Assembly (NCBI RefSeq): GCF_000189635.1
Contig: NW_002476361.1
Location: 248,001 to 312,000, forward strand
DNA length: 64,000 nucleotides
Reading direction: 5' to 3'
Origin: Tetrahymena thermophila SB210
Lineage: Eukaryota > Ciliophora > Oligohymenophorea > Hymenostomatida > Tetrahymenidae
Part shown: positions 1-64,000 of the stretch, in pieces
Layout of the letters: each line of letters begins with the position of its first letter
Position numbering within the stretch: the stretch's first letter is position 1
The notes under the pieces: generated by a model
What the model was told of the DNA's origin: nothing
The model's input: the letters and a program-made list of their open reading frames with translations, nothing else
Databases searched by the model: none
Program-made: the position numbers and the translations under genes

Positions 1-2779
1 TATTTCTTTTTGGATAATATGCGAAATACCTTTTTAGGATGCAATGCTCATCAAAATTCAAATTAAAGAAATCGTTTCAAAAGGAATTTTCATTCAGATA
101 ATCTTAAAACAAAGAAAGCATTTAGTATTAATATTTTTTTTGTTTAATGGAGAAGTTAAAGAGATTACATTACTTATCAAATTAGTATGCCCTTTCATTT
201 TAAAGGCTTAAGGTTGTAAAATAAATCTATTTAAAAATATAATTTGTTATAAAGTAAGATATTGAAATATCAATATATTTTTTTTGATTTAAATACCTCA
301 AAAAAAATTGTATTTTTTATATGAAAAACCAGCAAATAATTCATAAAAATTATAAAGCAAACAAATTATTTGGATTCAAGCTATTTCTTTTTTTGTTACT
401 TTAATTTTAATATCACTTGTTCGTTCAATTGTAATTAAGAAAAATTCAAAATTTTTACCTTAATTTCAAACAACATATGTCTTTTCTTTATTCAATTTTT
501 ATAATATATATACTTATTTTCATTTTAAAAAGTGTAATTTATATTTATGGATGTTTTCTCTCTTCAAAATTAAAATAAAAAAAATAGAAAATCTCTATTG
601 AAAATGAAAGAAAATAAAAGTACAACTATTCTTTAAAATATTTAGAGTACGAATTTATTTGAAGCCAAAAAAATTATTATTAATTACTGAGGAAAATTTA
701 AATAATAAAATCATTAAATTTATTTAAAAATTATTTTTTAATTAGCTTTAAAAGACAAATGAAAATAATAATAAGTACTCTGTTTGGCAATTAAAAATAA
801 CAATTAATGAAGTAAAATTAATGAATTATTATCTTTTCGATTATAAAAATATTAACAATAAAATTTATAAATACTAAATATTGTTAAATGTAAAATAAGT
901 TAATTTAATTTTTATATTTTAAATGAAAATAAAGTTATTTTTTTCTTTAATATTTTAATTTTTAGGCTTTTTCTTTTTACATATTTGAATATTATATTTT
1001 CAAAAGGATTTTATTAAAATAGGCAATAATTAAATCATAATATATTTTTTTAATGCTTAATATTTACAATAAAATTAATGTAAATCCTTATTTTAAAATA
1101 CAGACTGTATTATTTAAAGCGAAAATTTAATTAAAAATTGAATATTTTATTTTAATTAAAATTATTTCTTTTATTTATTCAAAGCTGGAGAAGAGTTTGT
1201 CATATGTTATTGATGATATAATAATAATTATTATTTTAATGGTTTTATTTCATTAATTAAAATTTATGATTTAATTTAGTGCTAGATTTGATCATTTTTT
1301 ATTATATCTATTCTCGAATAATTATTTATAGAGTTGGAAATGCATTTTTAATAAAACAATAAATATTATTTAATAAATTTAAAAGAAATATAAAGGTTTT
1401 AAAACAAGTTTAGAACCTGATAGAAGAAAAAATAATTTAAAAATTTTCTTCAAAGATTTAACTTTTTTTATTTGTTTTTATTTATCCACGAATCCTATTT
1501 CGATACTATTTTTTTTATTTTTATATTTTCTTATAATTTAAAAATATTATTTATTATTCTACTAAATATATATCTGACTAGAGAAATAATTATTTGAAAT
1601 TAGTAATAAATTACAATTCACCATATAAATTTTATGGTAATATGCTTATTTTTTATTGCTGATTCTGATTATTTTTCTAGCTATTTATTATTTTTAACCT
1701 AGAGATAAGATTAATGTTAAGAAAATCGAATTAAAAAATTCTAGCCAATTGAAATAAAATAAGTGTAAATAATAAAAAAAAACTTTCAAAATATTGCTAA
1801 TCCAGTTATTAAAATATGATGAACTGGATAGCATTATATTTTCATACCTCGATTATGTTTAATTTAAAGTGAAAAAAAAGAATTAAAATATTTATGAAAA
1901 AGTAAATCACTATTCAATAAAATTCATAAATTGAGTATAAAATATAAATATATAGTATAAAAAGTGTTCTAATATAGTATTCAATATTTTTTCAAATTTT
2001 TGCGGGTTTTTATTAACGCCCTGAATGAAAATTTCTAATAAATTTTATTCTGATAGCTCTTAAAGGCCATTCTATATTATATAATATTTGAATTAGATAA
2101 ATTATTTTTATAGATAAAAAAATAAATTATTTAACAATTTATATTATTTAAAAAAGTTTTAAATTCTGCTTTAAAAATTAATAACAAAAAACTTTTATTA
2201 ATACATAATTAAATTAATAAATATGTATTATTTTTCTTAATTTAAGAATTTCATTGATTTTATTTTTTTTAAATATTTTTTAAATTTTTTATTATTTTGA
2301 AAGAAAATTTAGGAATTAAATATAATGATATCCAGTTTGTTCATCATATTTTAATTCCTGGATTAGCAATAATATAAAATTTATCATTTAGTTAACTCTA
2401 AAAATTATTGTTTTTGGTGCATATTAAAATTTCTTTAAAATTTTAGAAATTTTGGTGCTAATTATAAATATTCAAAGCATAATATTTTATTTATTTAAAT
2501 AAATAAATAATGAATCAAAGATAAAGAATTTTTTTGCAAAAGTCATAAATATCATGTAAATTAATATTTATATTATCACATAGCTAGCTTAAAACTAAAA
2601 TTAAGAGTTTTAAAATACTGCTTGAGTGTTAAATTTAGAATAAATTGAATAAAACAAATAAATTTAATATGAAAAATTAATCCAAAAGAATAATAAAAAC
2701 AAGAGAATAAGATGCTCAATAATAAGTTTTTTCAAAAGAAATTAAAAGTTTTTTAACATTTAAAATAAGAAAATTAAAA
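1..2779. other. AT-rich non-coding region
   Basis: No convincing gene is visible on either strand. The stretch is dominated by A/T runs and short frames. The first 321 bases are open in frame 1 on the + strand and slightly richer in G+C, so they could be the tail of a gene lying to the left. Because TGA is the only stop here, an open run of that size is not strong evidence. The only structured element seen is a pair of inverted arms at 1791-1842 and 2318-2373, listed separately. Confidence 0.5.
1791..2373. repeat. Imperfect inverted repeat pair, arms about 52-56 bp
   Basis: The arm at 1791-1842 (starting ATATTGCTAATCCAG) recurs as its reverse complement at 2318-2373, with a few mismatches and small indels. 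The two arms enclose about 475 bp of AT-rich DNA with no recognisable gene. Each arm also contains a smaller palindrome, TCCAGTT...AACTGGA, so the arms can fold alone or pair with each other. They could be the ends of an eroded mobile element or a local inverted duplication. No target-site duplication was identified. Confidence 0.5.
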
Positions 2780-3690
2780 GCAAAAAAATTCAACTTATTA
2801 ATCTCATCAGATTCATTTTTAAAGAATGATTTGATGAAGAGAATAAAAATAATGACACAAACTAAAGTACAGAAATATTGACTATGATAAAAAGTAATAA
2901 AGAAAAGATATTTTTAAAAATTTTGATGAGTAAAAACTTTTATTTTCTGAATAATTCTTAGAATGCTAGAATGCGAAATTGACAAAGAAAGATTTGATAT
3001 GCAAAAATTAAAAAAAATATTAATTAAGATAATTGATATTAAAAGTGAATAACTTAAGCACTTAAATTAGATAAAATAATGTTATTCTTGAGTCACGAGA
3101 ATTATAGGATAACTATAAAAATTAATTAAGGAATATAGCAACATTTTTAAAGCCAATAAGCATGAGTATAGAAGCACAAATAGTTAGATATCAATAATAT
3201 TTATTTTAAGTTAGATGAATTAAATAAACTAAGTTTAAAAGAGTTAGCTGAGTGTCATTAATTATCTACCAAGTTTAACTAAATACAAATTGATTAGAAA
3301 GAGATAATTCAATAAATTAATAAATTTGAAGGAACTTCTTTCTGAACTTATTAGAAGATACAGAAAATTTTAATCTTTTTTAATGCTTACCTGGAAAGAA
3401 ATATTAGCTAAAGGTAGATAAAAATAGTAATAATCCATATTTAATAAATATTGAAAAAGAAAAGGATGAATTACATAATATTTAATACACTTTTTTTATA
3501 ATGTTTACATAACATAATACAGATTAATCAAAAGTTAATCAATAAAGCATCTAGAAAAAAAGTTTACTTTTGTAAACCTTAAAACTTTTAAATAATCATC
3601 GCCACAAGCTTAACTAATTGATTTACTAATTTAAGAAAGCAAGCCAAATAGTTTTAAAAAAGTTTTACCTTTTTGAATACCTCAAAGGGT
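2780..3690 (+). pseudogene. Decayed coding remnant, probable coiled-coil protein
   Basis: The + strand shows protein-like runs rich in K, E, Q, L and I, in three frames that replace one another at overlapping TGA stops. One runs to TGA 3089-3091, one from about 3090 to TGA 3216-3218, one from 3214 to TGA 3343-3345, and another open run spans about 3349-3689. Segments such as DELNKLSLKELAECHQ and QIDQKEIIQQINKF have coiled-coil character. No GT...AG introns fall at the frame changes, so frameshift decay fits better than splicing. The family is not recognised. The downstream neighbour is the giant gene on the same strand, about 850 bp away. Confidence 0.4.
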
Positions 3691-4515
3691 GATTAAAATA
3701 AAAAAATTGGTGCTCTTCAGATAAAGCAGACTTAATTTTTTTATTAAAAATTATTCTTAATTACCATAAATCCTCAATAGGTAGGTACTGCACTAATAAT
3801 TATTATAAATTTATATCAAATATTTTTTTTAAATTTATTTAAACTATGATAAGCTTCATACAAATTACATAAATATATATGAAATACTATTATATAAATA
3901 TATTTAAAATTATATTTATTTCTTTTAGAGAGATAAATATTTATAGGTGTAACCAAATACTATTTATCTCTCTATTATAAAAAAAAAATCCTTAATTAGC
4001 AAAAACACAAATAAATTACTTTAAGGTAAATGTTATCAAAGAATTTTTTGTGGGAAAAATTGGATGACAAATTTTTTGTTACATTTCCTAAATTAATTTA
4101 GTATTTAAGGAATTATACATAAAGCAAATAAATGAGATACAAAAAAATTTTAGATAGTCTACAGATTAAAAGGAAACATTTTGTGATATACTTTTGAAAT
4201 TAATTTCAAATATTATCAATCCATTTAGATTAAAACAGAAAAGTCTGTAAAAATAATTTATATAAACCATTAGTTATTAATTTATACTTTTATAAGATGT
4301 TAAATATTAAATTATTAAATAAAGTTAAGCAGATTCTAATTAAGGTTTGAAGACTTATTTATGATAGTCTTTAAATTCAATAAATAAAAAAAACATATAA
4401 ATTTCAAAAAGATAAGAAATATTTAAAAGTAATTTAAAAATATTTTACAGTTAAAAGCAATACATACTACTTTCAATAATATTTTAATATCTAATTTCTC
4501 TTGTTATTATACTGA
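3691..4515. other. AT-rich region upstream of giant gene copy A
   Basis: No gene is visible. From about 4200 the sequence is weakly but recognisably related to the DNA before copy B (about 43905-44202), so the gene duplication carried roughly 300 bp of upstream sequence. Promoter elements cannot be named by eye in such AT-rich DNA. A hairpin at 3926-3974 is listed separately. Confidence 0.5.
3926..3974. repeat. 14-bp perfect inverted repeat (hairpin)
   Basis: TAGAGAGATAAATA at 3926-3939 pairs perfectly with TATTTATCTCTCTA at 3961-3974 across a 21-nt loop. It lies about 570 bp before the start codon of giant gene copy A. No coding sequence overlaps it. It could be a transcript hairpin, a factor-binding palindrome or the trace of a small insertion. 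Confidence 0.6.
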
Positions 4516-4539
4516 CAAAGCTGGCATAGTTTTTGAGTT
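4516..4539 (+). promoter_or_regulatory. Conserved 5' leader of giant gene copy A
   Basis: The 24 bases just before the ATG differ at only four positions from 44203-44226 before copy B (CAAAGCTG...AGTTTTTGAG), while sequence further upstream is much more diverged. This supports the chosen start codons and suggests a leader that matters for expression. No defined motif is recognised. Confidence 0.5.
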
Positions 4540-7500
4540 ATGAGATAATTCATTTTACTCTTTCTTACTATATGTAAGATTCTTGAAGATATCTCCATAG
4601 TTATAGCATAAGAGAGCATTACAATAGAGCCTATATTCATAAAGAATACTAATACAGAATATGGATAGGCTACATTCTATTAACTCAAATTTTTTTATGG
4701 AAAAAGTATAGTTGATGGAAATGCTAACATAATAGTTTCTTTCCCTCATTAAATAGAATTACAGTATTTTCCTCAATATATTGAGTGTTATTACAAAGTA
4801 GATACGACTGAGCATTAAACTGTACCTTGTGAGTATAATAAAGAGCGTCAAGTTTACATCAATGTAAAAAGTATAATTTCAGGGGAGTAAAGCATAGCTA
4901 TAGGTCCTATCTTAAATCCAAATAATGTGCCTGGTACTTCCTTTTTCAAGCTCTGTATTCTATATAATGACTATCCAACAGAGTGTAATGACTCCTTTGG
5001 AAAAGTATACTTTGGCAGATAACCAGGTAATAATTATTAACCTTTTGTTTTTTATTCCTATACTTTTAACAGGTTATGCCCAATTTTTTTTAATTGTGAC
5101 TTACATTTATTTGCATGCAAATTTTGATTAAAACTATAAAAATAATAAAATTTGATCATAGTATTTACTGTAAAGATATTTTGATTATCAATAAAAATAA
5201 ATGGTTAAAAAAAATTAAATGAATGGAAATATTTAGTAAATATTGCAAATTTAATTTTATTTCATTAAATATATTTTTTAATGTTAAAATCATTTTATTG
5301 CTTTTAGGTGACTTCCAAAATATAAGACCATTTTAACTTCAAATAATATGAACTTATCTTAAAATCATTTAAATATAAAAAATTAAAACTATAGTAATAT
5401 AATAAAGTCTTCAAATAAATTATTATTATTAAATGGTGATAGCGCACCAATTTTTAAACAATCTTTACAGATTAAATGCATAAATAATTTGTAAATTGTT
5501 TAATTTTAATTGCCTAATAAATATTAAAAAGATAAAAAATATGGAATTATTTTCTTAATATTTTTTAGATTAGAAATTATTATTAAATCAGCACTTAATT
5601 ATGTTAAAATTTTTTTTAACAATTTTACTGTCTTAACTTAAATTTGAATTAATTACTTACAATCTCGATTTTTAATAATTTAAAGTTTAAATCCAGCAAA
5701 TTATTTTAATAAATATTTTAAATATTAAAAAAATATATTATAAAATAAGCTCTTATGCCTTTTGCAGATGTTTAGTATAAAAGTTCTCTTTAAGTCAATG
5801 AAGGAAGTTCTTGGATCTTTGATTTTAAATTATTAGGTATTTATGAAAATAATTTATTTAGCATCAGAATAACATTTCCTGAGGGATTTAAGACTAAATC
5901 TGCTTTATGTGATATCTAGGGTAGTCAAACAAAACCATAGACTATTATCCTCTTCAATTAAAGAATGATTGAGTGCTAAAATATTGCAAAATAACTTAAA
6001 GGAAGTCTATAAATTAGAATAATTAACATGATAAATCCTAATAGTATTGGAGACTTAAAGAATTTCTAAATTGAACTTTTATAACAATCTAATGGTTTAA
6101 TCTTTGAAAGAATAATCTTTAATCCTAAATTGGATATTTTGTTAAATGTAGGAAATATGAAAGCTAATCTAATTTAAGAGAACAACTTCAAGTTTTCAAA
6201 TAGTACTCTCACTTTCTAAATTAATCCAACAAATAAATTAGGAGAAGGTGGTACTCTTCAAATTATATTTGGCTAATAATGGAAATTATGGGCTCTTAAT
6301 TGTACTATTGTTAAAGGATTTTCCAGATATTCTGGAAAATTTCCAAATTGTTTCTTAAATTCAAATGATAATAGCTATAAAATACAAAACTTTAAAGAGA
6401 TTGATTTCACTCAATAAATAGTAGTCAAAATAATTGCTTAGTCTCCAAAATCAGAAGGAAATTTCCCTATTATTGTACAAACACTTAATTTAAGATAGAA
6501 AATTGTTGATTAGTCAACAGTTACAGCTCTCACAAACTCTACTTGTAAAATTTTTTCTAATAATAATTAATTTCTTATTAACCTTTCTAAACTTGATAGA
6601 AATATTAGATTAATTTATCATCTAATCTTAATTTTTCTAATTAATTTCAATTTGAATAATGATTGTTTACATAATAACTTGTCAAACAATTTAATTTCTC
6701 ACCATTTATTGAAAACTCTATTTATAAAGAATTTTTTAGCTTGTGGTTAAAATTTAATTTTAGAGATTAATAAGGATTAATTAGATTAATTCATTTAAAT
6801 TGAATATTTTTAGGGGTTATGATAAAGTCTATTAATTTATATTATAAATTCATTAATTTTGATTTTTAAAAATGTACCGTAACTATTCATGGCGAATGGA
6901 GGATGGCGAATGGTGAATATTGGCGAATCATTCAATAATATTTCAAATTATCATAAATTACTTGAATAACGCCGGCGAAAGTGGCGAATTAATGAATAGT
7001 TCTAAAATTACTTATTTTATGGGTTCCTTCTAAATATTTATTAATTTCTTTCCCACCCCTTATAATAAATTATCATAAAACCCATAATGCAAATAAGAAA
7101 ATCAATCAAAAAAGGGATATATATAGCCTCCAACTCAAGAAGAACTATAGTAATGGATCATATCAAGCTTTGAAAAGATTGATCACTGTTTGGTTTAAAA
7201 ATCTTTTAAAGTTTGTGGGATTTCTGAGGCTTTAGATGGCACCGAAGATCATATAGTAAATCAAAAGCTGAGAAGTAAATAAGATATTGGTGAATATTTG
7301 AATGAGGTACTAAATGACTAAAATAACTATAATGATTATAATGATGAAAGAGAAGTTATTTAGAGTTAATTAGATTCAATTGATTAACATTTTACATATG
7401 AAAATAATTAAGAAATAGCATAAAAGGTAAAGGGAGTAATCAGTAAAATAAAACTTACTTAAGATGATAATGAAGTAGAAACAATTATCAATCAAGAGTT

Positions 7501-10500
7501 TCAAGAAAATTTAGAATTATTGGAAGAAAAAGAAGAATACAGTATTACATTTAGTGATATTGAAGATAATGATGAGATACTTGAAGAATAACCTCATAAA
7601 AATATAAAAACCAATGATTAATAGCCAATAAAACCAATTGTTGATATTCCTTATTAAAGTACAATGATGATGGAAGAAGAAGAGAATGAAAATAAAGTTG
7701 ATTCTTAATGTAAGAATAAAATAAAAACTTTCAAAGATAACATTTTCAATAAATAAATTCATCTTATTAAATTTGGAAACAAAGTAGTTTAATATAAAAT
7801 AACATAATTTATGTAATGATATCTATTGTATTTTTACATTATTCAATATTCGCCATTTAATTTTGATCATTTTCACTTACCTTTTTTTTTTTTTATATTC
7901 GCCATTCGCCATTAAAATGGCGAATGGCGAGGAGAAAAATATTGAATAGTTACGGTATTAAAATATTATTTTTACAATAATTTTAGGCTTTATTATTAAT
8001 TTTAAAAAACTACTACTACTCTTTTTCGATTAAATTATTACAGGACTTCATTTATTTTAATTATAATAGTTGGGAGTCTCAAAAGGTTTACTGCTAGTGC
8101 TGTAAGAAATTAAATCAAATTACAGGCAGGAAAAGCAGGCCCTTTAGAATCAACCTTTTTTTTAAAGCATAATCTTCCAGCTACAAATTACAAATCTGTT
8201 GGAAAGGTTGTAATTGATATTTTTCCAAAAATACCTAAACCATCTACAGACTATGGAATAATTAAATGCTATTTCTATGGAAATATTTTAGCTTCTAGCT
8301 GTGATTTTAATGACAAAACATATGCAGATCGCACAAAAATAACTATTTATACTCCTGAAAATTATGATTTTCAAGAAAGTGAGATACCCATTACTGTTAC
8401 AACAGAAGGATCCAAACCAGGCTATAATGATGGAATTTTGTTAGATCCTCTTGTAAAAAGATATCTATTTCACTACCATTTCTATGATAATGATTTACCA
8501 GCTTCTGAACCTACTGAGGTGTATTACTAAGAATGGGTTCCAGATTCTTTTGAAATACCTGATATCGACTTCAAATATAATGTCCTCATAAGAGAAAAAA
8601 ATGAATATACTCATATGCGGTAACATTTTTTATATATTTATTTATCATTTTAAAATTTCAAAATAAAAAATATTTTATTTTTAACTTTTATTAGTTTTGA
8701 AATGAAGTAACAAATAACTTTACCTTACGGAGATAGAAATTACTTATTTAGAGTTACATTTATAAAAGATATTATAAATGTATGGTAAATAGGATAACCT
8801 TATGAGAATAACTATGCGATTATTGAAGACTTTCCTTGTTATTTATATGGAAGCACAACAGTTGCAAATCCTTTCTCGAAATGTGATTTATACCAATAGA
8901 GTTTTAGAGATCCTTTCATTCAAGCTTATGGATTTGAAACTCTAAAAATTTAAAAAGGTAATTGGATAATTTTAGAAATTCCTTAAATCCTAATAGCAAA
9001 TGTACCAACTGGCTCAAAAGGAACCCTAAGGTTTTCATTAATGGAGGAAACACCAGGTATGATTAATCCTGAAGTTGAGTTATACTATAAATAAATATCT
9101 GTAGAAATATTAGAATAGTCTTTTATAAATTATTCATTTAACCCTAACATAGCCACCACGCTTATACCACCTATTGTTAATCAACAAACAGATCTAAGAT
9201 TCTAATGGAGCGCAGCTGTTTATGACCCTTAATATTTAATTTATGAAATAGATTTAGTAGGTTATTATGATATAGGTAGAGGAATAATTCAATCCACTAA
9301 CTGTGATGGTAATTAGTGTATTAAATTTTAAAAGCCAGTCCATTGGATTGTAATTTATCCTAATACTCCTCTTAATTAGCAAATAATTACAAATATTTTA
9401 GGAGTATTTTAAAATCCAAATTATGCAGATTAATTCATTTTTAAGGTCAGAGCCATGAAAAATGGTGTAGTTGTGAATAAGCATACGTTTAATGTAAAAG
9501 TAGGCTCAGCAGATATATTAAATAAAATATTCGATATCTGCAACCCTAATCATGTCATTAATTCTATAAACGGCTTGATCAGAAAAAATGAAGAGCATGA
9601 ATTCTATATAAAATTCAATACAAGAACTTCCATGCCTAGAAACTCTCTGATACGATTTAGTTTTAGAAATATTTAAACTTAAACTCAAACTGATCGCCAT
9701 ATTAATTTTTGTAGAATCGTCAGTGGCTTAGTACCTTACGACAAGACACCTATTTAGTGCAAAGCAGTAAGTACAAGTATAATTGAAATTTCTCATTTTG
9801 AATAGGTTTTACAAAATGTACCAATAGAAATTCACATTCGACTTCTTATTGATGGTTCTGCAACAATAAACCCATCTGTAGATATTGAAACTTTTTATGG
9901 GCCTAAAAATGAAAAGCTGATTGATAGTACCTATTCAATCTCATCTAATACACCAAATATTTCTACAAATAATGTGGACTCAGAAGTAAAATTTAAAGTA
10001 TTAGATGAAGCTGTAAGATCAGAAAAAAGAGAAAAAGGTTATATAGGACCAGTAATTTTTGATTTCACACCAAATATAATTACAAATATTAAATATATTA
10101 AGGTAAAAATATATTATTTAAGGAACATAATTTCATAAATTTTAATATTTTATTTTCATTTCGTTTTTCTAAATATTTTATTCATGATAGATTAAGTTCG
10201 ATGCTAGCTTCTCTACCCCAAGAAATTATGGAACAGACTCTCTGATTTGCTTAGTGAATGAAGTGAGGTTTGAATGTGTTTATTCAATTAATCCTCTTTA
10301 CGTTTTAGTAGATATTACTTCTAATGCATTATAAGCTTCTTCTGCTTATAGATTATCAATATCTACTGAATATGTTTCTCCTTTAGATGGGTTAGTTCAT
10401 CCTAAAACTGAAGGCTTCTATCCTATTCATTTTTAACTATTGGACATTAATGGCTTTACAAACTAAGCTACTAGATGGATATTTATAAAAGCAGCTAAAT

Positions 10501-13500
10501 TATAATTCATATATATAGAGAGTGTAATAAGAAATTAAAAGAGAGCTAACATGTTTTATGTAAACTTTAAAACTACTTTGCCAGTTTAAAAACACAGCTC
10601 TGGAGGTAGAATTCATATAGAATTTCCTACTTTAGACCCTATGGGTAATCCTTTGTTTGATTTGGATTTGGGAGGTTACTAATAAAGTGGTGATGAAGTA
10701 GGTTGTAGATTTATCAAGTAAGGTGTAACAGCTGGAGATATAGGAGATATTAATGATAATAGATGCCGTCTTATAAAAAGTTAGAGAAGAGGCAATCCAG
10801 CTGTTGTAGAAATTATAAATTTTCCCTCACTACCTGCTGGAACTGAGATTTAAATGTGGATAGCTAAAGTTTTCAATCCACCAAACTTCAATTATCCTAG
10901 CTAACCTACTCTTTAAGTTATGGATGCTAATATATCTATTAATATTTTTGAATAAAATCCATTGACAGGTAAATTAATATTTTAAATTTATGATTTACGC
11001 ATTCATAATAATAATAAATGGATTAAGTAGTATACTAAAATAAAATTAATATATATATAATAAATAGGGGATTTGAAATACATTCATTATGATACATATA
11101 ATGTTTTTATGGATATTAGGGATGATCCAACTCTCCATGATGCCACTCATCCTTTTAGTTCTTAAAAAGTTAATCAGGTTTGGGAAACTGGATCTTAAGT
11201 AAATAGTAAATTAAAATCTATGGTAAATTAAGTATGGTATGATATTTCTCCGTTTGCTTCAGGAGATTTCTATATCGTAGAATTACCAAATAATTTCCCA
11301 GATACTCTAAAACCTGATTGGAAAATGGCTACTTGCCTAACATTCTACGACTGGTGTTTAACTTTCCCATAAATCAATTGGGTAGTTATGCACATAAATA
11401 CCAATCTAGTTGCTAATGTAATGTATGCTAGCAATGATGTTTTAAGTAATCTAATTTAAATAAATATAAATTTATTTTTAAATGTTATAAACAAATAATA
11501 TAATAAATATTAGTTTAAGTTTTACCTTAAAGTGTACCTTAGATAACTACCACTTATTAATCTTATGTTTGGTAAGGAAGGTTCTTCAGAGGATATGTTA
11601 TTCATTAAGTTACTCCTTAATAATGGCTACAATTAGTTGGTACTATTAGAAATTATGGATTGACTTAACTAGATTCTCCAAATAAGTTAGTTAAGGGAAG
11701 AACAAGAGTTGAAGTCAATTTTAATTTCACAAATTCTAACTTTATTCCTTACTATGGGGCAATATAGATTAGATTTCCATCAAGGATAGCTTCTATTTAA
11801 TCACACTGCAGGAGCTCCATAACTGTTGGATCTGGATTATAATCAAAAGTAGGCCCATTTGGTAATGTTGGGTGCTTAGTTCAAGATTAGAATACATGGG
11901 TTATCTATGGATTCAGTGATATAAATCCTCTAACTAATATTAAAATTTAAGGAGTAATTGATTTACCTAACGACGGGAATGCAGGGTATATAGGAGAATT
12001 AGATGTTATAACTTATGGGAGCCATGAATATGATAATATTTTTAATAAAGGCAGAATTATTGATAAGAGTTTAACACTTTCAAAAAGTGGATTTACTATT
12101 GACAACTTTTAAACAAAACAAATTGAAGATATTGATCTTTTACATATTGAAACCAAAACATTAAGAAATGCAAATAGGGTAACTTTCTTAATTTTTCTAT
12201 TCATTTACTGATATTTATATTATTTATAATAAAGACGCCTTTAACTTTTAAATTTAAAATTGGATACAACATATTTGCAAATAGAGGTAGAATTAGATTG
12301 ATGTTTTATCAGTATTCTTAATTATCCTTTAATGATTATATTGGAAATTCTTTTTAGTATTTCCCTACAAGTTAGTATGTCTGCAATATTCAAGTTGCTA
12401 ATACTAAAGAAAATTACGGTTGTAAAATCGAGCTAATTACATTATAAAATTAAGGATATAATTAAATATACTATCTCTTTTAGATGATTCCTAATAGTGA
12501 TTTACTGTCAAATGTAGATTATTTATTTACTTTAACCACAATTGATGGAGATGGCTAGGATGAAGGACTAACTTTTCCAAATTCAGGTTTACCTTACAAA
12601 GTATAATATTTTTTTTTACTTTATATTGAAAAATAATAAATAAAAATTTATTCTTTTTCTAAAAAGATTGATGTTTCTATGTCAATTTAAGAACCAAAAG
12701 GTGATAGTGATTACACTCTTCATTAGCATTTATATTACCAAGTCTATGGGTAGTCATTTGCATATTTAAAATTTACAAGTTACGTAACATTAAAGAATGA
12801 GATGAATTTATTTATTATAGAATTTCAACCTGGATAAACTATAAGAAATGATGATACTTTAGTGATAGAAATTCCAACAGCTTCTATAGATTTGCAAGAT
12901 AACTTGTTTGCAGATGATGGAGGTTTGTCTTTAAATAATCAAGATATAGTCGTAAATGATATAATTGATATGTCTCCAACATATCCAAACCCTACTATGG
13001 AATGCAGAATTTCGAGAGGTTTTTAGATTAAAGGACTTCCTATTAAGTTCCTTTGCAGCAACTTTAAATCTTCAGGTATTTTAAAAGATATTGGAGATAA
13101 TGACAGAATGAAAGTTGCTTTTAACATTTAAAATCCTGATGTTACTGTCAATCATTATTCAATCCCAGCATAAGTGTATGTTCAAAGAAATTACAAAAAT
13201 GCCAATGAGAAAATTCTTTATGACTTTGTTGAGAATGCTTTTTATATCCATTTTTGGAGTAAATTTTTATTCCTAAATTTTATTTAAAAAGCTTTTTAAA
13301 AAATATAAAAACCGATAGGTCCATAGATAATTTCTTTGGTTAATGGTGATTTTAATGTTGGTTCTACTACATAAACTGTTTGCAATACCCTTACAGATTT
13401 TAAATTTAGAGTGAGAAATAGCTAGAATTTGGTGGGTAAAAATGAGGATGCTTATATTTTAAGATTTAATTTCGAGTTAAGAGATGATGAATATCTTCAC

Positions 13501-16500
13501 AAAAAAAATTGTGCTTACATTATTACAGGAAATCCTCCTCATAACTGTGCTACTTTGCCAAATCTAAGAGCTTTTATAGCATGGCCTCATACTACTTAAG
13601 ATTTAGTAGCTCCTATATAAATTTAAACAACAGGAAATAAGTGGTTAACAAGTTTCTATAGAGAATAAAATGATATTAAGAGGTAAATAGTAGGTTATGC
13701 TTGTTATGTTAAAGAACTTTGGAGTGAAAAAGTAATATACTAAGATTTATACCCAGATCTACAACCTAATAGAGTTGAAACTGTTTATTTTGATCTTAGA
13801 TTTAAAAATATAGATTACCATTTCGCAAATGAAAAAATGGATTTTATTATGGAGGTAAATTATTTTTAAGATTATATTTAATAAGAATTTTTATTTTTTA
13901 ACACTATAAATATAATAAATAAAAAATTAATTACTTTAAAAAAAGGTTACTGCTCCTTATTGGTATTACACGGAAAGAGTAGTTATAACATTCCCTATTA
14001 ATATTGGATGGGCATTAGTAGGTGATATGTGCTTAGAAAGCCCTGGTTCTAATATAGAAGTGACTAAATGCTGGTTTGTTAATAATTCAGGTCAAATTTA
14101 AGCTTGGATTGATATAGCTCAAAAAGTATTAAAATTAGCTTATTTTTTAGGATATAAATTTTAATATAATTATAGGATAGTTATGTAAATGGAGATTAAA
14201 ATTCTAGATAAACTCTACTCATAGAATCTCATATGGAGGCATTCTAGGTTCCATCAAATCAAGTACTTAATCCTAGTTTTAGTTCATTTAGTGTAAAGTT
14301 CTATTAATGGTCAAGACTTCCCTCTATGCAGCCAAGCCCTTGGCGTAGTGACCCTCCTATAACTTTAGATCCTACAACAGAAAAATATTCATGCTTTACC
14401 AACAGCGCAACAATGAGAGCAGGATAAAACTTTGCTGTAGTGCCAAGCTAAACTTGGGATGTTAATTGGTAAAGTGAATCAACAATAGAATTCGATTATG
14501 AATATCACAGGTAAAGAATTCTATTTTTAAAACATAATTGATAGTAGTCTTAAAAAAACTGATAAAAAATTTAAAATTTACTTTAAATCTTCTATTATAT
14601 AAAGCATAATTATTTACTTTAAGATCTAACTTATTAATTCATAATTCTAGAAAAAATTTTTTGGCCCTCAATTTATGCGGCTCTTAATTAATGAGGATTT
14701 AGAGTATTATAAAATAAAATCATGAAAAATTAATACAAATGACTTAAAAAATTATTTAAAATTTAATTTTAATATAACTAAATTTTAAGGTATTTAGATG
14801 AATTTGTACCTTGCTTTAAAACTTAAAGGGCTCCTATTAAAATGGACATATATTCACCAACAGCTTTAAGTAGCTTAAAAGGAACATAAAATTATCATAC
14901 TTTTGATTTTTATTATGGAAGTGATGTTATAATCCCAACTCCTTTAGAAATAAAAGATTATGTTTAAGATAAATTAATATGTTGGGTCAATAATGATAGA
15001 GTTAAGTGTGAAAATGATTAAAAAAAAAATAAGATAAGACTTTATTTCTAAACATAAATAGCAGTTAATGGTTTAATGTTTATTTTTATTACATCTCATG
15101 ATACTAATGATATAACCAACGAAGGTTTTAGTTATTAAGGAGATTAATACTAATACAAGTGGCTTTATGAGATTTCGTAATTTGGAGGATAAACATATTA
15201 TGGCTATACAGACCCTTTCCCTATTATGTATAATACAAATGGAGGTATTAAATGCCCACACAGAGGTATTGAGGATGGTGACTTAGCAGATAGTTCTACT
15301 TAAATAGCAAATCATCTTACTGGGTATTGGTTTTGGTTTAGATTTGCAAGACCAGATATTTTAGGTATTACTTTTAATTTTAGACCAAGGGATTATGATA
15401 ATAGAGATCTTTATAATCCAAGCTTTTTTATGGGTTTAGATAACGGCGCTTAATATCCTTGTTCTAGAGGTATATCTGGTGGTAAAAGAAATGATGTTAG
15501 GTGTATTTATGAAAAAGGTGATAATACAGGATTTGGTATTTCTCATCGTGTACATGTTTTTGATTTTAATTATCAAGTTGGTACTAATGAAATTTTTGGA
15601 TTGTTATTTAATGGTATTACAAATGTGTTTAAGATAACAGTTGAAGCTTGGGGTGGTAAAGCAACTTTTAATTAACCTTATGGAAACTATTTTATGGGTT
15701 CTTTAATTTTTGATGCGTAAATTTAATTATTTTCTCATAATAAAAAAAGTAATTCACTGTTTTAAAAATAAATAGCTGGTGGGGTCCTTGGAATGGTGTC
15801 TGCATTACACCAAACAGTTGTAAAGAATGTGATAATACATAAAATAATTGTGACTATTAAGGTACAGTTTTTGTTAAGCCAGAAAAACCTGCTTTTATGG
15901 ATAAAAATATTCTTCATTTTTAAAACACTTGCTAACCAGGGACATAAAGCACAGTATTTGTTGAAATAGTTTTATAAAGTAAAATATTAAATATTTTTAT
16001 TTAAATTTATCAAATTTTAATATTATATTTTTGAACAGAAAAAAGCTCTTTTGATTCAAATTATGTAGAAGTGTGCTAAGTTGATCCTTAAATTCATGTA
16101 AAAGATATGTTTATTTATGAAAAATATGAGTGGGCAGCCATTCCTGGATAAAATGAATATGTTAAAAAAGCCTATTTGTATTATGATTTTAGTGATGGAA
16201 AAGTGAATGAGTAATTACTTCAATTCTTTGATTTAATTAAAATATCTATGAAGAATAATTAATTTATATTTTAGTTTTATTAAGTTTAAAACATTTGATC
16301 ATTAATTTATTTTTCTAAATATAATAAATATTTTTGAAATAGCATTAATATAGGATATTTTAAGTGCAAGCACTATAATCAAAATATTATAACATACTAT
16401 TAATGTGGTGACTTAAAGGCTAGTAATCTAAGACTTCATATTAGATTTGAGACTTAAACTAATAGAATTTGCGAATAAAGATACGGAGCTACATTTAAAG

Positions 16501-19500
16501 AATGTGATAATACATCAACAAGCACTAATGAATTTGTAGCAGATAAATACACAATAAATGCTAACGATTTTAATAATGACTATGATTTCAAAATTTGGAA
16601 GTTTAACGAAGATACTTGGACAACTCTTGCCGTAAGATTATTTGATGTACATAATAATGCATTTAATAATCCGTACTATGATTCTGTTTTAACTTTTAAT
16701 TATGATTCATTCTTGAATACTCCCAATTTTGGAATTCCTTCAGAGTGCTATGTTGTAGAGGGTTTGAGAATGTCAGATAGAAGAAAACTAGGAGAAGAAC
16801 CTTAATGCTAAGTTTTACCTAATCCAAATAATTCTTCACCTTTAGCATTTATATTTAAAATAACTAATTGGGACACTATTGTTACTAACGAATATGTAAG
16901 AATTTTATTTAGACATCATATTATGCAATATGTGTTGAATGTATATAATGTCCCTGACTATTCTCCTTTTGTGATGAATTTATATGCAAATAATGAAGCT
17001 TATGGAGACGGCAAAAATGGGCATATGAACTCAAGAAAATGGGTTAATCCTTATAACTTTTACTTTTGCTGGAATATAAATCATAATTTTGTAGTACTTG
17101 ATTTTAACTATTAAGGTCCTGATACTGTCCTTCTTGCTTAAGCTTAAGTTAACACAAATGTAAAAAATCATAAGATATATAGATTCAATTTAAAACTAAT
17201 TATATTTTTAAATAAAATTACAGCTTTTCAAAAAATACTTTTGAAATGTTTCATACTTTTTATTAAATAATACAAAATAGATAGGATTTCATTTAAATAA
17301 TAATGATTGTACATATAATTAATGTATTGAGTTGGTTATGTTTGGTTTATAAGATTATGTTATGAGTAAGACAATTACAGTTTAATGGTATATCAATGAT
17401 TTATTAAATCCCTGTACTGATTGGGCAGATTTTAGATGGAAAGGGATACATAGATGGACTATGTGTTTTGATTAAAATAGGAGTTGCTTATAAAATGGTA
17501 AAATTGTTTGGATTGTTAATTTACTTTTTGATTTATTATACAATAAATAAAATAGGTTGGAATACAAACTAAATTCTTAAATTTAGAATAACATTTTAAG
17601 GAGTTTAAATTCCTTTGGATAGAAATTATTGGTGGGTTCATATGAAACTATATGAGAATGTACTCTATGAGAGGTATGCAGGAGGATGTGCTCATAGAGG
17701 TTGGGAATTCATGTGTTAAAATGACGAATGGGTAAATAATTTTAACATAGGAACTAATTTAGCTGTAAATCTATTATCATTATCTTATAACTCAATTACA
17801 GAAGTAGACTTCACCATTACTTCTATATATGAGTCTATAGGTTTAGATATTAATGTTAATAGAATACTTATTATGGAATTGAGTGGCTAAGATTGGCTTG
17901 ATAACCCAATTTATGGTACATAATATGATCTATAAGAAATTAACTGTGCGTGTGGAGTGAATACATTAGTTTTAAGCCCACAAATATGTGTAAAAAGAAA
18001 TAGAAGAACTGTGGTTGGGAGGATTTATGATCCAGTTGTTCTTTTTTATTTTTCAGCACCTAAAGGTATTACATACAAAATTTATTTAATTTTTTTTTTT
18101 CCACTTCTCTAATTTATTTTATTAGTATATTATTTTTCTTTGTTAATATTTAATTTACAATTAGGGTCAACTGTGAGGTGCTCTGTCCCAGAAATTATAA
18201 TTGAACCTTAAGCTGCTGCACCTAGATCAAGAAAATTAAAGTTCAAGATAATTCGTCCATCTCTTTATGAATGGTATGGTAAAAATGGTGAATAATTTAA
18301 TTCAAGAGTAAAATCTGAATACTAATTTACTCCAATTCCAAATACTTCTACTTCTGATTTAAATTTGCAATACGATCCCCCTGTATTTTACTAAGATAGA
18401 ACAACTACTGAATTATTTCTAGGGTACTATGACTTACAAATTTCTAACATAAAAAATTTAAACACTCCATATGTTTATGTAAGACATTCTGAAATTGGTC
18501 CACTTATGACAACCGAACTTTGTGAAGATAAAGGTCTTTGGGATCCTAACTATACTAAAGTTTACAATTAACATACAAAGGTATTGATATGTAGAAGAAT
18601 AACCTCTACAGCAACAAATGCTGTAATCGGAGCTGGCAAGTAAAATAATTTGTGTATTTTAATAATTTTTATAAGAAATTTTATTAATTTTTAAGGAATT
18701 TATACTTCGAGTAATGGAAATCTCAAAAAACTACTGATTATTAGTATTATGTATTTGTTTATCAATCAACAGAGCTAAAATAACAATAGTCATCAGCCTT
18801 AATAGCAAATAATTTGTTTTAACCTATAAAAACTTCAAATTTTATAATAGATCATTTCTTCTATTCTTATAACAAATCTTCAGATCAATCAATAATAGCA
18901 ATCTAAATAGGTTTAAGGGGATTTTTATGGAGAGAAACAAGAGATGGAGGAAGAGTAGAAATCTATTTATTAAGATCACAAGTTACTGGAATTACACCAG
19001 GTAAATTTAATATTTTACTTTTAAAAAATTTTAAACAAATATTTTTATTAGCATGTACAGCAAGAATTGAAAAAGAATTTTAACATGTGTTATGGTGTTA
19101 CGTAGATAATAGAAATATTGATTATTGGATAATAGTTGTACACAATTTATTCACTTAAATACAAACAAACAATTATTTGAATGTTTATTTCTCTATGATA
19201 AACCCTTCTGGAGCTACAAATAGATCAGTTCAATACATCGTCAAATTTTATTACAACTATAAATCTGATAGTGATTATTAAGTATAAATATAAGATTCAT
19301 TTACTCAATCTAACTTCGATTTCTCAGAGTATGATAAAGGATATATAAGAATTACCAATTCTATGTCCCATTTTTATGGTTTTAAACCAAAGGTTTTTAT
19401 AGATAGAAGATATGAATAAAGATTTTATGCTAAAATTATGTCACCTAAAGTATATCTTGAAAGAATAGAGTAAAAATATTTAATTTTCTTGATTTTATAT

Positions 19501-22500
19501 TTTATGTATTAATTTTAATTAATTAATTAATTTAAGCTTTTATACAAATGAATTGTGTGTAGAACCAGGATTTGACTGTAATTTCTTATTAGATGTTAGA
19601 GTGAGAGAATATGACACAAGTCTTCTATAAAGATATCAGTATAAACTTTTAATTTTTTTTAAAAATTAAAAAATGAAATAAAAATAATTAAAGAGAAATT
19701 GAAGTTAGAGGCAGATCTTGGATAGGTGCTGGGTTTATAGTTTAATAGCCACCTTACAGAGTATATAATCAAGGTTCAAAGTTAGAATTTATAATTTCAA
19801 CTAGAAGAACAAATTCCCATATTGGTTTATGGAAATAAACGAATGAAAATAGAAATGGCCATATGTTTGTCTATGATACTGCTGATGATATGTAATTAAA
19901 TTACCAAAATTATTAAATTAAAAAATAAATTATATTGAAATTTTTTTGTGGATAAAAACTAATAAAAAGAAAAACAATAAAATGTAATGAACATTAGTCT
20001 AATACAAAATATAATGACTTCTCAACAAATAAATAAACTGATGAACTTAGGCTTTAATATTTCTATTTCACAAACCAAATACATAATTAACTTACTTCGT
20101 TTGTAATTGGAATGTTAGTTAAAAGTGGTAGTACTATTGATTACCCTAGAATATATTTTGAATTGAAATTTCCTATTTTGAAAGTAGCTAACATTCCTGG
20201 AGCTATCCATGGTAATTCCATCCCTTGCTAGATTTCACTAGTTCTAGAAGCTTAAAATCCAAATAGAATCAATTCAGCTAGGTGTAGAGTTTTTGATATT
20301 AATAGTAAAAAATTATCTTAATTATGAACATAAATAAAAAAAATAATTAAATTTATAAATAGCCAAATCTTATTAAGGTCTTATGGTAAGAATAGAAGAA
20401 GTAAATTAATTTAGCCCTTAATCAGTTTTAACTTTTGCTTTTGATGATTGGCTTTTACCTGACTCTACTAATGGTTATACTCCTATTGATATTGAATTTA
20501 ATTTATATAGAGCAAGTTCACCTACTTCTGGTTCTCTTGATTACTCTAGGTACTTTCTTCTCTTAAAAGAAATGATTTTAGTAGATGGAATGAATCCTTT
20601 AATTTGGGATAACGCAGCAATAAGTAAATATTTTTTATATTCTCTTAAATAAATTAAAATTATTCTCCTTAAATTAGCTCCAATTTAATTAAAACCTCCT
20701 AATAGCTATGTCTATGGGAAAAGAAATGTTGAATATAACGATAACATAATTAATCCTTGGCCTAAATAAACTGTAGGGTATTTTGATACTTGGGGATAAT
20801 AAAATACCGCAGGATAAAAGGTTTTAAAATTGTTTAAATTGAAATAAATTTTTTTAATTTTCTAATTTTTTTTTTTTTAATGTTAATTTTTACTATTTTA
20901 TTAATAGATGAGATTAATATTTACAAATGGCTTTATTGGAGGAGATAATACTCCAGATTCGTTGAATTATTATGATGGTTTTGGACAGCTTCAATTACTT
21001 TGGTTTAATAGAAAAACCAGATCTGCTTACATATCTGCTCCTAAAAGAGATATTAATAATTCCATCAATTTTTCTATTAAAAATGCTGTTAATCCTTATC
21101 CATATCAAAAAGATGCTTGGAATTCAAATGGAAAAATAAATTACTAATTATACATGGGATAATATTGGAATTTTGCAGGAGATGGGTTTAGATAAACTAA
21201 TCTAGGTGTAATAGAATTATCATCTAATGCGCAATGGTCTTAATTCATAAAAGATCTTCCTACTATCAATATAGATCTTAGCTAATCACATTTAGTATTT
21301 TTAATTAATTTTAAATTTAGTTTAACAGTTTTTTTTATTTTTTTAGATTGATGTTATTCCTAAATATAATTATGCATCTAATTAGAGTATAACTATGAGA
21401 TTCAGAATAACACATTAAATAAGTAAAGCTGAAAGAGTAAAAAGACAATTAACTAATGTTGTTTTTGATTTTACATAAGGAGTTAAGGTTATTCATAAAT
21501 GCTTCATATAAAGTGAAGGTCAGAAATAAAATATATTTATTTCTAGATATGCTGATTGCTAAATAGGATTTTCCAATAATAGATATAATGCTTAATTAAT
21601 AGGAATAGCGAATTGGGAAGATACTGCTCCTTACTAAATGTTTTTATAAATGTAAATTGACAAAGATACTATTGCTTACACCATATCAACCTATACTTAA
21701 AATGGCTAGGTTGAATATTTCAAATAAGTTACTGTTCCTTCTAATTAGTTTAGTAAAGATCATTATACTTTTAATTATTTTAGATTTATTGAAGGAAAAT
21801 ATATTTCTGGATATCATGAGATAGCATAAAGAAATATTTATACTAATAGTGCTATAAGCACTACTTAAAGGTTAAGATTTAGGTTTGTTCTAGATGTAGC
21901 ACTCAATTATAAATAAACTAAAACATTTGTTGATCCTATGACTAACGCAGATTATTTACAGATTAAGCTACCACCATTGCTAACTAATGGCTATATTCAA
22001 AGAGATCCAAATCAATGGCTCATGTGCTATTTTGTTCCTGAAATATCCACTTATGATAAATTAGGTTAATTATTTTTCATACATAGTTAATTCCTCTTTT
22101 CTTATTAATTTAATAAATAATTTAAACTAAACAATATTTATAAAATAATAGCACTACCTTTATATTCTAAATGTAAAATTGATACTAGTGGAAATACATA
22201 TTTTTATATACTTACAGCTCCTAGAGATATTTTAGTAAATGGTAGAGCTTATGTAATTCACATTACTGAGAAGAGAATTTAAGGTGCTTCATTTATTCTT
22301 CCTCAAATTCCTTAAAGATCTGAATTTATTTGGTATTGTTATAGTCCTTTTGATACTGCAACACCATCTTATGATACATTTATTACAAGAATAACAAACA
22401 GATTTTTGAAAGCTAAAATCAATCACTTAACTACAACTTCAGAAGATTATGATGTTGCTGAAATTACTTTTATCCCTTCAGTACCTCTCAGTCAAAAGTA

Positions 22501-25500
22501 AGAGTCTTATTTCTTAGTTGAAATAGATAGCAATTATTTCTAAAAAATGGGTTTAAATTATGAAGATTTTGATATAATTAATTCATACAAAAGAGATGGA
22601 TTACCTGAATTTATTAATGGATATGATCATTCTTATTTAATTGAACCTCCATTTTAAAATGGATTTTCTTTAGTTAATTTTGGTTAGCATAGTAATTTTT
22701 ATGCAAATATTATGATCAATCATGTTTATGGATAGGATTTGAATGCAGGTAAATAATATGTTTTCAAAATTCCTATGATTAAAAATCCTAAAAACTAACA
22801 CATTTCTCTTTCTTACAAAATTTCAACAGTTTATATAAGCAATTAAGATATGAGAAAATAAATTTTAGATGAATTTTGGTTCATTAATCATGCATATGTT
22901 GACACAGTACACACTGATATGACAAGTATTAACTTTAAAATGAATTCAATAAATGATTATGTAATGTAAAACACTATGGATTTAAGCGTATAGTTTAATT
23001 ATAATATTGGTCCGCCTTAAAGAATTCTATTAAAATGGGATAATAATAATGATAAAGCAATTGATAGAACACAATTAATGACTATTTAAATATCTGGATG
23101 TAAAGTTGAAGTATTTGATAAAATTTATTTGATTATGGTAACTCCTTTAAGCTATTAGCAATAAGCATGGTCTATAATGAGTTTGGGAACTAATTTTAAA
23201 TCTAATACTTATGCAGTTTAATATGGATTTTGGTTTACATATATTACTAATAAATCATTAACTTAATATTATCATAATCCTCAACAGTAATGGCTCAGAC
23301 CTTTGGAAGATCTTACTCCAAAAATATTTGCTCAAAAAGTAGGATACTAAACAATAAATAGTGTTTGCCTTTACAGATTAGTTATTTCTACACCAAATCA
23401 AGTACCTATTGGAGGATATATAGAAATTAATCTTTCTAACGAGCTAGATGGATACGAGCCATATTGTTATACATACACAACTTTTAATTTAATTGACTCT
23501 ACAAACCCTAAGTAAGTAAAATATGGACCTCTTGAATGTCAAATGAAAAATTCCAAACAATATATAATAAAAGGATTTGATAGCTTCACATCTCCAACAA
23601 ATATAAATGTAGACTTATATCTTAAAAATGTGAATAGTGGAGCTGTGGTTAATCTTTAAAATGTAATAATGTATGGAACATAAAATTCTCAAAACATAAT
23701 AGCCATTTCTAAGCCAGTTCCCTAAGTAACAATTCTATCTAGCAATCCAGGAATGATCTAATTTGAAATATTAGACAGAGTTAGTTACCCTATTTATGCA
23801 AAAGAGTGGTAGAAATTAGACTTTGTTTTTACTTTGAGATCAAATAATTTAATCATTAATTAAAACTACAAATTGAAGTTCAACCTTCCTGCTGGTTGGA
23901 TAAGTGCAATCGGATCAAGACTTTAGCTAAAGGGCAGATATAAAAGAAATGATCCATCTATCATGCCATTTGATACTTATCCTTCACCTCCATATAAATA
24001 CAAAGATTGGACTACCTCGAAGTTTAGCATAGAAGGAGATAAGCTAGTTTTTGATATTAATGTAGATGACCCTTTATTAAGCCATTATTCAATTAATTAA
24101 TAAATTGAATATATATTTTCAATAGACTCTTAGAGAGCTGATATTGCTTTCTAAGAAGGCCTTTTAAATTTAGATCGAGGTTTATATAATTTTTATTTGG
24201 AAGCATTCTAAAACAACAAGCTTCTTGAGAGAACTTATAATGAATACTATGTAAAGCCTAGAGAAGATGTATCTGATACATTCAGGGTTCAAGTTTTAAA
24301 TACAGGTGCAGCATAAAAGACAGCAATTAGATTTAGTTTTACAATGAATTATGATAAAGCTGTTCAGGGTGATGAAATTTGGATTGAATTCTAAACATTT
24401 GATAGATTAAAAAATGTTTTTAAAATTGATCTTGGATTAGGTTTTAGTGATATTTCAGCTTAAATAGGTTGCTCAGAGAGATTTGGATTTAATAAAATAT
24501 CAAAGCAAAGAATTCTTTGTTATGTTTTTAAAGGAAATTAAAATTTGTTAGCACCATAAAGAGGAACTCCTGTAATTATTAAAATTCCAATATAAAAAGT
24601 TATTCCTAGCACAGAATTAGTTGATTTTTGGATAGCTTATGTAGAAAATCCTATAATTGTTGGATAAGTTGCTGGTATTAAATTGAGTGTTAGAAGAGAT
24701 TGTAGAGATGATAGCCCACACTTTAATTGTATCCTTTATCATGCTGAACATTAATATTATATAACAGAACCTCTACCTGTTAGCTAGTATTCAATAAATG
24801 GAGCTTTCTCAGCTAACTCTAATATTGTAACTCTTAAAGCTTCTCACACGTTCACTATTAAATCATCTATTGACATATAGTCTAATTAATACATTCTAAT
24901 TTAATACCCTTCAAATCATAAAAATAAAAATACATGCTCATCATAGGTTGGAGAGTGCATTGAATTTTCAGAATATAATTGGGTAATTATTTAAATAATT
25001 TTAAATAAATTTACAAAAAAATAAAATTTTTAATAAAAGAACCTTTCTTATAAAAATAAAAAAGAATTTTTTTCTAACTCTACCTTAAATTAAATTAATT
25101 TGATTAAAAATTATTGAGTTCTAAATTTTAAAATTAATTATTTTAATATTATTTTTCAAAATAATAGGTTTTATTTAAACCAAGTGCTTTAATCAAAGCT
25201 GGATTAGATACCTCTATACAGCTGGATAATATGATAAATGGGTGGCATAGAAGAAACCCTTCACCAGATAACTATTTCCTTCTTTAAGTGTTTGATAATA
25301 ATGGAAATATAGTTTAACCTTACAAAATTACACATAACTACTATGATTACTATATTATAAGTAATTTTCTATTCTATTATATTAATTTTTTTTTCATTCA
25401 ATTCATCATTTGAAAAAAAATTATTAAAATTTCTGATTATTATTAAATACTTTGAATAATTTAGATATCAATGGTCAGATTATGAATACTTAAACTTATG

Positions 25501-28500
25501 ACCCTAAGTATCGTGTAGTTACAGTTTTCCTCAAAGAAAATTTTATGAATTTAGCCTAATTAGATGTAATGAATATGGATATTGAATAAGAAATTAACTA
25601 TTTTAGATTAGATAAACCAAAAGAAATTTCTAAATTTGACTTTAATTACTGTAACGCTACTTTAACTTTGATACCTGAGACTTTAAGACTTCCTTATCCC
25701 CTTAGATATGATTGTGAAGTTCATGATCAATATATACTCCTTATTAGGACAAAATATTTCTTACCATGGAATTCTTCTTTTAACAAATTCAACTTAAGAA
25801 TTTACTTTAAATTCATTATTGATGATAAAATACCTCCTAATAGTGGGGTCTCTCCTGGATCAGCTAGTCCTTTCATACTCTATGGATGTATAGCTCGTTG
25901 TGATGATCCCTTTGATTCTAAAAATAATTAGCCCTGGTCTCATGTAACTAAATCGAATATTCCTTGGGATATATCATATTACTAATAGCCTAATCTAAAT
26001 ACTGCAGGATTCTACACTGAATCCTTTTATTAAAGGCAGGCTCAAATAGATGAAAAAGTAAGCTTATAGATGCTTATTTAACCAAATACAATTTGTGATG
26101 TCAATTAGTTAGTGTTCACTGTACCTGATGAGTTCATATACCCATCCACTTAAATGTTAGATAAATGTACAATATAAGGTAAAATATTTAGGAAAAATTA
26201 AAAAGATTTTGTTTTTAAAATTAATTTGCTAATTATCAAGAAAAAAATATTGAATATTTCGTTTATTTATCAAAAGGTGTCAAACCCGTTTCTATAGATT
26301 TATGTTCTGTATCAAGAAGATAAGGTTAAACATAAGTGAAAATAATTTTAAAAGAAAAATTAGGAGATTTAGCTAAAATAGTAACAATCAGCGATAAAAA
26401 TGGAAATTAGCTTTTTGTAGCTCCTCCATATCCAGGTACATTCTATCCAATAAAATTAGATATGTATTGCAATTCAAAGCTTGCTGAAACTTAATTCACT
26501 AACTTCACTAATGTAAGAGGTGAAAATTTAGATGTAAACTATTTGAAGGTAATCAATTCTTTAGATGAACTAACTCCATAGCTTTATGAATTTCAATTTA
26601 AAACGGGAAAACATGTTATTCCTCTTGGTTACCAAAGAACTGTTTAGGGTTAACTCTCTTAAGGAGTTTACTCAACTATTAATATTGTATTTGAATGGAT
26701 AGGTGATGGTTATACTGTACATCCTGGTTATGCAAGTGATTTAGGTATGAATATTTCAGACAACTCAGAAGTTGGTTGTGCTATAAAAACTGGATTAACC
26801 CTATCTTAAGGAAGCAAACTAAACTGTATATTAAGTTTAGGAAAAGGACCTGAAAAGATGCCTTAAATTTCAATATCTAATTATGAGTAAATACCTGCTA
26901 ACACTCAGATATCAATATTAATTACTAACATCCAATCTATATCAGCTAGCTTACTAACTACAGTTAAAATTGGTAATTTTATTTCATTTATATCATATTT
27001 TTTAATATTTAAGTTATAAATAATAATTTTTAAAAAATAATATTTTAATAAAAAAATTAATAGGTGTAATAATCAAGAATCCTAAATTTAACTCAGATGC
27101 ATATTTTTATAATTTAGTTGCATATATTCCTGATAAAACAAGTGCCTTAAATTCACCAATAACATCCTCAAATAGTGATGTTATTGTGACAGGAAATAGC
27201 TAAATTCATTCATCATCAAACTATCAATTCACATTTAATTTAGGAAAAAGAGTCCTAAAGGTTACAGATTACTTTGGTATATAGTTTCCTGAAAATTTTA
27301 TTAACACTTTAATATACGATACTTCAGCTATAAATTGCGGATCTACTTGTAGCTTTATTTATGTTTTCCCAGCTACAAGTATGGTATATCTTTAGCCTAA
27401 AACAAATTTAGATGCTGATAGTAAAGTTATTTTTTAAATTAATGGAATTCCCAACCCAAATTATGCTATAAGAGGATTAGTCTAAATATAATAGTTTACA
27501 TTCATTGATAGAAAAATAGATAGCAAGTACGTCACTTAATTTTCAGCTAATTTTGCTCCTTCTTCTTTATTCTAAAGTGCTAATGTTGAAATTTCTTCTC
27601 AAACTGGAGGTGAAACCAATGTTTAATATACCTTCTAGTTCTAATTAGGACATACAATTCCAGCTGATGGAGCTATTTCTATTGATTTCCCATTAGATCT
27701 TTATGATAATCCTAAATAAACCTCAGAACCACTCATATGTAAATTGTAAGGAGATGTTTTTAATGAATTCAACTAGTCAGTTTGTAAATTTGCTGCTCCA
27801 AATAAACTTAGTGTTGCATTGGTTAATACTTAATTACTTCCAAATTCTGTTTACAAAATAATAGTAGATGGCATAACAAATCCTAACAAGAGCTACGATT
27901 AAGCTAACAAGTAATAAAGCTTTGTATTTTCATCTCATTTCAATAATAATGCTATTTTAAATTAAATCATTGCATAAAAAACTGCTAACCCTCCTCCTTT
28001 CTATGTGACAGCTTTGAAAAAATGTATTATCAAAGTTAGCCCTTTCATCAAAAATATTAAGCTAAAATCTTTTTACTCATTTTAATTTTCTTGTAATGTA
28101 TAAATTAAGAATAAAAGTATAGTTGAAATAATATTACCAATTGAATATAGTATGAATAATAAGCTAGATACATATGATTGCTCAAGCTTTGAATAATCCA
28201 CTCTTTATACAAAATAATGTACTCTTTAGGAGATAAAAGGATTATTAATATTGTCTGTTTAACTTAGAGAAATAAAAAGTTCATAATAATTTACAATAAA
28301 TTTAAATTTATTTAATCCTAGTATAGCAAATAGTAATTATATCTTCTCAGCTTAATTCAAATTGCAAAATCAATATTTTGCAAATACTTAAAACACAGGA
28401 ACAAATTTCGCAAGCATTTTTGATTTTCCAAAATTAATATTTGCAAAAAACCAAGACAGTCATACATAAATAAAATTGTAAAATGTGCCAATAAATGCAG

Positions 28501-31500
28501 CTGAGCCAGCTTTTTATATTTTTAAGGTGAAAACGATATAAATTTCATATCAATTATAAATTTAACTATTATTTTATTTTAATTAAATAGACTCCAAGTT
28601 TAAAAAATATGATACAGATTTAAGAGATATCAATAACATTCCCTAATCATTTTTCAAAAAACCTAGGAGATAATCTAAAATGCTATATATATTATTCAAA
28701 TAATGAGACACATAGATTTTCAATACACGATATTCTAAAATTAAAAGCAAAGCAAATTAGTGGATATTAAAATTTTATTTAATTGCCTTGCTCAATAAGT
28801 TATGATTTTACAATAAGTATTTTAAATATCATAAAAACTTTAAATTATATTTATTTTTTAAAATAATTAGCCCTCTCAAGCGTTGGAAGCTTTTATAATT
28901 AAAGCTTATTTGAATGGAACTACATAATGGTTTAAAATGTTTATAATCCTGGAAAATTCTATTTAGACACTTACAAGTAATCTTAATTTTTGAATTGAAA
29001 TAACAAACTTATTAAAAAATAATTTTAGAATTATTCACTCAAGTGATTAAGTTGCTTCTTGGGTTTTTGAAGATTATTTATACTATGAGATTAGCGATAT
29101 TGCTAAATAGCTTGATATTAAAAATATAGAATCTAAGATAAATAGTACAACTGTTCTATCACCTTACATTTTTGAAATTTACACTCTTTAGTAACTAAAA
29201 AAGAATACAGTTACAGCTATAATGATAGATTTACCAGATTAATATGATACTTCTCTTTAACCTTAAGATATTTCTTGTTACGGCTCAATAAGTTAAACAA
29301 TTAAAACAAACTGTAAGCTGTACAATAATATAATACTCTCTTGGTCAGAGATTACTAAAGTTGAGAATATTTTCCATTACCTATATATAGAATCGCTTAT
29401 AAATCCATCAATTAAAGATCCTTGCACTGATAAATAGTTTAAAAATTCAAATTTCAAAATATCTATACTTGATTTATCAACAAATGAAATTCTAGCAACT
29501 TCAGTAAATTAAATATTTTTTATTTATATTAACTCTTTATTGATTAAAATATATATAGAAACCTAATAAATAAACATGCTTAAAATACACAAAAGATTTT
29601 CTTTATATAAAAATTAATGGACCTAATAAATTAGTTAAAGGACTTTCATATTCGTTTAAGGTAAATTAATTACAATATTTTCTACTAAAAATCTTTATTG
29701 AACATATTTATAAAAAATAAATTCAACAAATTATTTAAAATAGGTGGAAATTGAGAGACCAGCAAATGTATTAAAGCTAATTCCCAAATATAACAATTTG
29801 TATTTTGATTTGATACCTAATATTTTGGTGTTTAAAGACTTTGACCTGCCATCAGAGATAAACTTCAAAATTTTAGTTAAAGAAAATGCTTAACTTGGCG
29901 CACAATCTATAAATTTCGATAAGATAGAAACAATCGAAGATTCATCATTCAAATCAGGAGATTAATACCAATTACCCCCAATATTAAAATTTGATATTGT
30001 TGAAAATTAGTCTATTGACTAAACACTAAAATATGTTTTCATTGAAGATTTTAAAGCTAATTCTGTTGGAGGTATAGTCACTGCATTTATAAATGTCCCA
30101 GAGCCTCCAGCCTAAAATATGTATCTTAATATAGATATTACAAATTCTAAAGTAAATATATTTTATAACCTCTAATTTTTAAATTAAAATCAATTTTATT
30201 ACTAATTAATTTTTAAATAAAAAATTTTTTTCCCACTCACTTATTGCCATCAAATAATAAAAAATTTAATTGAATAATAAAAATCATTTAAAATAAATTA
30301 TTAAATTTTTTAATTATTATGATGTGATTATATATTAATAATAAATTATAAGCTGTGAAATATGATATTTTTTTAACCTAAATCATATATAAAAAAAATT
30401 TTTACCAAATATTTTTTATTCAAAGTTACTTAAAATTTATGATTTTAAATAATTTTTAATTTAAAGAATAGTATTAATTATTTAATTTAAATTAAAATTT
30501 AGAATATTAAAGTATAACCGTCTAAGATTTTGATAACTCATCAAGAAAAAAATTATAATTTCACAATCTAATATTTATCAGAACAAGTAACTGTGCCTAT
30601 ACCATTTTACTTTTCTTTATAGTCAAATTAAAAAGTTATGCATTAACTTTTTCCTTCAGTTAAGTATTTGGTTATTACTAGTAACAATTAGCACTCAAAA
30701 AACAAAATAGCAAAATTAGAATTCATGAATAACATTCCTCATGAAAACTACTACAAAATTCATTTGGGAAAAAGTATTGACACTAATTTAATTTAAACAA
30801 GTGAGCTTTAACCTGAAATATTGTCTATAAAAATTGCATCTCTGTAATAAAATAAAGCAATTTTATATGTAATTACAAGTTAGCCTGGATCAATAAAGTA
30901 TTTAATTACTTATAAAAATTCCAAACCTCCACTTTCAGCTTAAGAGGTGTTCTCTTTTAATTATTCAGAAGGAATAATTATCAAAAAGGGTGAAGGTCAT
31001 ACTAAATAATACTTCACTGAAGCTACAGATTTTACAGCAGAAATAAAAATTGAAGAATTGAATTATTCTACATCTTACTAAATTTATGCAGTTTGTAATA
31101 ATGGGATGGGAATATCGAAGATAAAAAGCGCTAATTTTACTACTTCTTATTTATAAGCAGGAACTATTTTCCATGTAACTCTATCTAATAATTTAAATTC
31201 TTAAGATTTAATTAAATAACTTTCATAAGCCCTTAGAATAAAGCAAAATGATATGGCTTTATTAACATCAAAATAAATAATTAATAATTAAGGAGAAAGG
31301 TTAAAGAATGATTTATTCTCTTTTGAAATAGCTATTGCTCCTCAGTCTAATGGATTTAATATCAATGAATACCTTTAAAATATTACTCAAAGTAACCCAG
31401 AAACCTTCATAAGATTAATGAAAAACTATGTATAAGGATTTGAAACATATAGAGTAGAACCCTTTTCAAGAAAGTATATGAATGGAATGACTAAAATCAC

Positions 31501-32107
31501 TGATCTAAAACCAAAAATAGAAAGCGTCAGTTTTTACTCAGCAAACATTACTGTAAGATTGTGGGAAGAATCAATAATTTATGCAGTAGTGCTGGAAGAT
31601 TAAAATAACTTAAATATTACTTTACTTTCTTAACAAATAATTTTAGGCTTTGATTAACATAATAATCCAGTAAAAGAATTTTGGTCAGCAAAGTCTTATT
31701 CAAACTCAAGCAACTACAATTAAGCAAATCTACATTTCGATAATTTAAATGACGGTAAAAATTATACAGTATACATGACTGCAACTAATGTAATGCCTTA
31801 CCCTGAATAACTAAAATACTTACCTTTATAAGATAATCATGTGATGACATTTAAGTTTTTTACTCCATTCAATTATAGTAATAATATTTATTAATAAATC
31901 AATTTTTTAATTTAATTATTTATTAAAAATTTATTACAAATAGATTTAGATAACTGTCTTATGGTTGACTATTTAAAGGACGTAAATGCAGGTCTTTCAT
32001 AAATAATAGAAAAAAGATATGAAACAGAAAAGCAATTTGGATTTTGTAAATCTGTGAAAAAATTTACTAACTCTACTTAATAATTGATTGGATAATTCAA
32101 CTATTGA
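4540..32107 (+). CDS. Giant secreted modular protein, copy A (7342 aa, 40 exons)
   Basis: Ciliate-code gene with sole stop TGA at 32105-32107. The ATG at 4540 opens a signal peptide (MRQFILLFLTICKILED...) ending near IVIAQES. The mature protein is a chain of beta-rich modules, each with a strand like IxIxFP (RITFPEGF, HIEFPTL, VITFPINI, QIKLPPL), then a cysteine 20-40 residues on, then an IxIxNxxxxxGxxIxIxI stretch that often ends in NP. N-x-S/T sites are frequent. Residues about 6932-7285 contain two fibronectin-III-like folds around an SEA-like segment. No C-terminal membrane helix or GPI signal is visible, since the protein ends GQFNY. It is probably a very long extracellular or secretory-pathway protein such as an adhesin, matrix or surface-coat component. 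The family is not recognised. Its only close relative in the window is copy B. Exon coordinates are given in separate entries. Confidence 0.87.
7019..7819 (+). pseudogene. C-terminal fragment of a DDE_1 (pogo/Tigger-like) transposase
   Basis: One ciliate-code frame is open for 266 codons from ATG 7019 to TGA 7817-7819. Around residues 45-95 it reads KKGYIQPPTQEELQQW, then KSFKVCGISEALDGTED. This resembles the end of pogo-like transposases, where a KSFkxCGIsxxLDGxED motif follows the DDE domain. The rest is an acidic tail rich in E, D, N and Q. The DDE catalytic core and the N-terminal DNA-binding domain are absent, so this is the tail of a deleted transposase gene; whether it is still expressed is unknown. 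It sits inside intron 2 of giant gene copy A, on the same strand. The chosen ATG is merely the first in frame. The long intact frame is mildly surprising for dead DNA, but TGA is rare by chance here. Confidence 0.6.
7899..7930. repeat. 32-nt perfect hairpin at transposon right end
   Basis: TCGCCATTCGCCATT at 7899-7913 and AATGGCGAATGGCGA at 7916-7930 are exact reverse complements separated by two A residues. The sequence is far richer in G+C than its surroundings. It lies inside the transposon, 25 bp from its right end, and is built from the same GGCGAAT word that recurs at the left end. It is probably a transposase-binding or end-pairing structure. Confidence 0.8.
19052..32107 (+). other. 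Exon map of giant gene copy A, exons 21-40
   Basis: Exons: 19052-19469, 19537-19638, 19694-19891, 19970-20304, 20363-20623, 20678-20820, 20908-21294, 21347-22064, 22152-24982, 25168-25360, 25465-26178, 26241-26972, 27064-28526, 28591-28816, 28871-28976, 29029-29503, 29559-29660, 29744-30151, 30503-31877, 31944-32107. The coding sum with exons 1-20 is 22029 nt, an exact multiple of three. Exon 29 is unusually long (2831 nt). The donors after exons 26 (GTTTT), 28 (GTTAAT) and 33 (GTGAAA) are atypical. Exons 31-40 have no counterpart inside the window for checking, so their borders rest on frame and splice motifs alone. Confidence 0.75.
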
Positions 32108-32644
32108 GTTATATTAATAATTAAAATTTTTATGCTATTAATTTAGATTTTATTATTTGTAAGTTTATAATAACATATATTACATTTTATAAAAATTTTT
32201 TAAAAATTTAAAATAAAAACATATTTTTACATCAAAAATGTTATAAGATAATAATTATTTTAAAGAATATTCTAACTGTATAGTTTATGTTATTTTTTAC
32301 TAAAATTTTTGACAAAAATTAAAAAAAATATCTTTATTTTATTTAATAAAGATAATTATTATCTTCTTTACAAGTTTGAAAATTATGTTGATTTATTTAA
32401 TTATTAAAATAACCTAAATCCTCATTGATTAAAGCCAAAATTGGTATAAAAAAAAATATTTCTTAAAAAGTTTGACAAACAAATTGAATTATTTTTATTT
32501 TTTAAGAAATTCACAATTTCAAATTGATAAAATACAAATAATAATTTGTAATAAAAATATATATAATTTAAAATACAATTTTATATAATATAAAAATTAA
32601 AAAATTTATGGAAATTATTTTGTGTGGAATCTGTTACTAAAAAA
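32108..32644. other. Tail-to-tail intergenic region
   Basis: These 537 bp separate the stop codons of giant gene copy A (+) and the ZIP transporter (-). They hold AT-rich sequence with no frame worth reporting, and presumably contain both 3' untranslated regions and polyadenylation sites, which cannot be pinpointed. Confidence 0.6.
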
Positions 32645-33595
32645 TCAGCTATTAGTAGCTTATTCAATAAAATATAAGGAACTAATAAACCCAACTCCAA
32701 TTAAAAAGAAAAAGAATTTACATACTTAGTATCTGTTTTTATTAAATTCTTATGCTATAATTTCTTAGGTAGCTATGTAAATGAATGTTCCAGCACTGAT
32801 ACTCATAAGAATACCATTTATTAGATATCCATTTCCACTAAGTCCCCACCCTATGCATATTCCTAAAGGATTCATTGTAGATTGAATAATAACCATTATT
32901 GTAGCTCTATTTATATTCATTTTAGATTATTTCAAAGCTAATCCTAAGACCAAGCCTTCAGCCCATTTATGGACCAAAATAGCAAGGGTGATAGTTAAAC
33001 ACTTTGAGAAATCTTATTCTACACCTATTGCTAATCCCTCTAAAGTAGCATGAATACCTAAAGCTATTTAGAGAACAAAAGGTGTAATAATATTCGATTT
33101 ATTATTATCTTCTTAATTACTTAACGAAATATCTATTTCTTCAAAAACTTGTTTAATTTGGCTTTATTTTGATATGATTGTATCATCTTCTATTTCAAAA
33201 GGAAGAAGACAATTTTCATTAATTTGTTAGTCTTGTTATTAGCTCTCTAAATCATTTGAATTATTGTATTAGTGGTGATGATGATGTGTAAATTATTCTC
33301 CAATTATTTTCTCAATAAAAAGTAAAAATGAAATACTAATAACAGCTATAAACATTTAAAATGGGAAATGTTCTACTGAGTTGTAATATTTTTCAAAATC
33401 TTCTCCTGCTTCAGGAAGGATATGAATCAGGCCTATTGATATGAACAAACCTCCAGAAAATGCTGAAAAAATTGAAAGAATCTTTTTATTTTCCCTAAAT
33501 GATTTTACCCTTAGAGGTAAATTTCCCATAATAACAATTATGAGGAACATAATTACCATAGCTACAGATTTGACTATTATAGTGCCATCTATCAT
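32645..33595 (-). CDS. ZIP-family metal (zinc) transporter, 316 aa
   Basis: Single exon on the - strand, ATG at 33593-33595, TGA at 32645-32647, ciliate code. The product has the ZIP layout. The first three membrane segments lie at about residues 8-28, 42-60 and 80-97, with HILPEAG after segment 2. A variable cytoplasmic loop at about 100-170 begins with five consecutive histidines (104-108), a metal-binding feature of the family. The two signature helices follow, with HATLEG at 182-187 and HKWAEG at 209-214, whose His and Glu residues line the metal site. Further membrane segments run to the end at ATNS. Length and motif order fit an intact transporter moving Zn2+ or related divalent ions into the cytosol. 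Substrate and membrane cannot be decided from sequence. No start other than the first ATG is needed. Confidence 0.92.
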
Positions 33596-33742
33596 TTTGT
33601 TTTTTTGAATTAAATTAATACTAACTTTTATTTAAAAATAATTATTAGTATTTGCAAATCAAAAGTTATTGCATTTTTAAAATCAATCATTAGATATATC
33701 ATAGTTAATCATTCTAATAAAATTTTCATATCTATTTTGCTA

Positions 33743-34600
33743 TCATTAACCAACATCAGAATTGGTTATTTTAATTAATTAAGTGGTTTTTGTTTTCATG
33801 ACATCATCTAAAATAGATACAAAATAATCAACCATAACTTTTAAATTTTCTAGAACCATTTTTAGTATACAAAGTCTATTTTTCTCATAAAATCGTCTAC
33901 TATTTTGTCTTATTAAATTTATATTATCTTTAAAGTATTCATTTATGATCTTTTCTATAAAAATGAGTTTAGCTCAAAATATAAATTGTAAGAATTAATA
34001 TTTTCAATATTCAACTATTTCCAAATGTTTTATTTAAAAATTATTTTTGTCTGCAAAATATCTTTGAAAAGAATTTAATCCAATTTTGAACACAAAATAA
34101 AAGTAATCAGTTATATTTCTTTAAAATAATTAAGAAGGTACTCATGAAGTGGCTAATGAGTCACTCTTAAATTAATGTCTTTTTTAATATTTCGTTATTA
34201 AAATGCACAAAAAATAACAAATCATACCTATAAATCTAGTTACTAAGATAATTTATTTAATTGGTATGTTTTTTTTTGTAAAACAGAAATATAAGCTATG
34301 GAGTTTTTAAATTTTTTCCTCCAATTTAAGTTTTCCCTCATCTTTATGAATAGATATTATGAGAATTTCTTTAGTTCTTAAATAATGATTTTTTTATGAA
34401 ATCTATAAAAATTGATTAGATAATTTGATAAAACTATCGTCGTTGATTCTATTTTTACCATAAATTTTTGTTTGTATATCATCTGAAACATGTATCAATT
34501 TTATATTAGTTTTTAAAATTTCGTCACTTAGGTTTTTGAATATGTAAATTATTAGTAGATTTAGAAGATATTATTATCAAATCCTTGTAATATTATTCTT
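33743..34600 (-). pseudogene. Frame-broken coding remnant (or unresolved multi-exon gene)
   Basis: Three protein-like stretches follow one another in different frames on the - strand. The first runs from about 34570 to TGA at 34142-34144 (for example KNLSDEILKTNIKLIHVSDD, then SIHKDEGKLKLEEKIQ). The second spans about 34205-33965 (HEYLLNYFKEIQLITFILCS). The third runs from about 33960 to TGA at 33743-33745 (EKIINEYFKDNINLIRQNSR). Residue composition is clearly protein-like in each. Overlapping frames suggest frameshift decay, although an intron acceptor (TTTTTATAG) precedes the third piece, so splicing is not excluded. The family is not recognised. It lies head-adjacent to the ZIP gene on the same strand. 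Confidence 0.42.
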
Positions 34601-35164
34601 TTGTTTAATATTAAACCTCATTTAAAATGTATATAACTATTAAATTCCTTTCAAAATCAAATCAATAAAATAAAATTATTATTATTTAAAAAATTTTGGA
34701 GCTCAAACCTTTTTATATGATTTTTAAATTAAATTTATGATTTAAAATTTTATTTTTTATTTTTTAAAAAGTTTTATGAAAATAAATAGCGTTTCAAAAT
34801 ATATAAAATTTTTCTATACAGCTCTTAAAAATTCTAAATTTTAACCTCCTCCTCTCACCCGTCATTCCACCATTAGCTCTATGAAAACATTAAAAATACG
34901 CTAAACTCATACTATCATAGCAAAATATTTTGATAAATTTTTTTTTGATTATTCTACTTAACTCAAATGCTCTTACTTAGCAAAAAATAAAAAATTTAGA
35001 TTATAAATATTTATTTCTTAATTAAAGCTAAACAAATATTCTAATTAACAGCAAGCGATTTTCATATCACTAGTTTTTAATTAGGTGTTTGTTATATAAT
35101 AGCTTCCAGATTATCAAATTCATTATTCTAAAATACCATTTTTATTTCTTTTTCTTCTTAGAAT
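34601..35164. other. AT-rich intergenic region
   Basis: No gene or repeat of note is seen between the decayed frame on the left and the left edge of the first duplicated block. The only local oddity is a short C-rich patch near 34845-34870. Confidence 0.5.
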
Positions 35165-35700
35165 AAAAAATTAAAATTTTTAAGTTTTATTTTGCTTTCT
35201 AACTGAGTATGAGTTTAATTGAGAAAGAAAAAAATTAATAAATAAAGACATAAAATAATGAATAAGTATTTTAGTAAAAAATAAATTTCTTTTTTTATAT
35301 TTTTAAATCAAGTAAGTTATCTTGAACAATTTATTTGAAAATAGACACATCATTTTGAGAGAAATCTTAAAAAGATTAAAAACAGGTGATGGTAAAAAAA
35401 ATTAAAAATTTAACATTAATAATTAAAATATAAAAAAGTATCTTTTAAATATATTTTCTATTAAGTTAAAGAAATGGTATTTATTTGAAAGTTGATATTG
35501 TTTATTTTGTTTATTAACATTCATTTTCAGTTTTTTACATTTAAAATTGTATCCTCTCAGTTTGATTTTAATTATTTATATTTATATCAATCAATCAATT
35601 AATTAAAATACAAAATTTAATATTAAATAGTTTATCTTTAAAATATATTAATTATTATAGACTATTTTTTGCAAAATTTTAGCTCAATTGTAAAAATTAC

Positions 35701-36204
35701 TCACTCTTCCCAGCCATACTTCTTATAAACCATCACTTTTGCTTATTTTAATTTAGTTTATCTTAAAAGTGCATTCTGCGCCAAAGCCTTAGTTGGTTAT
35801 TTATTAGGATCTTCAAATAAGAGAGACCTATTAAACTTTTTATCAAACTCTTCTTTTGTGTAATCTCTTCCATTTACTTCTTTGAAGTAATTAATTCCAA
35901 CTAATTTTTCATAATCACTTAGCCTATTTTATTGTTAATTCTAATAATAGTGTTTCAAAGCCATCACTATTAAAGGAGCAAAACTTCCTACTACAGGTCC
36001 TAATATTACTAACTCAAATTTTTATTTGATTAGCAAGTAAAATATTTCTTGAATTAAAGCTCCTATCATCGCTCCTACAATACAATACTTTACAATATCA
36101 GAAAAAGTGTATTTGTTTTATTTTTCAGATTCAAGAGGTATTGATTAAGAACATATTAATTATAAATTATTTTAATTAAACTAATCTTCATGATAACTGT
36201 CCAT
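35701..36204 (-). CDS. Small two-pass membrane protein with J-like domain lacking HPD (block 1), 167 aa
   Basis: Single exon, ATG at 36202-36204 and TGA at 35701-35703. The N-terminus is polar and Gln-rich. Two hydrophobic segments follow at about 36-58 and 63-84, separated by KQKFE. The C-terminal 70 residues (DYEKLVGINYFKE..., YTKEEFDKKFNRSLLF, then a basic helix ending KKYGWEE) align with the J-like C-terminus of the divergent + gene in the same block. The HPD of the J motif is replaced by DPN at residues 132-134, so it should not stimulate an Hsp70 ATPase on its own. Proteins that pair an active J with a degenerate J (as Pam18/Pam16 do) are a known precedent; a similar role here is inference. 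Its promoter region is shared with the + gene. Confidence 0.8.
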
Positions 36205-37478
36205 TTCTCTATAAAAAAAATTTTTTATTTACTATAATTTATTAACATTTTTAAGTATTTTAAACTATTTTATATATAACTTAAAATTTTATCTAACTTC
36301 AGTTGGTAATTAAATATATTAGTTAATAATTAATTTACTTTTTAGATTATTGCTCTTTCATATTTTGCCCATTAAGATACATATTATCCATTTTCTGTAA
36401 ATAATTATTCAATTTTTATTTTTTTAAAAAGTTTAATATATAATTTAATTATAAAAAAAGTGAATTATGATTAATTAATTTAAAATCAATTTTTACTTTA
36501 TATCTAAACTAATTTTTAAGAACAATTTCAATAAATATATTTTTTTCAAAACACTTTTAATAAAATAGATTTTTTGATAATACTTTTATCTATCAATAAT
36601 AATTTTTTTTTTAAAGGTTATTAAATTATTAAGTAAATAATAAAGTGAATTATGATTATTTTATTTAAAATCGATCTTTACTTTAAATATAAACTAATTT
36701 TTAAAAACACTTTTAATAAATATATTTTTTCAAAACACTTTTATTAATAGATTTATTTATAATTATTTGTTTTTTCTATAAATAATTTTTTTGAAGGTTA
36801 TTAGAATATTTAACAAAAGTGAATTATTATTAAATCTAATTGGTCTTTACTTTAAATTTAAACTATTTTTTAAAAACACTTTTATTAATAATTATTTTAT
36901 AGCTTTTTGAAGGTTATTAGAATATTCAATTATAAACAAAAGTTAATTATTATTAATTAATTTAAATTAATCTCTACTTTATATTTAAACTAATTTTTAA
37001 AAACACTTTTAATAAATATATTTTTTCAAATTGCTTTTATTAAATATATTTATTGGTAATTATTTTATTTTATTTAACTATAAATAGGCTTTCGCATCAA
37101 CAAATAATAAAGATAAATATCTTATTTATATCATAAATTTCAAAGTAAAAAAAATCAGCATTTTGAAAAATTTGGTCCTTAATTAATTTTAAAAATGAAA
37201 TATTATTTAATAAAAAATACTCTGAATTATAAATTAATTTAAAAATAAAAGTATTTTTATTTTATTCTTTTAAATTTGATTGATAAACTATTTCAATTAA
37301 ATTCTTTTATTGATAAATCTTTTAAAAATAAAAGTATCTATTTTAAATAATTTAAAATATTAATAAACAATTTAGTAATTATAGGTCTTTTTATCACTTT
37401 AGGACAATCAAAATAAAGATAATAATTTCATTAAAAAAAAAGAAATATAAAAATAAAAATAAATAAATAAGATTAAAG
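36205..37478. promoter_or_regulatory. Shared divergent promoter region with minisatellite (block 1)
   Basis: These 1274 bp lie between two divergent start codons. They contain about four units of an AT-rich minisatellite anchored on CTAATTTTTAAAAACACTTT, at about 36509, 36694, 36863 and 36990. Promoter motifs cannot be named. The 200 bp before the + gene, including ACTTTAGGACAATCAAAATAA near 37400, are well conserved with block 2. Confidence 0.6.
36480..37080. repeat. Minisatellite, about 4 units of 127-185 bp (block 1)
   Basis: Units share the order CTTTACTTTAAATTTAAACT, then TTTTTAAAAACACTTTTAAT, AAATATATTTTTTC, TTTTTTGAAGGTTATTAGAA, then AAAGTGAATTATTATTAA. Anchors lie at about 36509, 36694, 36863 and 36990, spaced 185, 169 and 127 bp. 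The same array with more units is in block 2, and the final interval is 127 bp in both. Confidence 0.75.
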
Positions 37479-38253
37479 ATGTAAAACATAAATATCCTCT
37501 TAATTAGTTTGGATGATCTTTTACAAGAAGAATCACAACAGACAGACTAAATATATTAAATTCTCTCTGAATTAGATAACTAATTGCTTCTTATATAAAA
37601 TGAAGACTATTTAAAATATGGATATTATTAATATTTAATAGCTGAAAAATGTGTGAATATGTTCACAAATATTAATGAAAATTATAAATCTAAATACAAA
37701 GGGCAATTAAATACTTTTAAATAACATTTTAATTAATATTAAAATAACTTTGTGTAATAAGTTAATAGGGATTTATCTTCTAAACAAATTTAAGAAATTG
37801 AAAACAAAACAAAAATTATAAGTTTAAGATCAGCTAGCTCTAGTATTATACCAACAGTAGGTAGTATACTAGGAGTAACTATTGCAGCATTAATATCACC
37901 TGCAGCAGCAGGAGCTATTGCTCTTGGAGGAGCTATTGTTCTTGGAGGAGGTTTAGGTGCTATAGCAGGAGGAATATGTAGCTATTTTGTACAAAAATAG
38001 TTAATAGATCCATATTATTTAGATAATATAACANNNNNNNNNNNNNNNNNNNNNNNNNNNNNNNNNNNNNNNNNNNNNNNNNNNNNNNNNNNNNNNNNNN
38101 NNNNNNNNNNNNNNNNNNNNNNNNNNNNNNNNNTTATTAAATGAGCATCCTGACAAGCAAACAACTAATACTATGAGAGCAAATGCAAGACATAATATTT
38201 TTAAAATTTAATTGGCAAAAGAAACGATTTATAAACACAGGGGCTGGAATTGA
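37479..38253 (+). CDS. Gly-rich membrane protein with C-terminal J-like domain (block 1), interrupted by assembly gap
   Basis: ATG at 37479. 185 codons run in frame to the N-run, then 39 codons and TGA at 38251-38253. The N-terminal half is Gln/Asn/Tyr-rich and helical. A small-residue hydrophobic stretch (about 131-178, IAALISPAAAGAIALGG...) resembles a glycine-zipper membrane segment. After the gap the J-like end reads LLNEHPDKQTT and ends HRGWN. Compared with the block 2 copy it lacks about 95 residues between the coiled N-terminus and the hydrophobic segment but carries extra Gly/Ala residues inside that segment. The missing sequence should be about 105 bp by alignment, encoding the start of the J-like domain. 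Role by inference: membrane-tethered Hsp70 co-chaperone. Confidence 0.75.
38034..38133. other. Assembly gap (100 N)
   Basis: Exactly 100 N lie inside the + gene of block 1. The matching interval of block 2 is about 105 bp, a multiple of three, so the real gap is probably near 105 bp and in frame. Collapse between two near-identical blocks is a likely cause. Confidence 0.95.
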
Positions 38254-39411
38254 TGATTTGAAAATAAGCACAAAATATCAAACATTTATTTTGATTTTTT
38301 AAAAACTAATATTTTGTTTTAAAAATAATTTGGATGAATTTTTATTTATATCAATTTATATTTATTTGCAACTATTGGTAAGTTGATAATTTAGTATTGA
38401 CATATTTATTTTATATTTCAACTTAGTTTTTATTATCATTAAATTTTTTTATCTGCTTGTGACTAATTAATTTTAAATAGAAATATGGATCTATTTTTTA
38501 TTTGTGTAAATAGTTATCAAAATTTTATGTTGAAAAAATAAAAAGCCATTTTATATTCTTTCAAAATTTTAAAAGAATATTTATGTTTTTTAAATAGCTT
38601 TGCTTAACAACAAATAAATTTTGCTTAAAGTATTAAGATATTTAAAAATTAAGAGAAATGTTAAAATATATTGATCAGTATTTATTCAAATTAAAAAAAA
38701 TAAATTTATTTACTCATAATTTAATATTATACATATGTTTATGTCACTTTTGTACATTAAAAATATTATTTAAAGCTGTTTTATTTTAAGAGAAGTATGA
38801 GTTTATTAGGTATCGACCGTATATACGGTAAAACCCTATTATACGGCCGAACTGTATAAATTTCATGATAAGGTATACCCCAGACTCAAACTAAAAATTT
38901 TATTTATGCCCCGTGAGTCCATTGTCTCATTAATTATATTATATATTTTATAGCTTATTATAGTAGATAAATTTTGAAAAGATAACTAAAAATTAAAATT
39001 TTTAAGTTTTATTTTGCGTTCTACCTGAGTATTAGTTAAATTGAGATTAAAACTTAAAATAATGAATAAGTATTTTAGTAAAAAATAAATTTCTCTTTTT
39101 ATATTTTTAAATCAAGTTAGTTATTTTAAGTGAAAATTCTGAAAATATTAATAACATGTGATGGTAAAAAATTAAAATTAAGCATTAATAATTAAAATAT
39201 AAAAAATTATCTTTTAGATATATTTTCTATTAAGTTAAAGAATTAGTATTTATTTGAAAATTAATATTATTTATTAAAATTTTGATTTTAATTATTTATA
39301 TTTATATCTATCAATTAATCAAATTACAAAATTTAAAATAAAATAATTTATCTTTAAAATATATTATTATTTATTGTAGTTTTTTGCAGCACTTAAGCTT
39401 GTAAAAATTAC
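38254..39411. other. Tail-to-tail region containing the junction of the two duplicated blocks
   Basis: Bases up to about 38630 are the 3' flank of the + gene and match 42875-43314. Bases 38631-38987 are a spacer unique to the junction. From 38988 the second block begins. The spacer holds a G+C-richer patch with a palindrome, listed separately. No gene was found. Confidence 0.6.
38809..38940. other. G+C-richer island with 14-bp palindrome at the block junction
   Basis: ACCGTATATACGGT at 38816-38829 is a perfect palindrome. TATACGGCCG follows at 38854-38863, and CCCC-containing segments near 38878 and 38910. The patch is markedly richer in G+C than anything around it and does not occur at the outer edges of the blocks. 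It shares ACCGT with the transposon ends in this window but has no visible inverted partner. A tRNA fold was looked for and not found. Confidence 0.5.
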
Positions 39412-39915
39412 TCACTCTTGCCAACCATGCTTCTTATAAACCATCTATTTTGCTTATTTTAATTTATTTTATCTTAAAAGTGCATTCTGCTCCAAAGCTT
39501 TAGTTGGTTATTTATTAGGATCTTCAAATAAAAGAGATCTATTATACTTTTAATCAAACTCTTCTTTTGTGTAATATCTTCCATTTACTTCTTTGAAATC
39601 ATTAATTCCAACTAATTTTTCATAATAACTTAGTCTATTTTATTCTTAATTTTATTAATAGCGTTTGAGAGCAACCACTATTAAAGGAGCAAAACCTCCT
39701 GCTATAGGTACTAATTTTACTAACTAAGATTTAAATTAGATTCGAAAATAGAATATTTTATATAAAAAAGATCCTATTATTGCTCCAACAATACAATTCT
39801 TTAGAATATCATAAAAAGTTTATTTGTTTTATTTTTCAGGTTCAAGAGGTATTGATTAAGAACATATTAATTATAAATTTATTTTATTTAAACAATCTTC
39901 ATGATAACTGTCTTT
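39412..39915 (-). pseudogene. Start-less copy of the HPD-less J-like membrane protein (block 2)
   Basis: The frame is the same length as the block 1 gene (504 bp), has no internal TGA and ends in TGA at 39412-39414, but the start codon position reads AAA instead of ATG (39913-39915). No in-frame ATG was seen in roughly 90 bases upstream, and the only internal one is near the C-terminus. The two hydrophobic segments and the LLFEDPNKQ replacement of HPD are preserved. Either the gene died recently by start loss, or an upstream exon or non-AUG start is used. Divergent neighbour: 41849-42874. Confidence 0.65.
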
Positions 39916-40189
39916 TTCTCTATAAAATAAATTTTTTTTTATTTACAAAAATTTATTAACATTTTTTAAGTATTTTATAACTATTTTATATTTAATTTAA
40001 AATTTTATCTAGCTTGGATTGATAATTAAATATATTGGTTATTAATTAATTTACTTTTCAGATTATTGCTCTTTCATACTTTACCCATTAAGAGGCATAT
40101 TATCCATTTTATGTAAATAATTATTCAATTTTAATTTTTTTTGAAAGTTTATTATATTATTTCATTATAAAAAAGTGAATTATGATTAA

Positions 40190-41400
40190 TAATTCAAAAT
40201 TGATCTTTACTTTAAATTTAAACTAATTTTTAAAAACACTTTTAATAAATATATTTTTTCAAAATGCTTTTATTCAATAAGTTGTTTGAAAAATTATTGA
40301 TCATTTAGTAAATAATAAAAGTGAACTATGATTAATTTATTTAAAATCAATCTTTACTTTAAATCTAAACTAATTTTTTAAAATATATTTTTTAAAAGCA
40401 CTTTTAATAAAGTAGATTTGTTGATAATTCTTTTATTCTTCAATAATAATTTTTTTTTGAAAAGTTGTTTTTAAATTATTCATTAAAAAATAAAAATCAA
40501 TTATTATAATTTTATTTAAATTCAATCTTTATTTTATTTTATACCAATTTTTAAAAACACTTTTAATAAATATATTTTTTCAAAATACAGTAATTAATCT
40601 AAATTAAGCCGAGCAAGAATTTGAAAATCATAAAATTTCTTGGGTGTACTAAAACCTCTTGAAATGATCGGCTTGAAATAGAAATTCAGCTTAAAAATTA
40701 GAGTAATTACGGTACTTTTAATAAATATATTTTTTCAAAACACTTTTATGAAATAGATCTATTAATAATTGCTTTATTTGTCTATTATTAAGTTTTTTGA
40801 AGGTTATTAGAATATTTAGTAACAATAAAAGTGTATTATTATTAATTTATTCAAATTGATTTTTACTTTAAATTTAAACTTATTTTTAAAAACACTTTTA
40901 TTAATTATTATTTTATAGTTTTTTGAAGGTTATTAGAATATTCAATTATTAATAAAAATTAATTATTATTAATTAATATAAATTGATCTCTACTTTAAAT
41001 TTAAACTAATTTTTAAAAACTTTTTTAATAAATATATTTTTTTAAAAACACTTTATTAAATAGATTTTAAAATAATTGCTTTATTTATCTATAAATAAGT
41101 TTTTTGAAGGTTATTAGAATATTCAGTTATAAGCAAAAGTTCGTTTTTATTAATTAATTCAAATTGATTTTTCTTTAATTTAAATTAATTTTTAAAAAAT
41201 CTTTTATTAATTATTATTTTATAATTTTTTGAAGGTTATTAGAATATTCAATTATAAATAAAAGTTAATTATTATTAATTAATTTAAATTGATCTCTACT
41301 TTAAATTTAAACTAATTTTTAAAAACAGTTTTAATAAATATATTTTTTCAAAACACTTTTATTAAATATATTTATTGGTATTTATTTTATTTTACTTAAC
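40190..41400. repeat. Minisatellite, about 7 units (block 2)
   Basis: Anchors related to CTAATTTTTAAAAACACTTT occur at about 40223, 40370, 40545, 40879, 41006, 41185 and 41312. Spacing is 147, 175, 334, 127, 179 and 127 bp. The 334-bp interval contains the MITE; without it the interval is about 207 bp. Units alternate between a short form (127) and longer forms, which suggests expansion by unequal exchange. Confidence 0.75.
40586..40714. mobile_element. 125-bp MITE flanked by TA
   Basis: Element 40588-40712 has imperfect terminal inverted repeats (CAGTAATTAATCTAA on the left; the right end read inward is CCGTAATTACTCTAA) and is bounded by TA at 40586-40587 and 40713-40714. Removing it and one TA leaves CAAAATACTTTTAATAAAT, which matches the uninterrupted minisatellite consensus almost exactly. 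That supports a clean insertion. An internal pair AAGCCGA/TCGGCTT adds further symmetry. It has no coding capacity. The right end shares CCGTAA with the intron 2 transposon. Confidence 0.8.
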
Positions 41401-41848
41401 TATAAATAGGCTTTCACATCAAGAAATAATAAAGATAACAATCCTATTTATATATCCAGTTTTATATCCTTCTCAAAAGAATATCTATCAAAGTAAAATA
41501 TCAATTTATACAGTATTTCCTATATAAGTAATCCATTCAATACTTAAGGTATTACCATTTTTTATATTTAACTTTAAAAATGGAATATTATTTAATAAAA
41601 AATACTCTTAATAATAAATTTAAATTTAATTATTAAATTTTTTATTGACAAACTATTTCAAATAAATTCTTTTATTGATAAACTATTTCAATTAATTTCT
41701 TTTATTGATAAATCTTTTAAAAATAAAAGTATCTATTTTAAATCATTTAAAATATCAATAAACTATATAATTTATCACTTTAGGACAATCAAAATAATAA
41801 TAATAATTTTATAAAAAAATAAAAAAATAAAAATAAATTAAATTAAAG

Positions 41849-42874
41849 ATGTAAAACATAAATATCCTCTTAACTAATTTGGATGATCTTTTACTAAGTG
41901 AAACATAATAAACAGACTAAATTTTTTAAATTCTCTCTTAATTAGATTATTAATTGCTTCATATTTAAAATGAAGATTATTAAAAATATGGATATTATTA
42001 ATACTTAATAGCTGAAAAATGTCTCAATTCGCTCACAAATATTAGTGAAAATTATAAATCTAGATACAAAGAGCAATTAAATACTTTTAAAAAACAATAT
42101 GATCAATACTAAAATAACTTTGTGCAATAAGCTAGAAGGGATTTATCATCTGAACAAAATTAATTAATTGAATACAAAATATAATTATAAGAAGTATAAA
42201 AAAATTAAGGATGTAACGGAATTTTCAACATTTTAGGTACTACATTAAATTTGTACAAAATAGAAAATACCATTAAATCAGTTGGTAATGCTAGCAAAGC
42301 TATTATAGCAAAGTCAAATGTAATTACAACTTTAGGTCTTACAGCTATAGAAACTTGTAAAATTTATTATGATTATCTAAAATTGAGATCAAAATGCTTA
42401 AACGAAGGATAGATAAGATAAGCTAAAACATCACTTAAATAGCAACTAAAAGCTTTAGGTGCAAGATCAGTTTGCTCTAGTATTATATCAACAGGAGCTA
42501 CTGCACTAGGATTAACTATTGCAGCATTAATATCACCTGCAGCAGGAGCTATTGCTCTTGGAGGAGTTTTAGGTGCTATAGTAGGAGGAATCTGTAGCTA
42601 TTTTGTACAAAAATAGTATATAGATCCATATTTTTTAGAAGAATAGAATTATATAATAGAATGTGAAAGATTATTAGGATTAGAGGATTTCAGATAAGCT
42701 AACTAAGGAATAGATTATACTAAAGAAGAATTTGACTTTAAATATAAAAGAAGCTTATTAAATGAGCATCCTGACAAGCAAACAACTGATACCATGAGAG
42801 CAAATGCAAGACATAATATTTTTAAAATATAATTGGCAAAAGAAATGATTTATAAACATAGGGGTTGGTAATGA
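41849..42874 (+). CDS. Gly-rich membrane protein with C-terminal HPD J-like domain (block 2), 341 aa
   Basis: Single exon, ATG at 41849 and TGA at 42872-42874 (the last residue is Gln from TAA). Residues 1-120 are Gln/Tyr/Asn-rich and probably helical or coiled. Residues 120-205 form a segment that block 1 lacks. Residues 210-252 are hydrophobic and rich in Gly/Ala (IAALISPAAGAIALGG), a glycine-zipper-like membrane region. The C-terminus (about 270-340) reads ERLLGLEDF, TKEEFDFKYKRSLLNEHPDK with HPD at 307-309, then KIQLAKEMIYKHRGW. This follows the helix II - HPD - helix III plan of J-domains and is reminiscent of the short C-terminal J of Pam18/Tim14. Likely role by inference: membrane-anchored Hsp70 co-chaperone. 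It is complete and is the better reference for the gapped block 1 copy. Confidence 0.85.
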
Positions 42875-44202
42875 TGATTTAAAAATAAGCATAAAATATC
42901 AAACATTTATTTTGATTTTTTAAAAACTAAGATTTTGTTTTAAAAATAATTTCGATGAATTTTATTTATGTCAATTTACATTTATTTGCAACTATTGGTA
43001 AGTTGATAATTTCTTATTGACATATTTATATTATATTTCAACTTAATTTATTATCATTACATATTTTTATCTGCTTATTTCAAGAAAAAATGTATTTGTA
43101 AATAAAATTTACTTATCATTTTTTTTTCATAAGCACTTTCTTTATGTGTTTTAATACGATTAATTAATTTTAAATAGAAATTTGAATCTATTTTTATTTG
43201 TGTAAATAGTTATCAAAATTTTATGTTGAAAAAATAAAAAGCCATTTTATTTAAAAAAAATATTTATGTTTTTTAAATAGCTTTGCTTAACAACAAAATA
43301 AATTTTGCTTAAAGAAAAGCCAAACTCCTAATTAAAATCTAGTGGTTTGAGTATTACTGAGTTTAAAATTAAATAAAAATATATTTTGAAATTATTAGTT
43401 TTTAGCCATTTTTTTTTAATTCATTTTTATTTATGGTAAATTTTGGTGAATTATGACAAAAATAATAAATATGTCATCAATCACATTTTTATTAAAAGTT
43501 AGTATACTGAGAGGAATGGAGGCAAGGAGCTTAAAATATAAAATCAAGGAATTAAAATTATTAATTTACTTTGTTATTTTCTATTAATATTAGATTTCTT
43601 TTTGTTTTTATAATAATGGTAAAGCAAATTATATTAGGTGATCTATTTAAAGAAAATTCAATGATGAGTGATAAATTGTATTTATTTTTTTTGTTTAAAA
43701 ATAATGTAAAAGTAAATTACATTAGGTTGTTTATTGTAAAAAAAAGAGAGTGGTGTATGATAAATTGTAATTTATTAAATAATTTCGTCTTTAAGGAATT
43801 AAACAGAATATTTATTTATAATAAATGATGCAATAGTCTATGAATCAAAAAAAAATCATCGTATTATCTTATTCATTATTACTTTCAGCTATTATCAAAT
43901 TCTTTCAGATTGAAACAGAAAAATTGAAAAAAAGCTAATTAATCATCCACCTTTAATTACATATTACACTTCATAAGATTTATATAGTTATTTGGAAATA
44001 TCAAAAAGCTAAGGAAAGTTTAATTAAAATCTAGAGACTAACTTATTATAGTCTATATAAAGAATAAATAAAAAAAACAAAAAAGCTTCAAAAAGATTAA
44101 GAGAGGTTCATCAGTAAACAAAAAGCTTTATATCTTTAAAAATAAATCACTCTACCTTTCAGTATTATTTTAAATAGAAAATTTTCTTACAATTTTATTT
44201 TT
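42875..44202. other. Intergenic region before giant gene copy B
   Basis: Up to about 43314 this is the 3' flank shared with block 1. Bases 43315-43900 are unique AT-rich DNA. From about 43905 resemblance to the upstream region of copy A begins. Open runs such as 43571-43828 and 43826-44213 exist but have no counterpart or protein-like composition and are not called genes. Confidence 0.5.
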
Positions 44203-44226
44203 CAAAGCTGATACAGTTTTTGAGCT
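44203..44226 (+). promoter_or_regulatory. Conserved 5' leader of giant gene copy B
   Basis: These 24 bases before the ATG correspond to 4516-4539 before copy A with four differences. Conservation ends sharply upstream, in keeping with a functional leader rather than recent duplication alone. Confidence 0.5.
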
Positions 44227-47200
44227 ATGAGATACTTCATTTTTCTTTTCCTTTCTCTTTTTTAGATTTTTGAAAGCATTTCTTTAGCTCTAGCACAAGA
44301 TAGCTCAAGTATAGAGCCAATATTCATAAAGAATATTAATACAGAATATGGATAGACTACTTTCTATTAATTCAAATTCTTCTATGGCAAAAGCATAGTT
44401 GATGGAAATGCCAACATTATGGTTTCTTTCCCTTAATAAATAGAATTAAGCTATTTCCCTCAATATGTTGAGTGCTTTTTCAAAGTAAGTACTACTGAGC
44501 ATCAAAGCGTGCCTTGCGAAAATAATAGTGAGCGTCAAGTTTACATCAATGTAAAAAATATAGTTTAAGGAGAATAAAGCATAGCTATAGGTCCTATATA
44601 AAATCCAAGCAATATATCTGGTACTGCATTTTTTAAGGTCTGCATCCTATACAATGATTATCAGACAGATTGCAACGATTCCTTCGGAAAAGTATATTTT
44701 GGTAAAAAACCAGGTAATATTTAACATTTTATTTCTTCTTCTTTACTTAGTATAGAATATTACCACATCTTCAAATGGTGATCAATATTTATTTTCCCAT
44801 TTTACTTCACAATACAAACTAATTTATATAAGTTCTACTTTTGATAGGACTTAAATAAATTAAAAAATTTCAATAAAGAACTCAAGAAAAAAGCAAATTT
44901 AATTAAATATACTTAGGTTGTTCTAAAATTTAGTATAATTCCTTTAATCAATTTCAAAAAAGTAAAAATCCTTTTTATCAATTTGTTAGAATCTTTAATC
45001 AAATAATTATTGGATTATAAAATAAGAATCATTAAATTAATTTCATGGTTAATACATATGATATCATCAATATAAATTTTTTGTCATTTTTTTAAGGAAA
45101 CAATTGTTAAATAAGTAGATAAATGTACAACCCTTTGAGTTCATTAAAATATTATAAATAAATATTTGCTAAAATTTTGAAAAAAAAGTAAAATACGGGT
45201 TTAATTTCTTACTATTCATTGAAAAGAAAATCTAACTTTAAATCTGTGTTTAATTATTTATCTAAATTAAGTAAGTTAAAAAAAATACTTTTTAACCATA
45301 CATTTCTAACTTTTATTTTAATCGATAATTTATTCCTTTTCAAATTTGAGTAAATTAAAGTTTGGATCTAGATTGTTATAATTTATGCTTACATCACTTA
45401 AAGTATATTAAATATATAAAAAAAGCTCTTATGCCTCTTGCAGATGTCTAGTATAAAAGTTCACTTTAAGTTAATGAAGGGAGTTCTTGGATTTTTGATT
45501 TTAAATTATTAGGAATCTATGAAAATAATTTATTTAGCATCAGAATAACATTTCCTGATGGATTTAAGACTAAATCTGCAATATGTGATATCGAAGGTAG
45601 CTAAACAAAACCAAAGACAATTATCCTCTATAATTAAAGAATGATTGAATGCTAAAATATTGCGAAGTAGCTTAAAGGAAACCAATAAATTAGAATAGTT
45701 AATATGATAAATCCTAGTAGTATTGTAGATTTAAAGAATTTCTAAATTGAACTTATGTAGCAATCGAACAGCTTAATCTTTGAAAGAATAATCTTTAATC
45801 CTAAATTGAATATTTAGTTACAAGTTGGAAATATGAAAGCTAATTTAATTTAAGAAAACAATTTCAAATATTCAAATAGCACTCTTACTTTCTAAATTAA
45901 TCCTACAAATAAGTTAGGAGAAGGTGGCTCTCTTTAAATATTATTTGGTTAATAGTGGAAATTATGGGCTCTAAATTGTACAGTAATTAAAGGATTTATA
46001 AGATATTCTGGATAAATTCCAAATTGTTTCTTAAATTCAAAAGATAATAGTTATTATATTTAAAATTTCAAAGAGATAGATTTCACACAGTAAATTGTTA
46101 TAAAAGTAATTGCTTAATCTCCAATAACAGAAGGAAATTTCCCTATTAATGTGCAAACATTGAATTCAAGATAAAAAATTGTTGACTCTTCTATTGTTTC
46201 TGCACTCACAAATTCAACCTGTAAACTTTTATCAAATTTTATTAATTTATTTTATCTTACTGTTATTAATAAAATTTCAGTCCTTTTAACTTTTTAATAA
46301 AAATAAAATCAATTTAAAATTAGGAAGAATAAAATTTTTAAATTTTAGTGAAATAAAAATATATAAACATCAAAATATTAATTTTAAAAAACTAAAATTG
46401 ATAAATAAAATATCTTTTACATCATCTTATCTTAATTTTTACAAAGTTTAGTTTTTATTTGAGCATTAAGGAAATAAATAACCCTTATTTACAAAGAATT
46501 TTTTTATATGATAATTAATACCTTTCTGTTATCAAAAATTCTGTTAGTAAAGATTTTTTGTTTTGTGGTTGAGAATATCTATTTTTTAAGATTAAAAAGA
46601 AACAATTACTTAAGCTAATTATAATTAAATATTATGTGGTTTTTAATTAATTAGATTAATCCTCATTAATTCTGATAAAACAATAAGCAACTCCCAAGCA
46701 AATTTAGACATAAAGATTCTTTAATTATTAAGATTATAACTTATTCCTTTTCTATTAAAACATTACCAATATTAATTTGTTTACTGTAATCTATTTTAAT
46801 TAAAACAGTTGGGAGTCTCAAAAGATTTACTGCCAGTGCTGTAAGAGATTCAATTAAATTATAGGCTGGGAAAGCAGGTCCTTTAGAATCAACATTCTTC
46901 TTAAAACATAATCTTCCAGCTACCAATTATAAATCTATTGGAAAGGTTGTCATTGATATTTTTCCAAAAATACCTAAACCCTCGACAAATTATGGTATAA
47001 TTAAATGCTATTTCTATGGAAATATTTTAGCTTCTAGCTGCCTTTTTGATGATATGACATACGCAGATCGTACAAAAATAACTATTTATACTCCTGAAAA
47101 TTTCGATTATTAAGAGAGTGAAATTCCTATTACTGTAACTACAGAAGGATCCAAACCAGGTTATAATGATGGAATTTTACTAGATCCTCTTGTAAAAAGA

Positions 47201-50200
47201 TATTTATTTCACTACCATTTCTATGATAATGATTTACCGTCTTCTGAACCCACAGAAGTGTATTATCAAGAATGGGTTCCAGATTCTTTTGAAATACCTG
47301 ATACAGATTTCAAATATAATATTCTGATAAGAGAAAAAAATGAATATACTCATATGCGGTAATATTTATTTTACTTTTAATATAAAGTGAAAATTTATTT
47401 TTCCTTTTTGTTTCCAAAAAGCAAATAGAAAATATTTTATCATTAAATTTTACTTTTATTATTTAGTTTTGAAATGAAATAACAAATAACTCTCCCTTAT
47501 AGTGATAGAAATTACTTATTTAGAGTTACATTTATAAAAGATCCTATTAATGTATGGTAAATAGGATAATCTTATGAAAATGACTATGAAATTATTGAAG
47601 ACTTTCCTTGTTGTTTGTATGGATCCAGTGCAGTGGCAAATCCTTTCTCAAAATGTGATTTATATTAATAGAGTTTTAGAGATCCTTTTGTTCAAGCTTA
47701 TGGATTTGAAACTCTTAAAGTTATAAAAGGTAATTGGATAATTTTAGAAATTCCTCAAATCAAAATAGCAAATGTGCCTGCTGGCTCAAAAGGAACCCTA
47801 AGATTTTCCTTAATGGAAGAAACACCTGGCATGATAAATCCTGAAATTGAACTATACTACAAATAAATATCAGTGGAAATATTAGAATAATCTTTTATAA
47901 ATTATTCATTTAATCCTAACATAGCCACCACTTTAATGCCACCTATTGTTAATTAATAAACAAATCTTAGATTCTAATGGAGCGCAGCTGTATATGACCC
48001 TTAATATTTAATTTATGAAATAGATTAAGTGGGTTATTATGATATAGGAAGAGGGGTAATTCAACCAACTAATTGTGATGGTAATTAGTGTATCAAATTT
48101 TAAAAGCCAGTTCATTGGATTGTAATTTATCCTAATACTCCTCTTAATTAATAAATAATTACAAATATTTAAGGAGTATTTTAAAATCCAAATTATGCAG
48201 ATAAATTCATTTTTAAGGTCAGAGCTATGAAAAATGGTGTAGTGGTAAATAAACATACTTTTAATGTAAAAGTTGACTCAGCAGATATTTAAAGCAAAAT
48301 ATTCGATATTTGCAATCCAAGTCATGTTATAAATTCTATAAATGGCTTGATAAGAAAAAATGAAGAGCATGAATTCTATATAAAATTCACTACAAGAACT
48401 GCGATGCCTAGAAATTCTCTTATACGCTTTAGTTTTAAAAATATTAAAACTTAAACACAAACTGACCGCCACATTAATTTTTGTAATATCATAAGTGGTT
48501 TAGTACCTTATGACAAGACACCTATCTAGTGCAAAACAGTAAGTACAAGCATAATTGAAATTTCTCATTTTGAATAGGTTTTACAAAATGTGCCTATAGA
48601 AATTCATTTTAGACTTCTTAATGATGGCTCTGCAACAATAAACCCAACTGTTGACATTGAAACTTTTTATGGACCTAAAAATGATAAGTTAATTGATAGT
48701 ACCTATTCAATTCCATCTAATACACCAAATATTTCTACAAATAATGTGGATTCACAAGTAAAATTTAAAGTACTAGATGAAGCTATAAGATCAGAAAAAA
48801 GAGAAAAAGGTTATATTGGACCAGTAATCATTGACTTCATGCCAAATATAATTACAAATCTTAAAATTATTAAGGTAAAATTATACCATTTTACCAATTT
48901 AACTTTGATAAATTAAAAAATAAAAATAAATAATATTTAGTTTTCAAAAATTTAAAAAAATCATAATATAAGATTTAATTATAAATTTTAAAGGGGTTAA
49001 AAATTTTTTATAATTTAAAAAGTTTTAAAGATTAATGATTAAAAATATTATTTTAAAATAGGTAAAATTCGATATCAGCTTTGTAACTCCAAGAAATTAT
49101 GGAACAGATTCTCTTATTTGCTTAGTTAATGAAGTTAGGTTTAACTGTGTTTATTAAATTAACCCACTTTATGTTACAATAGATATTACCTCTAATAATT
49201 TAAAACCTACTTCTGCCTATAGATTATCAATATCTACTGAATATGTTTCTCCTTTAGATGGCTTAGTTCATCCAAAAACTGAAGGTTTTTATCCTATTCA
49301 TGTTGAAATCTAGGACACTAATGGCTTTATAAACTAAGCAACTAGATGGATGTTTATAAAGGCAGCTAAACTATAATTCATATACATAGAAAGTGTTATA
49401 AGAAATTAAAAGAGAGCTAACATGTTCTATGTTAACTTTAAAACTGCTCTACCAGTTCAAAAACACAGTTCTGGAGGTAGGATTCATATAGAATTTCCAA
49501 CCTTAGACCCAATGGGTAATGCTTTATTTGATTTAGATTTGGGAGGTTACTAATAAAGCGGAGATGAAGTAGGCTGTAGATTTATTAAGTAAGGAGTAAC
49601 GACTGGAGATATAGGAGATATTAACAATAATAGATGTCGTCTTATTAAAAGCCAAAAAAGAGGTAATCCTGCAGTTGTAGAAATTATCAATTTTCCTTCA
49701 CTACCTGCTGGAACTGAAATTTAAATGTGGATTGCTAAAGTATTCAATCCACCTAACTTCAATTATCCTAGTTAATCTACTCTCTAAGTTATGGATGCAA
49801 ATATATCTATTAATATTTTTGAATAAAACCCATAGACAGGTAAATTATAATTTTCAATTATAGATTTAAATTTTAAAAAAGATAATTTATTAAATAAATT
49901 TCTATCTTAAATATAATTGATAATAAATAGGAGAGTTGAAATACATTCATTATGATACTTATAATGTATTTATGGATATAAGAGATGATCCAACTCTTCA
50001 TGATGCTACCCACCCTTTTAGCTCTTAAGCAATAAATCAAGTTTGGGAAACTGGATCTTAAGTTAATAGTAAACTAAAATCTATGGTAAACTAGGTATGG
50101 TATGATATTACTCCTTTCGCGCCAGGAGATTTCTATATAGTTGAATTACCAAATAATTTCCCAGATACTCTTAAACCTGATTGGAAAATGGCTACTTGCC

Positions 50201-53200
50201 TAACATTTTATGATTGGTGTTTAACTTTCCCTTAAATAAATTGGGTAGTTTTGCATATAAGTGCCAGTTTAGCTGCTAATACTATGTATGCTAATAATGA
50301 CGTTTTAAGTAATATAAATAAAATTTATTTTTAAACTAAAAAAATAAATTATATTATAAATAGTTTAAGTTTTACCTTAAAGTGTACCTTAGATAACTAC
50401 CACATATTAATCCTATGTTTGGTAAGGAAGATTCTTTAGAGGATATGTTACTCACTAAATTACCCCTAAGTAATGGCTCTAGTTAATTGGAACTATTAAA
50501 AATTATGGATTGACTTAAATAGATTCGCCATAAAAGCTAATCAAAGGTAGAACAAGAGTTGAAGTCAACTTTAATTTTACAAATTCTAATTTTATTCCAT
50601 ATTATGGTGCAATTTAAATTAGATTCCCACCAAGAATACTATCTATATAATCTCACTGCAGAAGCTCAATAACTGTTGGATCTGGATTGCAATCAAAAGC
50701 TGGTCCATTTGGTAATGTTGGATGTTTAGTTCAAGATTAGAATACATGGGTTATATATGGATTTGGTGATATAAATCCTTTGACTAACATTAAAATTTAA
50801 GGAATTATTGATTTACCTAATGATGGAAATGCAGGATATATTGGAAATTTAGATGTTATAACTTATGGTAGTCATGAATATGATAATATTTTTAATAAAG
50901 GTAGAATTATTGATAAGAGTCTTGCACTCTCAAAAAGTGGATTTACTATTGATAACTTTTAAACAAAACAAATCGAAGATATTGATCTTTTACATATAGA
51001 AACTAAAACTCTAAGGAATGCTTATAGGGTAATCTTCAAAACTTTAATAATTATTTACTGATAAAATTTATTAATATTTTAGACTCCTTTAACTTTTAAA
51101 TTTAAAATTGGCGATAATGTATTTGCAAATAGAGGTAGAATTAGACTAATGTTTTACTAATACTCTTAACTATCCTTCAATGATTATATTGGGAATTCTT
51201 TTTAGTATTATCCTACAAGTTAGTATGTATGTAATATTCAAGTCGTTGATACTTAAGAAAATCATGGATGTAAAATGGAATCAATTACTTTAAAAAATCA
51301 GGGATATAATTAAATATACTACCTCTTTTAGATGATCCCTAATAGTGATTTACTGTCAAATATAGATTATCTTTTTACTTTAACTACAATTGATGGAGAT
51401 GGTTAGGATGAAGGGCTAACCTTTCCAAATTCAGGTTTACCTTATAAAGTATAAAATATTTGTTATTTTAAATTAAAAATGAATTTATTTTTATTTATCT
51501 GAAAAGATTGATGTATCTATGTCAGTTTAAGAACCAAAAGGCGATAACGATTACACACTTCATTAGCATTTATATTACTAAGTTTATGGATAACCATTTG
51601 CATATTTAAAATTTACAAGCTACATTACTTTAAAAAATGAAATGAACTTATTTATAATAGAATTTTAACCAGGATAAACTATAAGAAATGATGATACCTT
51701 AGTTATTGAAATCCCAACTGCTTCTATAGATTTGCAGTATAATTTGTTTGCAGACGATGGAGGTTTACAGCTAAATAATCAAGATATAATCTTAAATGAT
51801 ATAATTGATATGTCTCCTTCATATCCAAACCCTACTATGGAGTGCAGAATGTCAAGAGGACTTTAGATCAAAGGACTTCCTATTAAATTCCTCTGCAGTA
51901 ACTTTTAATCTTCAGGTGTTTTAAAAGATATAGGAGCTAATGATAGAATGAAAGTTGCTTTTAACATTTAAAATCCTGATGTTACTGCAAATCATTATTC
52001 AATCCCAGCATAAGTATATGTTCAAAGAAATTATAAAAATGCCAATGAGAAAATACTTTATGATTTTGTTGAGAATGCTTTTTATATCCATTTTTGGAGT
52101 AAATTTTTGTTAATAAAATTATTTTTTAAAATTTAAATAAAAATAAAAAAATAAATAGACCCTTAAATAATTTCTCAAGTAAATGGTGATTTTAATGTTG
52201 GTCCTTTTACATCAACTGTTTGTAATTCCCTTACGGATTTTAAATTTAGAGTGAGAAACAGCTAGAATTTGGTAGGTAAAAATGAGGATGCTTATATTTT
52301 AAGATTTAATTTTGAATTAAGAGATGATGATTATCTTCACAAAAAAAATTGTGCTTACATTATTACAGGAAGTCCTTCTCATAATTGTGCAACATTACCA
52401 AATCTTAGAACTTTTATTGCATGGCCTCATGCTACTTATGATTTAGTAGCTCCTATTTAAATATAAACAACAGGAAATAAATGGCTAACTAGTTTCTATA
52501 GTGAAGAAAATTAAAATAAGAGGCAAATAGTAGGTTATGCTTGTTATGTTAGAGAACTTTGGAGTGAAAAAGTAATATACTAAGATTTATACCCAGATCT
52601 ACAACCTAATAGAGTAGAAACTCTTTATTTTGATCTCAGATTTAAACATGTTGATTACCATTTTGCAAATGAAAGAATGGATTTTATTATGTAGGTAAAG
52701 AGTTTTTCGGATTTAATTTAAAAAGCTTTTAATTTTAAACACAAAAATTAGAATAAATAACTAATTTAATTTTATAAAGGTTACTTCACCTTATTGGTAT
52801 TATACAGATAGAGTAGTCATAACATTCCCTGCTAATATTGGGTGGGCACTTGTAGGTGATATGTGTTTAGAAAGCCCTGGTTCTGATATACAAGTAACAA
52901 AATGTTGGTTTGTTTTTAACTCTGGTCAAATTTAAGCATGGATTGACATAGCTCATAAAGTAACGAAATTAACTTAATCTTTTAGAATTACTTATATAAC
53001 ATTATTATAGGATAGTTATGTTAACGGTGATTAAAATGCCAGATAAACTCTACTCATAGAATCTCATATGGAGACATTCCAGGTTCCATCAAACTAAGGA
53101 ATAAATCCTAGTTTCAGCTCATTTAGTGTGAAGTTCTATTAATGGTCAAGACATCCCTCAATGTAACCAAGTCCTTGGCGTAGTAATCCTCCTGTTACCT

Positions 53201-56200
53201 TAGATCCTTCAACAGAAAAATATGTGTGCTTTACAAACAGTGGAACAATGAGAGCTGGAGAAAGCTTTGCAGTAGCACCAAGCTAAACTTGGGATGTCAA
53301 TTGGTAAAGTGAATCAACCATAGAATTTGATTATGAATATCACAGGTAAAGAAGAATTTTATTTTAATTTCAGAGTTAATTATAATTATAAATAAATATA
53401 TAAAATAATTAAAAAATAACTTTAAAAATGTTAATATCTAAAACCTAATAATTTACTCTAAATTTTAAATAATTAAATCTTAAAATTTTAAATTATTTAT
53501 TTTTATTGCCATTAAATAGTATCATTTTTATTTAAAATTGTTATTTATTATAAATTTTAATATAACTAAATTTTAAGGTATTTAGATGAATTTGTTCCTT
53601 GCTTTAAGACCTAGAGGGCTCCTATTAAAATGGATATTTATTCACCAACAGCTTTCAGCAGTTTAAAAGGAACATAAAACTATCACATTTTTGATTTTTA
53701 TTATGGAAAAGATGTTATAATCCCAACTCCAATAGAAATAAAAGATTATGTTTAAGATAAATTAATATGTTGGGTAAATAATGATAGAGTTAAGTGTGAA
53801 AATGATTCAATAAATAATAAAATTAGACTTTATTTCTAAACTTAAATAGCAGCTAACGGTTTAATGTTTATTTTTATTACATCTCATGATACTAATGATA
53901 TAACCAATGAAGGTTTTAGTTATTAAGGTGATTAGTACTAATATAAGTGGCTATATGAAATTTCATAATTTGGAGGATAAACATATTATGGATACACTGA
54001 CCCCTTCCCTATTATGTATAATACTAATGGAGGAATTAAATGTCCTCACAGAGGAATAGAAGATGGTGATTTAGCAGATAGCTCTACTTAAATAGCATAT
54101 CATCTAACTGGGTATTGGTTTTGGTTTAGATTTGCAAGACCAGATATTTTAGGTATAACATTTAATTTTAAGCCAAGGGATTATGATAATAGAGACCTTT
54201 ATAACCCAAATTTTTTTATGGGATTAGAAAATGGTGCTTAATATCCTTGCTCTAGAGGAATATCTGGAGGTAAAAGGAATGATGTTAGGTGTATTTATGA
54301 AAAGGGTGATAATACAGGATTTGGTATAGCTCATCGTGTGCATATTTTTGATTTTAATTACCAAGTTGGTAATAACGAAATTTTTGGATTGTTATTTAAT
54401 GGCCTTTCAAATGTGTTTAAGATAACAGTCGAAGCTTGGGGGGGTAAAGCAACTTTTAACTAACCTTACGGAAATTATTTTATGGGTTCATTAATTTTTG
54501 ATGCGTAAATTTAATTATTATAATAATTAAAAATATAATTTATTCATTTAAAAATAACTAGATGGTGGGGTCCTTGGAATGGTTTATGCAGTGTACCAAA
54601 TAGTTGTACTGGGTGCGATAATACATAAAATCACTGTGACTATTAAGGAACTGTATTTATGGTACCAGAAAAACCTGCTTTTATGGATAAAAATATTCTT
54701 CACTTTTATAATACTTGTTAGCCTGGCACATAAAGTACAGTTATTGTCGAAGTAGTCTTATAAAGTAAATATTTAAACAATTTTATTTAAATTTATTAAA
54801 TATTTAAATAAAAAACTTTTATTTTTGAACAGAAAAAAGCTCTTTTGATTCAAGTTATGTTGAAGTGTGTTAAGTTGATCCTTAAATTCATGTTAAAGAT
54901 ATGTTTATTTTTGAAAAATATGAATGGTCTGCTAATCCTAGTTAAAATGAATATGTTAAAAAAGCTTACTTGTATTATGATTTTAGTGATGGAAAAGTGA
55001 ATGAGTAATTTTTCTATTTTAAATTCTAATTTTTAATTTTAACTATTTTCAGTATTCTAAGTAATAATCTTTTTTAAATTAGCCTTAACATAGGGTATTT
55101 TAAATGCAAGCACTATAATCAGAATATTATAACATACTATTAATGTGGTGACTTAAAGGTAAGCGATTATAGGCTATATATTAGATTTGAGACATAAACT
55201 AATAGAATGTGTGAACATAGATATGGTGCTTCAGAATGTAATACTTCATCCACAGCCACTAATGAATATGCAGCAGAAAAATACACAATAAATATTAATG
55301 ATTTTAATAATGATTATGACTTCAAAATTTGGAAGTTTCATGAAGATACTTGGACTACTCTTGCAGTCAGACTATTTGACGTACATAATAATGCCTTTAC
55401 AACTCCCTATTATGATTCTGTGTTAACTTTTAGTTATGATTAATTCTTGAATATTCCTAATTTTGGAATACCTTCAGAATGCTATATAGTAGAGGGATTG
55501 AGAATGTCAGATAGAAGAAAATTAGGAGAAGAACCATTATGTTAAGTTTTACCTAATCCAAATAATTCTTCACCTTTAGCATTTATATTTAAAATAACTA
55601 ATTGGGACACTATCGTTCCTAACGAATATGTAAGAATTTTATTTAGACATCATATTATGCAATATATATGGAATGTATATAATATCCCTGACTATTCTCC
55701 TTTTGTGATGAATTTATATGCAAATAATGAAGCATATGGAGATGGTAAAAATGGGCATATGAACTCAAGAAAATGGGTGAATCCGTATAACTTTTACTTT
55801 TGCTGGAATATAAATCATAATTTTGTTGTACTTGACTTTAACCATTAAGGAGCTGACACTTTTCTTCTTGCTTAAGCCTAAGCAAGTTCAAATGTAAAAT
55901 ATTTAAAAAATTATTTTGGATTAAAAAATTAAATGTCAACTCTACAAAAATTTAATGTTTTTTTTAATTATATTTTAACTTAAAATTTTCTAAAAAAATG
56001 TTGCTTATTTTCTATTAAATTACATATAATAGATAGGATTCCATTTTAATAATTACGATTGTACATATAATTAATGTATTGAGTTAGTTATGTTTGGTTT
56101 ATAAGATTATGCTATGGGTAGGACAATTACTATTTAATGGTATATCAATGATTAGTTAAACAGCTGTACTGATTGGGCAGATTTTAGGTGGAAAGGGATA

Positions 56201-59200
56201 CACAGATGGACTTTATGCTTTGATTAAAATAGAAATTGCTTATAAAATGGTAAAATTCTTTGAATTATAAATTTATTTTTAATTAATTTTACTTTAAAAA
56301 TAATAGGTTGGTATACAAATTAAGTTCTTAAATTCAGAATAACATTTTAAGGAGTTTAAATTCCTTTGGATAGAAATTATTGGTGGGTTCATATGAGATT
56401 TTATGAGAATATACTTTTTGAGAGGTATATAGGAGGATGTGCCCATAGAGGCTGGGAATTCATGTGCTAAAATGACGAATGGGTTAATAATTTTGAAATA
56501 GGTGCATCTCTATCTGTAAATTTATTATCGCTATCTTATAATTCTATTACAGAAGTTGACTTTATCATTACTTCTATATATGAGTCTATTGGTTTAGATG
56601 TTAATGTTAATAGAATACTAATTATGGAATTTAGTGGCTCAGATTGGTTAGATAATCCAATTTATGGTACATAGTATGATCTATAAGAAATTAATTGTGC
56701 ATGTGGAGTGAATACATTAGTTTTAAGTCCATAAGTATGTGTAAAAAGAAATAGAAGAATTGTAGCAGGTAGACTTTATGATCCAGTTGTTCTTTTTTAT
56801 TTTTCAGCTCCTACAGGTATTATAAACAAAACTTATTAAATTATCTATTGCTAATATCTCTATTGTTTTTCCTCAAATAATTATTTTTCATTATATTGTA
56901 TTATTTTTTATAAATAGGGTCAACTGTAAGGTGCTCTGTCCCAGAAATTATGATTGAAGCATAAGCTACTGCACCTAGAGCGAGAAAGTTAAAATTCAAA
57001 ATTATTCGCCCATCTCTTTACGAATGGTATGGGAAAAATGGTGAATAATTTAATTCAAGAGTAAAATCTGAATATTCATTTACTCCAATTCCAAATAGCT
57101 CTACCTCTGATTTAAGTATGCACTATAATCCTCCTGTATTTTACTAAGATAGAACAACTACAGAATTATTTGTAGGGTACTATGACTTACAAATTTCTAA
57201 CATAAAAAATCTTAACACTCCATATGTTTACATAAGACATTCTGAAATTGGTCCACTTATGACAACTGAGCTTTGTGAAGATAAAGGTCTTTGGGATCCT
57301 AACTATACTAAAGTTTACAATTAACACACCAAAGTATTAATATGTAGAAGAGTAGCATCTGCAGTAACAACTGCTGTTATTGGAGCTGGCAAGTAAAAAA
57401 TTTTTGTTTTTTATAAATAAAATAATGATAAATTTATAAATTTTTAGGAATTTATATTTTGAATAGTGGAAATCTCAAACAGCTTCTGATTATTTATACT
57501 ATGTTTTTGTTTATCAATCTGCAGAATTGAGATAACAATAATAGTCAGCACCTATAACTAATAGCTTGTTTTAACCGATAAAAACTTCTTCTTTTATTGT
57601 TGATCATTTCTTCTATTCATATAACAAAAGTTTAGACTAATCAATAATAGCAATCTAAGTCGGTTTAAGGGGATTTTTATGGAGAGAAACAAGGGATGGA
57701 GGAAGAGTAGAAATATTTTTACTAAGATCTCAAGTCACTGGTATTACACCAGGTAAATTTAAAATTTTACTCTTATTAAAATTTAAACAATTAACTTTAA
57801 TTAGCATGTACTGCAAGAATTGAAAAAGAATTTTAACACGTATTGTGGTGCTATGTAGACAATAGAAGTAACGATTACTGGATAATAGTTGTGCATAATT
57901 TATTCACTTAAATACAAACAAATAATTATTTGAATATTTATTTTTCAATGAAAAACCCTTCAGGAGCTACAAATAGATCAGTTCAATATATAGTAAAATT
58001 TTATTATAACTATAAATCTGATGGTGACTACAAAGTGCAAATACAAGATTTATTTTCTCAATCTAACTTTGACTTTTCAGAGTATGATAAAGGTTACACA
58101 AGAATTACCAATGCCATGTCTCGTTTTTATGGCTTTAGACCAAAAATTTTTGTTGATAGGAGGTTTGAATTAAGATTCTATGCTAAAATTATGTCACCTA
58201 AAGTATGGCTAGAAAGAATAGAGTAAAAATATTTTATTTTATTGATTGTTATTTTACATATAAATTTTAATAAAATAAACTTAAGCTTTTATACAAATGA
58301 GTTGTGTGTAGAGTCAGGATTTGACTGTAATTATTTATTAGATGTTAGGGTAAGAGAATATGATACAACTCTTCTATAAAGATATCAGTAATAAATTCAT
58401 TTATTCATTATTTATTATATTTTCAATTTTAATTACTAACAACTATAGAGAAATAGAAGTTAGAGGTAGATCTTGGTTAGGTGTTGGATATTTGATTAAT
58501 TAACCAAATTATAGAGTTTATAATCAAGGTTCAAAATTAGAATTTATAATTTCAACTAGAAGAACAAATTCACATATTGGTTTATGGAAATAAACTAATC
58601 CAAATAGAGTTGGTCATATGTTTGTCTACGACAATGCTTAAGATTCGTAAATCACTTATATTTATAAATATTTAAATTAAAAAATAATAATCTCTAAAAA
58701 TTAATTATAAAAAAGAAAAACAATACAAAGTAATGAACATTAATCAAATACAAAATATAATGACTTCTCAACTAATAAATAAACTGATGAACTCAAACTT
58801 TAATATTTCTATTTTACCAATTAAATACATAATTAGCTTACTTCATTTGTAATTGGAATGTTTGTTAAAAGTGGTAGTACTATGGATTACCCTAGAATAT
58901 ATTTTGAATTGAAATTCCCTATTTTGAAAGTAGCTAATATTCCTGGAGCTACCCATGGCAACACCATCCCTTGCCAGATTTCACTAGTTTTAGAATCTTA
59001 AAATCCAAATAGGGTCAATTCAGCTAGATGCAGAGTTTTTGATATTAACAGTAAAAATTAGATTTATTATCAACAAATAATTAAATAATAATTAATATTT
59101 TAAATAGCAAAATCATATTAAGGTCTTATGGTAAGAATCGAAGAAATAAATAAGTTTAGCCCTTAAACTGTTTTAACTTTTGCTTTTGATGATTGGCTTT

Positions 59201-62200
59201 TACCTGACTCTACTAATGGCTATACTCCTATTGATATTGAATTTAACCTATATAAATCAATTTCACAAAGTGCTGGATCTCTTGATTATTTTAGATATTT
59301 TCTTCTTTTAAAAGAAATGATTTTGGTAGATGGAATGAATCCTTCAATATGGGATAATACTGCGATATGTAAATATTTTATTTATATTTTAGAATTAATT
59401 AAAATAGGTTTTAAATTATTAATTAGCTTCAATTTAATTAAAACCCCCTAATAATTATGTTTATGGCAAAAAAAATGTTGAATACAACGATAATTTAATT
59501 AATCCTTGGCCTAAGCCAACTATAGGATATGTTGATACATGGGGATAATACAATACTGCTGGATAAAAGGTTTTTAATTATTTTGCTTTTAAATAAAATT
59601 TTAAGATTTTCCCTTTTTACATTTAATTTTATGTGAAATTTAACTATTTAAAAAAAGATGAGATTAATATTCGCAAATGGTTTTATTGGAGGGGATAATA
59701 CTCCAGATTCTTTGAATTACTATGATGGTTTTGGGCAGCTTCAATTACTTTGGTTTAATAGAAAAACTAGATCTGCATACATATCTGCTCCAAAAAGAGA
59801 TAATAACAATTCCATAAATTTTTCTATTAAAAATGCTGTTAATCCTTATCCCTATCAAAAAGATACTTGGAATTCGAATGGAAAAATAGATTATTAATTA
59901 TATATGGGATAATACTGGAATTTTAATGGAGATGGGTTTAGATAAACTAATATAGGTTTAATGGAATTATCATCTAATGCATAATGGTCTTAATTCATAA
60001 AAGATCTTCCTACTATAAATATAGATCTAAGCTAATCACACTTAGTAATTTTTTTAATTATTAAATTTAGTTTCAATTTTTTTTTTTAGATTGATGTTAT
60101 TCCAACATATAACTACGCAGCTAATTAGAGTATAACTATGAGATTTAGAATTACACATTAAATAAGTAAATCTGAAAGAGTAAAAAGATAATTAACTAAT
60201 GTTGTATTTGATTTTACATAAGGAGTTAAGGCTATTCATAAATGCTACATATAAAGCGAGGGTCAAAAATAAAATTTGTATATTTATAGATATGCAGATT
60301 GTTAAATAGGATTTGCTAACAATAGATATAATGTCTAATTAATAGGAGTAGCTAATTGGGAAGATACTTCTCCTTATTAAATGTTTTTACAAATGTAGAT
60401 TGATAAAGATACTATAGCCTACACAATATCAACCTACACATAAAACGGCTAGGTTGAATATTTCAAATAAGTTACTGTTCCATCTACTTAATTTAGTAAA
60501 GTTCATTATACTTTTAACTATTTTAGATTTACTGAAGGAAAATATATTTCTGGATATCATGAGATAGCATAAAGAAATATTTATACTAATAGCGCTATTA
60601 ATACTACATGGAGGTTGAGATTTAGATTTATTTTAGATATTACACTTAATTATAAGTAAACTACTATTTTTGTTGACCCTATGACTAATGCTGATTATTT
60701 ACAAATTAAGCTACCTCCATTATTAACCAATGGATATATTCAAAGCGATTCAACTCAATGGCTAATGTGCTATTTTGTTCCTGAAATATCAGCTTATGAT
60801 AAATTAGGTTAATTATTTTTCAAATATTACTCCTTTATTTCATTCCTATTTAATTTAATAAAAAAATTTAAATTAAATATTACTTTATTATTTATAATAG
60901 CATTACCTTTATACTCTAAATGTAAAATTGATACAACTGGAAATCCATATTTTTATATATTGACAGCCCCTAGAGATATTTTAATAAATGGCAAAGCTTA
61001 TGTAGTTCATATTACAGAAAAGAGAATTTAAGGTGCTTCATTTATTCTTCCTCCAGCACCATAAAGATCTGAATTTATTTGGTATTGTTATAGTCCTTTA
61101 GGAACAACAACACCATCTTACGATACCTTTATTACAAGAATAACAAACAGGTTCTTGAAGGCTAAAATCAATCATTTAACTACAACCTCAGAAGATTATG
61201 ATGTTGCTGAAATTACTTTCACCCCTTCTGTCCCTCTTAGTCAAATGTAAGAATCATATTTCTTGGTTGAAATAGATAGTATTTATTTCTAAAAGACAGG
61301 CTTCAATTATGAAGATTTTGATATAATAAATTCATATAAAAGAGATGGATTAACTGAATTTATAAATGGATATGATCATTCTTATTTAATTGAACCTCCA
61401 TTCTCAAATGGATTTTCTTTAATTAATTTTGGTTAGCATAGCAATTTCTTTGCAAATATTATGATAAATCATGTTAATGGGTAAGATTTAAATGCTGGTT
61501 AATAATATGTTTTCAAAATTCCTATGATTAGAAACCCTAGAGATTAGCATACTTCTATTTCTTATAAAATTTCAACAGTCTTTATAAGTAATAAGGATAT
61601 GAGAAAACAAATTTTAGATGAGTTTTGGTTCGTCAATCATGCATATGTTGACACTACTCACAATGACATGACAAGTGCTAACTTTAAAATGAATTCTATA
61701 AATGATTATGTGCAATAAAACACTATGGATTTAAGTGTTTAGTTTAATTATGATATAGGTCCACCTTAAAGAATTCTATTAAAATGGGATAATAATAATG
61801 ATATTGCAATTGATAGGACATAATTAATGACAATTTAAATCTCTGGATGTAAAGTTGAAGTTTTTGATAAAATTTATTTAATTATGGTCACTCCTTTAAG
61901 TTATTAACAATCGGCCTGGTCTGTAATGAGTTTAGGAACTAATTTTAAATCTAATACTTATTCAGTTTAATATGGGTTTTGGTTTACATACATAACGAAT
62001 AAATCATTAACTTAATATTATCATAATCCTTAGCAAAAATGGCTCAAACCTTTAGAAGATCTTACTCCTAAAACATTTGTCTATAAAATAGGATTTTAAA
62101 CAATAAATAGTGTCTGCCTTTACAGATTAATCATTTCTACACCAAATTAAGTACCAATTGGAGGATATATTGAAATTAATCTATCGAACGAACTTGATGG

Positions 62201-64000
62201 ATATGAACCCTATTGTTATACATATACTACTTTTAATTTAGTTGATTCAACAAACCTTAAGTAAGTAAAATACGGGCCCCTTGAATGCCAAATGAAAAAT
62301 TCTAAACAATATTTAATAAAAGGATTTAATAGCTTTACTGTTTCTACAAGCATAAATGTAGACTTGTATCTTAAAAATGTGAATAGTGGAGCTGTAGTTA
62401 ACCTTTCAAATGTTAGCATGTATGGAACATAAAATTCTTAAAACATAATAGCAGTTTCTAAACCTGTACCCTAAGTAACAATTCTATCTAGTAATCCAGG
62501 AATGAGCTATTTTGAAATTTTAGACAGAGTGAATTATCCTATTTATGCAAAAGAGTGGTAGAAATTAGATTTTATTTTTACTTTGAGGTCAAACAATTTA
62601 CTGATTAATTAAAACTACAAATTGAAATTCAATCTTCCTTCTGGTTGGATAAGTGCAATCGGATCAAGGCTATAGTTAAAAGGTAGATATAAAAGAAACG
62701 ATCCATCTATCTTGCCATATGACACTTATCCTTCACCTCCTTATAAATACAAAGATTGGACTACTTCCAAGTTTAGCTTAGAGGGAGATAAGCTTGTATT
62801 TGAAATTAATGTTGATGATCCTTTATTAAGTCATTATTCAATTAACTAATAAATTGAATATATCTTTTCAATTGACTCTGAAAGAGCTGATATAGCTTAT
62901 CAAGAAGGTCTTTTAAATGCAGACCGAGGATTATATAATTTTTATTTGGATGCATACCAAAGTAGCACACTGCTAGAGAGAACATATAACGAATACTACG
63001 TAAAGCCCAGAGAAGATGTATCTGACACATTTAGAGCATAAGTTTTAAATACAGGTGCAGGGTAAAAGACAGTTATCAGATTTAGTTTTACTATGAATTA
63101 TGATAAAGCTGTTAAGGGTGACGAAATTTGGATTGAGTTTTAGACATTTGATAGGTTAAATAAAGTATTCAAAAATGATCTTGGGTTAGGTTTTAGTGAT
63201 ATTTCAGCTTAAATTGGTTGCTCAGAGAGGTTTGGATTTAATAAAATATCAAAGCAAAGAATTCTTTGTTATGTTTTTAAAGGAAATTAGAATATATTAG
63301 CACCAATGAGAGGAACTCCTGTTCTTATTAAAATTCCAATCTTAAAAGATATTCCTAGCACAGAATTAGTTGATTTTTGGATAGCTTATGTAGAAAATCC
63401 AACTATTGTTGGATAAGTTGCTGGTATTAAATTGAGTGTTAGAAGAGATTGTAGAGATGATAGTCCACACTTTAATTGCATTCTTTATCATGCTGAACAT
63501 TAATATTATATAACATAACCAATACCTCTTAGCTATTATTAAATAAATGGAGCTTTCTCAGCAAATTCAAATATTGTAACTCTCACTGCTAGTCACACAT
63601 TCACTATTAAACCATCGATAGATATATAAAATAATTAATATATTTTAATTTAATATCCTTCTAATCATAAAAATAAAAATACATGCTAATCATAAGTTGG
63701 AGAATGTATAGAATTTCCAGAATACAATTGGGTAATTGTTTAAACATTTAAGAATAATTTTTTTAAAATTTAATTTATATCAATATTATTTATAAATTTA
63801 ATTAAAATTAAGTGAGTTGCCATATATCAACAATATTAATTATTTTATCTATATTTTTTATGTAAAAAATAGGTTTTATTTAAACCAAGTGCTTTAATAA
63901 AAGCTGGATTAGATACTTCTATACAGTTGGATAATATGATAAATGGATGGCACAGAAGAAACCCATCCCCAAATAACTATTTCCTTCTTTAAGCATTTGA
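44227..64000 (+). CDS. Giant secreted modular protein, copy B (3' end outside window)
   Basis: Paralogue of 4540-32107. The ATG at 44227 opens a clean signal peptide, MRYFIFLFLSLFQIFESISL, ending ALA before QDS. Thirty exons, the last cut by the window end, give about 5397 residues with no TGA or frameshift. Of the 29 complete exons, 28 match copy A in length exactly; exon 16 is six bases shorter (two codons in a Thr/Ser-rich loop). Introns are unrelated in length and sequence, and intron 2 lacks the transposon. The same IxIxFP...Cys...IxIxI...NP modules are present. Conservation of frame and splice sites against diverged introns implies selection on the protein. Function is unknown; an extracellular structural or adhesive protein is the best guess. 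The C-terminal fibronectin-like region lies beyond the window. Confidence 0.87.
44227..64000 (+). other. Exon map of giant gene copy B, exons 1-30
   Basis: Exons: 44227-44713, 45444-46220, 46809-47358, 47467-48874, 49062-49839, 49931-50308, 50364-51028, 51083-51448, 51507-52098, 52159-52694, 52780-52959, 53011-53345, 53578-54504, 54562-54764, 54833-55004, 55083-55893, 56033-56249, 56307-56816, 56918-57392, 57448-57752, 57805-58222, 58286-58387, 58449-58646, 58716-59050, 59108-59368, 59427-59569, 59658-60044, 60090-60807, 60901-63731, 63873 to beyond 64000. Every border was placed by frame, GT...AG and the matching border in copy A. Confidence 0.82.

Follow-up and report, generated by a model that had tools for sequence, protein, structure and literature searches.

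A tandem array of at least four giant paralogous genes in Tetrahymena thermophila, predicted to encode secreted modular proteins

Results

Main finding

The window, by which we mean the whole 64,000-nucleotide stretch of DNA that was analysed, carries gene A complete and most of gene B, two of four paralogues lying in tandem. In the reading that we prefer, and to which we give about an even chance of being right, A and B are intact and encode soluble secreted giants of about 847 kDa which serve as extended structural or adhesive molecules. The coordinates of all features are collected in Table 1.

Reading code and gene models

Translated with the standard code, the window contained no open frame of at least 150 aa on either strand and that code was ruled out; under table 6 (TAA/TAG read as Gln, TGA the only stop) many long frames were open, and the ciliate code was therefore adopted. 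No hit came from scanning the whole window for tRNAs or against Rfam at its gathering threshold. BLAST of all open pieces revealed two parallel series of conserved segments, one beginning at 4540 (A) and the other at 44227 (B). Genes were modelled with a custom finder which combined code 6, a codon model and GT/AG splice profiles. The conserved A segments served to train its codon scores, the splice profiles were retrained from its own output, and each copy was processed with two intron penalties.

At an intron penalty of 3.5 the raw output comprised 39 exons for each of A and B. The final models are edited versions in which one A exon was removed and two fused A exons and one fused B exon were split at boundaries called in other copies. 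The exon removed (7098-7709, 612 nt, in intron 2) falls within an insert that resembles a transposon and has terminal inverted repeats, which is why it was discarded; intron 2 measures 1525 nt in A versus 588 nt in B and 656 nt in C. At the stricter penalty of 5.0, B was still called as one gene (38 exons), A was split in two behind exon 1, and C came out as three predictions.

Exon lengths in A and B are equal for 38 of 40 exons, the exceptions being exon 16 (817/811 nt) and exon 31 (714/723 nt), where both differences are multiples of three. B exons 1-29 are complete in the window, and the end of exon 30 together with exons 31-40 was taken from the adjoining contig sequence; 28 of the 29 complete exons equal their A counterpart in length and exon 16 is shorter by 6 nt, exactly as counted in the initial annotation. 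The 40 exons and the size above 800 kDa read at that stage also stand, and the 7342 codons become 7336 aa in our A model. Introns of A range from 50 to 1525 nt with a median of 68 nt (introns 1 and 2 are long, at 723 and 1525 nt), with 17 in phase 1, 13 in phase 0 and 9 in phase 2. Intron lengths vary between the copies and A-B identity over aligned intron columns is 0.69-0.98, in agreement with the free drift noted earlier. Neither model contains an in-frame TGA; since the finder forbids such codons, the intactness of the two genes, described initially as the lack of any disabling change, is judged from the exon-by-exon match and from a dN/dS of 0.12 over 7308 codons.

Table 1. Features of the array in window numbering (position 1 is the first nucleotide of the window; positions below 1 or above 64,000 lie outside it)
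Feature	Position	Strand	Details
Gene A	4540..32107	+	40 exons, TGA stop, 22,011 coding nt, 7336 aa, 847 kDa; model edited against B
A exons 1-10	4540-5026, 5750-6544, 8070-8619, 8695-10102, 10191-10968, 11068-11445, 11514-12178, 12235-12600, 12667-13258, 13319-13854	+	
A exons 11-20	13946-14125, 14176-14510, 14790-15716, 15776-15978, 16039-16210, 16343-17159, 17281-17497, 17556-18065, 18165-18639, 18696-19000	+	
A exons 21-30	19052-19469, 19537-19638, 19694-19891, 19970-20304, 20363-20623, 20678-20820, 20908-21294, 21347-22064, 22152-24982, 25168-25360	+	
A exons 31-40	25465-26178, 26277-26972, 27064-28526, 28591-28816, 28871-28976, 29029-29503, 29559-29660, 29744-30151, 30503-31877, 31944-32107	+	
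Signal-peptide-like region of A	4540..4611	+	About 24 residues, approximate end; hydropathy
Core of A	4612..30151	+	Residues 25-6824 (approximate); modules are divergent and many carry two conserved Cys close together; Cys conservation, profile matches
Exon 5 module	10191..10968	+	Residues 1204-1310; profile match to residues 5145-5253 (exon 29)
Exon 33	27064..28526	+	Eight family members aligned; modelled stretch 27513-27995 (AlphaFold2)
Exon 39, C-terminal region	30503..31877	+	Weak fibronectin-III-like sequence; 7-member profile, Pfam
Gene B	44227..70563 (window part 44227..64000)	+	40 exons, 7337 aa
B exons 1-10	44227-44713, 45426-46220, 46809-47358, 47467-48874, 49062-49839, 49931-50308, 50364-51028, 51083-51448, 51507-52098, 52159-52694	+	
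B exons 11-20	52780-52959, 53011-53345, 53578-54504, 54562-54764, 54833-55004, 55083-55893, 56033-56249, 56307-56816, 56918-57392, 57448-57752	+	
B exons 21-30	57805-58222, 58286-58387, 58449-58646, 58716-59050, 59108-59368, 59427-59569, 59658-60044, 60090-60807, 60901-63731, 63873-64065	+	
Copy C	71530-98278	+	967 nt after B; homology-guided model, 40 exons, 7338 aa
Copy D	about -49040 to -22452	+	Before A; 58-60% identical to A, B and C; older copy

The four-gene array and its distant relatives

The host genome (taken as macronuclear; 101 Mb, 445 contigs) encodes a telomerase reverse transcriptase segment that agrees with PDB chain 2r4g_A at 101 of 102 aligned residues, all but the first, and a segment of the telomerase protein p65 that is identical at 46 of 46; both PDB chains come from T. 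thermophila. A further La-domain segment matched only distant La-related proteins and is uninformative about the host. A DNA search of this genome with window positions 21000-25000 as the query returned matches at 100%, 88% and 84% identity and a further match at 66-75% in three pieces, all on contig C176, of which the window is positions 248001-312000, and on the same strand. What had been called a tandem pair is thus correct for the two copies and too small for the locus, which holds at least four colinear full-length copies, head to tail on one strand in the order D, A, B, C. Copy C was modelled by a homology script which favours lengths like those in the remaining copies and permits only multiple-of-three length changes; 36 of its 40 exons have the length of the A exon (exons 16, 27, 31 and 38 differ), and because of how the script works its intactness is less independent than that of B. 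Run freely on C at penalty 3.5, the finder called 39 exons between 71722 and 98278; exon 1 came out shorter and there were further local discrepancies. For copy D the homology script left exons 2, 6, 20 and 29 unplaced, and the free finder gave 38 exons and 7378 aa with no in-frame stop, placing putative extra introns in exons 2 and 29, for which frame breaks are the alternative. The models of C and D are less sure than those of A and B.

At least five (about five) distant relatives were found at 25-38% identity by segment, one on contig C277, three on C31 and one, a partial match, on C182. The C277 relative matches exons 4, 29, 33 and 39 in order across about 24 kb, and the matched segments of the C31 relatives are also ordered, with some segments unmatched in some copies. 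As segment order is kept along 13-24 kb in the C277 and C31 paralogues, we argue that each of these is a single gene.

Selection and exchange between copies

Substitution rates were estimated by the Nei-Gojobori method under table 6, counting the codons that lie entirely within one of the 40 exons. The comparison of A with B gave dN 0.059, dS 0.484 and dN/dS 0.122 (7308 codons), with single exons ranging from 0.05 to 0.43 and the top value in an exon of 34 codons; dN/dS was 0.146 for A-C (7307 codons) and 0.135 for B-C (7308 codons). With C as the outgroup, the A branch carried 566 synonymous and 225 nonsynonymous single-step changes (ratio about 0.104) and the B branch 496 and 133 (ratio about 0.070), in counts which omit 122 multi-step codons and codons at which A, B and C all differ. 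The low value on each branch indicates that both copies have been kept since their separation and rules out pseudogene decay of A or B, and the initial proposal that selection maintains both reading frames is borne out by values far from 1. For D against A dN/dS was 0.21 over 32 of the 40 exons (4715 codons), a figure which omits the four unplaced exons and exons 5, 19, 32 and 33, left out because their lengths are odd. In exon 33, B and C are almost identical (dS 0.116 versus 0.72 overall, longest identical run 124 nt), which suggests a recent B-C exchange by gene conversion in this exon.

Protein ends, hydropathy and cysteines

Kyte-Doolittle windows above 1.6 were found at the N-terminus of A, B and C; that of D is hydrophobic but stays below 1.6. 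The signal peptide annotated on both A and B is in line with their hydrophobic, signal-like N-termini. Past the N-terminus, windows exceeded 1.6 only at residue 2197, and there only at borderline values (A 1.67, C 1.66); B had none, with a maximum of 1.53. By the same measure several transmembrane helices were not found in A, where residue 2197 gave the one such window. In D, hydropathy reaches 1.97 near residue 4760 and is slightly above 1.6 near residue 6481. A hydrophobic C-terminal GPI signal was not found in A, B, C or D, in which the last 40 residues are hydrophilic with no C-terminal window above 1.6, and inspection of the four C-termini showed no KDEL-like end.

A has 118 Cys residues, and 114 of them are shared by B, C and D. 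Greedy pairing at a distance of up to 25 residues gave 45 close Cys pairs, whereas 5000 random placements averaged 27.8 and never exceeded 38. Between residues 216 and 1922, 12 successive pairs follow each other at 131-185 aa (mean 155, sd 17), a regularity which was reached in 0 of 20,000 random placements for a stretch chosen post hoc from the list; past about residue 2400 the spacing is irregular (9-626 aa). The lysine content of D is about half that of A.

Modules, domain searches and structure models

Profile comparison by hhalign matched residues 1204-1310 to 5145-5253 (prob 88, E 3.4e-6), and BLAST matched exon 5 to 24080-24652 at 23% identity and an exon 29 query to copy C within its exon 5 region (C176:324241-324747) at 28%. 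When 160-residue windows were compared with the whole protein, only six off-diagonal profile matches were obtained (prob at least 60, at least 50 columns), which reduce to two relations, the one above and 5814-5881 with 1233-1304 (prob 62-63). A deeper exon 33 profile of nine rows matched residues 5275-5387 with its first part (prob 61) and its own later part at 6068-6188 (prob 40), and no match of the exon 39 profile other than to itself reached prob 20. These matches point to at least partial homology among strongly diverged modules; as the window matches are so few, the idea that all modules belong to one family draws mainly on the Cys spacing. The modular build proposed initially agrees with the profile matches between some modules and with the 45 close Cys pairs.

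The tested core modules gave sub-threshold or no matches in Pfam, NCBIfam and PDB sequences, and no Pfam family exceeded its cut-off in the 10 of 40 A exons scanned, which likewise gave no match to the GFR domain. The core module family thus appears to be missing from these libraries as far as the tested modules represent it. The C-terminal region behaved otherwise: a 7-member exon 39 profile matched NCAM in the PDB (E 6.4e-4 over 47 profile positions), and Pfam FN3_DSCAM and fn3 (PF00041) matched six and four of the seven members, with best E values of 7.7e-5 and 7.9e-4. Exon 39 of A scores below the curated Pfam cut-offs (fn3 14.7 bits versus 25, FN3_DSCAM 19.1 versus 39), and FN3-like sequence was found only in this exon, a small fraction of the protein, in which it differs from fibronectin type III proteins such as NCAM and DSCAM. 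The earlier statement that the protein has no recognised family holds for the ten exons scanned with Pfam and has to be softened at the C-terminal end, since this weak FN3 likeness suggests that the protein is not wholly without relatives.

Our first AlphaFold2 model, of exon 5 from four window rows, had a pLDDT of 42.6 and was too weak for use. The model of the exon 33 stretch (mean pLDDT 60.1, pTM 0.56) contained eight strands and one low-confidence helix; both models are weak and consist mainly of strands, and the second points, with low confidence, to a beta-sandwich. Its best PDB fold matches include bacterial MSCRAMM adhesins and pilins (ClfA, SdrG, RrgA, Ace) and carbohydrate-binding modules (CBM3), but these matches are generic.

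Discussion

The predicted layout runs from a signal peptide through perhaps 40-50 divergent beta-sandwich modules, many with a short Cys loop, to FN3-like sequence and a hydrophilic end. A product of this kind would enter the secretory pathway, fold into a long string of disulphide-stabilised modules and form an extended structural or adhesive filament, either on the surface of the cell or within secreted material. We read the role as extracellular and structural or adhesive because secretory entry, the lack of a clear anchor, the Cys-bearing sheet modules and the FN3-like end occur together, and this is an argument from architecture. Against it have to be counted the weak structure models, the generic fold matches, the small number of off-diagonal profile matches together with the irregular Cys spacing past about residue 2400, the break of A after exon 1 at penalty 5.0, and copy D, with no N-terminal window above 1.6 and a hydropathy peak of 1.97 near residue 4760.

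The same signal-peptide-like start, missing clear membrane anchor, many conserved Cys and several paralogues would suit a giant matrix protein of regulated secretory granules (mucocysts or similar) exocytosed into a capsule or slime layer, but they fit any secreted bulk protein; known mucocyst core proteins are small, and we consider such a cargo unlikely. Since a signal peptide indicates only lumen entry and does not tell lumen from exterior, the proteins might also be structural components of an internal lumen (cortical alveoli, contractile vacuole or food vacuole) that never reach the outside. The four C-termini, as inspected, have no KDEL-like end, which counts against this location, and we think it rather less probable still.

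Extracellular modular proteins in several paralogues would also be suitable for recognition between cells or during conjugation, for example as a giant partner of the mating-type complex. The members of that complex described in PMC10901506 are membrane proteins of 92-212 kDa, unlike A-D, and none of the exons is fast-evolving, the top A-B dN/dS being the 0.43 of the 34-codon exon; a recognition role therefore seems to us quite improbable. It is harder still to believe that A is two or more adjacent genes joined by a modelling error. The A model does depend on predicted exons, its first two introns are long, and A and C were broken at the stricter penalty, but B came out as a single gene whichever penalty was used, its chain of 40 exons is the one found in A, the median intron of A is short, and segment order is kept in paralogues at about 30% identity.

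Secreted giants made of many modules have precedents, and several ciliate families invite comparison with the structural or adhesive proteins that we propose. Paramecium surface antigens are likewise large secreted ciliate proteins with several gene copies (PMC9788069, PMC12113882); they are GPI-anchored according to PMC12113882, whereas A-D have no hydrophobic C-terminal tail. Tetrahymena MTA, MTB and MRC1 are also large ciliate surface proteins and are described in PMC10901506 as having five transmembrane helices and a GFR domain; by hydropathy A has no such helices. The Tetrahymena LRR genes form another expanded, repeat-bearing family, with arrays of 90-bp exons (PMC6564038); here 0 of 40 exons is 90 bp and intron phases are mixed. 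No description of the present giant-gene family was recognised in the literature searched, which took in neither the Tetrahymena Genome Database nor the bulk of subscription journals; A-D may well be annotated in that database as hypothetical proteins.

To our knowledge the predicted products of A-D, if translated as read, would rank with the largest secreted proteins described so far. Fully extended, such a chain would perhaps measure 150 nm or more by our own estimate. The more specific picture of a fibrillar coat or adhesive at the ciliate surface, built from single chains of about 847 kDa whose paralogues differ in charge, place or stage, we put forward as speculative and doubtful. At this locus a gene of more than 27 kb was duplicated and then retained under strong purifying selection, which leaves this laboratory model ciliate with at least three copies that look intact and an older fourth. 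We think it probable that the paralogues act at different sites or times and are not a mutual back-up, and as gene removal is feasible in Tetrahymena, their role is open to direct testing.

Sequence features of the tandem array

Synonymous divergence between B and C, two of the four tandem paralogues (A to D) predicted to encode giant secreted proteins, was 0.72 overall and fell to 0.116 in exon 33, and because of this drop exon 33 of the two copies is likely to be a gene conversion tract (see table for coordinates).

The region between genes A and B contains an intergenic tandem duplication of about 4 kb, with 79%–100% identity in most two-copy patches among the matches listed, and an assembly gap of 100 N (38034-38133). 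A Pfam search with four frames from the duplication region gave no match at E 0.01. The same A-B interval contains a ZIP zinc transporter frame. Segments resembling the ZIP region were found upstream of gene A (approx. -5950 to -4600 and -2750 to -630), where minus-strand frames were also predicted, and it therefore seems that this neighbouring gene was also copied.

Intron 2 of gene A is 1525 nt in length vs. 588 nt in B and 656 nt in C, and contains a transposon-like insert. The terminal inverted repeats of this insert, at 6875-6889 and 7943-7957, are 15 nt long and perfect, and GGCGAATGG repeats are found close to it. A transposon remnant is unusual in a somatic ciliate genome, which the present one appears to be.

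Coordinates of features relative to the window (negative positions, upstream of its start)
Feature	Position	Location	Characteristics
Tandem duplication, ~4 kb	35240-38560; 39040-43250	A-B intergenic region	two-copy patches
Glycine-rich coding-like stretch	37928-38023; 42544-42639	within the ~4-kb duplication	
Copy D	~-49040 to -22452		
Transposon-like insert	6875-7957	intron 2 of gene A	terminal inverted repeats
ZIP zinc transporter frame	32645-33655	minus strand	Pfam Zip, E 9.2e-53
Exon 33	B 65747-67209; C 93237-94699	both past window end	

The predicted protein of copy D contains 220 lysine residues compared to 427 in that of A, and its net charge (K+R-D-E) is -92 compared to -24. With fewer lysines and a more negative net charge, the surface chemistry of copy D is therefore probably unlike that of A.
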